Assembly (NCBI GenBank): GCA_947179485.1
Contig: OX359245.1
Span: 5,189,001 to 5,253,000 of the forward strand
Length of the DNA stretch: 64,000 bases
DNA from: Allacma fusca
Lineage: Eukaryota > Arthropoda > Collembola > Symphypleona > Sminthuridae
Direction of reading: 5' to 3'
The position numbers and the translations under genes were made by a program. The notes beneath the pieces were generated by a model, which did not search any database, was not told the DNA's origin, and saw only the letters and a program-made list of their open reading frames with translations. Shown here in pieces: positions 1 through 64,000 of the stretch (its first letter is position 1; the number at the start of each line of letters is the position of its first letter).

Positions 1-269
1 AGTATTTTGTCACTAAAATTACAAAAAGAGTGTTTGACACACGTACATGATACTTCATTAGCCACAATGAATATACATAATTTACAAATTGGAGTTCCGA
101 TGAGTTAGATGGCTAGTTATTTTGTGTTAATGGTAGTTGATTAGGAGCAGGCGGATATTTGCAACAAGATAATAATGAGTTACATATACACAGAGCCACT
201 GAGATGAGAAAATTAGTGGAAAAGGCCGAATAAATCAAGAAGTGAAAAATGGAGTCGCCAAGTCCCAAG

Positions 270-1648
270 CAGAGCTCCGCACGGGTTCGAGTACCTATTT
301 GAGTTTCAAGTACGAGTACAAGTACGGGTCGAGTACGGAGTCACAACAAATTATGTACTCGTGCTCTCGGGTCAAGTAACTCTATGCGTACTTGTATTTG
401 AGTAATTTTGAAACGAGTATCGTAACAAGTACGAGTTCTCAAAAAGTACTCGAAGCAAGATACGAGTACAAGTACAAGTATTGAATTTGAAATTACTTGG
501 TACTCGTACTTGAAATGCAAAAATTACTCGAGTAGTTCCACCTAATCATGCGAAGAAAAGTCATCCCTTAAATCCTGTATCATTGGCTGTTATTTTGATG
601 TGAGCCGAGAGCCGCCTTGTACAACACATCTACATTTGGAATGTTATACTTCAATGAAACTACTGAAAATACAATGAAGGCGTTGTATGGTATATAGAAC
701 TAACCGCAACAGTATTGAAACTTTAGTTCACAATCAGTTTACAAGGGCTGACTTCATTCACTTGTTTCTGAACGGTACCAAAACATGGACTCTACCGACT
801 CGTTTTCCCGAACCGTTGATATATCACGGGATACGGGAAATTTTATTCAAGATAACTTTAAATTTACTCATTTACCTGAGGTCGTTCCAAAAATTAAAGC
901 AATGCCGACTTTTTAGAATATTCAGTGTTTGAAGTACACACAAATAAAAGTAGTACTTATAAAGCTAGTTGATGGCGGGTTGCGAAAATGTACAGCAAAC
1001 ACTGGAAACAAGGTTTAAGAAATTCTCTGCAATAACGTATTAATGGTCATAGTTTAAATATTACGGATAAGAAAGATTTTAATATCAACTTTTTTAATAT
1101 CACACCTGGAAGATCTGAAACTATGTCAGTATCGTCTAGTTGTTGCAAAATTTTCATGGGTAAAACTCAATTAGAGTTAACTATCATCATTAGCTTAAGC
1201 AAAGAATCGACTACATCGGTGATGTTAGACGATGAATTATTTGAAAATTAATCAGCAAAACAAATCCTTTTGCTCGATGAAGATACGCATACTCTATAAA
1301 GGCTAGCAATAAAAGCAAAAACAGCGAATAATTTTATTCTGCTGAATTAATGGCGGCTAACTTATGTAAACTAAAATTTACAAAAGTAATTGAAAAAGTA
1401 ATTGAACCTCTAGTACGGTCCAAGTACGAGTACAAGTACGGGTCGGTCCGGTTTTTAAAAAAATACTTGAAAATTCGGTCCGAGTACGAGTATGCATACA
1501 TTGTATTTTTACCCGCACTCAGAGTACCGATTTTGTACTCGTACTTGAACGAGCAAGTCTGGATCTGACTCTGCTTTTACCCGAAAATTCAAGTACGGTT
1601 CCGCTTCAAGTTCGGCATCAAAAATTACTTGACCCGTGCGGAGGTCTG
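270..1648. mobile_element. hAT-like non-autonomous element, GTACGAGT-word family
   Basis: The ends are inverted repeats: CAGAGCTCCGCACGGGT on the left, and the right end reads CAGACCTCCGCACGGGT on the other strand. They are flanked by the direct 8-bp repeat GTCCCAAG (262-269 and 1649-1656). The two subterminal zones (about 285-545 and 1415-1625) are packed with variants of CAAGTACGAGTACAAGTACGG, while the centre is ordinary AT-rich sequence. A piece at about 757-850 matches the left end of the element at 16144-16603, so an older insertion seems nested here. Small open frames inside show no recognisable domain and I do not call them genes. TIR plus 8-bp target duplication points to the hAT superfamily; no transposase is encoded. 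Confidence 0.8.
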
Positions 1649-1657
1649 GTCCCAAGC

Positions 1658-2470
1658 AAAAACTGTGTTAATTATCTCTTTGTACAAAAATGCATGTACA
1701 TATAGGCCGAGTGCCATAATGCACTTCGCCCATCAGCCCATAAACATTCAAAAGGGGAAAAGATTTGGCTTCCCTACTTTTTAGTAATGTGTTCCCGATT
1801 TTTCAAAATTAGTTCCATACTTGTAGCACAAAACTATGCAGTGGTCAAGAAAGTAATGCAAAAACTTTGCTTTGATATTTTGCTTACAGGGTTGCTGCTT
1901 CTGTTTTATAGGATTCTTTTGAAATAATTTAAATTTAGAAAACGCTTGATTTCTTCATCCGTACATATCATCTGCAAAATTTCCACATTTATTAGGGACC
2001 TGTTTGGTAATTGAAAGTCCTTGCAATTTTACAAATGCAGCAGAGGGTATTTTACTTTTTAAAAGGACACCGCACAATCCTTCCGAGAAAATGCCTTCTG
2101 TTCGATTTTAACAAAAACATTACTGCAGGGTGCGCCTTGATGCGTAGATCATTTTTGATAATTGCCCAAATAAAATCTGACTACGGTATTCGGAGATATC
2201 AACGGTCAAAGTTAGCAAAAATTGAGGGGGGTGCTCATGGGGTACCAAAAAATTCAAACAGTAAAAATCAGCAATATGACTTCAAAAAAGGCAAGAATTA
2301 AAATTAAATAACGCGGGAAAAAAATTCAGCGAGATATGACCTCAAAATTCCAAGATGCTGACCTCAAGAGGTCAAAGAGCGTCGATACCGATTTCATAAT
2401 TTAAACGGTGATGAAACTGGCCCAGATTAGAACTAGGGCTTTGACTAGACACATATTAAACGTGTACCGA
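1658..2470. other. Intergenic stretch, nothing recognised
   Basis: AT-rich sequence between an element and a tandem duplication. The one longer open frame (2011-2301) has no recognisable domain and no splice or promoter context. Confidence 0.4.
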
Positions 2471-2766
2471 GTTTGGTTCCAGTTTGTGACACGATGACTC
2501 AGCTGTGACCCCCGAGGTCAATATCTTACCCATACCGGATTTGGTACCCAAAAATCATTCGAATTACCCGCAAATAGGCTAGAACTTTTCGTTTAAGCCC
2601 AGATGAGTTGCCTGTCAAGTTTGGTTCCAGTTGGTGACACGATGACCCAGCTGTGACCTCCGAGGTCAATATCTTACCCATACCGGATTTGGTACCTAAA
2701 AACCATTCGAATTACCCGCAAATAGACTAGAACTTTTCATTTAAGACCAGATCAGTTGCTTGTTAC
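2471..2766. repeat. Tandem duplication, 148-bp unit x2
   Basis: Two adjacent copies begin at 2471 and 2619 with GTTTGGTTCCAGTT and stay collinear through CGAGGTCAATATCTTACCC and CATTCGAATTACCCGC. They differ by scattered substitutions. No coding function seen. Confidence 0.85.
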
Positions 2767-3680
2767 ATTAAAATTTTGGGGTGAATCAGAATTTGCGTAA
2801 TTGACCCCCTGTTGAATTTAATACATGAATATGCAAGCAAGGTGGTTTCTGATTCCACTTTGTCAGCAATATTTTTTCTTCAAATATTACCACTGTGTTT
2901 TCGGTGAGGTGAAAATACACTTGGTGGAAGTTACGTTATTTCTCATTCTTAGCACCTGCTTTCATTCAATTATTACCAACCATGTTCTCGGTGGGGTTAA
3001 AATATACTTAGTGGAACCACCGGGAATAGGTAAAGATTAATACCGCAAATATTCCTGTTCCAGTGACTAAGCTTGTTTTGTAGGTAGAAACTCGAAGGAT
3101 TGGAGGCAACTATCTCAGGAATTGCTGATTGTGTAGGTGGTAAAGTTACACGATTTCCTGCATTACAGCACCAACTGTATTCGAGGTTCAACAAATGACA
3201 ACGTAATGTATCAGGTATTTTTCCTGGTATAAGAAAATGAAGTTTGTGTAGTGTGAACTAGAATTTATTCACACCAGGTGCATATTCGAGGACCTCCACC
3301 AGGAAGGGTAGTGCGTCCCAAATAGTTTTATTTTGAATTTTAGTTGCAATTTGAAAAGTACCACTAGAAATGGTTTTAGCAAAAATCAGTACTTTTAAAT
3401 ATAGAAAGTAATGTAGGAAATGTATCGTAGATTTCATAATGATCAATTGCATTGTTAAGGAAGAAATTGTAACTAAAATTTATATTTCCCTAAACATATC
3501 TACGTGGCCCAACGCCCAGCGGACAATTTCATGATTTAATCCTTCGAAACGAAAAACGTATAACTTAATCACACTAAACGTACTGGAATTTCACGCAGGC
3601 TTTCTAGCGATAATTTTCAACTACAAGAGGGAGCCTCAAGTATTTACAACTTGAAGTTTTCCCATACAGTCATGAAAGTC
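2767..3680. other. Intergenic stretch, nothing recognised
   Basis: No coding, RNA or repeat structure I can support. Short frames on both strands lack domains. Confidence 0.4.
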
Positions 3681-3783
3681 TAGTAATGTCCTGTGCTTTA
3701 GCAAGATGTGTGATTCCTAGTCTAGTCAAGTCCAGACTTTCCTAGTCAAGTCTGGCTAGACTAGGTCAGCAGTGACACCACTG
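3681..3783. mobile_element. Possible tiny hAT-like element, CTAGTCAAGTCC word
   Basis: About 100 bp with the word CTAGTCAAGTCCAGACTT repeated in both orientations. The ends are roughly inverted (TAGTAATGTCCTG on the left, CAGTGGTGTCACTG read from the right) and the flanks are similar but not identical (TGAAAGTC and GAAAGCTC). It sits just upstream of the first F-box gene. Degenerate, so low confidence. Confidence 0.35.
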
Positions 3784-3904
3784 GAAAGCTCTAAGCAAGG
3801 GCTTTCCATTTATATATGTGCCTAATCAGTCTGATCCCACTCCGGCAGGAGAAAAGGTTCCATTGTTAGAGCCGAAGTTCCTGGACGTCTCATATAAATT
3901 CAAG

Positions 3905-5576
3905 ATGGATCGGAATAAGAATATCAAGCGGAGCCACGCAAGTTTGAGCCAATTTGTGAAATCTGAAAATTCGAATCAAGAAAGTAAAAGATCAAAAAAC
4001 AATTTAAGTTGTGAACTGGAAATCAATGAAACTGTAGTTGCTGGAACCGCTTTCGACAACCATCTGGTAAGAAACTAATTAATTACGAAGTTAAATTTTT
4101 GCATTATATAACTGTGTGTGTTTGGATAGACACCGTCGAAATTTCGAAATTGTTTTTTTCTTGCTGGTGTAATGTGTGCCCAAGTATCTAATGGACCTTA
4201 TTCAATATCATGCGTTAATTGTGTGCATTCAAGGGATTCCTGCTGGAACATAAGTGGAAAATTAACGGTAGCATTATTGACAAAATAATTTATAATTTTT
4301 GTAGATTCTGAAGGAGATTTTTGCGTATTTGAACCCTGGAGATTTAAGGATCTGTTGTGAAGTCAGCAAAACCTGGCGAACCATCGCTGACCCAATGGTT
4401 TTTGAGTATCAGATCATTTGGTCTCGATGGCGTTTGCCATTGGTGGAAGTCAAGACAACGAAGGGGTACATGGTTCCGGAAATTCAAAAGAGGTCCTCAA
4501 CAATCGATATCGAAATGGAGTTTCTACAAAATCTAAAACGCCCAGCTTTCATTGTAATGGTGCTTAATTTTTCAAATACTCGGAGCACCAACGAGAGCAG
4601 AGACGGCGAGAGCAGAGACGGCCGTGCTTTTATAACTAGGTTCGGATCGTTGGCTTACAAACTTTTCCTGTGTGATCATTCTAAGAGCCGGGTATTTCGA
4701 ACAGATATATGTTTCAGCATTATTTGTAAGGATTATCCTAACGTTGAAGAAATGACATGTTTCGGGAATAACATCACTGAGTTCATTCTGCGTGACGCAA
4801 ACGTCCCCCTTCTTCGTGTACAAAGATTTTATTTCGAACCCTGTTGTTCTATTTATGAAATTGGTGATCCCGCATCCAGGTTACTGAGACTAATGCCCAA
4901 CGTCGAGGAAATTCATCGTGTTCCAATGACAATGGTGAAGGAGTTTCAAGACTTGGGAAAATTAGATGTTCTGCGATCCGTGACCTTTTACAGGCAGAAC
5001 TACGGAAAAGTTCTATCTGATTGTGCGGGCATGAAAATATTGGTTAAAGCGAAGTTGAGGTTCCGTTCCTTGTTTATTGGAAGAGCGTCCAACGAGTACT
5101 TGGACTTGAGTTTCATTCGGGACAACAAGGAGTCCTTCGAAGATCTCCTGGAGCTTGGAAAGGATTCTATTGAACATTTTATACTGCGACCCTTACCACC
5201 GGAGGCATTAATTGTCTTCCCGAATGAAATGCCTGCTGTAAAGCACATCGGTCTCTGGGGAATTAATAATAAAGGATTATACTTTGAACCGGGGGAAGAC
5301 CTGTCCAAGAGATTTCCAAATGTCAACACGATCTCCTTTCACCATTTCAATAAACGTACTTGGCCATTATCTGAACAATGGTGGTTACCCGGTGGAATGT
5401 TCCATTCCGAGAATTTTCGGTGGAAAATCAAATGCTTGAAATTCTGTGATGATTCAGAGTTTAGTGACTATAGGAGACTCCTGGATAAATTTGTGTCTGT
5501 AAGGGAGATCGTAGTCGAAGTAGACGATGACATTAAACGCAAATTGACTGCGGATGGAGTAATTTTTCCATTGTAA
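3905..5576 (+). CDS. F-box protein with LRR-like C-terminal region (intact copy)
   Basis: Two exons, 3905-4066 and 4305-5576, joined at CATCTG|GTAAGA and TTTGTAG|ATTCTG, give about 477 residues. The intron splits the F-box just before ILKEIFAYLNPGDLRICCEV, which has the family pattern (IL..IF.YL...DL..CC.V...W). Known role of the fold: binding SKP1 in an SCF ubiquitin ligase. The roughly 380-residue tail has recurring leucine-rich segments and an L-P-N-V-E-E type repeat, probably a degenerate LRR used for substrate choice (inference). The N terminus is basic and polar, with no signal peptide. I chose the ATG at 3905 because the paralogue on the other strand aligns there (YKFKMD.NKN); an in-frame ATG at 3818 would add 29 residues. 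A polyadenylation signal AATAAA lies at 5785-5790. Substrate unknown. Confidence 0.8.
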
Positions 5577-7498
5577 TTCTCTAGATTTCGACATTGATTG
5601 TATTGCTGCTAATTGTATGGTTTTGATTAATTAAATAAGTTCAGTTCTACCATAATGATTAGGTTTTTATTTTTTGTTTTATAATGTTGTATATCTTGGA
5701 TCTCAGATGTATTCATCTTTCGTGTACTTAATTATTTGAAGTTCTTTTAACTTTTCATTCACTTTTGTTACCTCACGTAATGTCAATAAAACTAATTTGA
5801 AAAATCATGAGTACTTTGCTACAAAATACAAGAATCCAATATTAATTATATGAACAAAATATTTCTCCACGGACAAGTGCCAGAGCAAGGGAAATCGATG
5901 TTGTGTAACACATACAGTCTAATTTTGTTTCAAAATAGGTTCTTAAAGAATATTTTTTCTACTTTACACTCTTTTCCAAAGTACCTCAAAGTGGAACTTC
6001 ATTTTTGACCTAAAGCATGAATAAGAATCGAAAAATTATTTTTACTTAACTTAATTTTCAAATGACTATCTTGAAATTTTAGCAACTTCTGGTAATTACA
6101 AGAAATCCAACTTTTTGAATTTTTCAAAATTTGTTCGTCAAATATAGGGATTTTGTCACGACGCATTTTATAAATTTGGTAGATCACGATTTTCTAAAAA
6201 TATTTTAGAATACTAGATGCACGCATCTATTTCAATGAGAATTCGATCCATTCTACGATTCTACCAATATTAGCAGAATCAAGAATTACGATAGTAAGGT
6301 TACCATAAATACGATGCAAGATTTAAGGAAAACATATTGTCTCAAAATATATTTTTGTGAAACAATTTGCTTCGTATTTTGGACTCAGGTGACCCCAATT
6401 TTCAACACGGACGGACGCTATCAGATTCTAATGAATTCCCGTAATATTTCCTACAAAAACTCAGCGTCTTAAAATATGGTTGATCATATCTGTATATTAC
6501 ATCTTGCATGAGAAAGTAGCAGCATTGGAAATCCCATAGTAACGTGTATTCCTCACTAAGGTTCCTAAAACCTAATTTTTCCCACGCTTGCTTTACATCC
6601 TTATGGCGTACATAGACACCCACAATTCTCAGCGTTGAATTTCATTGATTTTGGCTATCCAATGGACTTGCACGAGGAATGATTAGGATTTGAAACTAAC
6701 CTATATGATATGCATTAATTCGATATCTAATAGTACGAGTAATAATATATCAAATATCAATGTACAAACTTTGAGTCACTTTTTTGGTATCAAGTTTTCA
6801 CACTGGCTAATGCAGCGTTGGGAAGATTTGTGAGAAGCATGGGAAAGATTTGTTGCATAAGTACTGGGAAACTGAAATACTATTTTCATTATTCGGACAA
6901 GAGAGATAAACAACGACCCTTTGTTTAGAGTGTAATGTTTTGCTTGAGAAGAGATTCTCAATGTCAAGAGAATTGTGAGCATTCCTTGAACAATTGGAGT
7001 AAGATCGGGAGAAATTATGACTCGTAAGCGAAATTGAAAATTATGGAGGAATTTTGAACCATTTATTTCATCATTGAAAGTTGGTGGTTGTCAAATTTTT
7101 TAAAACACTAAACTTACAGCACATTTCATGGGAATACAGTCGATGCTATAATCATCACTCAAGGAAAAAATTAGGGTCGCAGGGGTAAAATACGTAAATC
7201 CAAAATACAGCCAAAATAAATTGGTAGTATAGACAATATTTGATATTGTACTGCGACAGATTTAGAGCCCCTTCGATCCTGATTTTCAACATACTGCATT
7301 CTCATGAATCCCCATGAAATTTATTAATTGCTCACTGTCTTCCCATATCATTACTAACGTCATGTCTTGTGTGTAAAACTTAGCAGCAACAGAAACTACA
7401 TACTTGAGTGTGTCTTCTCCTATTTCCTCATGTGGTAATTCTCCTACCCTTACTTCCCATGTTCATTGTTCATGTGGGTCAAGCTTACAATCTCATAT
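5577..7498. other. 3' flank of F-box gene, then nothing recognised
   Basis: It contains the AATAAA at 5785-5790. The rest is AT-rich with short frames (for example 6402-6623 and 6776-6982 on the - strand) that show no domain, intron logic or repeat support. Confidence 0.4.
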
Positions 7499-7920
7499 GG
7501 GAGCGTTCACAAATGACGTCATCCAAAATACTGGATTTTAGGCACCCAGTCACACACTTGTCATCAGACGTCATCATGTGATGAAACGACGCACCCACCC
7601 CATGTAATGACGTCATCATCACCAGGGTTGCACAATTGAAAATGCACTGGGTTTTATGCCTGCCTACCTAAAAATGCCCTGAAAATGTCTTAATTTGAAA
7701 ATGCCTGGCATTTTGGGCATTTTCGGCAAGTAAGCAAGTCGAAGCAGGTTGAATCAAACTACCAAAACTGTTAACGGTTAAGCAAAAAAATCGTTGGTAA
7801 CATTCGTCGGTTGATGACATCATCATTCGGTCAAATCCACCCTACCACTGCGTCATCAACATCACCATCTCCCGTTAGCACCCACCCACTAATTTGATGA
7901 CGTCATTTGTGAACGCTCCC
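7499..7920. mobile_element. MITE with 25-bp perfect TIRs carrying TGACGTCA
   Basis: The left end 7499-7523 and right end 7896-7920 are perfect inverted copies, starting GGGAGCGTTCACAAATGACG. The flanking direct repeat is at most TAT. The TGACGTCA palindrome occurs in each TIR and again inside. Around 7623-7735 there is a second pattern, a CAGGGTTGCAC start followed by a repeated AAAATGCC / GGCATTTT word, perhaps a truncated word element nested here. No transposase, so the superfamily is unassigned. Confidence 0.85.
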
Positions 7921-8238
7921 TATATGCTTTTCAGATAGCCAGTTGGAAAGGCACGTAAAATGTCCTATAAATGAGAGTATAAAGAATTATGCACTTAAAA
8001 TTTAAATGAACTAAAATCACTTTAAGGTAGTTTATTTCTTTTCCTGATTTGGACGAATGTACAGATATACCTGTCAATTTTACATTTCATATAGGCCCGT
8101 GCTGAGTGCCTCAGCCTGAGTGGAGTACTTAGACACTGGTTGAAACCAAGTTAACTTGAACAATTCAAGATAATAATTATTTTGACGCTTATCGGTAGTA
8201 GACTACTCCCCAAATGGTAAAGTATGAGTTAGCATGTA
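7921..8238. other. Spacer, nothing recognised
   Basis: AT-rich spacer between two elements with no supported feature. Confidence 0.4.
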
Positions 8239-8509
8239 CAGTAAAACCTGTATATAGTGGTTTTCCTAGGGACGCCAAAATTTGTCCACTATAGACAGGG
8301 ACCACTATATAAGTATATAGTGGTCAGGGGTCACTATATAAATACATACACATATACGTATACCAGCACGAACCAACCAAAGTTTTACTTTTACACGGTA
8401 TTGAAAATCAGTTATTCTACTTTTTTTAAATAATCACTAATTTTACTATTAATAACAAATTACTTAGATACAATGGACATAATAAATAAGCATTTGATTT
8501 AGTACAGAT

Positions 8510-9424
8510 CAAAGGTGTCCAAATGACTCAGCCTACCCTATATCCTTCCTATATTTAATATTGGGACCGAGCCTACATATATGCCTACATTTAAACTGCC
8601 GAATAGATCAGCCTATCCTATATCCTTCCTATATGGGGAATACCAGGCCTACATAAAAGCCTACATTTTATTGAAAAATAAGCTCAATGTATTTTACACT
8701 CTTCCTACATGTTATATACTTTTCGTTAGCGACAGGTTACTTGAGGGCATTCTGTGGTTTTCTAATTAAAACCCCTGCCTCAAGTCAACGGGATTGGAAT
8801 AAAATAGTTTGAGTTTATCTACCTTGGACAAAGTTTCTAAGATCAAAACCGTTTGTCGATCTCGGCTTGGTTTGTGCTGGAAAACGTGCCGAAGTTTTAT
8901 AACTCTGTTGAAAAGGGATGCTGCACTTGAGATTTCACAAATTAAATACCACAAGAAACATTTTCCAATGTGAGCAAAACAACTCAATTGCGACAACGGA
9001 AAGGTATTAGCTGACTGACAACATATCTCGTAGGAAATCCTGTTTGAAATTCGAATTTTGTTCAAACGTAAATATTCACAACTTTTCTACTTTATCGAAT
9101 ATTTCGAACTTAATTTCGGTGAGGTTTCAGCGAATATCAAGGCGAAATGGAACAAAATTTTCACTCTTGGTACATACCAGAAAATATTATTCTTTAATTT
9201 TTATATTACCCGTTCCATATGCCATTAATTGAAAATTATGTGCTTCAGTAGCTTATACATATATGCATGTAATTTCACGACGGCTGACCCTACCTATTTT
9301 GTAGGCTAGGGTTCAAGTGTATATTTTTGCACCCTATTTTGCCTATAAGCATATTCAGTAAAATCCTTGCACCCTATAAATAGCCTACAAATAGGCCTAT
9401 ATGTAGGATAGGCGGACACCTTTG
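8510..9424. mobile_element. hAT-like element, CAAAGGTGTCC family (copy 1)
   Basis: TIR CAAAGGTGTCC at the left and GGACACCTTTG at the right, with an exact 8-bp duplication GTACAGAT on both sides (8502-8509, 9425-9432). Subterminal zones repeat GCCTACCCTATATCC and related GCCTACA words. Internal frames at 8766-9065 (-) and 8581-8769 (+) have no recognisable domain. A second copy is at 12467-13430. Confidence 0.88.
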
Positions 9425-9581
9425 GTACAGATACATACAATAAAAAACCTCTGAAAATAAAAACGTAGTCCAAATGCCTGTAATTGAGTTAAATTCAAGC
9501 AGCCGTGTTATTGGTTCGGGTTCGCGCGAGTTGTAATCCTTCGTTCTGACTGGGTGACCACTATATACAGGTACTTCAAGC

Positions 9582-10010
9582 TAATGTTAGGGAAATCCCG
9601 AGTAGCTCACAGGACGGACTGACAAAAACATCAGTCCGGACGGATTGGGAGTGGGATTGGGATTGACTATTTGAATGTACAGAGGGATTGAGACGGAGTG
9701 GGATTGACGCAAATATGTAGAAAACTGAGTGGGATTGATGATCAGAAATTATACCACATTAACTTAATTAATTTAGTTAATTTAATTTAATTAAATTATA
9801 TAGAGGCGCTTTTTAAAATTGGCGCGGTATGTACGTATGCGCGCGCAGCGCGTGAGATTGAGTGGGATTGACTATCAGGAGTGTGTGTGTGCATCAGAGG
9901 GATTGGGAGTTTTCTCTATGGTACATAGAGTGATTGGGACGGAGTGTGAAATGAGGTATCGAGATTGGATAGGGATTGGGATTGTAAGAAGAGGGATTTC
10001 CCTAACATTA
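9582..10010. mobile_element. hAT-like element, GGGATTGGGA-word family
   Basis: Perfect 18-bp TIR TAATGTTAGGGAAATCCC at both ends. The direct repeat CTTCAAGC (9574-9581 and 10011-10018) is an 8-bp duplication; one shift of the boundary would allow 10 bp. The interior is dominated by GGGATTGGGAGTGGGATTG. It lies inside the Tigger-like element. The frame 9819-10043 is a by-product of the word repeats. Confidence 0.88.
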
Positions 10011-10540
10011 CTTCAAGCTGCATTTTTAACTGAAGGGGTATGATTATTAGTCCACTATGAGCAGGTTTCCACTATATAGAAAACCACTATATAAAGGGAG
10101 TTTCCTATGTTAAAGGATAGGAGGTGGGACCGGGATGTAAAATGTATCCACTATAAGCAGGAATCCACTATATGAACGGCCACTATATACAGGTTTTACT
10201 GCACTATACTCAAGTAAAAAAAACTTGTGTGATGGCTTTGGCTATGACAGCATGGCATTGCCTCTGTCAAATTGATTACTGCATTTACCTAGACTAGAGA
10301 CCAGTATAGCTTGTGGGTTGCTTACTAATAATTGCTTTTAAATGACAAAATAAAACAATGCTTCACAATGAATTTATTAACTAGGTAATAACGAGGCTTG
10401 TAAAAAACCGGAAACTTATTGGTTCTAAGGAAACAATAACCATTTAAATAAAACAATCTATAAAATACTACCTACTACAAACCATAGTAACGTATACATA
10501 TATTAAGTAATTTCAGACTCAGAAGTCAAAAGCAACCCAG

Positions 10541-12296
10541 TCACAATACTTTCAATGAAAAAAGTATTCCGTCAGCAAAATAATCATCTCTATAGCAATC
10601 TGCGGTTTCGAACTCGATCTCCTTTACTGAAGGAAATTTATTTCGCAGTTTCCACGCGACAATACGATCCAATATCTCGTCTGATTTTAAAAATTTGATT
10701 TTGTGACGAAAATTATCAGAACAGAATATTCCGACTGGTAACCACCAGCTTTCAGATACAGGCCAAGTAAGTGCCGTCAAATTGTGGAAAGAAATGGTGT
10801 CGACATTTGGAAACGTCTTGGACAAGTCTTTCCCGTGTTCAAAGTAGTGGTATCCGCCGTCAGAAATTACCCAGAGAGCGATGTGCTTTACAGCAGGCAT
10901 TTCATTCGGGAAAACAATTAATGCCTTCGGTTTTAAGGGTCGGATTACAAAATACTCAATGGTATCCTTCCCTAACTCCAGGAGAGCTCCGAACGCCTTC
11001 CTATTCTTCTGAATGAATTGTAGGTCCATTTGGTCTTGACATTTTCCCCAATAAACAAGGTATGGAACTTCAATTCGGCTTGAACCAGCATTTGCATTCC
11101 CCGTGTCTCTTTCAATACATGACTATGTCTGTAAAACACCACTGACCGTAAAATATGTAGCTTTTTCAAGCGTTGAAATTCCTTAATCATTGTAAATGGG
11201 ACACCGTAAATTTCCTTGACGTTCGGTACAAGTTCCAGAAGCCTTGAAGCTGTGACACTATTGTAATTAATTACGTAACTACGTTGGTCCGGTTGGAAAT
11301 ACAATTTTTGCACATGGAGCAGCGAGGAGTTTTTCCGGAAGTTACGGACAGTATTGACATCGAAATGATTGGAATACAGCATCACCTCACTGTCTGCGGT
11401 ATACTGCCCGATAAATCGCAGGTCTTCCACGTTCGGAAAATCCTTACAAAAATTCATTGGAGGTTCTTCTGTGTCACAAAATCCCACCAGAGGATGATCT
11501 GCCAAGTTAAGTCTGTAAACCATCGACCCGAACCTAGTTACAAATGCACGAAAATCTACATTCTTGTATGAACAAACTGGGTTTCTCAAATCGAGCATTA
11601 TGAAACTTGAGCGTTTTAGATTTTGTAAAAACTCCGTTTCGGCTTCGATGGATGACCATCTCGTATGAATTTCCGGATCGATGTACCCCTTCGTTATCTT
11701 GACTTCCACTCTTGGGCCAGATAATACCACACGAAGGATGTGATACTCAAAAACCATCGGGTCAGCAACGGCTCGCCAAGTCTGATTCACTTCACAACAG
11801 CTCTTCAAATCCGGAAGGCTCAAATATCCAAAAATCTCCTTCAGAATCTAAAACAAACAATTATTTCAAGTATAAATCTTTTAACACCCATACCTTTACA
11901 TAATTTAGATGTATACTCTCATTACAGCGGGAAATTCGAATTTAAAAAATTACGCTGACACATGGTTTTGAATACCATCATAGGAGTAAGTATTAGATAT
12001 GTGGACACAGGACACACTAAAAGATATTTAATTGTAATAACCTCCTGCCATTCCCCATGAAATATTAAAATGCAATAATTATCATTCATTTGTTTTAATT
12101 CCGATTCTTTTTTTCTTACCACAAGATTGTCCATAGCAGATCCAGCAATTATTATTTTAATTAAACTTCCCAGCCTCGAACTTTTTTGCCAAGACTTGCT
12201 TCTTGATCTTTTATTTTCGTGTTCCAAATTTGTCTTAGATTTACTGAAATGATTTGAACATGACTGTCTACGTTGCCAATTCTTATTGGAGTCCAT
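10541..12296 (-). pseudogene. F-box/LRR-like family member, one-base frameshift
   Basis: Paralogue of the gene at 3905-5576, reading leftward. Exon 1 is 12296-12120 (starting MDSNKN), exon 2 is 11847-10541, with the same intron position inside the F-box (GTAAGA donor, TTTTAG acceptor). The F-box reads ILKEIFGYLSLPDLKSCCEV. The frame breaks at 11029-11031: the first frame ends KTKW and the correct frame resumes MDLQFIQKNR. Compared with the intact paralogue, exactly one base is missing in an A run on the coding strand. Everything after it stays aligned to the stop at 10541, and a - strand AATAAA lies at 10378-10373. A CATAAATTC / ATACAGTGTG pair about 35 bp apart upstream (near 12408 and 12370) may be its promoter. 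It is a young pseudogene, or an intact gene hit by a sequence error. Confidence 0.75.
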
Positions 12297-12466
12297 TTTG
12301 AATTTATACTCCAAGGTCCAGGGACTTCGGTCGGATTCTGAACAGTGACCTGATTCTCAGAATCACACTGTATGGTGAAAAATTCCACGAACCAAAATGA
12401 ATTTATGGGAATAGGAACAAAAATGAGCTGCAGCCTTCGTCCCTTAAACATGAAATGAAGACGGCC

Positions 12467-13430
12467 AAAGGTGGCCACGTGACTCAGCCTACCCCACATC
12501 CTATATTTAAATTAAGCCCGAGTTTATGTATACATATTCGCCTACACTTTAATCTATAAGCAAAGGGTCAGCCTATATCCTAGAAATATCAAAATGAAAT
12601 AGCCTTTTTCAAGCCTTCAGAGGCCAAATTTGAAATAAAATGCATTCCTGCCTCTTAATAATGAATGAAGCCTTTCAAATTATTTGCCTTCCCTGAGCCC
12701 TCCTTCAATTTTCAAAAGAATTCAACCTGCATTCAGCTTTACTCCAAGAAACGTCTTCCTTCATTTCCAGCCTTCGATTCATTGCAAAATTTTAGAAATT
12801 GTATCAAAACTTGTATGGTTTTTGAAAACGAAGTAGATTTGATCAACAGAATCGACACATATACATATGAATGGGATGGATGAAAGGTGATTTCACAGAG
12901 TAAATACCAAAGCATTTTCGATTGTCAGCTAAATGAAGACAATTGTGAAAATAGGAATGTATTAACTCGCGGACAACATGATATCCCATTTAACTTTCGA
13001 ATTGTGCTCAAACTCAAATTTCCACTCAATTGATCGACCTTGTACAGAGTTTCCACTTCATCGAATATTTACAACTTTACATTTTGGTGAGGTTTCCAGG
13101 GTAAATCAAGGTGGATACAGCACGAACCTTTATCTCCGGATGTGTACCATAAGACATTCAATCTGAAAGTGGTAAGTGCAGATTGTTCTTTAAATTGTAG
13201 TTTTACCCGTCCCATATGTCATTTATTGAAAGAGAATATGCTTCCTTAGCCTAAATATATTTATGCATATTTAGCTTTATGTCAGCATTATATGCTCATT
13301 ATGCTTATGTTTTGTAGGCTAGGCTCTAGTGTATATATTCCTACACCCTATCTTGCCTACAAGGCTCTTCAAAAAATGCTTGGCTCCCCATAAACAACCG
13401 GACAGGGCGTTGCCTAGGCGGACACCTTTG
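12467..13430. mobile_element. hAT-like element, CAAAGGTGTCC family (copy 2)
   Basis: Left end CAAAGGTGGCCACGTGACTC and right end GGCGGACACCTTTG match copy 1 at 8510-9424, as do the subterminal GACTCAGCCTACCCCACATCC words. No clear target duplication remains (flanks AAGACGGC and CCGAAGGG), so it is older or was inserted into a changed site. It starts about 170 bp upstream of the inverted F-box copy, close to where its promoter would be. Confidence 0.75.
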
Positions 13431-14882
13431 CCGAAGGGATTTTAGGTATAAAGGGTCGGAGTTGGGACATGTGAGACGACGAGCCCTGAGATCCTATTAT
13501 TATATGTCAGTGTCCGGATTTAAACTTCCCAATTCCCAGCAACCTGTGCCTTAGGGATGCTTAAGATATGACTGCCTCCCTTGAGACTAGCGTCTTGCAT
13601 TCGTATGCACACACATGCGTTCTAGCTGTAAAAATCACTTGTATGTGTTGACTCACGAGGAGTGATGAGTGAAACATTCACATTGTCTCTCGAGAGTACA
13701 TACTGTTAACCGATATCTGGTTTCTTAACACTTAATAAATGTAACGTTAACATTAATGTACATATATGTACAGTTAAGATGTAAAGTTTCCATGGGAAAA
13801 GTGTTAGGTACTTACTTTAACCTAATATTATTGGTCAAAATGAAAACCTTTGTGAATACTGGAGGTGGGCTCTTGTGAGCTCACCTCCGTATAAAACTTC
13901 GTGCCTCCGTAGGTACGAGAGAGGAGAGCAACGTCAGATCTTGAGCTAAGCAGAGCAAGGGAACGCGTGTGAGACCAACTAAGTGTATCAGATCCACGCA
14001 CTATATATAAATAAAGTATATCTTGTGAGTAACTACATATACGCACATATGCGTCTTATTTCTTGTATCTTGAGACCATAACCCGAAATCCCTCACTCCA
14101 AGGCAAGTGCATCTCTACCGTCTACATTTTCCCCATCATCTCATCTCTCACTCTCAATTCCATGAATATCTCCCTATTTATTTCCATGATCGGCTCTTCA
14201 TTACATTTTCCTCATTACAAACCATCAACTACAATATTAATAATAACATGGTGGAGGTGCGGGGTATAACTACCTATAGAGACTTAAAATTTTGCTTTGC
14301 TGGAAATTCATGGATGTTTGAAAGGCGTCCTTTGGAGTAATTATTCGAGAATGCATTCATAGTAAACGACTGCACCTACAAATAAGTCGCCGATTTAATA
14401 CATGATCAGGTTGCGACGAAGTGTTCCATATAAGGAGAGATGGTAAAAAAAACCATACTATTTGTCAAGATTTCCCCAAAATTTCACCCCCTAGCGTAAA
14501 GATTTTCCCGGTAGGTTTTAAAAATTTTTTTTCATTGACCTCGGTTTTTTGCGGTCATAGGGGTCACGAACGTGATCCAAAGTGGGAATTCTTCGTGGGT
14601 TCAGCCCATATTTATTTCAACACACATTTATTTACTTTTAAGTATTTTTTTTACATAATTTTTGACGCTAGTTTGTAGGACCTTATACATATGGGCTTAC
14701 CAGGGAGCTATCACCCACGTCCCTAGTCTAACAGTTTTGACTTGGAGAGATTAGATGAGATTTGGTTCAAAAAGATAACTGTACAAAATGTGCTTATTAT
14801 ATTTTTATGGGCTAGGAGGAAAATCTAGGAAGGGTTTCCAAAAATCTGCTTGGGGCTAGGAAATCTAGGCTAGACCTGAAAT
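13431..14882. other. Possible LTR-like region, otherwise unassigned
   Basis: About 13.7-14.1 kb looks like regulatory rather than coding DNA. There is a strong hairpin at 13861-13888 (GGAGGTGGGCTC, loop TTGT, GAGCTCACCTCC, one mismatch) and then CTATATATAAATAAAG near 14003, which offers both a TATA-like and an AATAAA signal. This could be the LTR of the Gypsy remnant that begins near 17.3 kb, but I found no second LTR copy, so this is inference. The frames at 14063-14340 and 14421-14678 show no domain. Confidence 0.25.
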
Positions 14883-15289
14883 TAGGGATGCCAATGGTCT
14901 GGTCCGGACCATTTATAATGGTCCGATATTGGTCTGGTCCAGTCTGATCCAACACTTGGACCAGACCAGATACAATTGGTCCAGCCTCAGGACCAGACCA
15001 GACCAGACCACAAGGACCATGGTCCAGAAATTACGCAAAATACAAAATTATGAGTCAACGAAATCCCATGGAACAAATTAAAAATGTCATTTCTGATGAA
15101 AAAACAAGAATTTCACTCGATAAAATGTGATTGTTTAATTGCACTCTATGGCTTTCTGGACCATGGTCCGGACCATGGTCTTTGGTCTGGTCTGGTCCGA
15201 AAAACTGGACCAGACCACTGGTCTGGTCTGAGCTTCGGACCAGACCAGTTTCATAAAATCTGGATCAGACCAGACCATTGGCATCACTA
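14883..15289. mobile_element. hAT-like element, GGTCTGGTCC-word family
   Basis: TIR TAGGGATGCCAATGGTCTGG on the left and TAGTGATGCCAATGGTCTGG read from the right. The 8-bp duplication CCTGAAAT is exact (14875-14882, 15290-15297). Almost the whole subterminal sequence is variants of GGTCTGGTCCGGACC, a partly self-complementary word. A fragment of the same family is at 20228-20356. Confidence 0.9.
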
Positions 15290-16143
15290 CCTGAAATTAC
15301 CCACGTATAAAGGTATACGGGTAAGCCGGTGGGTAAATATGTTCCTACAGCACACTGACTTATCTGAACTAGGAAAAGTAGAAGCTTGTGGTTTGGAAGC
15401 CAGTCATTAAATTTTAATTGAAGTCTTTGTGCATTCTTTAGCAGGACGGATATGAGGTACATACTACTTTTTTGGAGCATTTTCATAAAAATCGTATATT
15501 CGTTTATATAGAATTCCAATAATTCAGAGTTAGCATAATCTTACATCATTGCACATATTAAATGTCTTGGATTTCTCATAACAAATAATATTTGATTAGC
15601 TTGTACATTTTACATTATGACCGAATGTCAGTGTTACAATAGCATTATATCGTAACAAAGTGGAGCAAGCTGCAGGTCCACACATTCTACTATATTCAAA
15701 TCTCTGACTGAATCTGTTCGTTAATCTTGGATCAAATCAATTTTAGTGTTGCTGCGTGAGCACTATACTGGGACGCGGAGCCGACGTTTTTTAAAGGTTT
15801 TGAACAATACTTGGTCGGGACGATTTCAACACAAGAAGTTTTCAGCTATTTTTATTTTCTGAACTGAATTCAATACTGTTTTTAGCTTTGAGTTAATGCA
15901 CAAAACACATCAGCAACTCATTGTAATTTTAACATCCTACGATAGTTGAAAATATGTCGTCTACAAAGCTTTAACAAAATTTAATAAAGAGTTGCTACGA
16001 GTCTTCAAAACCTCGAGGAACTCGCAAATGAACACCGATGGTTGCAGGAACGTCGCAGTTTGGCTACAGAACGCAAAAACTAATTCAGGTATCACAGTGA
16101 CGAAGACAACATGTCTTGCTAACGCCAATCACTGACTTTAGAG
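15290..16143. other. Spacer, nothing recognised
   Basis: AT-rich, no supported gene, RNA or repeat. Confidence 0.4.
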
Positions 16144-16603
16144 TAGTGTTTCTAAACGGTATCAAAACATGGACTCCACCCGACTCGTTTTCCCGAAACG
16201 AAAAAAATCCCAATTCTGTTCCCGAAACCGGAAACGATATTTTCGAGTCCGGGACATTTTTGGCTTCCCGGAACCGATCCGGAAAATAAAAGCGGTTCCC
16301 GAACCGGTTCCAGTTCCTTTCCGAACCGACAGAAAATGTATATGATTCATGTTTATGGAAGACAAAATTGTGTCACCTTTTCAAATGATAGTTGACAAAT
16401 GCTGGTCAAATGCAAGTTTCGCGTTTTCCTCCAAAACGACAGCTTTGAAAAACCCTTCCCGAAAACTTTCGGGTTTGATTTTTGTACCCGAAACCGGGTC
16501 GAAATTTGACAGTTCATAAACCGATGACCCGAATCCGGACCGAAATGTAATGTTTCTTTAAAATGTTGACCCGAAACCGTACCGGAACCGAACAGGAACA
16601 CTA
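16144..16603. mobile_element. hAT-like element, TTCCCGAACCGG-word family
   Basis: Ends TAGTGTTTCTAAACGG (left) and TAGTGTTCCTGTTCGG (right, complement). Flanks CTTTAGAG and CTTTAGTG are an 8-bp duplication with one mismatch. Subterminal zones are filled with CCCGAAACCGG / TTCCCGAACCGGTTCC words. The left end recurs inside the element at 270-1648. The long - strand frame at 16353-16898 crosses its right edge and has no domain I recognise. Confidence 0.8.
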
Positions 16604-17299
16604 CTTTAGTGTAACGCGAAGATGTAACATTTCCAGAACGTGCAAGTTGAGAAACCCAGAAATGTTTGGCTAAAGAACGCCGGAGCACGATTGAGGAGAA
16701 CGATGATGCATTTTGATGATCTGGCTGAATAAAGTTACTAACTACCACTATCCAACATATTATTAATGTAAAATATTTTTTAGTTCTTACTTGTTCTCTA
16801 ATTTTGGTACTAAACATAATAACCATTTTCTTAAAGTTAAGAGCAGAACAGAACGCTTCTCTTTCGTCACGATTATTTGCAAGTGTGCTGCAGATCATGT
16901 TTTTATAAGCATTGTTTAATTTCAGTAGACTCAGTTTTAAGTTTTATTTAATAGCCCTCAAAGGACGTTTATACGTGCTCTCTATTTTGATCAAACCATT
17001 TTTGGGATCATTTTAAACGTCTGAATAAATCAACCGCGGACAAGGAAGTTAAAAACGTTACTGATAGAATCCAGAAAATAATACATAAGGACGCAGCCAG
17101 ATAGGCAAAAAAGATATTTGAATAGAACAGAGAAATCAAATCAGTTCAAATCACCCGTCATGCTCCACCAACAGGTCATTCCTCCAGTTCCCTCACAAGC
17201 TAATTCAAATTCAGGCAGTAGTACCGTCAGTAAGAATTGTAATAATATAGCAACATAATTAGGGAAATGAAGTGATGATAGAGGCTAATACTGCCATGC
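16604..17299. other. Spacer, nothing recognised
   Basis: Could include decayed gag of the adjacent Gypsy remnant, but no motif is readable. Confidence 0.35.
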
Positions 17300-20160
17300 G
17301 CATTGCAGAAGAAGTAGCAAAGTTAGCAGCTGGATTTAAGGCTTTTAGTAGAGAAATCATTAGAAGCCACGTCATTGTTCAGTTAAACTTCAAATTATGT
17401 GACCGATATGTTAGTGGTAACATTGCAGTCATGAAAAATTGATACAGGCACGGATTTAGTAATAGGAAAAAACATCTTACGACAGCATAATTTGACATTC
17501 AAACTCAAGCTAAATTTATTCTGGTACAGTTTAGTTTGAACAAAAACATTTCACATCGATGCTTACACGGAAGGGGTTGTCAGTTTCCAAGTAGTGTCGG
17601 AAATATCTGAGTTCGAGAATATTCCAACAAAAGAGATGAATTTTTATATAACATCAATTTTAGAGGAATGTACTGATGTTGCTAGACAGGATGGATCGTA
17701 CGGATGTACAGATTGGGGTTTTCTTAATAATAAAGCTCCAAATGATCCCATGCCGAAATAGAAATTCTATGGGTTTCCTCCAGCAAAAATCGAAATTATA
17801 ATTGCAATCGCAAAATTGTTGGAATCAAGGACAATTAGACGATCTAGATCTCCTTATAATTCTAATATCGTCTTGGCAAAGAAGAAGGGTGGCATCCATA
17901 GAATGTGTTTAAATTTCATCCCATTAAATCGCATCACAAAAAAGGCAGCTGCAAGCATACCAAAAATACAGCGTATGCCCTGAGTGATACCCCTATTCAA
18001 AGGATTTTCTAAAATGGACGTGAAGAAAGGGTATTTTCAAAATAGGTTGGATGCAGAATCGATTCCAAAAACACCATTATCGTTGTCTGGTAATGGACAT
18101 TATGAGTTTGTAAAAATGTAACTAATGCTCCAATGACGTTTCAGAGATTCATGAAATATAATAATTGAAAATATAATTTGGCAGAGCATATGTATAAATT
18201 CATCAAGTGCTATTTAGACGATGCTCTCATTTGCAGTAGGACGTAGGTCATTTGTGGATAGTATTCCAAATATTTAAAGATGCTGGAGCTACTAAAATAA
18301 GAATAAAAGAACATTTTGTACTCAGAAAGCAAATGTTTGGGTCATAATGTGAAGCCTCAGGGGTTGCATAAATGAGGATAAGATTCAAGGAATTAGCAAT
18401 ATAAGGATTTTGCATTTCCGAAAAATTCCGGCAAGAAAGAAGTCATGAGGTTTTTCGGTAAATCGGTTTGGTATTCCACATTTATTCAAAATTTCTCAGT
18501 AGTCGGTTTGCCACTATATGATTTATTGAGGAAGTATTTTAAGTGGAAATGGACTGATAGGCAGAAAGTTGCATTTGATGCAATTAAGTATTAAGCAGCG
18601 GATCACGTTATTTTACAGGGTATATACTATAGGAATCTGAGTATTGTAGAATGCGATGATTCTGATCTTGGAATATCAGGAGTCCTTAAACAGGAAATAA
18701 AATGACGGGAAAGCATCATTGAATGTAAATGCAAGATTTTGAATGAAGGGCTGCGTAAATGGATATTTTACGAAAGAGAATGTCTTGCGATTATTGGAGG
18801 TCTCAGGAAATTTACAGAATTATATTAGGGCTACGAAACTATTGTTAGGGCAGACAATAGGACAGTAACCTGGATGAAAAACTATCCCAGTAAGTCCAAT
18901 AAACTAGAACGATGGAGTATTGAACTTGATGAGTATAATAATTATACTTTACAACACATCTGAGGCACACCATGCGTTAAGTAGGCCACCTAAAGCTGAC
19001 CAGGGGACGGATCACCTATTGGAACATTTAGTAGAAGCAGATCATATTCTATATATGCGCAATTTCTACTTAGCATCAGATATTGAAAAAGATTCGTGTA
19101 GACAAATGGAGAGCCTAAATACTTTCATCAGTAGTACAATTTCCTCAATAAATTTGGACAGGGACGCCACAACGAATATTAGCTCAGTCGAGAATTACAA
19201 ACATACAGAAGAGATTGTACTTTGCCAGATTCCAAAATATTCCATGACATATCTGGAAAATTAAATACGCGTAAAATAATAAGTTATTCGCGGCAATTCA
19301 TTTATACATGGCTAAGGATGAAAGAACAATTAGAGCAGAAATTGGTACTCAGCCGCTCAAAAATTAGCAGAAAGATGCATTATGTTCCAGTAGTTCCAAA
19401 GTCGAAGATAACGGAAATTATTTCATCATTTCACGACGTACCAGAAGCTGCTTATTGGGTTTTAAAAGGACTAGATATTTAGTAATGAAGAGGGTTTCGT
19501 GGTAAGGGATGACTAAGTATATACAGAAGTTTGTTAAAACTTGTGAGACCTGCCAGTTTAGTAAACGCGTTAACTTCGCTCCGGTAGGTTTAATGAGAAC
19601 TAATCATGATGTTGTTGGAAGTTATGAAAACTATCTTCGTTGATCTCGTTGTTAAATCACCTCATACTAAAAATCAGAATCAATACGTATTAGTAGTCCA
19701 AGATGAATTCTCCAGTGGGTTGAGTTTCTAGCTACAAGCGACATTGCCAATAATTGTGAAAATTTTGGAAGACAAAGTTTTCTGTAGGTTTGGGTTTCCC
19801 AAGAAAATCATTACAGACCATAGGTCATAGTTAGAATCCAAGCTATTTGGAAAACTCTACAAACCATAGCGAGTAGAGGGTTACTAAGGAAGCTAACCAG
19901 GTTGAAAGGTCAAATAGGGATATGAAAACTATGATCAGAACATTTTACGTCATGCGCCATTCAGATTGGGTCATTCATCTCCAAATATTACACTATGTCT
20001 ACGCATGGTGTCACGAGAATCAATAGGAGTCAGTTCAGATATATTGACTTGAGGACGACAAAGAATTCTCCCGATAGATCGAGAATTTCAGGCTGACAAA
20101 AACCAGCCAAAACGAATACCCACCCCAGTAAAATAGCTGAACGTTTGCCGGTAGAATTAG
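17300..20160 (+). pseudogene. Ty3/Gypsy retrotransposon pol, decayed
   Basis: Fragments in shifting frames keep the Gypsy order. A protease-like K-I-D-T-G-T-D lies near 17434. Reverse transcriptase follows, with SPYNSNIVLAKKKGGIHRMC at about 17840-17900 and FSKMDVKKGYFQ near 18005. RNase H shows ECDDSDLGISGVLKQ near 18650 and ERECLAIIGGLRKF near 18780. The zinc-binding and core integrase regions run about 19380-20000 (YVPVVPKSKITEIISSFHDV, later FVDLVVKSPHTKNQ). Numerous stops and frameshifts show it is dead. Frames at 18920-19264 and 19222-19482 are surviving pieces. No LTRs could be paired. Related integrase sequence lies separately at 24530-24715. Confidence 0.8.
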
Positions 20161-20227
20161 AGGACATTTGCAAGTTAGCATTAGCGAACATTGCAAAAGA
20201 TCATAGGACAGAAAAAATATTGCCCTT

Positions 20228-20356
20228 TGGTCTAGTTCCGGTCTGATCCTGATACGGAATCAATTGCAGCTTATCTGGTCCAACAACTGAAGCAGACCGG
20301 ACCCAACCAATAACGGGCCATTATAAATGGCCCGGACCAGACTATTGGCATCCCTA
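20228..20356. mobile_element. Truncated GGTCTGGTCC-word hAT-like element
   Basis: The right end reads TAGGGATGCCAATAGTCTGG on the complement, the same TIR as the element at 14883-15289, preceded by GGCCCGGACCAGAC words. The left TIR is missing, so no target duplication can be tested. Confidence 0.7.
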
Positions 20357-20658
20357 ATTACAATAAATGCAATTATTGTAAATTGTCGAAGTTGTGCAAC
20401 TTCGTATACAATTTTAACAACGCAACCAGAATCTAAATTTTCAAATGCAGGCCGAGCAGAGCCCATGGACACATCTAAAAGCAATATAGGGTCGCGAAAT
20501 CTTCCTTGGACAGATATATTTATTTAATTTCTAGGTTAAAATACACGTCTGTGAATATCTGTAGTGTTTTCTATGTGCTCCCCATGTCTTTTGAAACAGA
20601 CGCGAAGTCTTCGCGTCCAAGTTGAAAAACAACACGGAGCACTTTTCAGGGGTGATCT

Positions 20659-21321
20659 TCAACCACTCCTGCCTTTAACGTTTCCAAAGCCCCGGCATGG
20701 AAGACGTTTTTGTTTTCTAATGGTCTGTTTTAAAACCCCAAAGCCAAAAAAGTCTCTAAGGGTAAATCTGGCCGTGTGGGAGCTTACCGCGTCGTGATGT
20801 ACAAAGACCTTTGATGTGTCCTCTCTATAAATTTGTGGCGCCTCCTTTTCAAGTAAGGGCCTCAAAACTTGGTCAACATAGTACGCAGTTATGCTCACTG
20901 ACTTTAACTTTTGGAGGCACTTTAATTAAAGGTAGTACTCTACTTCGAGTCATCGCTCCTACGACCACGATCTTCGAGTCGCACCTCTCCTTGCTCTGAA
21001 TCACGGGTGTCTCAGTGACCGTAGAATAATAAGGCCGGCAATCGGCATTGCAGTCACTGAAGATGTATGCTTCGTCAAGAGTTACCACCAAATCCGATTT
21101 TTCCACTGACAGATGCTCCTCGTACAACTGCTGGTCTGCCTATTCCGTTTATGTTTGTCGTTCAGCTTGTGTACTCTGGTCTTTGTTCTATTTTTCACCT
21201 TCAGATCCTGGAGAATACAGCGACGGACAGTCCTCTCAGATACGTGTAGTTTTTTGGAAATTGCAAAGGACAAAGGATTAACCTTTAAGGTCAATTTATC
21301 CACTTTCTGTAATAATACCAA
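20659..21321 (-). pseudogene. Tc1/mariner-type transposase, frameshifted
   Basis: Three overlapping - strand frames (21321-21082, 21127-20873, 20898-20659) together resemble one Tc1/mariner transposase. The first has a helix-turn-helix (ISKKLHVSERTVRRCI) followed by a basic linker with HKLNDKHKR. The second has VTLDEAYIF, fitting the first catalytic Asp. The third has VFVHHDAVSSHTA, fitting the second Asp (family pattern VFQQDGAPAHT). The third acidic residue is not readable in the 3' part. Frame changes between them show inactivation. No TIRs were identified. Confidence 0.7.
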
Positions 21322-23821
21322 ATTTCGGACTTTTCTATGGTTCTTCGTCGTGGAAGTCCCAGTGTTCTAGCCAACCGCCCTTTTCCCACTTAATTAACTA
21401 CCCTGGGCACTGTTTGATGGGAGACACTGATAGTTTGACTTTTAAGATCATGCTTGACATGACACGGTGTCAAACCTTTCTGGGAAAGTTATTTAATCAT
21501 ACCTTTAACTTCCGGAGTTATTTGTGGAAGCATCAGCGGGAGTAGAACGTTGTTATTCAGTACATACATTGTAAATACTATTATCAACATAAATGAAAAC
21601 AATATAACTACATTAAGAGCGCTAAAAATTAAGTTGCCGGCCAAAGATGTTGCCTCAGTCCTGTACAAGCCCAGAAAGCTCAATAAACATTGAAACACTA
21701 AATAGAATAACTATTTATGAATACGTCAGTCCATTCATTTTTGTTCACCTTCCAGCTACTTTCTCTATTGTTTGGTTATTGTGTTCATTCAATGATACTG
21801 CAGATAAAAGGATTTCATGACTCATCTACCATAGCCACATGTATTGCACCATCAATATTACACACGTCTTTAATACCATCTTAATTAACTAAATTCCACA
21901 AAAACATTAATTGACGCTTCTTGTAATCTTGTGCAAACAAGTAGCTTAACACTAGCCCAATCTAGTGTTCTTTCTTTCTCCAATTAATTATAACTCCGTC
22001 CACCACACATCGTTGCATTTTAGGTACATATTTGATGTTTTCCAGAAATGGTTCTATTAGTAACAGCAAATCATACTTTGGCCTACAAAATTCCAAGATA
22101 CCTCCTAAAGATATCCACATTTCTTGAACATGATTGTTCACTTAAAGCGGAGTGTAATTTGTGAGTGACTCACACTACAATGTAATAAACTACATATATG
22201 TAAATATCTCCCAAACAATTCCGATGATATACACAATAATATTATTATAGACAACCATCCAATGTACAAAAATACAAAAATGCCCATATTGAAACTTATA
22301 ATATAACAACAAGCTAACCAAAACAATCCACAACAACAACTTCCAACGCTTGCACATGCCAGCATATGAATTTGCGAGTGTGAATCACTAACTGCATACT
22401 TCTACGTGTTCAGTAAATAATTTGTCACCTTTCCTCGCACCTAGTTTTTCAACGTTTCCCCGTCTCCTGTGCAGTTCATACTCTAATATATTGTTCTCAT
22501 GTAATGCTTGCCTGAGGAATCACTATACACAAAGTAAAATTCGTGCTTTTGCCTTCCGTTTGGTTTCCTTATATGTAACTTATAAGTGTTTATACACTTG
22601 TTTACACTCTGATGTATAACATATAAGCTATCTTCATGAATATTACATGTGAAATGTCTGACGGGCTACGCGTTGAAACTATTAACTCCAAGATATCCTC
22701 GATGCTCCTATGGTTCCAGCTCCTAACAATGTCGTTTGTATCGACAACTCAAATTTAGAAGACTTCAGAATTATAAATACTTTCTAATGTTGAATTAATA
22801 AATAGTTCAATGATTTCGCCAAATGACAGTTGATAAAGATTAAAGAAGAGAACATCCTAATCACACCACATAAAAATAAACTCATGCTAGACTCCATTGA
22901 TTAGTAGCGTAACTGTGCTACTACCTACTACCTGTGCGTCAACGTTTTATCTTTTTTAAATGTGTTAAATAACATTTTGCTTCTTGATTTGACCACGACC
23001 CTATTTTAACTATCACATTGGATACCCAAAAACGTAAGGAATACCTAATAAAAATTTCCTTAAATGGAAAAACCGAGCATAGTTAATTTTGTTGTATCAT
23101 GAATTCTAAAGATGTGGAATTGAATTGATGAATTTCAAACATGGGAGAATAACCCTGTTTATGTAAATTGGTTAGCATCCAACATGCAGGGGTAGGTTCA
23201 TGTAAGTTTTAGTATCTATTGGATGTTCTTGACGGGTTTCAAAACCCCTACAGATAAAAGTTCACCAAGTTTTAAAATCCATGTTTGAAAGCCGTTATTA
23301 CGCCCTTTATCATTTGAAACACCATATCACAAAATTCACTCATAACAATATGTGTTCGAAAAAACAACCCCTTCTTATTCTTCAGAACAATCTCTGCCAA
23401 TATTGTGAAAGTCGAGATGTGATGAGGGAATAAGGTGGTGAGGTCCGGAGTTGAGCAGAGGTTGGGGGGAATAAATTAATGAGGTCCGGAGATTAGTAGG
23501 GGAGAGAATAACTTTTATTAAAGTAAAGGAGGAAAAGGGGTAAATATAAGTAGAGTTAGGGTTAATCACAACAATAATTGTTATAAGTAATAATTTAAGT
23601 AAATGAGAATAAACTCTGGGTCGCGGAGAAAACCACAGTAGTGAAAATGAGGAAGAGTTGGAGAGATGTGAGTCACAATGTTGACCTCTTGATGGGTGGA
23701 GAGTGAGTGATTCAAATATTACAATAATTAATCTATAGTAACATTTCATAGCATCTTATGTAACATATTAATGTAGCCAATAAAAATAGATATTTTACAA
23801 TAGAAATAGTATCATCGATAA
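21322..23821. other. Intergenic stretch, nothing recognised
   Basis: About 2.5 kb without a supported gene. The small - strand frames at 21489-21698 and 22138-22365 have hydrophobic runs but no family match. A short direct repeat AGGTCCGGAG occurs twice at about 23440-23500. Confidence 0.4.
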
Positions 23822-24034
23822 TAAGTACATGAATAAATAACAAAGAAGTACATGAATAAATAACAAATAAGTACATGAATAAATAACAAATAAGTACATG
23901 AATAAATAACAAATAAGTACATGAATAAATAACAAATAAGTCCATGAATAAATAACAAATAAGTACATGAATAAATAACAAATAAGTACATGAATAAATA
24001 ACAAATAAGTACATGAATAAATAACAAATAAGTA
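23822..24034. repeat. Minisatellite, 23-bp unit x9
   Basis: Unit AAGTACATGAATAAATAACA plus AAT, with CATGAATA at 23828 and every 23 bp to 24012. Nearly identical copies, one with TCC for TAC. It opens frames on the - strand in all three phases, which I regard as artefacts. Confidence 0.95.
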
Positions 24035-24065
24035 CAATGAGTATTTCCATAGCGACATCAGATAA

Positions 24066-24091
24066 GCTCTGTATGCTTAAGCATACAGAGC
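24066..24091. repeat. 26-bp perfect palindrome beside the minisatellite
   Basis: GCTCTGTATGC, TTAA, GCATACAGAGC: both arms match with no mismatch. It lies 31 bp after the 23-bp array. Function unknown. It could be a cruciform-forming site or a young inverted duplication. Confidence 0.9.
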
Positions 24092-24529
24092 AAGGTAACT
24101 CTGGATGTCGGAAACTTACGTTAACCTTATTACCTATATCTAACATTAGCAAGGATGTCGGGAAGTGTCCGATCAGCCCTTCTTCTGCTTGCAGAAGTGC
24201 GCTAACTCACACTACTTTTCCAGTAGGTATGTACCTAGCGGAGCGCCATTTGTTTACATGGCGCTTCCCGCGCAGGCACATTAGGCGACACGGGTAGTGC
24301 TGGGGGTGCTGCTAGCGTGACGTAAATCACTGGCCGATTTACAATATGTCATAGGATCAAAAAACAGTTGCAGTTTGCTTCTGTCGGTGTCCAATTGAGA
24401 ACCCTTAACATTCAGTCAGTAGCGAAGATGTGAATCAGCCAATTAATGCATTTCAACTGTAATTAATAAGCTAATCAAAGATGCGGGAAAAGGGGGAGAA
24501 ACTAGTTTTAATCATGTACAGAAAATGGG
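24092..24529. other. Stretch with small hairpins, no gene
   Basis: Includes a hairpin GCGCCAT...ATGGCGC at about 24243-24264 and an imperfect CTTCTGCTTGCAGAAG at about 24180. No coding sequence supported. Confidence 0.4.
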
Positions 24530-24715
24530 CCTATTGGTGATACCAAAACAAGTTCTTTTCTTATCGTGATTAAAATAGGTTCAATGTTTTCCTGGTCAAA
24601 CGTGGTACGCTCTGACTACGACAATCAGTTTACGAAGTGCGTCTTACAAGAGCTTTTAACAATATTTAACTCTAAAACACAAACGTTTACTGCATTCCAT
24701 CCACAAAGTCAATGA
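24530..24715 (+). pseudogene. Gypsy-type integrase core fragment
   Basis: One frame reads VVRSDYDNQFTKCVL and then TFTAFHPQSQ, the integrase SD..QFTS and TxxYHPQSNG motifs of Ty3/Gypsy elements. It ends at a stop directly after HPQSQ. Not contiguous with the 17.3-20.2 kb remnant, though it could derive from the same element by rearrangement. Confidence 0.65.
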
Positions 24716-25691
24716 CTCCAATCCTTAGGTGAGTCACATTACAATTTCAATCTCAGGAAAAATATCATTCACAATTTTACTCAAGCGTGAAGTTGACGTC
24801 TCGATTAAAATCTATACATATCCTGTCACTCATATACATGTATTCAAGCAGTGTTGTATCAGTCCAACATACAAGTACGTGAATTTAATTTACATACAAC
24901 GAAACCTTTTGGTGTGGCACTGATCTGTTGATACACATGTATATGAAAATACAGGTTTAATTACGACACCTGCAAAGGAAAACACTTGACGTATCTGGTG
25001 CAGATAAGACAAACTGGAATCATCATATTGGTTAATGTGAGTGCATGATATGATCGATTTGATTGTTATGTATTGAAACATTTTAAGCACTCGTATATTA
25101 CGAAAATTGTATAGTTCGCACGATAATTACCAGTCTCTTTTCCTTACCAGTTTCTTACCGTTTCCTTACCTTTACGTTATACTTTCCTCAACTTTCCGGA
25201 CATTTAACTACATAATGTAAACTTTGAACATGCTAATACAAAGCAATAACCTCTATAAGCGGCAAGTATTTGATTGGTTTTTGATGCGATTTTAAATCGC
25301 ACATCAACTTTGATGCAATATAGCTAACGGTTTAACTTGCAATGATCAAAGAGATGTACGTTTCCGTACAAAAGCTAATATATTTGGTGAATTATAAGAT
25401 TGATCTAAATAATCTCTTCCGAAGTTGTATTTAACCAGCATCATCTTTTACATAGAATTGAGCAATGAGCTTGACGTTACTTATATATCCTAAATGCAAT
25501 TATTGCACGGGATAGCATACTATTTGAACTGAAGAGTATGAATGCGCATTGTTCAACATTCTTAATACAATTTATGTTATCTACACCTGGTACGTCAAGT
25601 GTATTCCTTTGTAGCTACTGTAATTAAAATAGTTTTTTCACATACACGTGCATCATCAGTCAGTTTTAATCTAAGTACTTTTCTAAGATAC
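24716..25691. other. 5' flank of FASN, nothing else recognised
   Basis: AT-rich, no supported gene. It ends at the TATA box of FASN. Confidence 0.4.
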
Positions 25692-25729
25692 TATAAATAG
25701 TCTTACAAAAGTTGACTGCTACATCAGTT
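25692..25729 (+). promoter_or_regulatory. Core promoter of FASN: TATA box and initiator
   Basis: TATAAATA at 25692-25699 and an arthropod-type initiator TCAGTT at 25724-25729, with the predicted +1 A at 25726. The spacing of about 30 bp is canonical. The first ATG downstream is 25805, in the good context CACCATG. An in-frame ATG at 25712 would lie upstream of this transcription start, which argues against using it. Confidence 0.6.
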
Positions 25730-25804
25730 TCATTTCCGAATTGGAAAAATTATCACGCCAAGAATTTCGTATTAGTTATTTCCACTTTTGTGTTTTTCAT
25801 CACC

Positions 25805-28800
25805 ATGTATAAATTCAGTAACATTAATTCTGACATTGTGATAAGTGGTATATCAGGAAGATACCCCAATTCTGACGATGTGAACGAATTCTGGACAAAT
25901 CTGGTTGAGGGTACCGATATGATTTCAAGTAAGTAGGTAGAAATTATTTTGATTTTTTACATTTAAATTGGTTTCAGTTATAAATAGCAATATTTCGAAC
26001 AACAACTGTGTTCATCTTCGGGCTATCTCCAACTTACTGCTAAATTATAAAAATCAAATTACATCGTAATATTGTTTTTAAAATAAAAATTTAATATTAA
26101 TGTTTTTACACGTTTTGAAACTTATTTTTAAAGAATTGTAAATAGTTTTGAAATAATTTTCTTCCAAGCATCACTTAGTATGCCGCCTTTATTGACGTTC
26201 ATAAATGGATGTTTACTTTGCTGAATGAATTAGTATTCCTACTTTCACGTCTCTTAAAAATGCCATAAAACGACAAACTTAGAATCTATTTAATCCGGGT
26301 TTTCAATTTTGTTTTATGCATATGATTAGCTACAGCAAATTTCTTGTCGTTGTTTTGTGTTCAATAATTGAAACTTTTAAAGGACGTGCAACGATCAATG
26401 TATATTGATCGAATATAGTCTCAATTTATGTTATCAAAGGCCGCTTCCTGGTCCAAGGACAAGAGTGCTCCCTTCTGCGTCTCTTCGATTGCATCACGAA
26501 GAAAGTTAATGTCGAAGATCGTTCTTCCGCGTATGTTGCATGTTTGATATTGTCCAATTACTATTGGCAGTGTTCCTGAGACACGATTTTTAATTACCAC
26601 TGAAAGTATTTTATAATCGCTATTACACACTGTTATGGGTCGCCAGTTCCGTAAGTCATATGGACAACCTCTTTTATATATCAATGAGACACATCCAAGG
26701 CGGCTGGATAATGGCAGTTCTTTTAGCATGCTGCATGTGTTGTAGAGCCAACTCAAAATATATGTAAAATCATCAGCAAAGATTTTGTATAATTCTGAAG
26801 TTAGCACATCCGTTCCTGGGCTTTTATTGTTTTGAAGGGAACTGATCGCTGTTTTAAAATCTCCTGCTATGAAAGGAGTCTCCAGCCGTGTTTTCAGTTC
26901 CGCCGGTAATTCTGGAAGGTCTTTAAGGTAGTTATTTAATTGCTGCGAGACTTTTTCCGATTTCCTATATTTTTGTTCAAAGAATTTTTGCACTTTTAAT
27001 AGTTTTTCTTTCGTGTTGTATTTGTCTATAGCTTTCTCAATGCTAATTTCCATGTTTTGATCTGGAATTTTTTAAAGAGTTTCTTGGTAGCGTTCTATAG
27101 CAATAGGTGATTGTGAGAATGTCTTATATAGCTCTTTAGCGTTACAATTATTCTCCAGCATCTTTTTATAACTATTAGTTAGCCTTTTAACAGTTAACAG
27201 AGTTCAAAGTTCTCGTCAATATACCGCCTAGTTACAATTGCGGAACTCTTTATGTCTTGCTTCAAGATTTCATAGTCATTGATAGATTTATTTGGCTTTG
27301 TAATGAACTTTGTTAAAAAGAGCTTAACTTGTGTTAGGAAATCTTCATTTTGCAACAAGGAATTTTCTACATTCCATATATGTTTAGTTGTAGTTGTAAT
27401 GTTACTAGCGATGATAATCTCATAGATGGCGTGATCGCTGATGAAGGGAATGATTCTTACTTTCATTATTCGGTTTCTAATGTCATCATTCACATAAATA
27501 CGATCATCTAGCTTTGGGTTTATATAACTGAGTACCAACATGTGTCATTTAGTTAGAATCAGGTTAAAATCATAAATAAACAAATTAAAATAAAAATTAA
27601 AATAATCAGTTAGAAGCACTTTATCTTGGTACGTCTTTCATAGCTATCTATTCGGTCCATCATGGGGTTGTCTACGTAATTCTCATCACCACTCAAAATA
27701 ACTTTCTCATCTTTCCCGTGACCTTTTATGTTAGTTTGTATATTTTTCAATAATTAAATTGCTTCATAGTCATTATGGGGTAAATGAACATTGTATATGT
27801 GATAAACTTCACCACAATTTTTAAAAATCAACATTTGGCATTCTCCAGGTGATAATATTTTGTGTGCAATTATGTTTAAACTCTTTTTTATAATAATACA
27901 TGTCCCACTAAAGGCTTGAATTTTACAATTAAAATCTTGAGAATAATGTTTAAATTGTTCTATGATGCGGACACGGGGGTCTAAGTTAGTTTCCTGTAGA
28001 CACATTATATCTGGTTTCATTACGTTTAGATATTTCCTTAGTTCTTTTCTGTTGTTTACATTAATGAGGCCTTGTATGTTGTTAGTTTGTATTTTCATGT
28101 TGATTTAAGCGGGCTTCCACCATCAGCAGGGATGGAGTTAATGATTCCGTCGATATTTTTCTTAATTTCTGTATCTTTTAGAGACGTTTTGAGCTCAAGA
28201 AGGAGCTGATGATGTTGACTGGGTTTGCATTCTACATGCACTGATTTGCCGTTTCCTACATCGAGAAGGTTTTTAAGTTCTTCATTTTTCAGAGGTGCCT
28301 TACCAGCACAGAATATTGAATATTTCCAGGTGCTAAATCCCCAGTCGTTTTCAGTATTATCTGTAGATGTCCTCATTATCCTTTTATTGCTCTTAAGAGT
28401 AAAACTGGGACTCGTCACCGCTCGTCTCTTCGATTTTATTGTTTTCCATCCATCAAGTTTGAACTCAAGTGTTGTCGTGGGATTGTTTCTTGCAGTGGTC
28501 GTTTCTGGGGTTTCCATCTGTTCATGATTGGGTGTATCTATAATCAACTCTTGGCTGGGACGTTCAGTGTTCAGTGTACGTTATTTTGTTGGGTTTGAGA
28601 TACCATTGTAGCATATGATTTACGGTTCTAACAGTCTCTGCTTACATGAGTAGTGGTTTTGCATAGGAAGCATTTGCGTTTACCGACTTGAGTGGTAATT
28701 GTGAATTGTTCTATATCATCTATTATTTCTATTTGATCGGGTAGGTGCTGGTCTCTTTTGAAAGACATTCCCACAGTTCTTGTGAAACTGTTGATGCCTT

Positions 28801-31800
28801 TGTATTTTCCACTTGGTAGGTACAGGGGCTCAGCATAACTAATGGTTCTTAGTGCAAGCTCATATTATCAAATACTAGCCTAATCCGTGCTATAGTTTCA
28901 AATATCATTAATTTCTTCTTGTATATAATCAGGATAATAATTACCGAATCAGCGTCACTAGACAATTTGACATTTCCACTTGGACACGTAATCTAAAATG
29001 TCAGACGTATTGCTTTGAAAGGAGGTAGTGTCAACCATCTAGCCTTGCAAAATTATGTCTCATATAAACAAACATTTGTAATACATTATTACATTAGTAT
29101 AAGGTCATAATCTCGCCAAATGTTGTGACTTCATAATTTTTCAAACTTTCTTAGCATTATTAGCATATTAATTATTTTAATAGCGTAATTAGCATCATTG
29201 ACTGGATGTTGCGAAACGATAGTTGGTTCGATTTGAGTGAATTTTCTAATTAAAAATCTTTTAAATAAAACCTACGTATACGCCCATTCACCTGTCAAGT
29301 AGTGGTCGGACCAATTCAGTTTAAATTACAATTTTACAATTCAATTCAGTTCAGTTCAATTCAGGGATTTTTCAATTCAATTCGTTTGTTTACTGAACCA
29401 AATAATTCAATTCACCTTTTGAATCGAATTGAATTGTTTTCTATGAATTCCAATTCAAAACAATTTCAGGCTCAATCAAAACCGATATTGTAAGGATAAG
29501 ATTAGCACCATATTTGCGTCAATATAACGAGCATTAAAATGTGTTAATATTTTAGGGTGGCGTCAGCCCCCTTATAAGATACTGTTGTCCGTGGATGCTT
29601 GGAACTGTTTGTCCCGACGTTTTCCTCTGAACCAATTTTGTTCAAACATTTTGTGAACATTCTTTAGGCCACTCTCTTGGAGGAGTTATTCTTTATTGGT
29701 TGAAATCGTAATGCGTGTTCGTACGTAAAAAAAATCAAAAACGACTTTTCCACCGATTTCAATGGAATTTTTTTACACGTACCAGTTAGTACCACTAGCT
29801 TAATGTTTTCAAAAATTATCAAAATTTTGCATTTTTTAAATCAGCTCAACGTAATACTATAAAAAGGGTAAGGAGAGATAGCCTTAGCTGACGCGCCACT
29901 CTAGCCACTTTTGCAGTATTTAAATATGCCCGGCGAACCAAATGGTTTACAATTCAGTTCAGTTCATACAGTGAACTGAATTGAATTGAATTGTTTTTTA
30001 CTGAACCGAATTGAAACACAAATTTTAGTCCAGCTCAGTATTCGAACTGGATTGAACTGTAAATTTTGAATTGAATTGAATTGTTCCGACCACTACTGTC
30101 AAGTTACTTTTTCTGTCCCACATATTTTACAACAATACTTTACTTCGGCTCATTGTGATTTTGTTTATACGAAGTGGTAAGGCGCAAACAGGAATAAGTT
30201 GATTCTCAAAATTTTACAGATGAAATTGTTTTTCTACTGTAAAATGTGCTTGCTACATTATTATAAAATTATTGGCCGAATAAGTGGCCCAATTCAAATT
30301 TCCTTTGACCTATATGATCTTCTACCTTTATTATGGTTATTGGCTAATAACAAAATCTCGACAATAAAAACGAGCTAAACAAAGGCGATTTATTGTTGAT
30401 AATTAATATTTTTTTGCAAATGCTCGGAATTTTGAATAATAAATCAGCCTACGACGTTATACTTTACCCATATACATACACATATGACGTCATATACTCA
30501 GTACGCCAGTCAGCGTTCGATATGACAACGAGTGATCATGCAGACAGTCAGTCGTAATTTGCCAGATTTTTGGATGACGTCATTTGTTGCGCATCCCTTA
30601 CTGAATACAGTGAATAATTGACTTAACTAAATTGCGACGAAGGATTGAACTGATTAGGCTAGGCTAGTCAATATCACGTCCAACAATGAGTACACCTGAC
30701 TAAACTGTTTGATGTTTACATGCAAGTGTGATAAAATTTAATTTCCTTAAAACCCGTTTTTTGAAACAAAAATTCTAGCAGTTCGTTTAACAGTAATGCC
30801 TAATTACGTCAGGATACAAACCATCCCCGAAGGTATAAATGTTACCCACAATAGATTATCTCCTCATAAGCGTAACGTTAGAATTAATGACACAGAATAA
30901 TAGCCACCCTCCATACTACATTAATGCGCACCAAATTATTCTCGTAACCAAAATCTTTACCCTGACGTTCACTAATTACCCCGACGCCAGAAAGCGTTAA
31001 AATATCTGAGAATTAGAAGCTATTGCACGAAATCATGTGTACTTCTCGAGATGTGCGGGAGATTATACTTTAGTTGTCATGCCGAATGATGAGTACAATT
31101 GGTTGTGCTATTCCCATGTGTTTACTAGTGCACTCCTTGGTTTAAATGAAACCGGTGGACTTTGCTGTTTGGTAAATGATATACTCAAAATTATTTGTAA
31201 ACAGTGGTCGTCCTTGATGATGCGAAATATATGTAATCCAATCATAAATATTTAACACTAATTCTTGAAATTCCAGGCAACCATGACCGTTATGATCATC
31301 TAACATTACGGATTCCCACTCGTATGGGGGTAATTAATTCATTGGAAAAATTTGACGCTGAATTCTTTTCTGTGCCTCCAAAATTTTGTGACATTATGGA
31401 CCCGAGGTTGCGTAAGTGAAGATTAAAACAAATTATTAAAATATCTGTTCTTATTCCTTGCACCAGAAGATTATGCTTGCGTTTATTTCAGGAAAATTAC
31501 TGGAGGTTTGTCATGAAGCCGTAGTAGACGCCGGGGTGGTTCCTAAATCCATTCAAGGCTCTAGAACGGGAGTATTTGTAGGCGTAACAGATAGCGATGC
31601 CGGCGCAATAACTAAAAGAACCAGAAAACGAACAAACTTGTACGGTGTTTTAGGAAATGAGTCTTCCATGCTGGCCAATCGGGTATCATATACCATGGAT
31701 TTAAATGGGCCCAGTTTGTCTGTTCACACAGCATGCTCGTCCGGCTTCACTGCGGTTCATCAAGCGATTTTAGCTATCCGTGCGGGTCTCTGTGACGCAG

Positions 31801-34800
31801 CAATTGTGGCAGGGGCACAATGCAATCATGATGCCGTGACATCCTTTATGTTTCATGGTTTGGAAATGACGTCCACGGATGGTAAATGCAGATCGTTCGA
31901 TGCAGGGGCTGATGGATTTGTCCGGGCAGAAGCCGTAGTTGCAATTTACATTTGTAAGATGCATGAAGCAAAAAGGGCTTACGCCACTTTGATACATGCG
32001 GCCATTAATAATGATGGCTACAAAGAGGAAGGCATATCTTTTCCATCCAGAGTGCAACAGGAAAATGTCATACGTCAAGTCTATGATGAAACGGGAATAG
32101 ATCCTCTTGAGGTGGATTATGTTGAAGCACATGGCACAGGAACCCTTGTTGGCGATCCACAAGAAATGCATGCCATTATGAAAGTGTTTTGTGCAGGGAG
32201 GAGTCAGCCACTGCTTGTTGGCTCCGTGAAAAGCAATATGGGACATTCGGAACCAGTTTCGGGTTTGTTTACATTTTTATAACGTGTCAAAATTTTCACC
32301 CCTTGAGAAACATGTTGAAACTTTTGTTTCACATACATGCCGTCATTTCCGATTCCTTATGTTTCACACGTTCTCACAGCTAAATTCTCTGCGAGAAAAT
32401 ACACGGTTGAAGATGAATGTTTTATAAATGCCTTTGTATTTGATAATTAACTCTTCAAAACCATAAGAAAAGTTTAAACAAATATTTTGAGTTTGCTATC
32501 TGTAAACGATCAGCGGTCGCACTAAATAGCTGACGAGAAATAATGTAGCAATAATTCTTCAGCTAGCATTATAGTTTTGATTTTGAACTAATGAATTTGG
32601 CTTTTAGGATTATGTGGACTATCGAAAATGGTACTTTCCCACACCAAGGGAATTTTACCGGCCAACTTGCATTACAACACCCCGAATCCAGATATACCGG
32701 CTTTAGTAGACAGAAGAATACGAGTCGTGGACAAGAACCAACAATTTAAAGCCAAATACGTCGGTCTCAATTCAATGGGATTTGGGGGAACAAACGTCCA
32801 TATACTACTCAAATTCAACAACCACGAGACTGCACCACCATGGGTACCGTCCATTCCCGTAATCTTACTTTGCTCAGGAAGGTCCAACCAGGCCGTCACA
32901 CATTTTCTAGATCAAGCACTGCTTGACAGCAAAAATCAACATTTTGTGAAGCTACTGCACGAATTATCGAAGGAAGCTATGCCCAGACACCCGTTTCGTG
33001 GCTACGTTGTTATTCATTCCGAGAGCATGGGTATAAATGTTCATAACACGGATCCAAAAGAATCTGTCTGGTTTATATTTACTGGAATGGGAAGTCAATG
33101 GGTGGGGATGTTTACCAACCTGATTAAATTTGACGCATTTAACAAGTCCGTCGACTTGTCTCATAATTATCTTGAAAACATTAACTATAATCTCAGACAT
33201 GTTTTGAAAAGCGCCGAGCCAACAATTTTGGATGCCTTCAAAAATGCTATGGTGACCATTAACGTATTCCAAGTGGCTTTGGTGGATCTACTGAATTCGA
33301 TTGGCATTAAACCTGACGGAATAATTGGGCACTCAACTGGAGAAGTTACAGCTGGATATGCTGATGGATGCTTGTCTCACGAGCAGACGGTCTTGATTTC
33401 ACATGCAAGAGCGCGGTCATTCTTGGAGTCTAATGTGCCTCCGGGAACTGTTGCCGCAGTAGGTTTAACATGGGAGGATGCCCATAAGCGTTGTCCAGAA
33501 GGTATCTACCCAGCAATACACAACGGTAAAGACAATGTAACGATTGCTGGGTCGCCGGAACTTGTCAATCGCTTTGTAAGGGAGCTGCAAAGTCAAGGAA
33601 TATTTGCAAAACTAATTCGCTCAGCTCTTCATGGATATCATTCACCTTTAGTTTACAATTCAAAGCCATTGGCACATAAGCTACTCCAGAAAATCATTCC
33701 AACTCGAACCTTGAGGTCGAAAAAGTGGTTAAGTTCGTCCGTTCAAGAACATCTCTGGAATGAAGATTTCGTCAAATACAGTTCGGTTGAGTATTACGTT
33801 AACAATGGATTGAACACTGTATACTTTTACCCAACGCTTTTACATGTACCTGCAAACTCTATTGCATTGGAGATAGCCCCGCACTGTTTTATGTTATCAA
33901 TTTTGAAACAGTCGCTCCCTAAATCCTGTGTCACATTAGGACTAGTTCACGTAAAAAGTTCAGATAATTGCGTATACTTTCTCAACTCAATAGGCCAGTG
34001 TCACCTTCATGGATTACAGGTTAATGTCGGCGAGCTATATGAACCAGTACCATTTCCAGTTAGCTCCCGTACACCATGTATAAGCCCTTTGATACGATGG
34101 GATTACAGTGACAACTGGTACGTACCACATAACTCGGAGGTAAGTTACAGATTCTCTGCAATAAATCACACCAGCATAGTCCATACTTACAGCATATTCC
34201 ATTCCCCATGATTATGATCTATCTAAAATTTGGTACATTGAATATGTTTAACCGTTTTTTACTTCGGGTTGTGGAGGGGATTGTTAGCACATTGTGCAGA
34301 TATGCACATCTAGTTTCTCTTCTACCCCTTTAAGAGTAAAAGGACACGAACCATGTGCTTCCCCAATAGTGAATTAAATTATTTTCCTGGTGTTTTCAAA
34401 ATGGTTTTTGGACGTTGCTAAACAATTGAGTTCACAATCTCCAAGGAGAAGAAAAGAGAAACGTTTTTGGTATTACAAATGCACACAGCTGTGTGCACAT
34501 GCTCACGCTCATTGGTAGGAAATGTCATTACGTTTCATATAATTTGATTAAATTTTAAAGGGTCGAACATTTTTAAGTTTGCAATTCATATAAGCCTATG
34601 TTTTGTTTCAGACCTAACTCACAATACCTGGATGTTAGACAGTAATTCTTGACTTAGAATGGTAATACCAAACTCAAATGAATCATTTTGAATTTTGTTA
34701 AACGAGCAGCGTTTTGAAATATTTTTATGAAAAACATAGCGTATATGAAATATTAATACTCTAGAAGATACTACGTTTCCGAATCGGTGTTGCTGACGAC

Positions 34801-37800
34801 GTATTGTATATCGCCGTAACCTTGTTGTTTATGCGAACGGGTCACACAGTTAGTTCTCTACCTAAAGACCTGCTCTAAAGCTTCAAAAGGCAATAAAAGT
34901 TTGTAAAAACGAGCGTCGAAAAAAACTGCAGCCAAACTTTAGTTAATGACACTAAATTGTAATACCATAAATGTTAGAAATTTCAAAATTGCATCGTTTG
35001 TTTCAGGATTGTGAGCACACGTTGCCAATTGGACTTTTTGACTTAGGTCAATGAGCCAAATGCTAAATCTGGAAACAAACGTTGATTCAAAATGGCGAAC
35101 CACGTATTTTATGTCCATTTTCCATATATGGGATGGGGCAGGGGTCGGATTTTTGTAGGAAGACGGGAAGATTCTTCCCAGGGAAAAGTATTTCTGGCAG
35201 GGACAATCTCAAAGGAAAGGCATATATTTTTACGAGCAGGGATTTTTAAAACCGTTGACCTTTTTTTTTGACAGGGATTTTCAAATTTTTCGACGGGTTT
35301 TAGGGAAATGTGTTTAGCAAACAGAGATTTCTGGCTTCATTGGCCTAATTTGGCAGTGATTTCACGTCTTGTAAGGGATTTGTTTTGCCAACAGGGATTT
35401 TGAAAATCGTTGACCTTTGTTTCAGCAGGGATTTTTGTAATCGTTGAGGACCTACCAGCAGGGAGATAATAGTCAGCAGGGAAATTCAGAAACGATCTTC
35501 CAGGGAGATTTACAAAATTCCGACCCCTGGGATGGGGTACAAAATAGATATAGGACACCTAAACAAAACATGGCGTATTTTAGCCGTTGGCTTGGTATTT
35601 GCAGGAAGTTAAGTATATAATGAACCAAAATTTGCTTTTTAGGAAATCAATAACAAGAAAGGGACATCGTATATTGTAAATATGAATGATGAAGAAACAT
35701 CGTTTTTTAAAGGACACTCTTTTCAAGGCAAAGTAATTTTTCCGGCAACGGGGTATCTATGGCTTGTTTGGCGATATTTTGCAACCAAACAGACCTGCGA
35801 TTTGAATAAGTGTCCAGTTGTTTTTCAAGATCTGCGTTTTGAGCGAGTTACATTTATAACCTCACTGCATGATACTGAGTTTCTGGTGAACATGCTCCAC
35901 GGAAGTGGAATCTTTGAGGTACTAGAGTCGAATCAGGTGGTTTGCACGGGAGTGGTTCGTTCAGCCGAGGAAATCGTAACAAATGGACATAGTGACGATG
36001 AAGCATGGAAAGACATAGATACGTCTGGACCTGTTTTGTGTAGGCAAGACTTTTATAAGGAAATGCATCTTCGAGGATATGGACATTCGGGACAATTTCA
36101 AGGCATACAACAGGTACACATTGCAGGGAAATGGGCCCAGATCGAATGGCTTGGGCATTGGGCGAGTTTCCTGGACTCAATCCTACAAACATGCGTCCTT
36201 CAAACTCACAGCCGTGAGATGGTTGTTCCCATTCGAATGAAGAAGCTATTCATTGATCCTGTCAAAGTCAGTTCCAGCCTTCAAAGTAACAACAACGTAA
36301 TAACGTTTAAAACTTCAAACGTCAGAGACAATGGAGGTTGTCCAGGATTTGAATTTCAAGGTTTAAGTTTTGCAAGGCTTAATCAAAGGCAAATTGACCC
36401 CGATCCAATGATTTGCGAACAGGAATTTCTGCCATACAACTCTACAGAAATTACTGACGTTCAACGACATGTATGGGAGTCGTTTATTGAAATCGCCAGA
36501 GACAATTCACATGGGGAAACATTTGTATACACCGAAGTTTTGACAAACATTGAAAATACTATTTCCCATATAGTGTCCGAGCAGTGCTTGCTTTCGTTTC
36601 CAACCATAGATTGTACCACTGCCAGCGAATCATATAAAAAAAGTATTGACCACGCAAATGTTACGAAAACAGTATTAAAAGTAACTCCACTAAAAAACCT
36701 TCAGCCGAATCCAAATAATAATCTAGTTTTCATTGATAGCATTACTTATTATTCAATTGCAACAACGTTTGTTAAGCCGGAAGGATTTATATTGTGTGCA
36801 ATAACATCACTTACAGATACGTTCATGCCGGAATTTATTCATATATCAACAAAGATTGTATTGGATCAAGGAATTCAAAAATCCTTTGCTTTGTGTCGGA
36901 AACACACTTCAAATCCAAAACACACCTCTATTATTTCGATGGACAGCAACGATTTTAGTTGGGTAGAGACATCCAAACAGATTTTAAATAGTTCTGCAAA
37001 TTTTCAGCGCTATATTTTCACATCAACGTCCTCCACGTCTGGTATTGTCGGATTTATTAAATGTTTAGTAAAAGAACTGTCTGCGGAAACAATAAGATGT
37101 TTTCAAACAATTGACAACATTATTCTCAACTTTGAAAACCCAACGAAAAGCCTTCAAGCTCAGTTACAGAATGACTTGGTATATAATATATACAAAAATG
37201 GTCAATGGGGGTACTTGGGCTATCAATCCATTAAATTTGAAAAACTGCAAACACAAAACTATCCATGTGCTTATGCTGACGTTTTAAAGATGGGAGAACT
37301 GTCTAGTCTTAGCTGGATCGCCAGTACGCTTTCCGTCTCAAAATCAAATCTCGTTGAAGTGGAATACTCATCCTTGAATTTCAAAGACATCATGTACGCA
37401 ACCAGTCGCTTGAATAAAACTTCAGAAGCAGGGCGTATTCGAAATGAGCGAGCGCTCGGATTTGAATTTTCGGGAACATTTCAAGGGAAACGTGTTTTTG
37501 GCTTGGGCAGCTCCCAATGCTTAGCTACGCATATCAATCCAGATAATTTGTTTTTATTTGATATGCCCGAAAATTGGACTTTTGAAGAAGCAGCAACTAT
37601 CCCGGCAGCATATACTACGGTGTATTTGGCATTAATTGTTCGGGGTAAGATAAAATCTGGGGAATCTATTCTAGTGCATGCAGGATCTGGAGGTGTAGGT
37701 CAAGCAGCCATTTCCGTAGCACTCAGCATGAATTGTAAAGTGTTTACAACCGTAAGCACGAAGCAAAAACGGGACTTTTTGAAAACTCGCTTCCCAAGTT

Positions 37801-40103
37801 TAAAAGACGAAAATTTCACAAATTCCAGAAATGCAAATGAATTTAGAACACATTTGCATACCCGTACGAATGGACGAGGTGTTGACTTGGTTTTAAATTC
37901 CATAGCCCAAGAAAGCCTTAAAGCCTCAATTGACTGCCTTGCTGAAAACGGTCGCTTCCTTGAAATTGGTAAATTTGATATGATGAATGATACCAATATT
38001 GGATTAAGTGTATTGCTAAAAGGCTTAAGTATTATTGGAATCCATGTTGAGAAATTGCTAGATGACATTGCTTCGAAAGAGACGGCGTCACTCAGAAGAT
38101 ACATTAATTCTGGGATAAAATCAGGTGTTGTACTTCCCCTGAATTTCCAAGTATTTCAAAGTAACCAACTTGAACAGGCTTTCAGATTAATAGCTCAAGG
38201 CAAGCATATGGGTAAAGTTTTGATACAGATTAAGGAGAACAACAATATACCTGCTTCTATTGCAGCCTACCCTAGAACTTATTTTCATTCAAACAAATCA
38301 TATGTTATTGTCGGAGGTCTTGGCGGGATGGGGTTTGAATTAGCCAATTGGATGGTGTCTCGCGGGGCAAGAAATTTGATTTTAGTTTCCAGAACAGGGA
38401 CAAAATCAACATACCACGAGTACCGTATTAATATTTGGGAGAAGCAAGGTGTCTCGATATTAATCAGCCTGCATGATTTATCCGCAATTGAAGGAACTCG
38501 CCAACTGTTTAAAGAATCAACAAAACTAGGACCAATTGGTGGTATTTTTAACACAGCAGTTATAGATAAAGATGCTCCGTTTGAAAATCAAACCCCTGCG
38601 ACTTTCATGGACTCTGTAAATTGCAAAGCCATTGCAACATTGAATCTTGACACTATTTCGAGAAACGTGATCTCAGAACTTGATCATTTCGTCGTGTTTT
38701 CTAGCATTACGGCGGGACGGGGATTTTCAGGCCAAACAAATTATGGTTTTTCAAATTCTGTCATGGAGCGCATTTGTGAACAAAGGCATCGCGACGGGTT
38801 ACCAGCTTTAGCGGTTCAATGGGGTGCAGTAGGGGATGTCGGAATTTTGTATAGAAAAATCGGGGATAAAGTTAATTTTAAAGGATTGACACCACAAAGA
38901 CTAAAATCCTGCTTTGATACACTGGACCTTTTCCTTCAACAGAAGCGACCTATAGTCACGTCTTTTGTGGCCTTTAAACAATGTGATTCGGAAGAAAATA
39001 GCGTCAATGACTCTTTGGTAGAGAGAGTAGCACGCGTAATGGGAATCAATGATGCGTCAAAGATTAATCCTAAGAGTACATTGCTGGATTTAGGAATGGA
39101 TTCCATTATGGCAGCTGAGATCTCGCAGATTTTATCAACTTGTGAAAACGTTCAAATCTCAGCTAAATCCCATGGCCAAATTACTTTCGAAATATTGGCT
39201 CAACTTGACAAAGGCGAAGGAAAAGTTCAGCAAACAAATCCTGAATATACTATAGGACAGACTTCAAAACTGTTGAAATTGCAGAAAACAACAACTCCAG
39301 TTTTTAAAATGAAATCTTCAGCCAATAGCAGCCTGAATGTATTTATTGTTCATCCGATGGATGGCACGATGCAAACATTGGAAACATTGATTGGACATTT
39401 GAATGTAAATGTTTACGGCACGGCGTGCGTAAAGGAAACCCCTTTGACTTCAATAGAATCAATAGCAGCGTTCTACGTGGAAAAGATCCAAGCAATCCAA
39501 AATCAAGGGCCATACATACTAGGGGGGTATTCGTTTGGTTGTTGCGTTGCATTTGAGATGACTCTTCAGCTTGAACGTCAAGGCAATACCGTCCCGTTGT
39601 TGCTACTCCTTGACGGGTCGCCCTTGTGGAACGTGATCAATGAGAGTTTTGGTGGTGGTGATGATAAACTCCTCGAATGGGAAAACACAGTTTTGTTTGG
39701 CTTCTTGCAGCAGTTTTCGCGTGATGCTGACTTGCTTGTATTTAAGCACCTGTCAAAAATATCAACTATTGAAGGAAAGTGGAAGTTCATGGCCGATGTT
39801 TTAAAAGGAGAAACCCCAGATATGAGTCATGAAGAAATAACCTCCTTTATGATGTCCTATATGGCCCGAATGGAATGCTTCAAAAATTATGAAGTACTCG
39901 GAAAAGTACAGTCAAAAACAGTACTGCTTAAGGCAAGTAAGTCTGGTTTGTCCAAAGCAGTTACGTTTGATTACGGACTCAATGGAATTTGTGAGGCACC
40001 CGTCACAATTGTTGAAGTCGAAGGAGATCATTATTGCTTTTACGAGAAGCCTTTGGAGCTTGGAATTCCGAAAATAATTAATACTTTTTTGGAGAAAGTG
40101 TAA
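25805..40103 (+). CDS. FASN: Animal type I fatty acid synthase, complete, five exons
   Basis: Exons 25805-25928, 31277-31411, 31492-32262, 32608-34139 and 35643-40103 join in frame (7023 nt, about 2340 residues, near the usual 2400-2500). It makes palmitate from acetyl- and malonyl-CoA with NADPH in the cytosol. KS: Cys168 in HTACSSGF, His300 in VEAHGTGT, His338 in NMGHSEP. AT: Ser586 in GHSTGEV. DH: His879 in GHSFQGKVIFP (HxxxGxxxxP) with a later LDSILQ. The non-catalytic core follows. ER: HAGSGGVGQAA. KR: GGLGGMG and Tyr1888 in GQTNYGFSN. ACP: Ser2008 in GMDSIMAAE. TE: Ser2151 in GGYSFG and His2317 in EGDHYCF. Introns lie only in the first third; the last exon is 4.5 kb. Intron 1 (5.3 kb) and intron 4 hold transposons. 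A polyadenylation signal is at 40340-40345. A longer N terminus from 25712 is possible but the promoter argues against it. Confidence 0.93.
26421..28900 (-). pseudogene. L1/Tx1-like non-LTR retrotransposon fragment in FASN intron 1
   Basis: Antisense to FASN. Its 5' part (about 28850-28628) ends in a CCHC zinc knuckle (CFLCKTTTHVSRDC) of an ORF1 protein, followed by a stop. The frame 28547-28095 continues ORF1-like sequence and overlaps the next start as ATGA. ORF2 starts at 28098 with an AP-endonuclease (NNIQGL, PDIMCLQET), breaks at 27754, shows ISDHAIYEI at 27541-27194, and then reverse transcriptase 27053-26421 (DLRNWRPITVCNSDYKIL, GQYQTCNIRGRTIFD, LLSLDQEAAFDNIN). The LSLDQEKAFD-type motif is typical of the L1/Tx1 branch. 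It stops just after RT motif A, so the 3' half (active YxDD, tail) is missing, an uncommon direction of truncation. Confidence 0.8.
29300..30095. mobile_element. hAT-like element, AATTCAGTTC-word family, in FASN intron 1
   Basis: TIR TAGTGGTCGGACCAATTC on the left and TAGTGGTCGGAACAATTC on the complement at the right. The 8-bp duplication CTGTCAAG is exact (29292-29299, 30096-30103). Subterminal zones (about 29315-29470 and 29945-30080) repeat CAATTCAGTTCAATTC. The middle is unrelated AT-rich DNA with no transposase. Confidence 0.92.
30573..30597. repeat. Lone end related to the 7499-7920 MITE
   Basis: GATGACGTCATTTGTTGCGC followed by ATCCC closely matches the right TIR of the MITE at 7499-7920 (GATGACGTCATTTGTGAACG then CTCCC). 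No matching left end was found. A separate 14-bp palindrome ATATGACGTCATAT is at 30482-30495. Confidence 0.5.
35139..35529. mobile_element. hAT-like element, CAGGGATTTT-word family, in FASN intron 4
   Basis: TIR CAGGGGTCGGATTTTTG on the left and CAGGGGTCGGAATTTTG on the complement at the right. Exact 8-bp duplication GGATGGGG (35131-35138, 35530-35537). The interior repeats CAGGGATTTT followed by AATCGTTGA. A second, older copy lies at 42527-42880. Confidence 0.92.
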
Positions 40104-42199
40104 GATAATAGGCATTACTTTTATTCCGGCAATAATTGGATTTATGCATTTGATTTTCTTAGACATTAAATTTTACGTTACTGTAGTTACTAGTTCAGGT
40201 TAAAGTTTGGATTTAATGTTGTCATGTGACAATATACATTTTATAATTTTAAAGGTGTAAGTAGTTTTTTCTCATGTAAATAATTGGCTAATATATTGAA
40301 CATTGTTTGGGTTACTTAATTGATTATTAATTGGAGAGAAATAAATGTTTGGAAGCTTTCACTGGTTTTTTCTCCATAAAGTTTAAAAAAAAATAAAACT
40401 TATTGCTATATATCCGCAAGTTGAACTTCCTACAATATTAGGGCACTGTGAGACCCTTACAAGTGTAGACACAGGAAGTGTACATATGTTAAGTTAACTT
40501 TTAAAAATTTGAATTAAATGAATCCAAAAAATAAAATCATTTCCCTAATATTGGTTATATTTACAATAAATTGATACAATTTTGACCTCATTGGAAGCGA
40601 ACCACATTAAAAAATGCGTGTTGCTTTTTTATGCCTCATTTTTCACAAAAGAAAACAAATATATTTGAAATAGTCACAGATACATGATGCATGCAAAAAC
40701 ATATTATTACAATAATAATACATAAATACATTTTGCAAAAGAAATAAAATACCAAGTAAAATATTTTCCATAAAAAAACCAAAATTCAAACTCCAACGTA
40801 AAATACTTTCCGGAAAAAGGCAAACTAGAAATTTAACAAATATTTTTGAAACAGTCATACACGCAAAAACTCTTCTTCACAGGACATTTACTGACATCGA
40901 AAAGAATGTGCTGGGGGATTGTACATCAGCGAAATAGATTCAGATTGAAACAGTAGGTCGTGTTGTAGACTATAATACTGCCGATGGAATTTTTTTCCAA
41001 ATGAAAATACAATGGCTTCGTTAATTAATTCTTAATAACTTTCTAATCATCTTCAATACTGTCATAATTAGCAAGCAAGAACATTTTTTATACGACCAAA
41101 ATCTCATACACATATACCAAGTACATATGTATACTTGCGTGTGCTTGCTTGTCTCATTTGAGGAGTTAAATTAAATTAGTCACACAGGGTATATTTTTGT
41201 GAATATGCCCAAAATACAAGCTCAACATTTTTTAATTATATTTTCACAGTTAGGCACTTAAAGGTAGTGCTATACTATTGTACTCGTTTAGTTTGTTCTT
41301 TTTTTCGGTTTTAGCAAACAAAACAAAATAATCAATATACGTTTTCGAGATACAAAACTAAACAAAAAACAAAACGGGATTCCAAAAAACCAATTCAAAC
41401 CATATTTTACTGATTGAACGTTCTAGAAGACGCTAGAAATTTGCTGAAGTGATTGCTGTAATAAAGTTTTAGTGCACATATCGATTGATTTATGTAAGTG
41501 TGGGTTCGTGAAAAAATGTATTAAAGCACAAAAACTATTCATCGGCGGATCTGCTTAACATCTCCCATATAAGATGTATACATTGGGCCTGGTGACGATT
41601 AAATTTGTAAGGTTGCAACTCTGTTCTTACAAAATCCAACGTGTACACGTCCCCTTCATTAACTTAATTGCCATTGATTCTTATTACTTTCAACAATAAA
41701 CTGAAATGTAAGATCATTGGTTTAAATATAATGTTCGGTTATTTCTACAGCAGTTTACTGAAAAGTACGTGTCGTATCATGAATTGGTACCCCCAATGTA
41801 TGGACTGCACTGACGACCCACATCGTTCATATGGTAGATCCTCTGCCTTTGTCAACCCGCGAATAAGATTTTCTTGATCGAAAAAAACGTTGACATGATC
41901 TCAATTCTATCGCATTCTAAATTGAAAGATGACCACTTTCTGATATTGGGTAAGTTCTCTGCAGGGATTAAACCACGTCGGGAGGAGTGGGGGTACAAGG
42001 TACAACCACCCTTGTCAAAAGTGCTTCAAGTAAATGGCAAAATATGCCATATTTTTAGCCCTTTATTCTTGTATTGTTACTTTTGCGTTTATGTAGAACA
42101 GAACAGTGTGATCACTAAATTGAGTAAAAAGCATTACGAATTCCCAAAAAGTTTTTGGCGATAGTCATTATTCACGAAGTCCCTCATCTCATGAGCTCT
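40104..42199. other. FASN 3' UTR, then nothing recognised
   Basis: After the polyadenylation signals there is about 1.8 kb without a supported gene. The + frames 41668-41877 and 41874-42164 have no domain, promoter or splice support. Confidence 0.4.
40340..40345 (+). terminator. FASN polyadenylation signal
   Basis: AATAAA about 240 bp after the FASN stop codon. A second AATAAA lies near 40390. Confidence 0.6.
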
Positions 42200-43320
42200 T
42201 TAATGTCCACTTGCCTTGCAATATATGGGAAACAGTAAATGACGCAGCAGTGGTTTAGTCTTTCCTGTCCAATTACGGACATTAGATATGTTTGTATTCG
42301 CCGTAAAGTGGAAAATGATCTCAGCCGTCCCGGAGCTGATTGGGAGCACGATTAGAATTTTTAAAAAGTTCTTAACTATGGAGAACTGACGAACTTCTGG
42401 GACACAGACCTTAAACCATGACAAAAATCCTGCTATATATATTCTCACTAATCCTTCAATCCCATGAATCATAGTCAATTGAAGAATAAGTCTCTCAGAA
42501 TTGAACTGATACAAATCTGAATCTACTTGGTGCTCCCTGGGTTTTGGTCCCCCCTAGAAGATCATTTCTGAATTTCCCTGCTGAATATTATGACCCTGCA
42601 GGGAGGTCCTCAACGATTTCAAAAATCCCTGTTGGCAAAATAATTTCCCTACAAGACATCAAATCCATGCCAAATTAGGTCAACCAATCTAAAAATCCGC
42701 TTAAATAGCAAATTTTCCTGAAACAAGCAAAAAAATTTGAGAATACCTACCAAAAAATGATAAACGAATTTAAAAATCCCTGATCGGGAAAAAAAATCCC
42801 TTCCCTTTGATATTTCCCTGCCAGAAATATTTTTTTCCTGGGGAGAACATTCCCGACTTCCCAGAAAAATCCGACCCCTGCAGTTAAGCAATATTTTCTC
42901 TAACTCCTGAACTTTCGTGATCCCGGGCTGATCAAAACGACCCTTGAATTCCGCAACAACAAGTTCAATCGAATTGTTAAATATGTTTTGGTTCTTTACT
43001 TCTGCAGGTGTAAAGACAGGTGGATTATTTATTCAATACCGCTTTGGTGTTTTGCGGGATCGATCTGGAGAAGAACGTGCTAAATGAAAACGGTCACAGG
43101 CTTCCTCCATGCGATTCCAAAGCTCGTTGAAGACGTTCTGACCTTTCTGCTTTCTAACATTGTCAATGCACACATTCGAAGCTTGAACAGTGCCACTACT
43201 GACGGTAGAACGCTGTGTTTGTGTGATTTTGCTCAAAATCTCGGTTGGATTCAAAATGTTGTGTAGAAGGAGCAAACCAAAATAAGTCTTCCTTTTTTGA
43301 GCTGTGTATATAACCCACAC
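42200..43320 (-). pseudogene. hAT-family transposase remnant
   Basis: On the - strand, about 43320-43080 encodes NVFNELWNRMEEACDRFHLA then RSRKTPKRY. A continuing frame at about 43020-42900 gives VKNQNIFNNSIELVVAEFKG, which fits the region before the C terminus of 52-kDa-repressor-like hAT proteins. After an interruption, 42514-42200 reads FLKILIVLPISSGTAEIIF then RNWTGKTKPLLRHLL, the hAT C-terminal dimerisation region (family pattern LPVSTATAERSFS...R..L...RL..L). In-frame stops and a TIR element inserted between the two parts show that it is dead. N-terminal zinc finger and catalytic Asp residues are not seen. Confidence 0.6.
42527..42880. mobile_element. CAGGGATTTT-word hAT-like element, older copy
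   Basis: The right end reads CAGGGGTCGGATTTTTCTGG on the complement, matching the FASN intron 4 element. The left part AGAAGATCATTTCTGAATTT aligns to that element's other end, but the terminal bases are degraded and no target duplication is clear. It lies between two parts of a hAT transposase remnant, as if inserted into it. Confidence 0.7.
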
Positions 43321-43351
43321 GCTTTAGTTGCACATTTGTCCACTAACTTCG

Positions 43352-44160
43352 GGGTTTGTTTTTTTCAAAGCGGACAGCGACGAAAGTCACTTTTTTAAAC
43401 AATATTTTCGTATAAGTACTTCAATGCAGAGCGATGTGAAAAAAATTGTACACAAAATTTTTTTTTGTAAAACGAGTTTGAAGGTCAAAAAACCGAAAAA
43501 ACCCGAAAACTAAAGTAATTTTTTACATCCATAATTTAATATTCAAAGACAAACTGCCTATCTTAAATTTTTTGTCGCAAAGGAAGGTCAACTCACGATT
43601 TTTTTCAGGATCAAGGCATTAATATTTCGGTTTTTTCAGAAAAATTACAATGTAAATTTGTTCACATTCAAGATTTTTTTTCACTACGGGCCCACTCTAA
43701 TGTGATCATTTTTAGAAGCTTAAACGACGAGACTGCATTGGTACCACAATTTAAAATTTAAAAATGTGTCACATTAGAGTGGGCCCGTCTTCAAAATCGA
43801 GAAAAACCGAAACGGGTAATTCATATACATATACACATAAGGGGCCATGCAAGTGTATTTATACGTACACACGCAGGATTGTCTTGTGGAGGTGAGAGGC
43901 GCGCTATCGTGCAGCGTAATGAGTACGTAGCCCTTACATGTACACAAACAACCGCATGGCGCAGCTCCGCGTTCGGTCTTCCGTCACACCAAATAGTCCC
44001 ACTTATTTCTTATTATATGTTTTACATGATTGGTCCTACACCAATCAAAATTGGTGTGAGGGTTGACCACGACTTTCGAAATATATGTATGTACATTACA
44101 TGTACTTTACATTAAAAAAATGTTCAACCTTGCACTGTCCGCTTTGAAAAAAACAAACCC
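43352..44160. mobile_element. TIR element with 26-bp perfect ends and TTCG duplication
   Basis: Perfect inverted ends starting GGGTTTGTTTTTTTCAAAGC (43352-43377 and 44135-44160), flanked by TTCG on both sides (43348-43351, 44161-44164). A 4-bp duplication excludes hAT; the superfamily is unassigned. No transposase frame. It contains the hairpin element at 43687-43787. Confidence 0.85.
43687..43787. repeat. 101-bp hairpin with 19-bp perfect arms
   Basis: CGGGCCCACTCTAATGTGA at 43687-43705 and its exact complement at 43769-43787. It lies in the middle of the 43352-44160 element, either as a nested tiny MITE or as a structural part of the host element. Confidence 0.85.
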
Positions 44161-44219
44161 TTCGCCAGAGTGTGCAAAAATTTTAAGAGACACTTATAAT
44201 TCTGCGGTGTAGTGGTGAT

Positions 44220-44757
44220 TAGGGGTGAGTTTCTCGTTGGTTTTAAAATTCTCGTTTGTCTCGTTTACGTTTCTGTAAAAAATACGAGAACGAGATACTT
44301 CGACAACGAGAGTAGCGAGAGTAAGCAATGAACGAGACAAACGAGATAGGGCAAAACATGGGTTTTTTGTTGAAATATATGCAACTTAATTGTAGCCTGC
44401 ACAAATTCTGGTAAGAGAACGTAGAAGTTTATATAATTTTCACTTATCAAACCAATCTCAAGACGCAAAATATACATTTTTGGGTTTGGACAATAAAATT
44501 TGAAAACATGAAATCATTGAAAAAAGTAAATGAAGGCCTCCTGTACTGATAGCTAGAATCAAGAGTTGCAAAACGTCTCAATTGGCCAAATGGTATAGCA
44601 AAACACCTCATTTACCCACTGATATTGGCTTAAACATGATTTAATTGCAAACGATATTCTCGGTAAATAAAACGAGATGTCTCGTACTGTCTCGTTGATG
44701 CAAAAAGAACGAGACAAACGAGATTCTCGTCTCGTTGTCTCGTCATGCTCACCCCTA
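44220..44757. mobile_element. hAT-like element, CTCGTTTGTCTCG-word family
   Basis: TIR TAGGGGTGAG at both ends and an exact 8-bp duplication GTGGTGAT (44212-44219, 44758-44765). Both subterminal zones repeat CTCGTTTGTCTCGTT / AACGAGACAAACGAG. The middle is AT-rich filler. - strand frames here lack domains. Confidence 0.92.
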
Positions 44758-44765
44758 GTGGTGAT

Positions 44766-45459
44766 ACTAAGATCTCTAACCATCCATCTTAACTTCTAAA
44801 AATTCTTCACTGTCTTCAAATGAAACTTTCCTGCGCTTCATTTCATAGCCATCATTCCACCGTATGCACTGTGTACTACCTAAACCTTAAGGTTCTCCAA
44901 CTTAGAAGCTTGAATGAAGTACCAAAGACGACTGATGCGACATGATGCACTGAACTGACTGGAGCCAAACGTTTTTACTGTTTTTCTACGAAGCTATTAA
45001 TTATGTGGATTAATAAATCATTGTATTAATCTAAACCTTCATACACTTACGCAATAAAACATTTGAAGTCAAAAATGTGAAGCAAAGTCTGAACTTCTAC
45101 AAAATGGTCCCGTAAAAAAATACGAATATATTTGAAGCCCATTTGCAGCTGAATTTCAAGACTTTCCATGAAGCAATCTAGTTAGTCATCTGAACTGTGA
45201 GAATTTTGGGCACGGACAGTCAACATTGGGTGCAAGGTTAGGAGAAACAATTTGCAAATCTAATATCCTCAGCCAATGATGAAAATTGAGATCGCAGGAG
45301 TCCAGATTGTGATTGACGCATCGGGAGAAAAAAGACTGTCGTTAGGAACCAGTGTTTTACTTTGTTTAAACCTTGCGTCCGTTGTGGTCAAAATTGAACT
45401 GGATTGAATTCCAATGATATGAAACAATAGGCACGAACTTTGAGCTCAACTAATATAAC
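44766..45459. other. Spacer, nothing recognised
   Basis: AT-rich stretch without supported genes or repeats. Confidence 0.4.
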
Positions 45460-45487
45460 TATTAAAAGCCCTGTGCTTCACAGGGAC
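45460..45487 (-). mobile_element. Second Helitron-like 3' end, split by an insertion
   Basis: Read on the - strand, TCCCTGTGAAGCACAGGGCT forms a strong hairpin and is followed by TTTAATAG, then T. This matches the 3' end of the Helitron at 50664 (hairpin, GCTTTTTACTAG, T) except that the CTAG terminus has become ATAG. The sequence that should continue it, ACAGGGACAATTACTTGG, resumes at 48492 after a hAT-like insertion and aligns to GCAGGAGTAATTACTTTG of the intact Helitron. Confidence 0.55.
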
Positions 45488-48400
45488 TAGTGCACCTCAT
45501 GGGCACTAAAACGTGGTACCTGTACCTGTACCTGTATCCAAAAATGGGTACTTCAGAATGTTGTACCTTTACCTGTACCTTCTTTGAAGTACCTAATACT
45601 TGAATAAAGGTACCTGTACCCAAACTTTTTTTAAACTTTTACCTGTTCCTGAAAATTACCTGTACCCAAAAAGTACCCGAATTTTTACCTTTACCCAGGT
45701 ACTTTGTTTTACCTACCCGGGTACTTTTTATGATGATGTGAATTCAGTTAAAAAATTATTTTAATAATGTGCTCCAATTTATTCCCCTATAATCTATTAC
45801 ATCATGTTTTGCAAAAAATTGAATACAGCTAAAATAGAAAAACTACTTCAGCATTCAGCCATCAATCTTGCAATCGCGGTCATTTTAGTACTTCCGAACT
45901 CTGCACATTCGATCTTCATCCATGCTTTTAGACAGAAGCATTTTCTAATGGTATCTCTTATGGAATTGTCAGTTGGTGGAATGCTAGAACACGTTTATAA
46001 GGAATCTCATGCCTGCAGTGGAAGACTGTTGAATGGAGTGGCACGAGAATGTCATGGAGACAACCACTTTATGGTCATTCACATTCACAAATGGTCACCA
46101 GGAGGTTAAGTGGGATATTTTTTTTCCAGCTTAGCTCAATGGTATTAAAATATTTCCCATAATTTTTGGAAAACGGGAAAATTCAAAGTGGTAGTTTGAT
46201 AATTTATGAGGTCAGGGCACTGCTAAATTAAACTAAAATCCTGATTCAGGATTCCTGACTAATACAGAATGAAAGTATCTGTTGGAAAAAACATTGACTA
46301 ACTTGCCATCTACCTTGGATTGGAACAAAAGTCAAGTCTTCCAGTAAACGCATTTGATCGAATACCAATTGTTTGGTTAAATGTGTAAAAACTTCCAAAA
46401 ATTATTACTAAAACTATCTAAAAAAAACTGAAAGTATTTTCGGATATTTTTGCTAACTACCTTACTCTTGAGATACATATTTGGGAGTCCCGAAAGAAAT
46501 TAGAATTTACTAAAAACGTTTCTAACTTTTAACGTCAACTATTAATAAAACTTTAAATCCTGACATTTATTTACATAATAAAAAAATCGAGATAGCTCCA
46601 GGATTCCATTTGTGGAGACGTTTCGCATAATTTTCGGAATTTTGGGAAACTATGAAATTCCAAGTGGTTGTTTGAACATTCACAACGTCAGGGGGATGTG
46701 CAAGCCAAATGCGAAGCGTAAATAGCAACTTCAAAATTTCGAAAAATTTCGAAAAATATTTGATAGTTGGAAATTTTGAAGATGGTTTTCACATCTTCAT
46801 GTTCGGAGTAATGTACAAAAGAAATTTCAAGATTAAATTATGTTTTCAAAATTTTTTCGAAATTTCAAAAATTTTTGAAAAATGAAAAAATTTGAAGTGG
46901 TTTGCACATCTACATGGTCAGGAGGTTGTGTTGGGCAAATTGTTTTTCAGCTATGCTTAATGGTACAGACATACTTGCAGTCGTTCAGTTCATAAAGTGG
47001 TGAACTGAACTGAACTAGCCCTTATTCTTATTGTTTTTGAATGAACTTGAACGAACTAGCTAAATGCAAACTTTTGATTGAATGAACTTGAATTGAACTC
47101 AGAAAAACTTATTTGGAACGTGAACGAACGTGCATCATACGTTCAAGTAACAAAAACTGAACTGAATTGAACTTAGGAGTCAGGGTTTGAATATTAGCTT
47201 GTACAAACGTGAACACAAAACGAATATTATATATCTCTAAAGTGCATGACCATAAATTGTATTGTTGTAATCTTAAAAGTAGCACCCTGGTTTTTGATTA
47301 TCCATGTCAATGACATTAAATTACAAATCAAGCAAATTGAGTACAAGCAAACCGATTTTTACATACTATAACGAGTTGCATGTATTAAAAAGATCAATAA
47401 TTGTATGCATAGTTATATGATTTATTAATTTGGAAGCGCTTGGTTTTTCTATCCTGATTGTTTATCAGAAAGCTCAAAGTAAATACTGCTTTCCAAACAC
47501 CGGAGTTTTGAAAGCAGTTATTTAACCAGTCAATTAGCGAAAAATCTTGATTCAGCCAAAGTTCAAAGTCAGTTATAAAAATATAACTAAATGCCACTAA
47601 AATATATCATAAGTGACACTCTAATGCCAGATAAAGTGAACTGAACTGAACGACCGAAAAGTATATAATGAATTGAATTGAACTTTGAAAAAATACTGTA
47701 AGGATGAACTGAACTGAACGTAACGACTGGAAAGTACGCAGTGAATTGAACTGAACTACGACGGGATTTGGACAAGGGGAACTGAACTTAACTGAACGGC
47801 ACGAAAAATTTTGGGATGTGAATGGAACTGAATTTGAACTTTGGACCAAAACTGCAAGTATGGGTACAGAAACCTTCGTGTCCACAAGGTCAAAATCGAG
47901 ATCGCTCCAGGAATCCATTTGTGGAGAAGTTTCCCATAATTTTCGGAATTTTGGGAAACCATGAAATTCCAAGTGTTTGTTTGATCATTCATGAGGTCAG
48001 GAGAACGTGTAAGCCAAATTTGAGGCTTGAATATCGATTTTGAATGTTTTCAAAATTTTTCAAAATATTTCGAAATTTCGAAAATTGAAAAAATTCTAAG
48101 TGGTTTGCACATCTAAATGGTTAGGGGTTTGTGTTGGGCAAGTTTGTTTTCATCTGAGCTTAATGGTATAGAAGCCTTTGTGTCCACAAGGTCAGAACCG
48201 AGATGAATCCATTATATCGCTTCGCTCATAAAAAGTACCTTGTATGAATCAGGTATTTTCTGAACGGGTACAGGTAATTACTTTTGAAGCTGTACCTGTT
48301 CCTGTCAGGTAAAAACCGTTTCATGTTTTCTTTGTACCTGTACCTTTACCCGTAAATGTGCCCAATATTTAGGTAAAATTGGCTTGTACCCAGAATTTAC

Positions 48401-48491
48401 CCATTCTGTTTGGGTATAAAAAATATTACCCAGTATTTACCTGTACCTGTACCCAAATATCCGGGTAGTACCTGTATCCATGAGGGCACTA
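45488..48491. mobile_element. hAT-like element, GTACCTGTACC-word family, 3 kb
   Basis: Ends TAGTGCACCTCATGG (left) and TAGTGCCCTCATGG (right, complement). Exact 8-bp duplication ACAGGGAC (45480-45487, 48492-48499). Subterminal zones (about 45510-45740 and 48230-48480) repeat GGTACCTGTACCTG. The centre holds internal direct repeats: a block of about 107 bp at 46586-46692 recurs at 47895-48001, with a third decayed version near 46120-46210. The + frame 45804-46109 has no recognisable domain. A second element is nested at 46970-47862. Confidence 0.88.
46970..47862. mobile_element. hAT-like element, TGAACTGAAC-word family, nested
   Basis: TIR CATACTTGCAGT at both ends and an exact 8-bp duplication GGTACAGA (46962-46969, 47863-47870). 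Both ends are packed with GAACTGAACTGAACG / TTCAGTTCA words. Because the host element carries internal repeats, an unoccupied copy of the same site survives at about 48160-48195 (CTTAATGGTATAGAAGCCTT), directly confirming the insertion point. Frames at 47394-47992 are word artefacts. Confidence 0.93.
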
Positions 48492-49229
48492 ACAGGGACA
48501 ATTACTTGGAGGAGGAGGTAGTGTGACTGTAGAAATTAAAAGCGGCTTACGAATCAAGCCCTGTCGTAGAGACTTGTTGTATGACTAAATCATGCGCGCT
48601 TATATTAAGAGTAGCGCTTTACAGGTATTGATCGTTAATAGTGTAATAGAGTTCTTGGCATGCCAACATTCGGGCGTTGTGTGACGCCATTGAATTATAA
48701 AAGTGGAAAACTTTAAATAAACTGACAGAAAGTGCCCTTTAATAATAAGGATTGCAAGTTTAAGAGATACGTAGCAACTGCAGCCATCACATGGTATATT
48801 TTCTCACCGAAAACCCAAACAACCTTCAATTATTACAGCGTAGTACGATTTTCCAACGTTCTATTAAGCACGCTGATATTTTTAGGGGCGAAGCACGGCC
48901 CGAGTCCCTATTGCGAAGTTATGGATGTCTGGCTGTCTGTGGAGGTTGTCTTGCCCGCACAATATCTGCCGAACCTATGCTACTACACACTTCAAATTTT
49001 TTATAGGGACAGATCACGCGAAAAGTAAAAACCCTATTGTATTTGAAGGACATCCTGCCAAGCGTTTGACCTCAGAAAATTAAATAAGGTCACGTATGAA
49101 AACAAACCACGACATACCGCAAATCTGTCGTTAATTTTTTCCTTTTGCATGAATTGCCATCTTTGGCTAGCAGATATAACTGAGTACGCGCGGATTTTAA
49201 ATACACGTTTACTTGTACACATATTACTG
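48492..49229. other. Possible body of the second Helitron-like element
   Basis: It continues the Helitron-like 3' end described at 45460-45487. No helicase sequence is readable. The frame 48732-49028 has no domain. The upstream limit is not identified. Confidence 0.3.
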
Positions 49230-50475
49230 CATAGATGGGCGTTTTTCTCCCCCTCTGCCTCTTTGTGCGAGGGATGGAATACAGCCTGCTCGCACTCTCC
49301 CTCGTCATTAATCGAGCGACACGTTACGGGTTGTCCTCGTCCTCGCCCTCGTGAGGGGCTACTTTTAAAATACACCCCTCTCCCTCCCACTCATGAGGGC
49401 CCTCGTTATTTTATATTACACGTAAATAACCCCCCCAACAATTTCCTACAATACCTGTGCCTTCAAATAACTTTTTCGCGGACACTTGGTTAAAATATGA
49501 CAACTTCAATATGTGTCAACATTCCCCCCAGTTCTGAACATACGGAACTTTGGGATGGCTTAGAAAGTTTATAAAATTTCCTACAACCTAGCGTTCAAAA
49601 CAAATTTTAAAAAAATTGTTGTTGAAATAAACTACTGTATTCAAAATAGTGCCCTTTATTGGTGCAGGTTTTACACAAGTATTTGGGTACAGGTACATAT
49701 TAGGTTTCGTGGTTGACATAATTGTAAAAAGTATAAAAAACTTGAAAAATTTACGTTTTTTCGATTTTGTCCTGAACATAACGTAAAAAACAATTTTAAG
49801 ATTCTAATCCACCGGTAAAAAGTTCCTATCTTCCGTATATTTTAATTGTCGGCAAAATGTGAAACATTCAGTAGTCAAACTACAATATTGTCTTATAAAA
49901 GACATTTTTGTTGGTCTTTGATAATAATTCTTCATTATAATCGATTCAGTAGCTCAGAAAATGACTTATTGATCAAAGCTGTTTTCTACGTCTCAGGTTA
50001 ATAAAGATTAGTCACAAATAGGTTCCATAACCTCAGACCACTAATATTCTATAGTAGGGCCTGAAAACAGCAATAATCAAACATAAAACCCAGGTGCCCT
50101 TGTTGACAAACGACCATGTCTCCCCGACATCTTAAAATGAAATTTTGTTCTGGAGTTTAATATGAGAAATGTTCACCTAAACAAGAGGATCTTTTACTTA
50201 TCCATGTACCTAAGACGTTATGAAGGTGGTCTTGCTAAAGAACAATATATGTATGATTTTCGCATAAGATTAAGGTAAGAGAAGGTCATGAGGGTTTATA
50301 TGTGTACTCTGCCTCCCCCTCTTTCGTTCACATCCTATTCATAGGTCCTCTCCCTCATGTTCATGAGAGCACCTAAAATCAACGTGTACTCGCCATCACC
50401 CTCGCGGTTTGTGAGGGCGAGGACGAGGGAGAGGGCGAGGCATCTCTCAATCCCTTGTGAGGGTGCCCATTTATG
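49230..50475. mobile_element. hAT-like element, CCTCGTCCTCGC-word family
   Basis: Ends CATAGATGGGC (left) and CATAAATGGGC (right, complement). Flanks TATTACTG (49222-49229) and TATTAGTG (50476-50483) differ at one base. Subterminal zones at about 49245-49420 and 50310-50465 are unusually C/T-rich or G/A-rich with repeats of CCCTCGTCCTCGCCCTCGTG. The centre is AT-rich filler. Confidence 0.8.
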
Positions 50476-50880
50476 TATTAGTGTTACTAGCACGGATCAG
50501 CAGCCAGCCAATGCTGCTCAGCTCAGTAAAGCAAATGTAAATTGGGAAGGCAGTAAATAGTGGCATAGCTGGTTCCACAGTGCTCTACAGCGCGCGAATA
50601 TTTGATTCTTACCATCACGGTTCACTTAAACGGACGGACACTATCCACTCGTTCAACTTACAACTAGTAAAAAGCCCTGCTTCGCAGGAGTAATTACTTT
50701 GCGGTTGAACATAGAATAAGGATATTGAAGCTAATTATAATATTAGCACTTCACATACACGTTCTAAATATCATGGTTGAGCGCACTTGGGAACTGCCCA
50801 CCAAGGCCCTGCCCATGCCCCATGTTTGATCCGTAGATCGCGGCTGGGAGTTAGTCCCGCATATCGTTAGATAAAGTTAT

Positions 50881-53800
50881 TCACCAATTAAAAACTTCTT
50901 TAAATACAACATTCGTCGTAAATATTTCATTTCTGCCATCAACTATTTTTCCTTGATGTTCAGTATCAACAATTTTGACTTTAACTTTGTTTCCTGATGT
51001 AGCTCTAGAAAATGCAACATATAATTGCCCGTGTGTGAATACTGGCGACGGTAAATATATTCCCAAACGATCAAAAGTTTGTCCCTGACTTTTATTAATA
51101 GTCATTACAAAACTGACTCTGACCGGAAACTGCCGTCTTTTGAGTGTAAATGGAATGTCGGGGTCTGAAGGAATCAAATCGATTCGAGGTATAAAAACAA
51201 TAGTACCTTGCGCACTGCCAGTAAGAATTTCTGCATGAATTATGTGATCAGTCAAGCTTGTAACTATTAGTCTTGTACCATTGCACAATCCTTTTTTTGT
51301 ATTCAAATTTCTCAATAACATAATGATTGCTCCAACTTTTAGAGTCAGTTTATGTGGAGGCATTCCAGTCGGCGTGAGCGAATGCAAAAACTCCTCAGGG
51401 AAATTCAGTTTTTCTTGTTCATCATCCGAAACCAAATTGTCAATACTGTAGTATATTTTTGCTTCACCACTTAGTCTACCTAATACATCTTCGTTAAGTT
51501 TTATGGTGTCATCATTCCTTGAACAAAGAATCGCTCTTTTGGTAAATTGAGCTGCATCAACGGCACTGAAACTTGTACCAAAAATTTCTTCCACTAATGA
51601 ACCTTCACAAATAAATTCGTGGGGTATTTGGACTTTGTCGTCAGGCAAACCAAAAGAGTTTAAGACTTCTCCATTGCCAAGCTTCAAAAGCCAATCCGAA
51701 AACGCAATCTGATCAGGTTCAGTTCGCATGTTTTGAGTAAACTTGATTTGTTTGAATAAAGGCCACACTCGACTATTTAATAAGCATGACTCCAAAATGG
51801 AAACTCTGTTTCCGTGCTTAACAACATTCAAACACTGTCTCCAATCGCCCCCTAAAAGAATTACTTTACCGCCAAACGGTTTCGCCGATTGCATAAGTTC
51901 CTTCAGGTATCGATCCATTTCATTTAAAATCAGATTAGACAACATGGTAACCTCGTCAATAAGAATTAGTTTCGCAACCTTGAGCATTCTAGCATCATAA
52001 GATGCCGCTCTAATGCTAGAAACTGATGTCTCTACGAACGGAACAGGTAGTTTGAACATCGAATGTACAGTCCTACCCCCCTTTAATAAATTAGCAGATA
52101 TGCCTGTACTTGAGCAAGGAAGCGCATCATCTCCTCTACCTCTCAAAGTACTCAGAAGAACGTTGTATGTAAACGTTTTACCTGATACACCAACTCCATC
52201 CCAATAAAAGCATTTGCGAGGACTGTCATCATCGATTGCATTCATAATTAAATCGAAAGCGTATTTTTGCATTTCATTTAAATTAGAATACCCCTCAACT
52301 CCCAGTGCTCTCTCATTTTCAAGGTTAAAATCCGTTGAATTCTGGTTGGTATGAACAGGTTTTGGTAATGCGTAAAACTCGTTGTTCTTGCCATGAAGAA
52401 AAAGGACCTTTTCAATTTCTGCTAACGCAACATTTTCTGCGGTCAGGTTTTCAAACGATCTAACCAAATCCTCTATTAAGGCCTGTTTAAATCCTTCCCA
52501 CAGTCCCAATGCATTTTCGGGATTTCCGAAAATACAAATATACGCAAATAATTGACGCATTGAGAATGGCATCGCATATAACGATGCATCATGTAGAGCT
52601 TTTTCCCATTCACTGTCATCTGCCAATAATCCAAGACTTTTAGCTGTCTCTTTATATGTGTTATACGTAACGCCATTAATTGTTCTTAAATTCGTGAAGC
52701 TCGTCGCTCCGCGAATATTGAGTAATAACATTCTTAGATAGTATCTTTCTTGGTCCGAAGGACTCACTGAGTACATTCGCGCAATGACTCCATTATAATT
52801 TTGTTGCCGAAGTTCCCATTTCTTTTTTGAAAACACAAAATTATTGGGTATCTCCGGGTATATAAATTGCCTTGCGTATTCGCATCTTTCATTTAAGTTG
52901 AAGTAGTCTGTTAGTGTCGTCTCTGTTTTATTTTCCAGAGCTTGTTGTTCCTCACCATCTTTAAAGTAAACGTTATGGAAATTTTCCAAATGTACTTGCA
53001 ATCTAATTATAGCATGCGATTTATCATGCATTTTAAATCCAAATAGCCTCCATAAAGCTTCTGGGGCACACACATACCTTGAATCCAAGTATGATTTAAC
53101 TTCATCGTGATTCAATACGGCTTGACCATTGACAGTATCCACAATTTCTATGTTAGCACAATCGTAACCTTTGTATACATACTTAAATAGGTACTTGATG
53201 CTATTAACACTCGCACAAATTTCTAGGTTAATGTGGCAATTAAATTTCAATAGTAAGTACGCATTATATGGTACTATCCAACGATTATCGATCGGTTTAC
53301 CTTTACATATTATGGCTTCTCGCGATCTGCGTCGGTACACAGGATAACCATCCTTATTAGCAATAGTTTCATTACTAAATGCTTTCGGAAATGACTTCAT
53401 ACATTTGTCATTTTCCATGCATGGAGAACGTTGATTGAGATTACCGCATGGACCATGAACCATATGCTTCATTACCATCTCAAAGAGACGCGGGCAAGTT
53501 TCTTTGTCAGGTATTTCCGCAGAGACGTATTTGTCAATAATTTCAGTTGTCTTTGGTTTGTAGTCCGCATGCAGTATGATAAGCATATGGATATGCGGAA
53601 GGGATCTTTTCTGATATTCGATTGTGTAAACAAAAGCAACCACAACCCCTAAAATATTGTCTTTTTTAACTTGTTTTAACAATTCGTTAACTTTCAAATT
53701 AAAAACCCTTGCCACCAAGTCGGGGCGATCACTGGCAATTTGTCCAGGAAGTAAGTTTTCCTTTATGTCTTTCCAATTCGGGTTTGTAGTCATTGTTAGA

Positions 53801-55263
53801 AATAAATCTGGCTTGCCAAATTTCCTAACAATTGCCATTGCATCCTGATATAACTGCTGCATATTTCTGGGACTTCCCATGAAACTGCTTGGCAGTATTA
53901 CTGCTTTACCAGCCCTTATACCTTCACTATTAGCTCTGCTTTCTATGTGGTCCAGTAGGCCTGTGTACATTTCCACTCGTAAATCTTTCTGGTGTGTTCG
54001 AACCCATTGCAGCCTGCTGGCTTCTGCTTTAGCATAAGCATCAACTGCTATTTGTTGAGTTAATTTGCCACCCATTAAAAATGGGTTGTATTCGTCTCGA
54101 ATTGAAAATCTATATGAATAATATTCCATTAAGGATACATTCATGTTCTTAGCGAATGGTGTATTTGTTTTATTCATCCCAATTTTCCAGCCTTTGTCAC
54201 CAAAGGGAAACAATAGAGGATAAACCATTGGGTCAACGTCTTCATTGCATACAGCCTGACGTATTGGAATGCATATCCTACTTGTTCTGCTGTATACTCG
54301 TATGTCACGTTCAAATGGTGGCTCCCCATCTTGATTGGTAAATACTACTGCGACCTCATTAAACCGTGGGGCATTGTATCTCCGTTGGTCGTCATTTTTG
54401 TTAGTGCAAATAGACATTATAATCTCTCTCGGAGGTACGCCATTTCGCAAGTATCTCTCGTGCTCTTCGCACTCCACCTCAAACATCATTTTGTAAGCTT
54501 GTGCATAATTATTCACCGTAGAGATCAAATTAGCCAAAATTTTCATTAAATCAGGATTGCAATCCCTATTAGCATTTATACTCATTCGAGCTCGGAAAGC
54601 CTCTTCGGGATCTAAGATATAAAGCTGTGCATATTTCGGCATTTCACCTTCAGCAGGGTGTAAAGGAGATGCAGTGTGATAGACTTGGCCATGGATTTTG
54701 AAAATGTATGGACCACGGCCATCATTTATACGTGGGTCGATTTTCGCCCCCATTGATGCGAGAGCCAGTGCACTATTGAAAGCGCGAATATTTTCAAAAA
54801 AGTTTTTTGAGTATTCATGCTCTTTTTTGAACAGGGCCTTTAAAATTTCGGGAGGTGTTGTAACCTCGCGTAATTTTACTGTACCGTTTTTACAGCAAAC
54901 TGTAAACTTTTTGGTGGTATTTAACTCACCCACAAAGTATTTTGCTTTGCAAAATTCACAGCTATTATCGAGTGAACCACTGCTATGTTCGTCAACTTGA
55001 ACAGCTACATTCTGCTCAACTGCAACATTATAAGTTTGGCGATTGTCCCGAATTCTAATTGTAGTCGCTTCTCTGAGCCTATCACGACGCTGTTCATGAG
55101 TTTCAGCAAGCCTTATAAGCCTTTCTGAATCTCTGGTGACTTTTCTTCTACTGTTATCCCGGGCAAGCCGTTCAGTTCTTTGTTCCACTGTTTCATTAAT
55201 TTTGGAAATGCGGAGCCTAGTGGCCTCCTCGCGCCGGGGATTTATAGTTACAGACGTAGTTGA
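50881..55263 (-). CDS. Helitron Rep/helicase protein (main frame)
   Basis: About 1460 codons open after an in-frame TGA (55266-55264); the first Met/GTG is an artefact of that break. Order, in residues counted from 55188: cysteine pairs near 80-100; Helitron-like N domain about 330-530; HUH Rep motif PHIHMLIIL near 529; Rep tyrosine region IKYLFKYVYKG near 662; PIF1-type helicase with Walker A GVGVSGKT near 1000, Walker B LILIDEVTML, GGDWRQCLNV, and the C-terminal TINKSQGQTFDRLGIYLP and LYVAFSRATSG motifs. The protein nicks and unwinds DNA for rolling-circle transposition. Walker A keeps GxxxxGKT but has lost the usual GPGGTGKT wording. Otherwise it looks intact, suggesting recent activity. 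Confidence 0.9.
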   Translation of the reverse strand, partial: STTSVTINPRREEATRLRISKINETVEQRTERLARDNSRRKVTRDSERLIRLAETHEQRRDRLREATTIRIRDNRQTYNVAVEQNVAVQVDEHSSGSLDNSCEFCKAKYFVGELNTTKKFTVCCKNGTVKLREVTTPPEILKALFKKEHEYSKNFFENIRAFNSALALASMGAKIDPRINDGRGPYIFKIHGQVYHTASPLHPAEGEMPKYAQLYILDPEEAFRARMSINANRDCNPDLMKILANLISTVNNYAQAYKMMFEVECEEHERYLRNGVPPREIIMSICTNKNDDQRRYNAPRFNEVAVVFTNQDGEPPFERDIRVYSRTSRICIPIRQAVCNEDVDPMVYPLLFPFGDKGWKIGMNKTNTPFAKNMNVSLMEYYSYRFSIRDEYNPFLMGGKLTQQIAVDAYAKAEASRLQWVRTHQKDLRVEMYTGLLDHIESRANSEGIRAGKAVILPSSFMGSPRNMQQLYQDAMAIVRKFGKPDLFLTMTTNPNWKDIKENLLPGQIASDRPDLVARVFNLKVNELLKQVKKDNILGVVVAFVYTIEYQKRSLPHIHMLIILHADYKPKTTEIIDKYVSAEIPDKETCPRLFEMVMKHMVHGPCGNLNQRSPCMENDKCMKSFPKAFSNETIANKDGYPVYRRRSREAIICKGKPIDNRWIVPYNAYLLLKFNCHINLEICASVNSIKYLFKYVYKGYDCANIEIVDTVNGQAVLNHDEVKSYLDSRYVCAPEALWRLFGFKMHDKSHAIIRLQVHLENFHNVYFKDGEEQQALENKTETTLTDYFNLNERCEYARQFIYPEIPNNFVFSKKKWELRQQNYNGVIARMYSVSPSDQERYYLRMLLLNIRGATSFTNLRTINGVTYNTYKETAKSLGLLADDSEWEKALHDASLYAMPFSMRQLFAYICIFGNPENALGLWEGFKQALIEDLVRSFENLTAENVALAEIEKVLFLHGKNNEFYALPKPVHTNQNSTDFNLENERALGVEGYSNLNEMQKYAFDLIMNAIDDDSPRKCFYWDGVGVSGKTFTYNVLLSTLRGRGDDALPCSSTGISANLLKGGRTVHSMFKLPVPFVETSVSSIRAASYDARMLKVAKLILIDEVTMLSNLILNEMDRYLKELMQSAKPFGGKVILLGGDWRQCLNVVKHGNRVSILESCLLNSRVWPLFKQIKFTQNMRTEPDQIAFSDWLLKLGNGEVLNSFGLPDDKVQIPHEFICEGSLVEEIFGTSFSAVDAAQFTKRAILCSRNDDTIKLNEDVLGRLSGEAKIYYSIDNLVSDDEQEKLNFPEEFLHSLTPTGMPPHKLTLKVGAIIMLLRNLNTKKGLCNGTRLIVTSLTDHIIHAEILTGSAQGTIVFIPRIDLIPSDPDIPFTLKRRQFPVRVSFVMTINKSQGQTFDRLGIYLPSPVFTHGQLYVAFSRATSGNKVKVKIVDTEHQGKIVDGRNEIFTTNVVFKEVFNW

Positions 55264-55830
55264 TCAGCTAGGTATATTAAGCTGGTCGTATTCCTCATTC
55301 TCAAATAATTCGCCATCTGCAGTCGTATTAGTTGAAAACCTTTGCTTCCGGCGTCGCTCGGTTATCATATTACTATCATTAAGTTTGGAAGTGCGGAGAC
55401 TTGTGGTATAATCTCGCACGGGATTTGGAATTAAAGACGTAGTCGATTCGCTGGGTAGATTAAGTGGCTCGTGTTCGTCATTCTCAAAGAATACTTCGGC
55501 TTCTGCAGTCGTATTAGTTGGAAACCTTTGCTTCCGGCGGCGCTCGGTTATAAAAGTACTTTCCACGTTGCTATTCGCATTTGTGGATACTTGTTCTCTG
55601 TTATCACGGGCAAGCCGTTCAGTTCTTTGCTCCACTGTTTCATTTACTTTGGGAATGCTGAGGCTAGTGGCATCCTCTTGCACGGGATTTACAATTAAGG
55701 ATGTAGTCGATGAGCTAGGAAGATTAAGTGGCTCATGTTTGTCATTTTCAAAGAATATTTCGGCTTCTGTAGTAGTATTAGTTGGAAAATATTGCTTCCG
55801 ACGTCGCTTCGTTCCAATGCTACTTGCCAT
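55264..55830 (-). CDS. N-terminal part of the Helitron protein, cut off by one TGA
   Basis: Starts at ATG 55830 (MASSIGTKRRRKQ), runs 188 codons and stops at TGA 55266-55264, after which the same frame continues into the helicase. It holds three copies of a module beginning RRRKQRFPTNTTAEAE and ending LNLPSxSTTSL. The stop falls exactly where the other two copies have Ser (TCA) or Glu, so a TCA-to-TGA change is the simplest origin. NETVEQRTERLARDN occurs once before the stop and once after it. The region is basic and low in complexity, probably a disordered DNA-binding leader (inference). Confidence 0.75.
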   Translation of the reverse strand: MASSIGTKRRRKQYFPTNTTTEAEIFFENDKHEPLNLPSSSTTSLIVNPVQEDATSLSIPKVNETVEQRTERLARDNREQVSTNANSNVESTFITERRRKQRFPTNTTAEAEVFFENDEHEPLNLPSESTTSLIPNPVRDYTTSLRTSKLNDSNMITERRRKQRFSTNTTADGELFENEEYDQLNIPS

Positions 55831-55874
55831 TTTGCGAAATATCTGTTTTCACACTATTTTTCAAATGTACAACT

Positions 55875-56369
55875 GTACCTAATACTCCAGGTACTACTGT
55901 ACCGAATATTCCAGGTACTACTGTACCGAATATTCCAGGTACTACTGTACCGAATATTCCAGGTACTACTGTACCTAATACTCCAGGTACTACTGTACCT
56001 AATACTCCAGGTACTACTGTACCTAATACTCCAGGTACTACTGTACCTAATATTCCAGGTACTACTGTACCTAATACTCCAGGTACTACTGTACCTAATA
56101 CTCCAGGTACTACTGTACCTAATATTCCAGGTACTACTGTACCTAATACTCCAGGTACTACTGTACCTAATATTCCAGGTACTACTGTACCTAATACTCC
56201 AGGTACTACTGTACCTAATACTCCAGGTACTACTGTACCGAATATTCCAGGTACTACTGTACCTAATACTCCAGGTACTACTGTACCTAATATTCCAGGT
56301 ACTACTGTACCTAATACTCCAGGTACTACTGTACCTAATACTCCAGGTACTACTGTACCTAATACTCAA
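55875..56369. repeat. Minisatellite, 24-bp unit, about 20 copies
   Basis: Unit GTACCTAATACTCCAGGTAC plus TACT, starting at 55875 and every 24 bp to 56355. Variants ATT for ACT and ACCG for ACCT alternate in higher-order fashion. As 24 is a multiple of three, long frames open in three phases; they are not genes. Confidence 0.95.
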
Positions 56370-56998
56370 TTCAATTCAATTCAATTCAATGATAATTTAT
56401 TAGGAATCTTTTCGGGCGGCGCCCATATCATCCATACAGTAGGTATAATAATAAATTAAGGAGAGTATAAGACAGTTGTCAGGAAGACATTCCTGACACT
56501 GCAATTAAAAATAAATCTAAAAGTATCGCACATGAGATCCTTGGTTGGGTTCCTAAATAAAGAGAGAAGAGATAGTTCGGAATTAATCTTATTTATGTTA
56601 TATTTTCCCAAATGTACCCGTCTGGGGTAATCATACATACGACATCTTGTAAAGAGGTGAAGCAAATTATCTTGTTCTTGGAGGTTGCATCCAATGCATA
56701 GGTCTGGGTATGTGAATTTGATTTTAACCTTGGTTGTATACAGGGAGGGTGAGTCAAGCCGAATATTTGAGATTAATCGGATATATTGTAAAGGAATGTT
56801 GTGGCATAAGTACTCTGACGTAGAAAAATGAGATTTGATGAATTTATACATAGGGAGTGTTGATGACTCATTTACCCGACGTAGATCATCTTCTACGTAG
56901 TGATCAAATAATACTGCCATTATATGTTTAAAAAAGCCTGCAAGATATTCTGCCGACTGAAATTCCCACACCGCTGTAAAGCCATGGGTGCAGAGAGA
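56370..56998 (-). mobile_element. 5'-truncated non-LTR retrotransposon 3' end inside the minisatellite
   Basis: The frame 56971-56456 encodes about 170 residues ending a retrotransposon ORF2. It carries LCIGCNLQEQDNLLHLFTRC, the C-terminal zinc-binding motif (CxxC...HxxxxC) common after the reverse transcriptase domain. A short 3' UTR ends in (TTGAA)n, seen on the + strand as CAATT repeats at 56367-56390. The 24-bp array is interrupted here and resumes at 57000, and CTGTACCTAATACT occurs on both sides. This is a typical truncated insertion. Confidence 0.75.
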
Positions 56999-56999
56999 C

Positions 57000-57180
57000 T
57001 GTACCTAATACTCCAGGTACTACTGTACCTAATACTCCAGGTACTACTGTACCTAATACTCCAGGTACTACTGTACCTAATACTCCAGGTACTACTGTAC
57101 CTAATACTCCAGGTACTACTGTACCTAATACTCCAGGTACTACTGTACCTAATATTCCAGGTACTACTGTACCTAATTTT
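57000..57180. repeat. Second part of the 24-bp minisatellite, about 7.5 copies
   Basis: Same unit and orientation as 55875-56369, starting GTACCTAATACTCC at 57001 with 24-bp steps. Together with that block it forms one array split by the retrotransposon piece. Confidence 0.95.
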
Positions 57181-57213
57181 CAGGCACTGCTGTAATAATG
57201 GATCAACACCACC

Positions 57214-57410
57214 TTCCACCCTTGATTAAACCAATAGGTCACCTGCACGTTCCACCCTTGATTAAACCAATAGGTCACCTGCAGGTTCCACCCTTAGTTT
57301 TACCAATGGGTCACTCCCACGTTCCACCCTTAGTTTTACCAATGGGCCACTCCCACGTTCCACCTTTGGTTAAACCAATGGGTCACCAACTCGTTCCACC
57401 TTTAATCTAA
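57214..57410. repeat. Minisatellite, 36-bp unit, about 5.4 copies
   Basis: Units start TTCCACCC at 57214, 57250, 57286, 57322, 57358 and 57394. They diverge more than the 24-bp array (TTGATTAAACC versus TTAGTTTTACC). The frame opened has a 12-residue period (VPPL..P.GH); no gene context supports translation. Confidence 0.9.
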
Positions 57411-57695
57411 TAGACAGGCCAACTCCACGTAAAACCTGAAAACAACAATTTATGTTATTGCTTATAAATTATAGTGTTGCATAATTTAACTAATTTTTAA
57501 CTAATTTGCTAATTTTTTTAAAGAATATAACTATAGTTAAACACTGGTCTTACCCTTACACACGAATACACCTTTATTTCTTTTCGTGAATACTTTATTT
57601 GCTTTTAACAGACTAAGTACTTGCTGTAGATGACAGTACTGTATACATGAAATACATTACGCATCATGTGCATAAGTAACGCTTCATTTTGACCG
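57411..57695. other. Spacer, nothing recognised
   Basis: AT-rich sequence between the 36-bp array and the neuralized-repeat exons. Confidence 0.4.
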
Positions 57696-58948
57696 ATGTG
57701 GAAATTCTCCCGCCTTACAACAAAATGGAAGCCATTGCACCCATGCGCATCCGCGAAGAGTCAGTTTAATAACTGTGTCATATTTAGTGATAGGAAGTTG
57801 GAGTCGAATGTTATCTTTCAAGTTCGGATTGATAAACGCGTAAGTTTTGTTGATAATTTTTTTTTGTGTTATGGAACTTCTCTTTCCATTCGTACATGAT
57901 TTGATTATGTATATGTGATAAGCATACTGGATGTGGCTATGGTGGTTAAAAAGAACCTGCCAATTGTAAATATTTTTATTTTAAAAGATCATTGACAGGA
58001 TTGTGCCTCATTAGTGGAAATTCATATTCGGTTTTAGTGTCCTATCAAGGATTTGTGATTTGAAAGTTGAATAATTGGTGTCATTATTTCCGTTTTTGTA
58101 GGTCGGTATATGGAGTGGTAGCATTGAAATCGGAGTCACAACTGTGAACCCGGAATCCTTCACACCTGAGACCTTCCCTCAAAGTGCAACTGAGCTGCGC
58201 GTAATGAAACATGGGTAAGTAAAAAAAGTTAATACTTGGGGTAATTTTGCATTAGTGCGGACTCCATATGTGTAGGCGTTTGAAAATGACGATTTAATTT
58301 TGTAGCTCATGTCCAGAAGAACAATTTTGCAAAATGGGGAAACTCTGATCGAAAACTATGGGTTTGATTTGGAAAATCTAGAGGAAGGGGACACAGTTGG
58401 GCTGATGCGAACGAATCAGGTAGAAGTAATCTGTTTGTAGCTATTTCGGTCAATTCCAGGAGGCGTAAATAATTGTATTGATTTTCTGTCTCTGGTGTTT
58501 GTACAGGGAGAGCTTGTATTTTTTATCAACACAACATCACAGGGTGTCGCAATTCCTTTCACACCAGCGGATTTATATGCTGTCATTAGTCTGTATGGAA
58601 AATGTGCCCAGGTCTCTCTTGTGGATGTGGAACCGTCAGACCAAAGTAGAGTAACATTTATTTTGGTATGTATATCCTACTGTCCGATTCAGGTTTTATT
58701 TGGCTGGGCTGACTCCTTTTTTCTTTCTAGGCTCAAATACTGAACAGCATGATGCAGCTGGAGATGACATTAGTAGCATTTATATTAGCACTGAGAATAA
58801 TAGTGAAAATGATAAACCAAGATTTCACTCAAGCTGTGGTCCCTTGGTTAAGTTATCATGCACGAATCGCACAGCTGAGCGAAAGCGACCGAAAGATGAA
58901 TTCAACAATGCTATTTTACGTGTTTGTTATAGGGAAAAAGTTCCTTAA
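57696..58948 (+). pseudogene. Partial NEURL4-like gene: one and a half neuralized repeats
   Basis: Exon-like blocks separated by introns. About 57696-57839 ends SDRKLESNVIFQVRIDKR|GTAAGT. 58102-58214 reads VGIWSGSIEIGVTTVNPESF. A block from the acceptor near 58305 to about 58421 reads TILQNGETLIENYG then GDTVGLMRTNQ. 58506 to about 58650 reads GELVFFINTTSQGVA then LYAVISLYGKCAQVS. Together these are one neuralized (NHR) domain. A last block (about 58732-58948) starts a second one (RFHSSCGPLVKLSCTNRTAE then EFNNAIL) and stops at TAA. The start of the first repeat and most of the second are absent. The GTAAGT donor at 58215 does not join the next block in frame, so about two residues plus frame are lost there. 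NEURL4 proteins carry about six NHR domains and bind CP110 at centrioles (family knowledge). This is a gene fragment, possibly captured by the adjacent Helitron. Confidence 0.65.
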
Positions 58949-59376
58949 TATTGTCTTTTTATCCTGTCATGGATGACAGTCTTGAGACAATGTCCGCATC
59001 TTCCCTTTTATCAGTCCTTTCCTGCGTTGGTTGTTTATTCAGAATTAAATTTAAATAAATACTTACTACAACCTAATTTTATTGACGGAGCTTTATGTCC
59101 ATCATGTAGTTACACAACGTGGAATACATTAGTTAACAAAATATATTGTCTTGTTTTGTTTGTACTCACATGGAATCGTTGTATTTTAAATTAGTGTAAG
59201 AGCAAGTTCAAAACAACATTACGTGCAGATATGTCATATTTAATCAAATTCTACGCAGGTTTACATTACATTTTAGGGTCATATGAGTTAAGGAGATCAG
59301 ACTTTATGACTCCAAGACAGCAAAATGTCATCAAGGAAAGTAGAAGCTGACAACAGATTTTTTAAAGGGTAATATG
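58949..59376. other. Spacer, nothing recognised
   Basis: AT-rich stretch between the NEURL4-like fragment and the ENPP-like fragment, which is transcribed towards it. No feature supported. Confidence 0.4.
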
Positions 59377-60784
59377 TTATAGTATAGTTATATCGATAAT
59401 CTCAAAATCAGTCCACTGTTTCCTTTTCTGCAAAAACCCTGCCACATTTTCCCAGACGTCATCATTCGGGAGGGATTGAATATTCAAACCTTTGGCAGAA
59501 ATTTGGTACACATCAACCATTCGGATTCCCGATTGCATGTGTCCCCTTTTGAAAGCTAAATGTAAAGCGAGACTGTGATCACACAACTATACAGATAAAG
59601 CTCCCTCCAATATTACCAACTCTATAAAAAGTATTATGAGTATTCATAAAGCCCAAGGATTAATATACCCAGGCCACGAGCGAAACAAATCACCCTTTGA
59701 TCCGCTAATTCCGGATTGTAGCCTTGAACGCCTTCAAGAAACATTTTGGTTTTCTCCGAAAATACTCCCGAAAAGGAACTTGCTTTTCACGGGACTGGAG
59801 TCCTCGGATGCAAAAGCCTGGCTTCGCTTCAGCATGCAAGTCAAGGACGAACTTCCCACTTTTAAAGTGAAGATCCTCAGGGATTTCTTCCTTTCTGTAT
59901 ACTTTGACCCCTTCTATTGACGCCAGCTTCTTGTAAACCTGTTTTGTACAGAGTCATTGAATTTTTAGTTTTTTAGTACGCTGAATACAGCTACACAGAT
60001 ATCTTGCTTGTGGGGGATGAGCTATAGTATATTTGTATTCCAGCTTCTGAGCTATACATGTATCCCAAGCAAAAGGGTGATATGTGTAAGGTTAGTGTAT
60101 GTCTGATCTTATAAAAAATTTAATCTTTACAGCTTCCAATCTCCCAGGGGCTGGTGCAATGGAAACATAGGCACCCGAGTCCAAGCACATTTCCACATCT
60201 TCCTCATCTATGTAAAGCATAATAATAAATAAGAATAAATAAAAAAAGCACCTCAAAAAGGAGTCACGTCCATGGAAATTATTTTTATGTTAAATGTTTT
60301 TTACATTGTCAATACGACTTTCGTCCTGTTTTGGAGAAATCGCAGAATGATATCATCCACATCCTTCACGGCTTCCTTTATTTCATTTGATTCAGGACCG
60401 TAAGCATGACCCACATTGTCGATGTGCTCCCCGTACAGCTTTGAGTAAAGCACAATTATTATTTTTTACAGCTTTTTATAGGCAGATAAAGCATATAATA
60501 TTGTATAGAGTATAATTATATGTAAAAACTAATAACATTGGAGATTGGAGTTGAAAGGAATGACGTACCAATACAAAATCAAATCCCTCCAGCAGTTTCT
60601 TCACTCCGATATTCGTCGTATCCTTGATCTCTCTAGCGCCAGGGGCATAAGCATATGCGAAGAATTCTTCTGGGACAATTCCTTCAACGGGGATGTCCGA
60701 CCTTGACCAGACTCTAGTGAAAGTTCTTTTGCCGTTTTTAGTGGCAGTGGTCCAGATGGGCTCGGGAGAGTCTTGCCACCAGTG
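59377..60784 (-). pseudogene. 3' part of an ENPP-like phosphodiesterase gene
   Basis: Five exon-like blocks on the - strand. 60784-60569: HWWQDSPEPIWTTATKNGKR up to FDFVL. 60438 to about 60315: LYGEHIDNVGHAYGPES, the D..GH.YGP metal/substrate motif. 60207-60131: DEEDVEMCLDSGAY. 59938-59669: VYRKEEIPEDLHFKSG, later FLEGVQGYN and FARGL. 59555-59377: AFKRGHMQSGIRMVDVYQIS to the stop. Order and wording follow ectonucleotide pyrophosphatase/phosphodiesterases of the ENPP4/5 kind, which hydrolyse extracellular nucleotides at the cell surface. Missing: the N-terminal half with the catalytic Thr, the SDHGM exon, and any C-terminal membrane anchor. An in-frame TAA precedes HWW. In block four the frame slips at 59744-59747, one base short in an A run. 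Other splices are in phase. Confidence 0.65.
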
Positions 60785-61250
60785 GGGGTGTATTTATTTG
60801 TAGGAAATGTCAAAATGTATCTGAATCTCCTACCAACGATATTCTATTCAAGATTCAAGACCTTCACTTTGACATTAATGTTTGATTCAAGGGACCGCAG
60901 ATAATAATTATGTATACAATTAAGTTGAAGGTTTTTATCGACCAACGTTTTATACTCGCAGTAGCAAACGAATTCTAATATTTTTTAATTAGCATTTGTT
61001 TCCCTTCTTACCCGTCCAGCAAAATTACCAGTTTATTCTCAGACGCCATTTATTTTTCCTGAAAGTACCAAATAAACTATAATCAGTTCTGCCAATTAAA
61101 CAAACTTATTTTCAAATCAATTCCTACATATTTATTCGCAGTTAACATGAACAATTTTATGTATAATCAATCCAAATTAGATTCAACTTTAGAAAATTGA
61201 TTTCAATCAAAATATAAATGTTTGCGAGGGAAGGATTCCTCGCAAACTCC
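60785..61250. other. Spacer, nothing recognised
   Basis: AT-rich sequence upstream of the ENPP-like block, where its missing 5' exons would be expected. No homologous coding sequence is readable. Confidence 0.4.
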
Positions 61251-61816
61251 TTAAACTTGAAGGAGGATCTCGTCGTCCCCGTGACCTCCTGGAACTTCTC
61301 CAACGACGTCTTCTCCGACAACCGCTCCAGCCCCAACTGCTCCTGCTCCATCGATGCAAGGGCGTTTTCCAATGCGAGTTGCATTGGCCCCGAAGTTCCT
61401 GTTGAGCTCCGCCCTTTGCCTCTTGAACTCTTTATTGAGCTCATTCCGAGCGGTACACCAGTCCCGCCCGAGAGTAGTCCGAAAGTGACACAACCGGCAA
61501 AAATGGTCACCTTCTGCAAAACAAAAATACACCAATAAATAATTAATAATTTAAAAATACATTACACTAATGATACCATACTATAATACATAAAATTACC
61601 TTCAAGAAGACCTACAGCGCACTCCGGGCACTGGATCCAACCTGGTGGTGGAAGAGGATTCTTCTTCGCTGGGGCCTGGCAATCCGGGGCCTCACATTTT
61701 GGCCAATTGGCCCTAACCTTTTCGCCACAAAAGTAGCAATAGCGGTCCGCTTTGCCCCTAACGAATGGCACGTTAAAAGCCGGTGGCTTGGGTCCATTCC
61801 ACGCTTGTTTTGACAT
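61251..61816 (-). CDS. Small multi-CxxC zinc-binding protein, family unknown
   Basis: Two exons, 61816-61600 and 61513-61251 (GAAG|GTAATT, TTTGCAG|AAGG), give 159 residues from ATG 61816. Visible cysteine pattern: C27-x2-C30, C41-x4-C46, C63-x2-C66 (CPEC), C78-x2-C81 (CRLC), which could hold two zinc ions in ribbon or treble-clef style. A charged helix follows (ARNELNKEFKRQRAELNRNF), then a Gly/Ala/Val-rich tail (GAGAVGAGAVVGEDVVGEV). No signal peptide or membrane segment. I do not recognise the family. Its coding sequence is clearly more GC-rich than its surroundings, which may mean different origin or strong codon preference. A + strand frame at 61218-61538 is its shadow. Both exons remain open across the splice, supporting a real gene. 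Confidence 0.55.
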
Positions 61817-61881
61817 GCTGAAAAAAATTCAAAATTAAATGAAACCTACATAATGAATAAAATGAAACATAACTATACTAA

Positions 61882-61985
61882 CTTAAATAAATAGAGAGAC
61901 TTATAAATAACTTAAATAAATAGGAGGAGACTTATAAATAATTTGAATAAATAGGAGGAGACTTATAAATAAATTAAATTAAATA
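61882..61985. repeat. Short tandem repeat, about 30-bp unit x3.3
   Basis: CTTAAATAAATAGGAGGAGA followed by CTTATAAATAA recurs with 29-31-bp spacing, in the 5' flank of the multi-CxxC gene. Confidence 0.8.
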
Positions 61986-62162
61986 AACTTACTTGAATAG
62001 TTCAATAAACGAACTTCGATGTAGCAAGATAGCGATGAGTACAGGAGTGAGCGATGCAGGAGTGGAGGTTTCTCTCGAAGTTTCGACGCCTGCATCGTGC
62101 CTGATTGAGCAGCCACCTTTTGGCATTATTTCATGGCTTCACGATTCAAACATTCACACACG

Positions 62163-62236
62163 CGCGAAGGTTTGAATCGTAAAGCCAATGCCGCGAAGGT
62201 TTGAATTGTAAAGCCAATGCCGCGAAAGTTTAAATC
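62163..62236. repeat. Tandem repeat, 29-bp unit x2.5
   Basis: CGCGAAGGTTTGAATCGTAA followed by AGCCAATGC starts at 62163, 62192 and 62221. Just upstream (about 62054-62100) GCGATGCAGG and CCTGCATCG form an inverted pair. Lies about 260 bp before the third F-box copy. Confidence 0.85.
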
Positions 62237-62399
62237 AAAGGACAGGAAGTGGTCAATAATAATAAAGGATTAGAAGATAGGATTGGCCCTTGTTGGTACA
62301 TTCCATTGGCGGTTCGCCCCCTAGTGACTTAGCACGTAGTGGTGTGCTGTTCCCATGTGATTTTTTATATTGAAGGAGATAGGTCCTAAACTTTATCTT

Positions 62400-62435
62400 T
62401 ATATAAAGAACAATTACAAACGCGAGGACAGTCCA
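62400..62435 (+). promoter_or_regulatory. Core promoter of the third F-box copy
   Basis: TATATAAAG at about 62400-62408 and ACAGTC at 62428-62433 with the A of the predicted start near 62430, canonical spacing. The first ATG after it is 62495, the start used here. Confidence 0.45.
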
Positions 62436-62494
62436 CTGTGAGTTCTTGTTCAAACCTGCTCCAAAGCTGAAAGGCACACCCAAAGAAATTAAAA

Positions 62495-64000
62495 ATGAAC
62501 CTAAGCAAGAGTGATAAAGGTTCAAATCATTTGTTGAAATCCAAGAAAAATTTAAAACAAGAAACTGAAAGGTCAAAAAGTAAATCCCAGGAAAGTTGTG
62601 AGGTGGAAATTGTTAAAGAATCAGTAGTTCCTGGAACTGCGTTGGACAACCATTTGGTAAGAAATTACTTCAGAACAAGAAATAAAATAAATTATGTATA
62701 TATAATTTTTATAATTGATAAGAACTTAAAGGAGAAAAATATGAAGGAAGTAAATGGAAAATATTTTTTCACGAAATATCCAATGTTCCTGAAATTTTCG
62801 AGATTTATCCGTGATCTCATATTTAATTTACAAACTAATATTTTTTCGTAGATCCTGAACGAGATTTTTGGATACTTGAGCCCTCCAGATTTAAAGAGGT
62901 GTTGTGAAGTCAATGAAATCTGGCAAGCCGTTGCTGATCCTAGGATTTTTGAGTACCGTATCCGTGTGTTTAGTTTACCAGAAGTGGAAGCCGAGACTAG
63001 AAAGGGTTCCATCGATCCGGAAATTCAAAAGGAATCCTGTCACATCGCAGGCGCAACGGCGTTTTTAAAAAATCTAAAACGTCCAGTTTTATAGAACTCA
63101 GTTTCTGTAGCCAAGTAGTATCATACGAGCGTAGATATACTTATGAATTTAAAGCTAGGTTTGGGTCGATGGTTTATAAACTCACCTTTCGAGATCATCC
63201 TTTAGCCGGGTTCTGTAGAACAGATGAACCTCCTATGAATTATTCCAGGTATTTCCCTAACGTTGAAGAGCTGCGATTTTACGGGCAGGGACAGGACACG
63301 GCTGATTTGGAGAACTTCCTGCAATTCAAAAGCTTCCGGATCGACTTCCCACTCCTTCATGTACAAAAACTGTATTTCCATTTCTCACCACGTTTTTCCC
63401 TCAATTACAAAGATGTCACAGCGTCCCGACTTCTGGAACTAGTACCCAACGTTAAGGAAATTCATGGTGTCCCCATTACAATGGTCCAAGAATTTCGAGA
63501 CATCGGAAAATTACATGTTCTCCGCTCAGTGGTCTATTGCAAGCATAACCGCGTCATGACCGAGACTGAAGGAATGCGAATGTTGGTTCAAGCAAAGTTG
63601 AAGTTCCGCTTCTTGTTTATTGGAAAGAAATTCCATTGGTACTTGGACAACAGTTTCATCCAAACCAGCAAGGAATCCTTCGAAGATCTCCTGGAGCTCG
63701 GAAAAGAAACCATTGAGCATTTTATAGTTCAACCCTTAAAACCAAAGTCCCTAATTGCTTTCCCGAATGAAATGCCTGCCGTCAAGCACATCGGTCTCTG
63801 GGGGATTTGTGGTGGATTCATGTATTTTGAACATGGGGAAGATTTATCCAAGAGATTTCCAAATGTGAACACCATCTTATTCTACAACTTTACGGAACGT
63901 ATGTGGACACAATCCAAAAGGTGGTGGCTACCAGGCGGAATGTTCCATTCTAACAATTTTCGGGGACAAATCACATGCCTGAAATCCAATGTAAATTTGA
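62495..64000 (+). pseudogene. F-box/LRR-like family member, one-base frameshift, runs off the window
   Basis: Third paralogue. Exon 1 62495-62656 (54 codons, same length as in the intact copy) ends DNHL|GTAAGA; exon 2 starts at 62852 after TTTCGTAG. The F-box reads ILNEIFGYLSPPDLKRCCEV. The frame hits TAG at 63092-63094, right after FLKNLKRPVL. Against both paralogues one T is missing from the run at 63087-63090. In the shifted frame the similarity resumes (FIELSFCS) and stays open to the window edge, through LRLFIG-like, PNEMPAVKHIGLWG and SKRFPNVNT segments shared with the other copies. Either a very young pseudogene or a sequence error in a working gene. The end lies outside the window. 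Confidence 0.75.

Follow-up and report, generated by a model that had tools for sequence, protein, structure and literature searches.

Word-rich ends of non-coding hAT elements in a 64-kb window of the Allacma fusca genome and their putative transposase partners

Introduction

The 64-kb window of the springtail Allacma fusca (the whole stretch of DNA analysed) contains eleven non-coding, MITE-like hAT elements, each probably moved by a transposase of the same hAT lineage, the short words of its ends being the putative recognition sites of that enzyme. The boundaries, the 8-bp duplications, the word arrays, the match of word and lineage in several families and the preferential conservation of the words were observed directly. 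Subterminal repeats bound by transposases were already known from Ac and Hermes; the new part is the saturation of the ends with words, the number of words that one genome holds and their turnover. No report of dense lineage-specific end words of hAT elements in springtails was found in a search that covered mainly openly accessible literature.

Boundaries and coding capacity of the elements

All eleven elements have short inverted ends (TIR) and an 8-bp duplication (TSD), which was perfect in nine of them and carried a single mismatch in two; together with the word-rich ends, this confirmed in 11/11 cases the common design that the preliminary description had reported. The TIR of every element opens with CA or TA, the usual start of hAT TIRs. 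A blind boundary scan of the window for a perfect 8-bp TSD and a 12-bp TIR with at most two mismatches, at spans of 150-5500 bp, gave 11 matches, of which eight were elements already described, with exactly the same coordinates, and three were AT pairs of low complexity near 46.8/48.06 kb. The mean over 20 first-order Markov versions of the window was 0.9 matches (range 0-3). A looser scan recovered 16144-16603 and 49230-50475, each with one TSD mismatch, among 28 matches in all, most of them chance-like. The element at 45488-48491, read directly, has the perfect TSD ACAGGGAC and a TIR with a one-base indel, and this TIR recurs in a coding relative.

A first look at the genome gave 860 hAT candidates, and at least 150 hAT transposase matches were scored. 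The non-coding status typical of MITEs was found in all eleven elements, none of which matches a transposase frame of any sampled hAT, and a tblastn search with 126 ORFs from 39 hAT loci detected no remnant of these transposases in the window. The search gave five window matches; two lay in the two window copies of family F, two in the H ends, and the fifth (43841-43966) corresponded to an L072 frame running opposite to the L072 transposase. The possibility that a hAT gene has decayed at 42.2-43.3 kb, raised by a motif there, was not supported by the Pfam search, in which its three open frames gave no hAT match, or by the tblastn search of the sampled lineages.

Families and coding relatives

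MITE copy numbers were taken from genome counts for the word of A and the ends of B and C, and copy boundaries were compared for A, B and C. The genome copies of the families examined were found to have common boundaries and 8-bp duplications of their own, as expected of transposed copies in the preliminary description. The word pair of family A (270..1648; TIR CAGAGCTCCGCACGGGT, TSD GTCCCAAG, word CAAGTACGAGT) gave 363 genome matches, the reversed control none; two further copies have a perfect TSD and one has both ends but no TSD. The TIR of family B (9582..10010; TIR TAATGTTAGGGAAATCCC, TSD CTTCAAGC, word GGGATTGGGA) gave 146+166 matches (reversed control 10+7), and among the 33 places listed on contig C1 there were 13 +/- pairs, window copy included, 12 of which span 416-431 bp. 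The ends of family C (14883..15289; TIR TAGGGATGCCAATGG, TSD CCTGAAAT, word GGTCTGGTCC) gave 839+786 matches (reversed control 1+0), and the TSD was perfect in 7/8 of the two-ended copies, the window copy included.

Coding elements were all located through a match to the hAT dimerisation domain; eight of the nine attempted could be traced, with words at both ends and, in seven of them, perfect duplications. The expectation that each word would match the subterminal repeats of a distinct autonomous hAT was borne out for H, I and E, whose TIR and word both recur in coding elements, and in the weaker form of relatives for A, C, J and K; no coding partner of B or F was found among 90 hAT flanks.

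The partner of family H (45488..48491; TIR TAGTGC(A)CCTCATGG, word GTACCTGTACC) is L135+L120, of 3938 bp, with TSD CCAATGAC and the TIR TAGTGCCCCTCATGG, the same at both ends. Inside H sits the element of family I (46970..47862; TIR CATACTTGCAGT, TSD GGTACAGA, word TGAACTGAAC), the partner of which, L068+L073 (4452 bp, TSD GTTTGAAC), encodes both zf-BED and Dimer_Tnp_hAT. Family E (29300..30095; TIR TAGTGGTCGGA, TSD CTGTCAAG, mirrored words AATTCAATTC/AATTCAGTTC) has two coding partners, L136+L101 (4331 bp, TSD ATTCGGCC) and L074+L057 (4201 bp, TSD 7/8).

Relatives with a related TIR and the same or a related word were found for A (3852 bp, TIR TATAGCTCCT, TSD ATACAAAC), for family J (49230..50475; TIR CATARATGGGC, TSD TATTACTG/TATTAGTG, word CCTCGTCCTCGC), namely L056+L138 (3766 bp, TIR CATAGATGCAC, TSD ATCATCGT), and for family K (8510..9424; TIR CAAAGGTGTCC, TSD GTACAGAT, word CCTACCCTATAT), namely L137+L119 (3993 bp, TSD CATTTTAC, right end CAAAGGTGGGCAAAG), whose own two TIRs are unlike at 5/16 positions. 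The coding hAT L140+L100 has the same word as family C, but the TIR TAGGARTGGGACTG.

Family D (16144..16603; TIR TAGTGTTYCT, TSD CTTTAGAG/CTTTAGTG, word TTCCCGAACCGG) has its TIR start in common with the hAT flank L108, which is a candidate partner only, the right end matching and the left end not being found; a pairing with L094/L114, of similar word but different TIR, was not accepted. Family G (44220..44757; TIR TAGGGGTGAG, TSD GTGGTGAT, word CTCGTTTGTCTCG) and the hAT flank L112 are nearly identical only in the last ~35 bp, with a different inner word, and were not accepted as a proven pair. Family F (35139..35529; TIR CAGGGGTCGGA, TSD GGATGGGG, word CAGGGATTTT) has additional TSD-flanked copies in L062 and L092; IMG/VR matches to its TIR were set aside as chance, none of the 34 stretches having the word core more than twice within about 800 bp. 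A second F copy in the window, truncated and inverted (42550..42880, minus strand; right end AAAAATCCGACCCCTG read directly, left limit approximate), was absent from the earlier list.

Pfam confirmed the hAT dimerisation domain in the coding elements of I, E1, H, K and J and in the C-like one; among the eight, zf-BED was significant in Pfam for I alone (E 2.7e-7), in whose lineage zf-BED matches lie upstream at 4/4 loci. The other seven were also unmatched in a genome-wide zf-BED search (at least 35 matches, with 150 scored among 327 candidates). The coding elements of H, K, J, E1, E2 and C show C..C / H..H motifs that are partial or split, perhaps across introns; in the A-like one no such motif was located.

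Density, position and direction of the words

In every one of the eleven elements, 6-mers with four or more occurrences fill 38-60% of the terminal 200 bp. The means of shuffled sequences were 2-23%, and the coverage of the element itself was never attained in 300 shuffles per element, the shuffle maximum being close for D, E and F. By this measure a repeated short motif lies within ~200 bp of both ends in 11/11 elements. The original statement that the ends are built almost wholly from one word was too strong, since words make up about half of them. A blind 7-mer self-repeat scan of the window showed peaks at the ends of eight elements (A, B, C, E, F, H, I and the left end of K); D, G, J and the right end of K were absent from it, and it had extra peaks elsewhere in the window, several being tandem arrays. 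The interior of H, the host of the nested I, is 46% word.

The word-by-element matrix was near diagonal, in support of the claim that the word differs by family, with the exceptions that E and I have words in common and that the word of H also matches A; the word of G has only four occurrences within G's own ends. The words of E and I are nearly identical and their TIRs unrelated, and the word is therefore not strictly one-to-one.

Mirroring of the words at the two ends, also part of the original claim, was overstated, the words being mostly direct: a core word runs in the same direction at both ends in 7/11 elements (A, B, D, F, H, I, K). By the commonest 6-mer, in strand-bias counts that take related and tandem copies separately, the five elements B, D, F, H and I have direct words; mirroring is clear in E, and G and K tend towards it, C shows a mixture, and the counts for A and J are tied at one end.

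Words in the flanks of transposase genes

A word-dense patch was found in 71/90 hAT 3' flanks, an upper figure for own ends because some patches belong to MITEs inserted close by (F in L062, L092 and L134; K in L118 and L129; J in L121), and in 19/45 stretches of the element-rich window (p = 3.6e-5). The flanks were the 30 top-scoring hits and 60 of 120 other scored hits, chosen mostly by dropping equal-score duplicates, and runs of N were excluded from the counts. The 19/45 control, which leaves nothing out and keeps the elements, is fairer than the element-free one, in which 2/46 stretches overlapping by half had a patch. Patches occurred in 5/30 upstream coding sides. With one flank per transposase cluster, the patch lay at most 700 bp from the domain hit in 36/61 and at 700-1400 bp in 19/61; among 700-bp window stretches 22/91 had one.

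The words form 27 clusters, a figure that includes patches of inserted MITEs and in which one large cluster joins unlike words through single linkage. Between transposases of less than 60% protein identity, 1-5% of 2025 pairs have a word-profile cosine above 0.2, compared with 78% of 32 pairs that are at least 95% identical; some pairs below 45%, e.g. L052/L105, still have one word in common. Comparison of the sequences thus supports the association of words with transposase lineages in several families. The words could instead bind a host factor (an architectural protein, or a silencing or replication factor), and Hermes is described as needing, in cells, a feature within its ends whose nature is open (PMC10368747). 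Such a factor would be expected to give one common word, yet there are 27 clusters and the words are unlike between transposase lineages, which makes this explanation quite improbable.

Conservation and turnover of the words

Between MITE and coding partner, identity was 0.78-0.89 in the words and 0.54-0.71 outside them (H, E, I). As the alignment may favour repeated words, a neutral simulation was run for these three, and 0/200 simulations reached the observed word conservation in each; the alignments of J, A, C and K likewise gave a higher identity within the words than outside them. Word density was lower in the MITE at both ends in 4/7 pairs (H, I, J, C), higher at both ends in E and A, and mixed in K. 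The proposal that words were amplified until they filled the ends is therefore supported only as to tandem growth, since 26/66 word patches overlap a tandem array of period at least 8 (e.g. 29 bp x 7.3 in L049 and 32 bp x 20.6 in L065), and not as to MITE ends, which are not generally denser than those of the partner.

These arrays, and the 4-6 bp repeat lags that are strongest in 10/27 word clusters, would also suit a neutral growth of microsatellites or minisatellites that by chance lie in transposon ends. The remaining 40/66 patches have no such array, the words follow TIR and transposase lineage, they stand at both ends and hardly inside A, K, I and J (0-10% of the interior), and they are conserved over the spacers beyond the neutral simulation. 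Ordinary microsatellite growth with no tie to TIR or transposase, which the preliminary description had named as the case against it, is accordingly disfavoured and very improbable.

A concerted homogenisation by slippage or gene conversion could keep the arrays alike without selection for binding, the match with lineage then reflecting common descent only. It would likewise raise word conservation, and the neutral simulation contains no homogenisation term. In the E lineage, moreover, word letters shift the same way at many homologous slots between L101 and L106, the lead A becoming G in 14/23 word slots and in 19/103 elsewhere (p = 1e-4). Among five E-lineage comparisons, however, the shift was significant only in two, both with L106 and not independent, and not for L103 and L096; in E ends the word slots have spacers between them and occur in both orientations, yet their TTC core is kept at 81-92%. 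Homogenisation without selection for binding is considered unlikely.

Proposed mechanism and significance

Selection of the words as transposase sites would imply that each transposase reads its word through the N-terminal BED finger, that many sites jointly capture a multimeric enzyme, and that an element keeps its mobility while its TIR and words suit an enzyme produced elsewhere. Because the words are mostly one-directional and the TIRs inverted, word direction might also distinguish the left end from the right. A bolder and speculative possibility is that the genome holds a radiation of some 20 or more transposase-word pairs, in which the letters name the enzyme and the direction names the end, and in which the alphabet shifts concertedly with the TIR fixed, quickly giving new incompatible lines.

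From sequence alone the pairing suggests which enzyme moves which MITE and, if the radiation were real, BED-finger recognition could be decoded in the same way. One genome offers a ready-made set of transposases paired with candidate binding motifs, which makes it directly testable by what rules BED zinc fingers recognise their sites and how new, non-interfering hAT families arise.

Comparison with known systems

Four of four hAT-encoded proteins tested are described with a measured motif that matches the subterminal regions of their own transposon, and hAT-derived CGG-binding proteins with diverse specificities (PMC8097297). These are mostly host genes across species, whereas the springtail pairing lies within one genome and is drawn from its letters.

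The Ac/Ds system of maize is similar in its 8-bp TSD, short TIR and non-coding Ds derivatives, and in the several hexamer copies of its terminal 200 bp, where the Ac transposase is reported to bind AAACGG (PMC3260210). It differs in its words and TIRs; springtail ends are about half word, and many word lineages coexist in the springtail genome.

Hermes of the house fly likewise has subterminal repeats, AAG(T/C), which its BED finger is reported to bind, in unlike orientation at the two ends (PMC10368747). Mutation of the inner left-end repeats is described as leaving about 70% of activity (PMC10368747), and dense arrays therefore need not be strictly required. Compared with the 17+14 short sites given for Hermes, the springtail elements have longer words of about 4-6-bp units in dense, often one-directional arrays.

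Element boundaries and genome copies

The preliminary description had credited eleven hAT-like elements with a short terminal inverted repeat (TIR) and an 8-bp target site duplication (TSD), and these elements (here families A-K, treated as non-coding MITEs) proved to be real. A blind boundary scan of the window for perfect 8-bp TSDs with inverted 12-bp ends gave 11 places, against 0.9 on average in Markov controls (n = 20) of the same scan, and 8 of them were described elements with exact coordinates: A (270-1648), K (8510-9424), B (9582-10010), C (14883-15289), E (29300-30095), F (35139-35529), G (44220-44757) and I (46970-47862). The remaining three showed a single irregularity, namely one TSD mismatch each in D (16144-16603) and J (49230-50475) and a one-base indel in the TIR of H (45488-48491). 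Element I is nested within H, where TTTCGAAA-type repeats surrounding it (46745-48076) gave chance TSD/TIR calls.

The genome searched comprised 392,743,791 bp in 91 contigs, the window being positions 5,189,001-5,253,000 of contig C1. The A word pair had 363 matches (reversed control 0), the C end 1625 (reversed control 1) and the B end 312 (reversed control 17). Both ends were present at 8 of 12 C loci, with a perfect TSD in 7 of these, the window copy included, and with the duplication shifted one base out of register in the eighth. The eight A loci comprised the window copy twice, two others with a perfect TSD, one two-ended locus without TSD and three single-ended ones. Among the B matches listed on contig C1 (33 places) there were 13 end pairs, 12 of them spanning 416-431 bp and one 807 bp. 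A D-family end was observed inside copies of A, in the window (768-850) and at three further loci (L037, L039 and L040), and D was thus apparently a passenger as A spread.

Density, specificity and direction of the terminal words

The short-word composition of the ends was confirmed. In each of the eleven elements, 38-60% of the terminal 200 bp consists of 6-mers that occur four or more times, with shuffle means of 2-23% and the observed value reached in 0 of 300 shuffles per element. The interior cover is only 0-10% in A, K, I and J, and 46% in the interior of H, the site of the nested I. A blind 7-mer scan gave peaks at the ends in 8 of 11 elements, and no such peak for D, G, J or the right end of K. 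Lag analysis of the 11 elements put the strongest repeat spacing at 5 bp in C, E and I and at 6 bp in A, D and H, with different lags in other families and none detected for G. Word specificity by family is high overall, E and I being near-twins and A being matched also by the H word.

The claim that the words are mirrored at the two ends does not hold generally, since a core word keeps the same direction from one end to the other in 7 of 11 elements. By an alternative count 5 of 11 MITEs are direct and E is clearly mirrored, and among the eight coding elements direct words are found in five (H, K, J, A, I), mirrored ones in E2 and a mixture in C and E1, E1 and E2 being the two coding elements of family E. 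Over 66 hAT 3' patches the top word lay on the majority strand in 443 copies and on the opposite strand in 110, compared to a random-strand expectation of 352 +/- 7, a count that includes kin patches and tandem copies, which are not independent.

hAT transposases and coding partners

Searched with transposase frames from the sampled hATs, the window gave no match. The hAT dimerisation domain gave 150 scored matches of 860 candidates in the genome, and 1.4 kb of downstream sequence was read for 90 of them. A word-dense patch was present in 71 of these 90 flanks vs 19 of 45 stretches taken from the window (p = 3.6e-5), and in 46 of 61 when one flank was taken per transposase cluster (90% identity). 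A patch lay at most 700 bp from the domain match in 36 of 61 and at 700-1400 bp in 19 of 61; among 700-bp stretches of the window, 22 of 91 contained one. When clustered, the words from 66 flanks gave 27 groups, some of them MITEs that had inserted close to the gene.

For family I, CATACTTGCAGTTTTGA ends adjoining TGAACTGAAC words were found at four hAT loci, all with a zf-BED match upstream; the coding element traced (4452 bp, TSD GTTTGAAC) specifies a protein with zf-BED and hAT dimer domains. The coding partner of H (3938 bp, TSD CCAATGAC, words CAGGTAC) carries the TIR TAGTGCCCCTCATGG at both ends, with 2 mismatches in 17 bp to window H. That of E (4331 bp, TSD ATTCGGCC, words CAATTC) has a right-end TIR identical to that of window E across 17 bp and a left-end TIR with a single mismatch; another, more distant E element has 4201 bp and a TSD matching at 7 of 8 positions. 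Related A-like (3852 bp), C-like (3900 bp), J-like (3766 bp) and K-like (3993 bp) coding elements have perfect TSDs (4 of 4) and words at both ends, the C-like one bearing the C word but a TIR that differs from C. No partner was found for B and F among the 90 hAT flanks. The coding elements other than I gave no significant zf-BED match, and six of them contain partial zf-BED-type motifs.

Word density does not seem to be an invention of the MITEs. The word cover of the two ends in MITE and partner, respectively, was 0.42/0.41 and 0.48/0.53 for I, 0.52/0.60 and 0.67/0.71 for H, 0.28/0.32 and 0.41/0.40 for J, 0.52/0.47 and 0.58/0.56 for C, 0.55/0.41 and 0.52/0.51 for K, 0.52/0.45 and 0.48/0.36 for E, and 0.62/0.51 and 0.56/0.48 for A. 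In some ends the words have expanded by tandem growth. Downstream of the hAT match, long tandem arrays overlapping the word patch were observed at L049 (29 bp x 7.3, made of the word itself) and at L065 (32 bp x 20.6).

Conservation and turnover of the words

Identity between MITE and partner was 78-89% at word positions and 54-71% at other positions. In a neutral simulation, consisting of random mutation of the partner ends followed by the same alignment procedure, the observed difference was reached in 0 of 200 trials for each of H, E and I.

Between transposases, the word-profile cosine had a median of 0.95 at 95% protein identity or more (32 pairs, 78% above 0.2), had a mean of 0.13 at 60-80% (79 pairs), and averaged 0.01-0.03 below 60% (1-5% above 0.2; 2025 pairs, 66 flanks), some distant pairs having a word in common. 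This fall of the cosine with protein identity indicates that turnover is far more rapid in the words than in the dimerisation domain. Within the E lineage, the TIR TAGTGGTCGG is kept in the traced element L101 and in the flanks L103 and L106, with TAGTACTCGG in L096, and all four retain a collinear slot layout. Their commonest word is AATTC in L101, GATTC in L103, AGTTC in L096 and a GATTC-led mixture in L106; a concerted word shift was significant in 2 of 5 comparisons, only those involving L106.

Other features of the window

Elements K and B lie within an older element (8239-10202) with a perfect 22-bp TIR CAGTAAAACCTGTATATAGTGG, flanks TA/CA and many CCACTATATA words at both ends. Its TIR style may resemble that of Tigger/pogo, and word-rich ends may thus extend beyond hAT. 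Another element (7499-7920) has the TIR GGGAGCGTTCACAAATGACGTCA and ACGTCAT repeats, and contains an AAAATGC-rich fragment. A stretch of 42 codons (43841-43966) shows 81% identity to a frame opposite the transposase of the hAT locus L072, and is a repeat. The open frame at 35643-40100 contains fatty-acid/polyketide synthase domains (KR, thioesterase, carrier protein), and this gene may also include the long frames at 31440-34211; family F (35139-35529) sits between them.

Comparison with known hAT systems

The observation is sound, and the interpretation in the preliminary description, that each word is the docking site of a different transposase, appears mostly right in direction. The simplest account would be the known Ac/Hermes scheme, in which the N-terminal finger of the transposase would bind many subterminal sites and a transposase multimer would thereby be assembled on the element ends. 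We infer both the binding of the words by the transposase and a role of their direction. The principle is a known one, in an unusually rich form: beyond Ac/Hermes, a single genome here shows many distinct words, arranged densely and with a direction along the element, and these words turn over faster than the enzyme.
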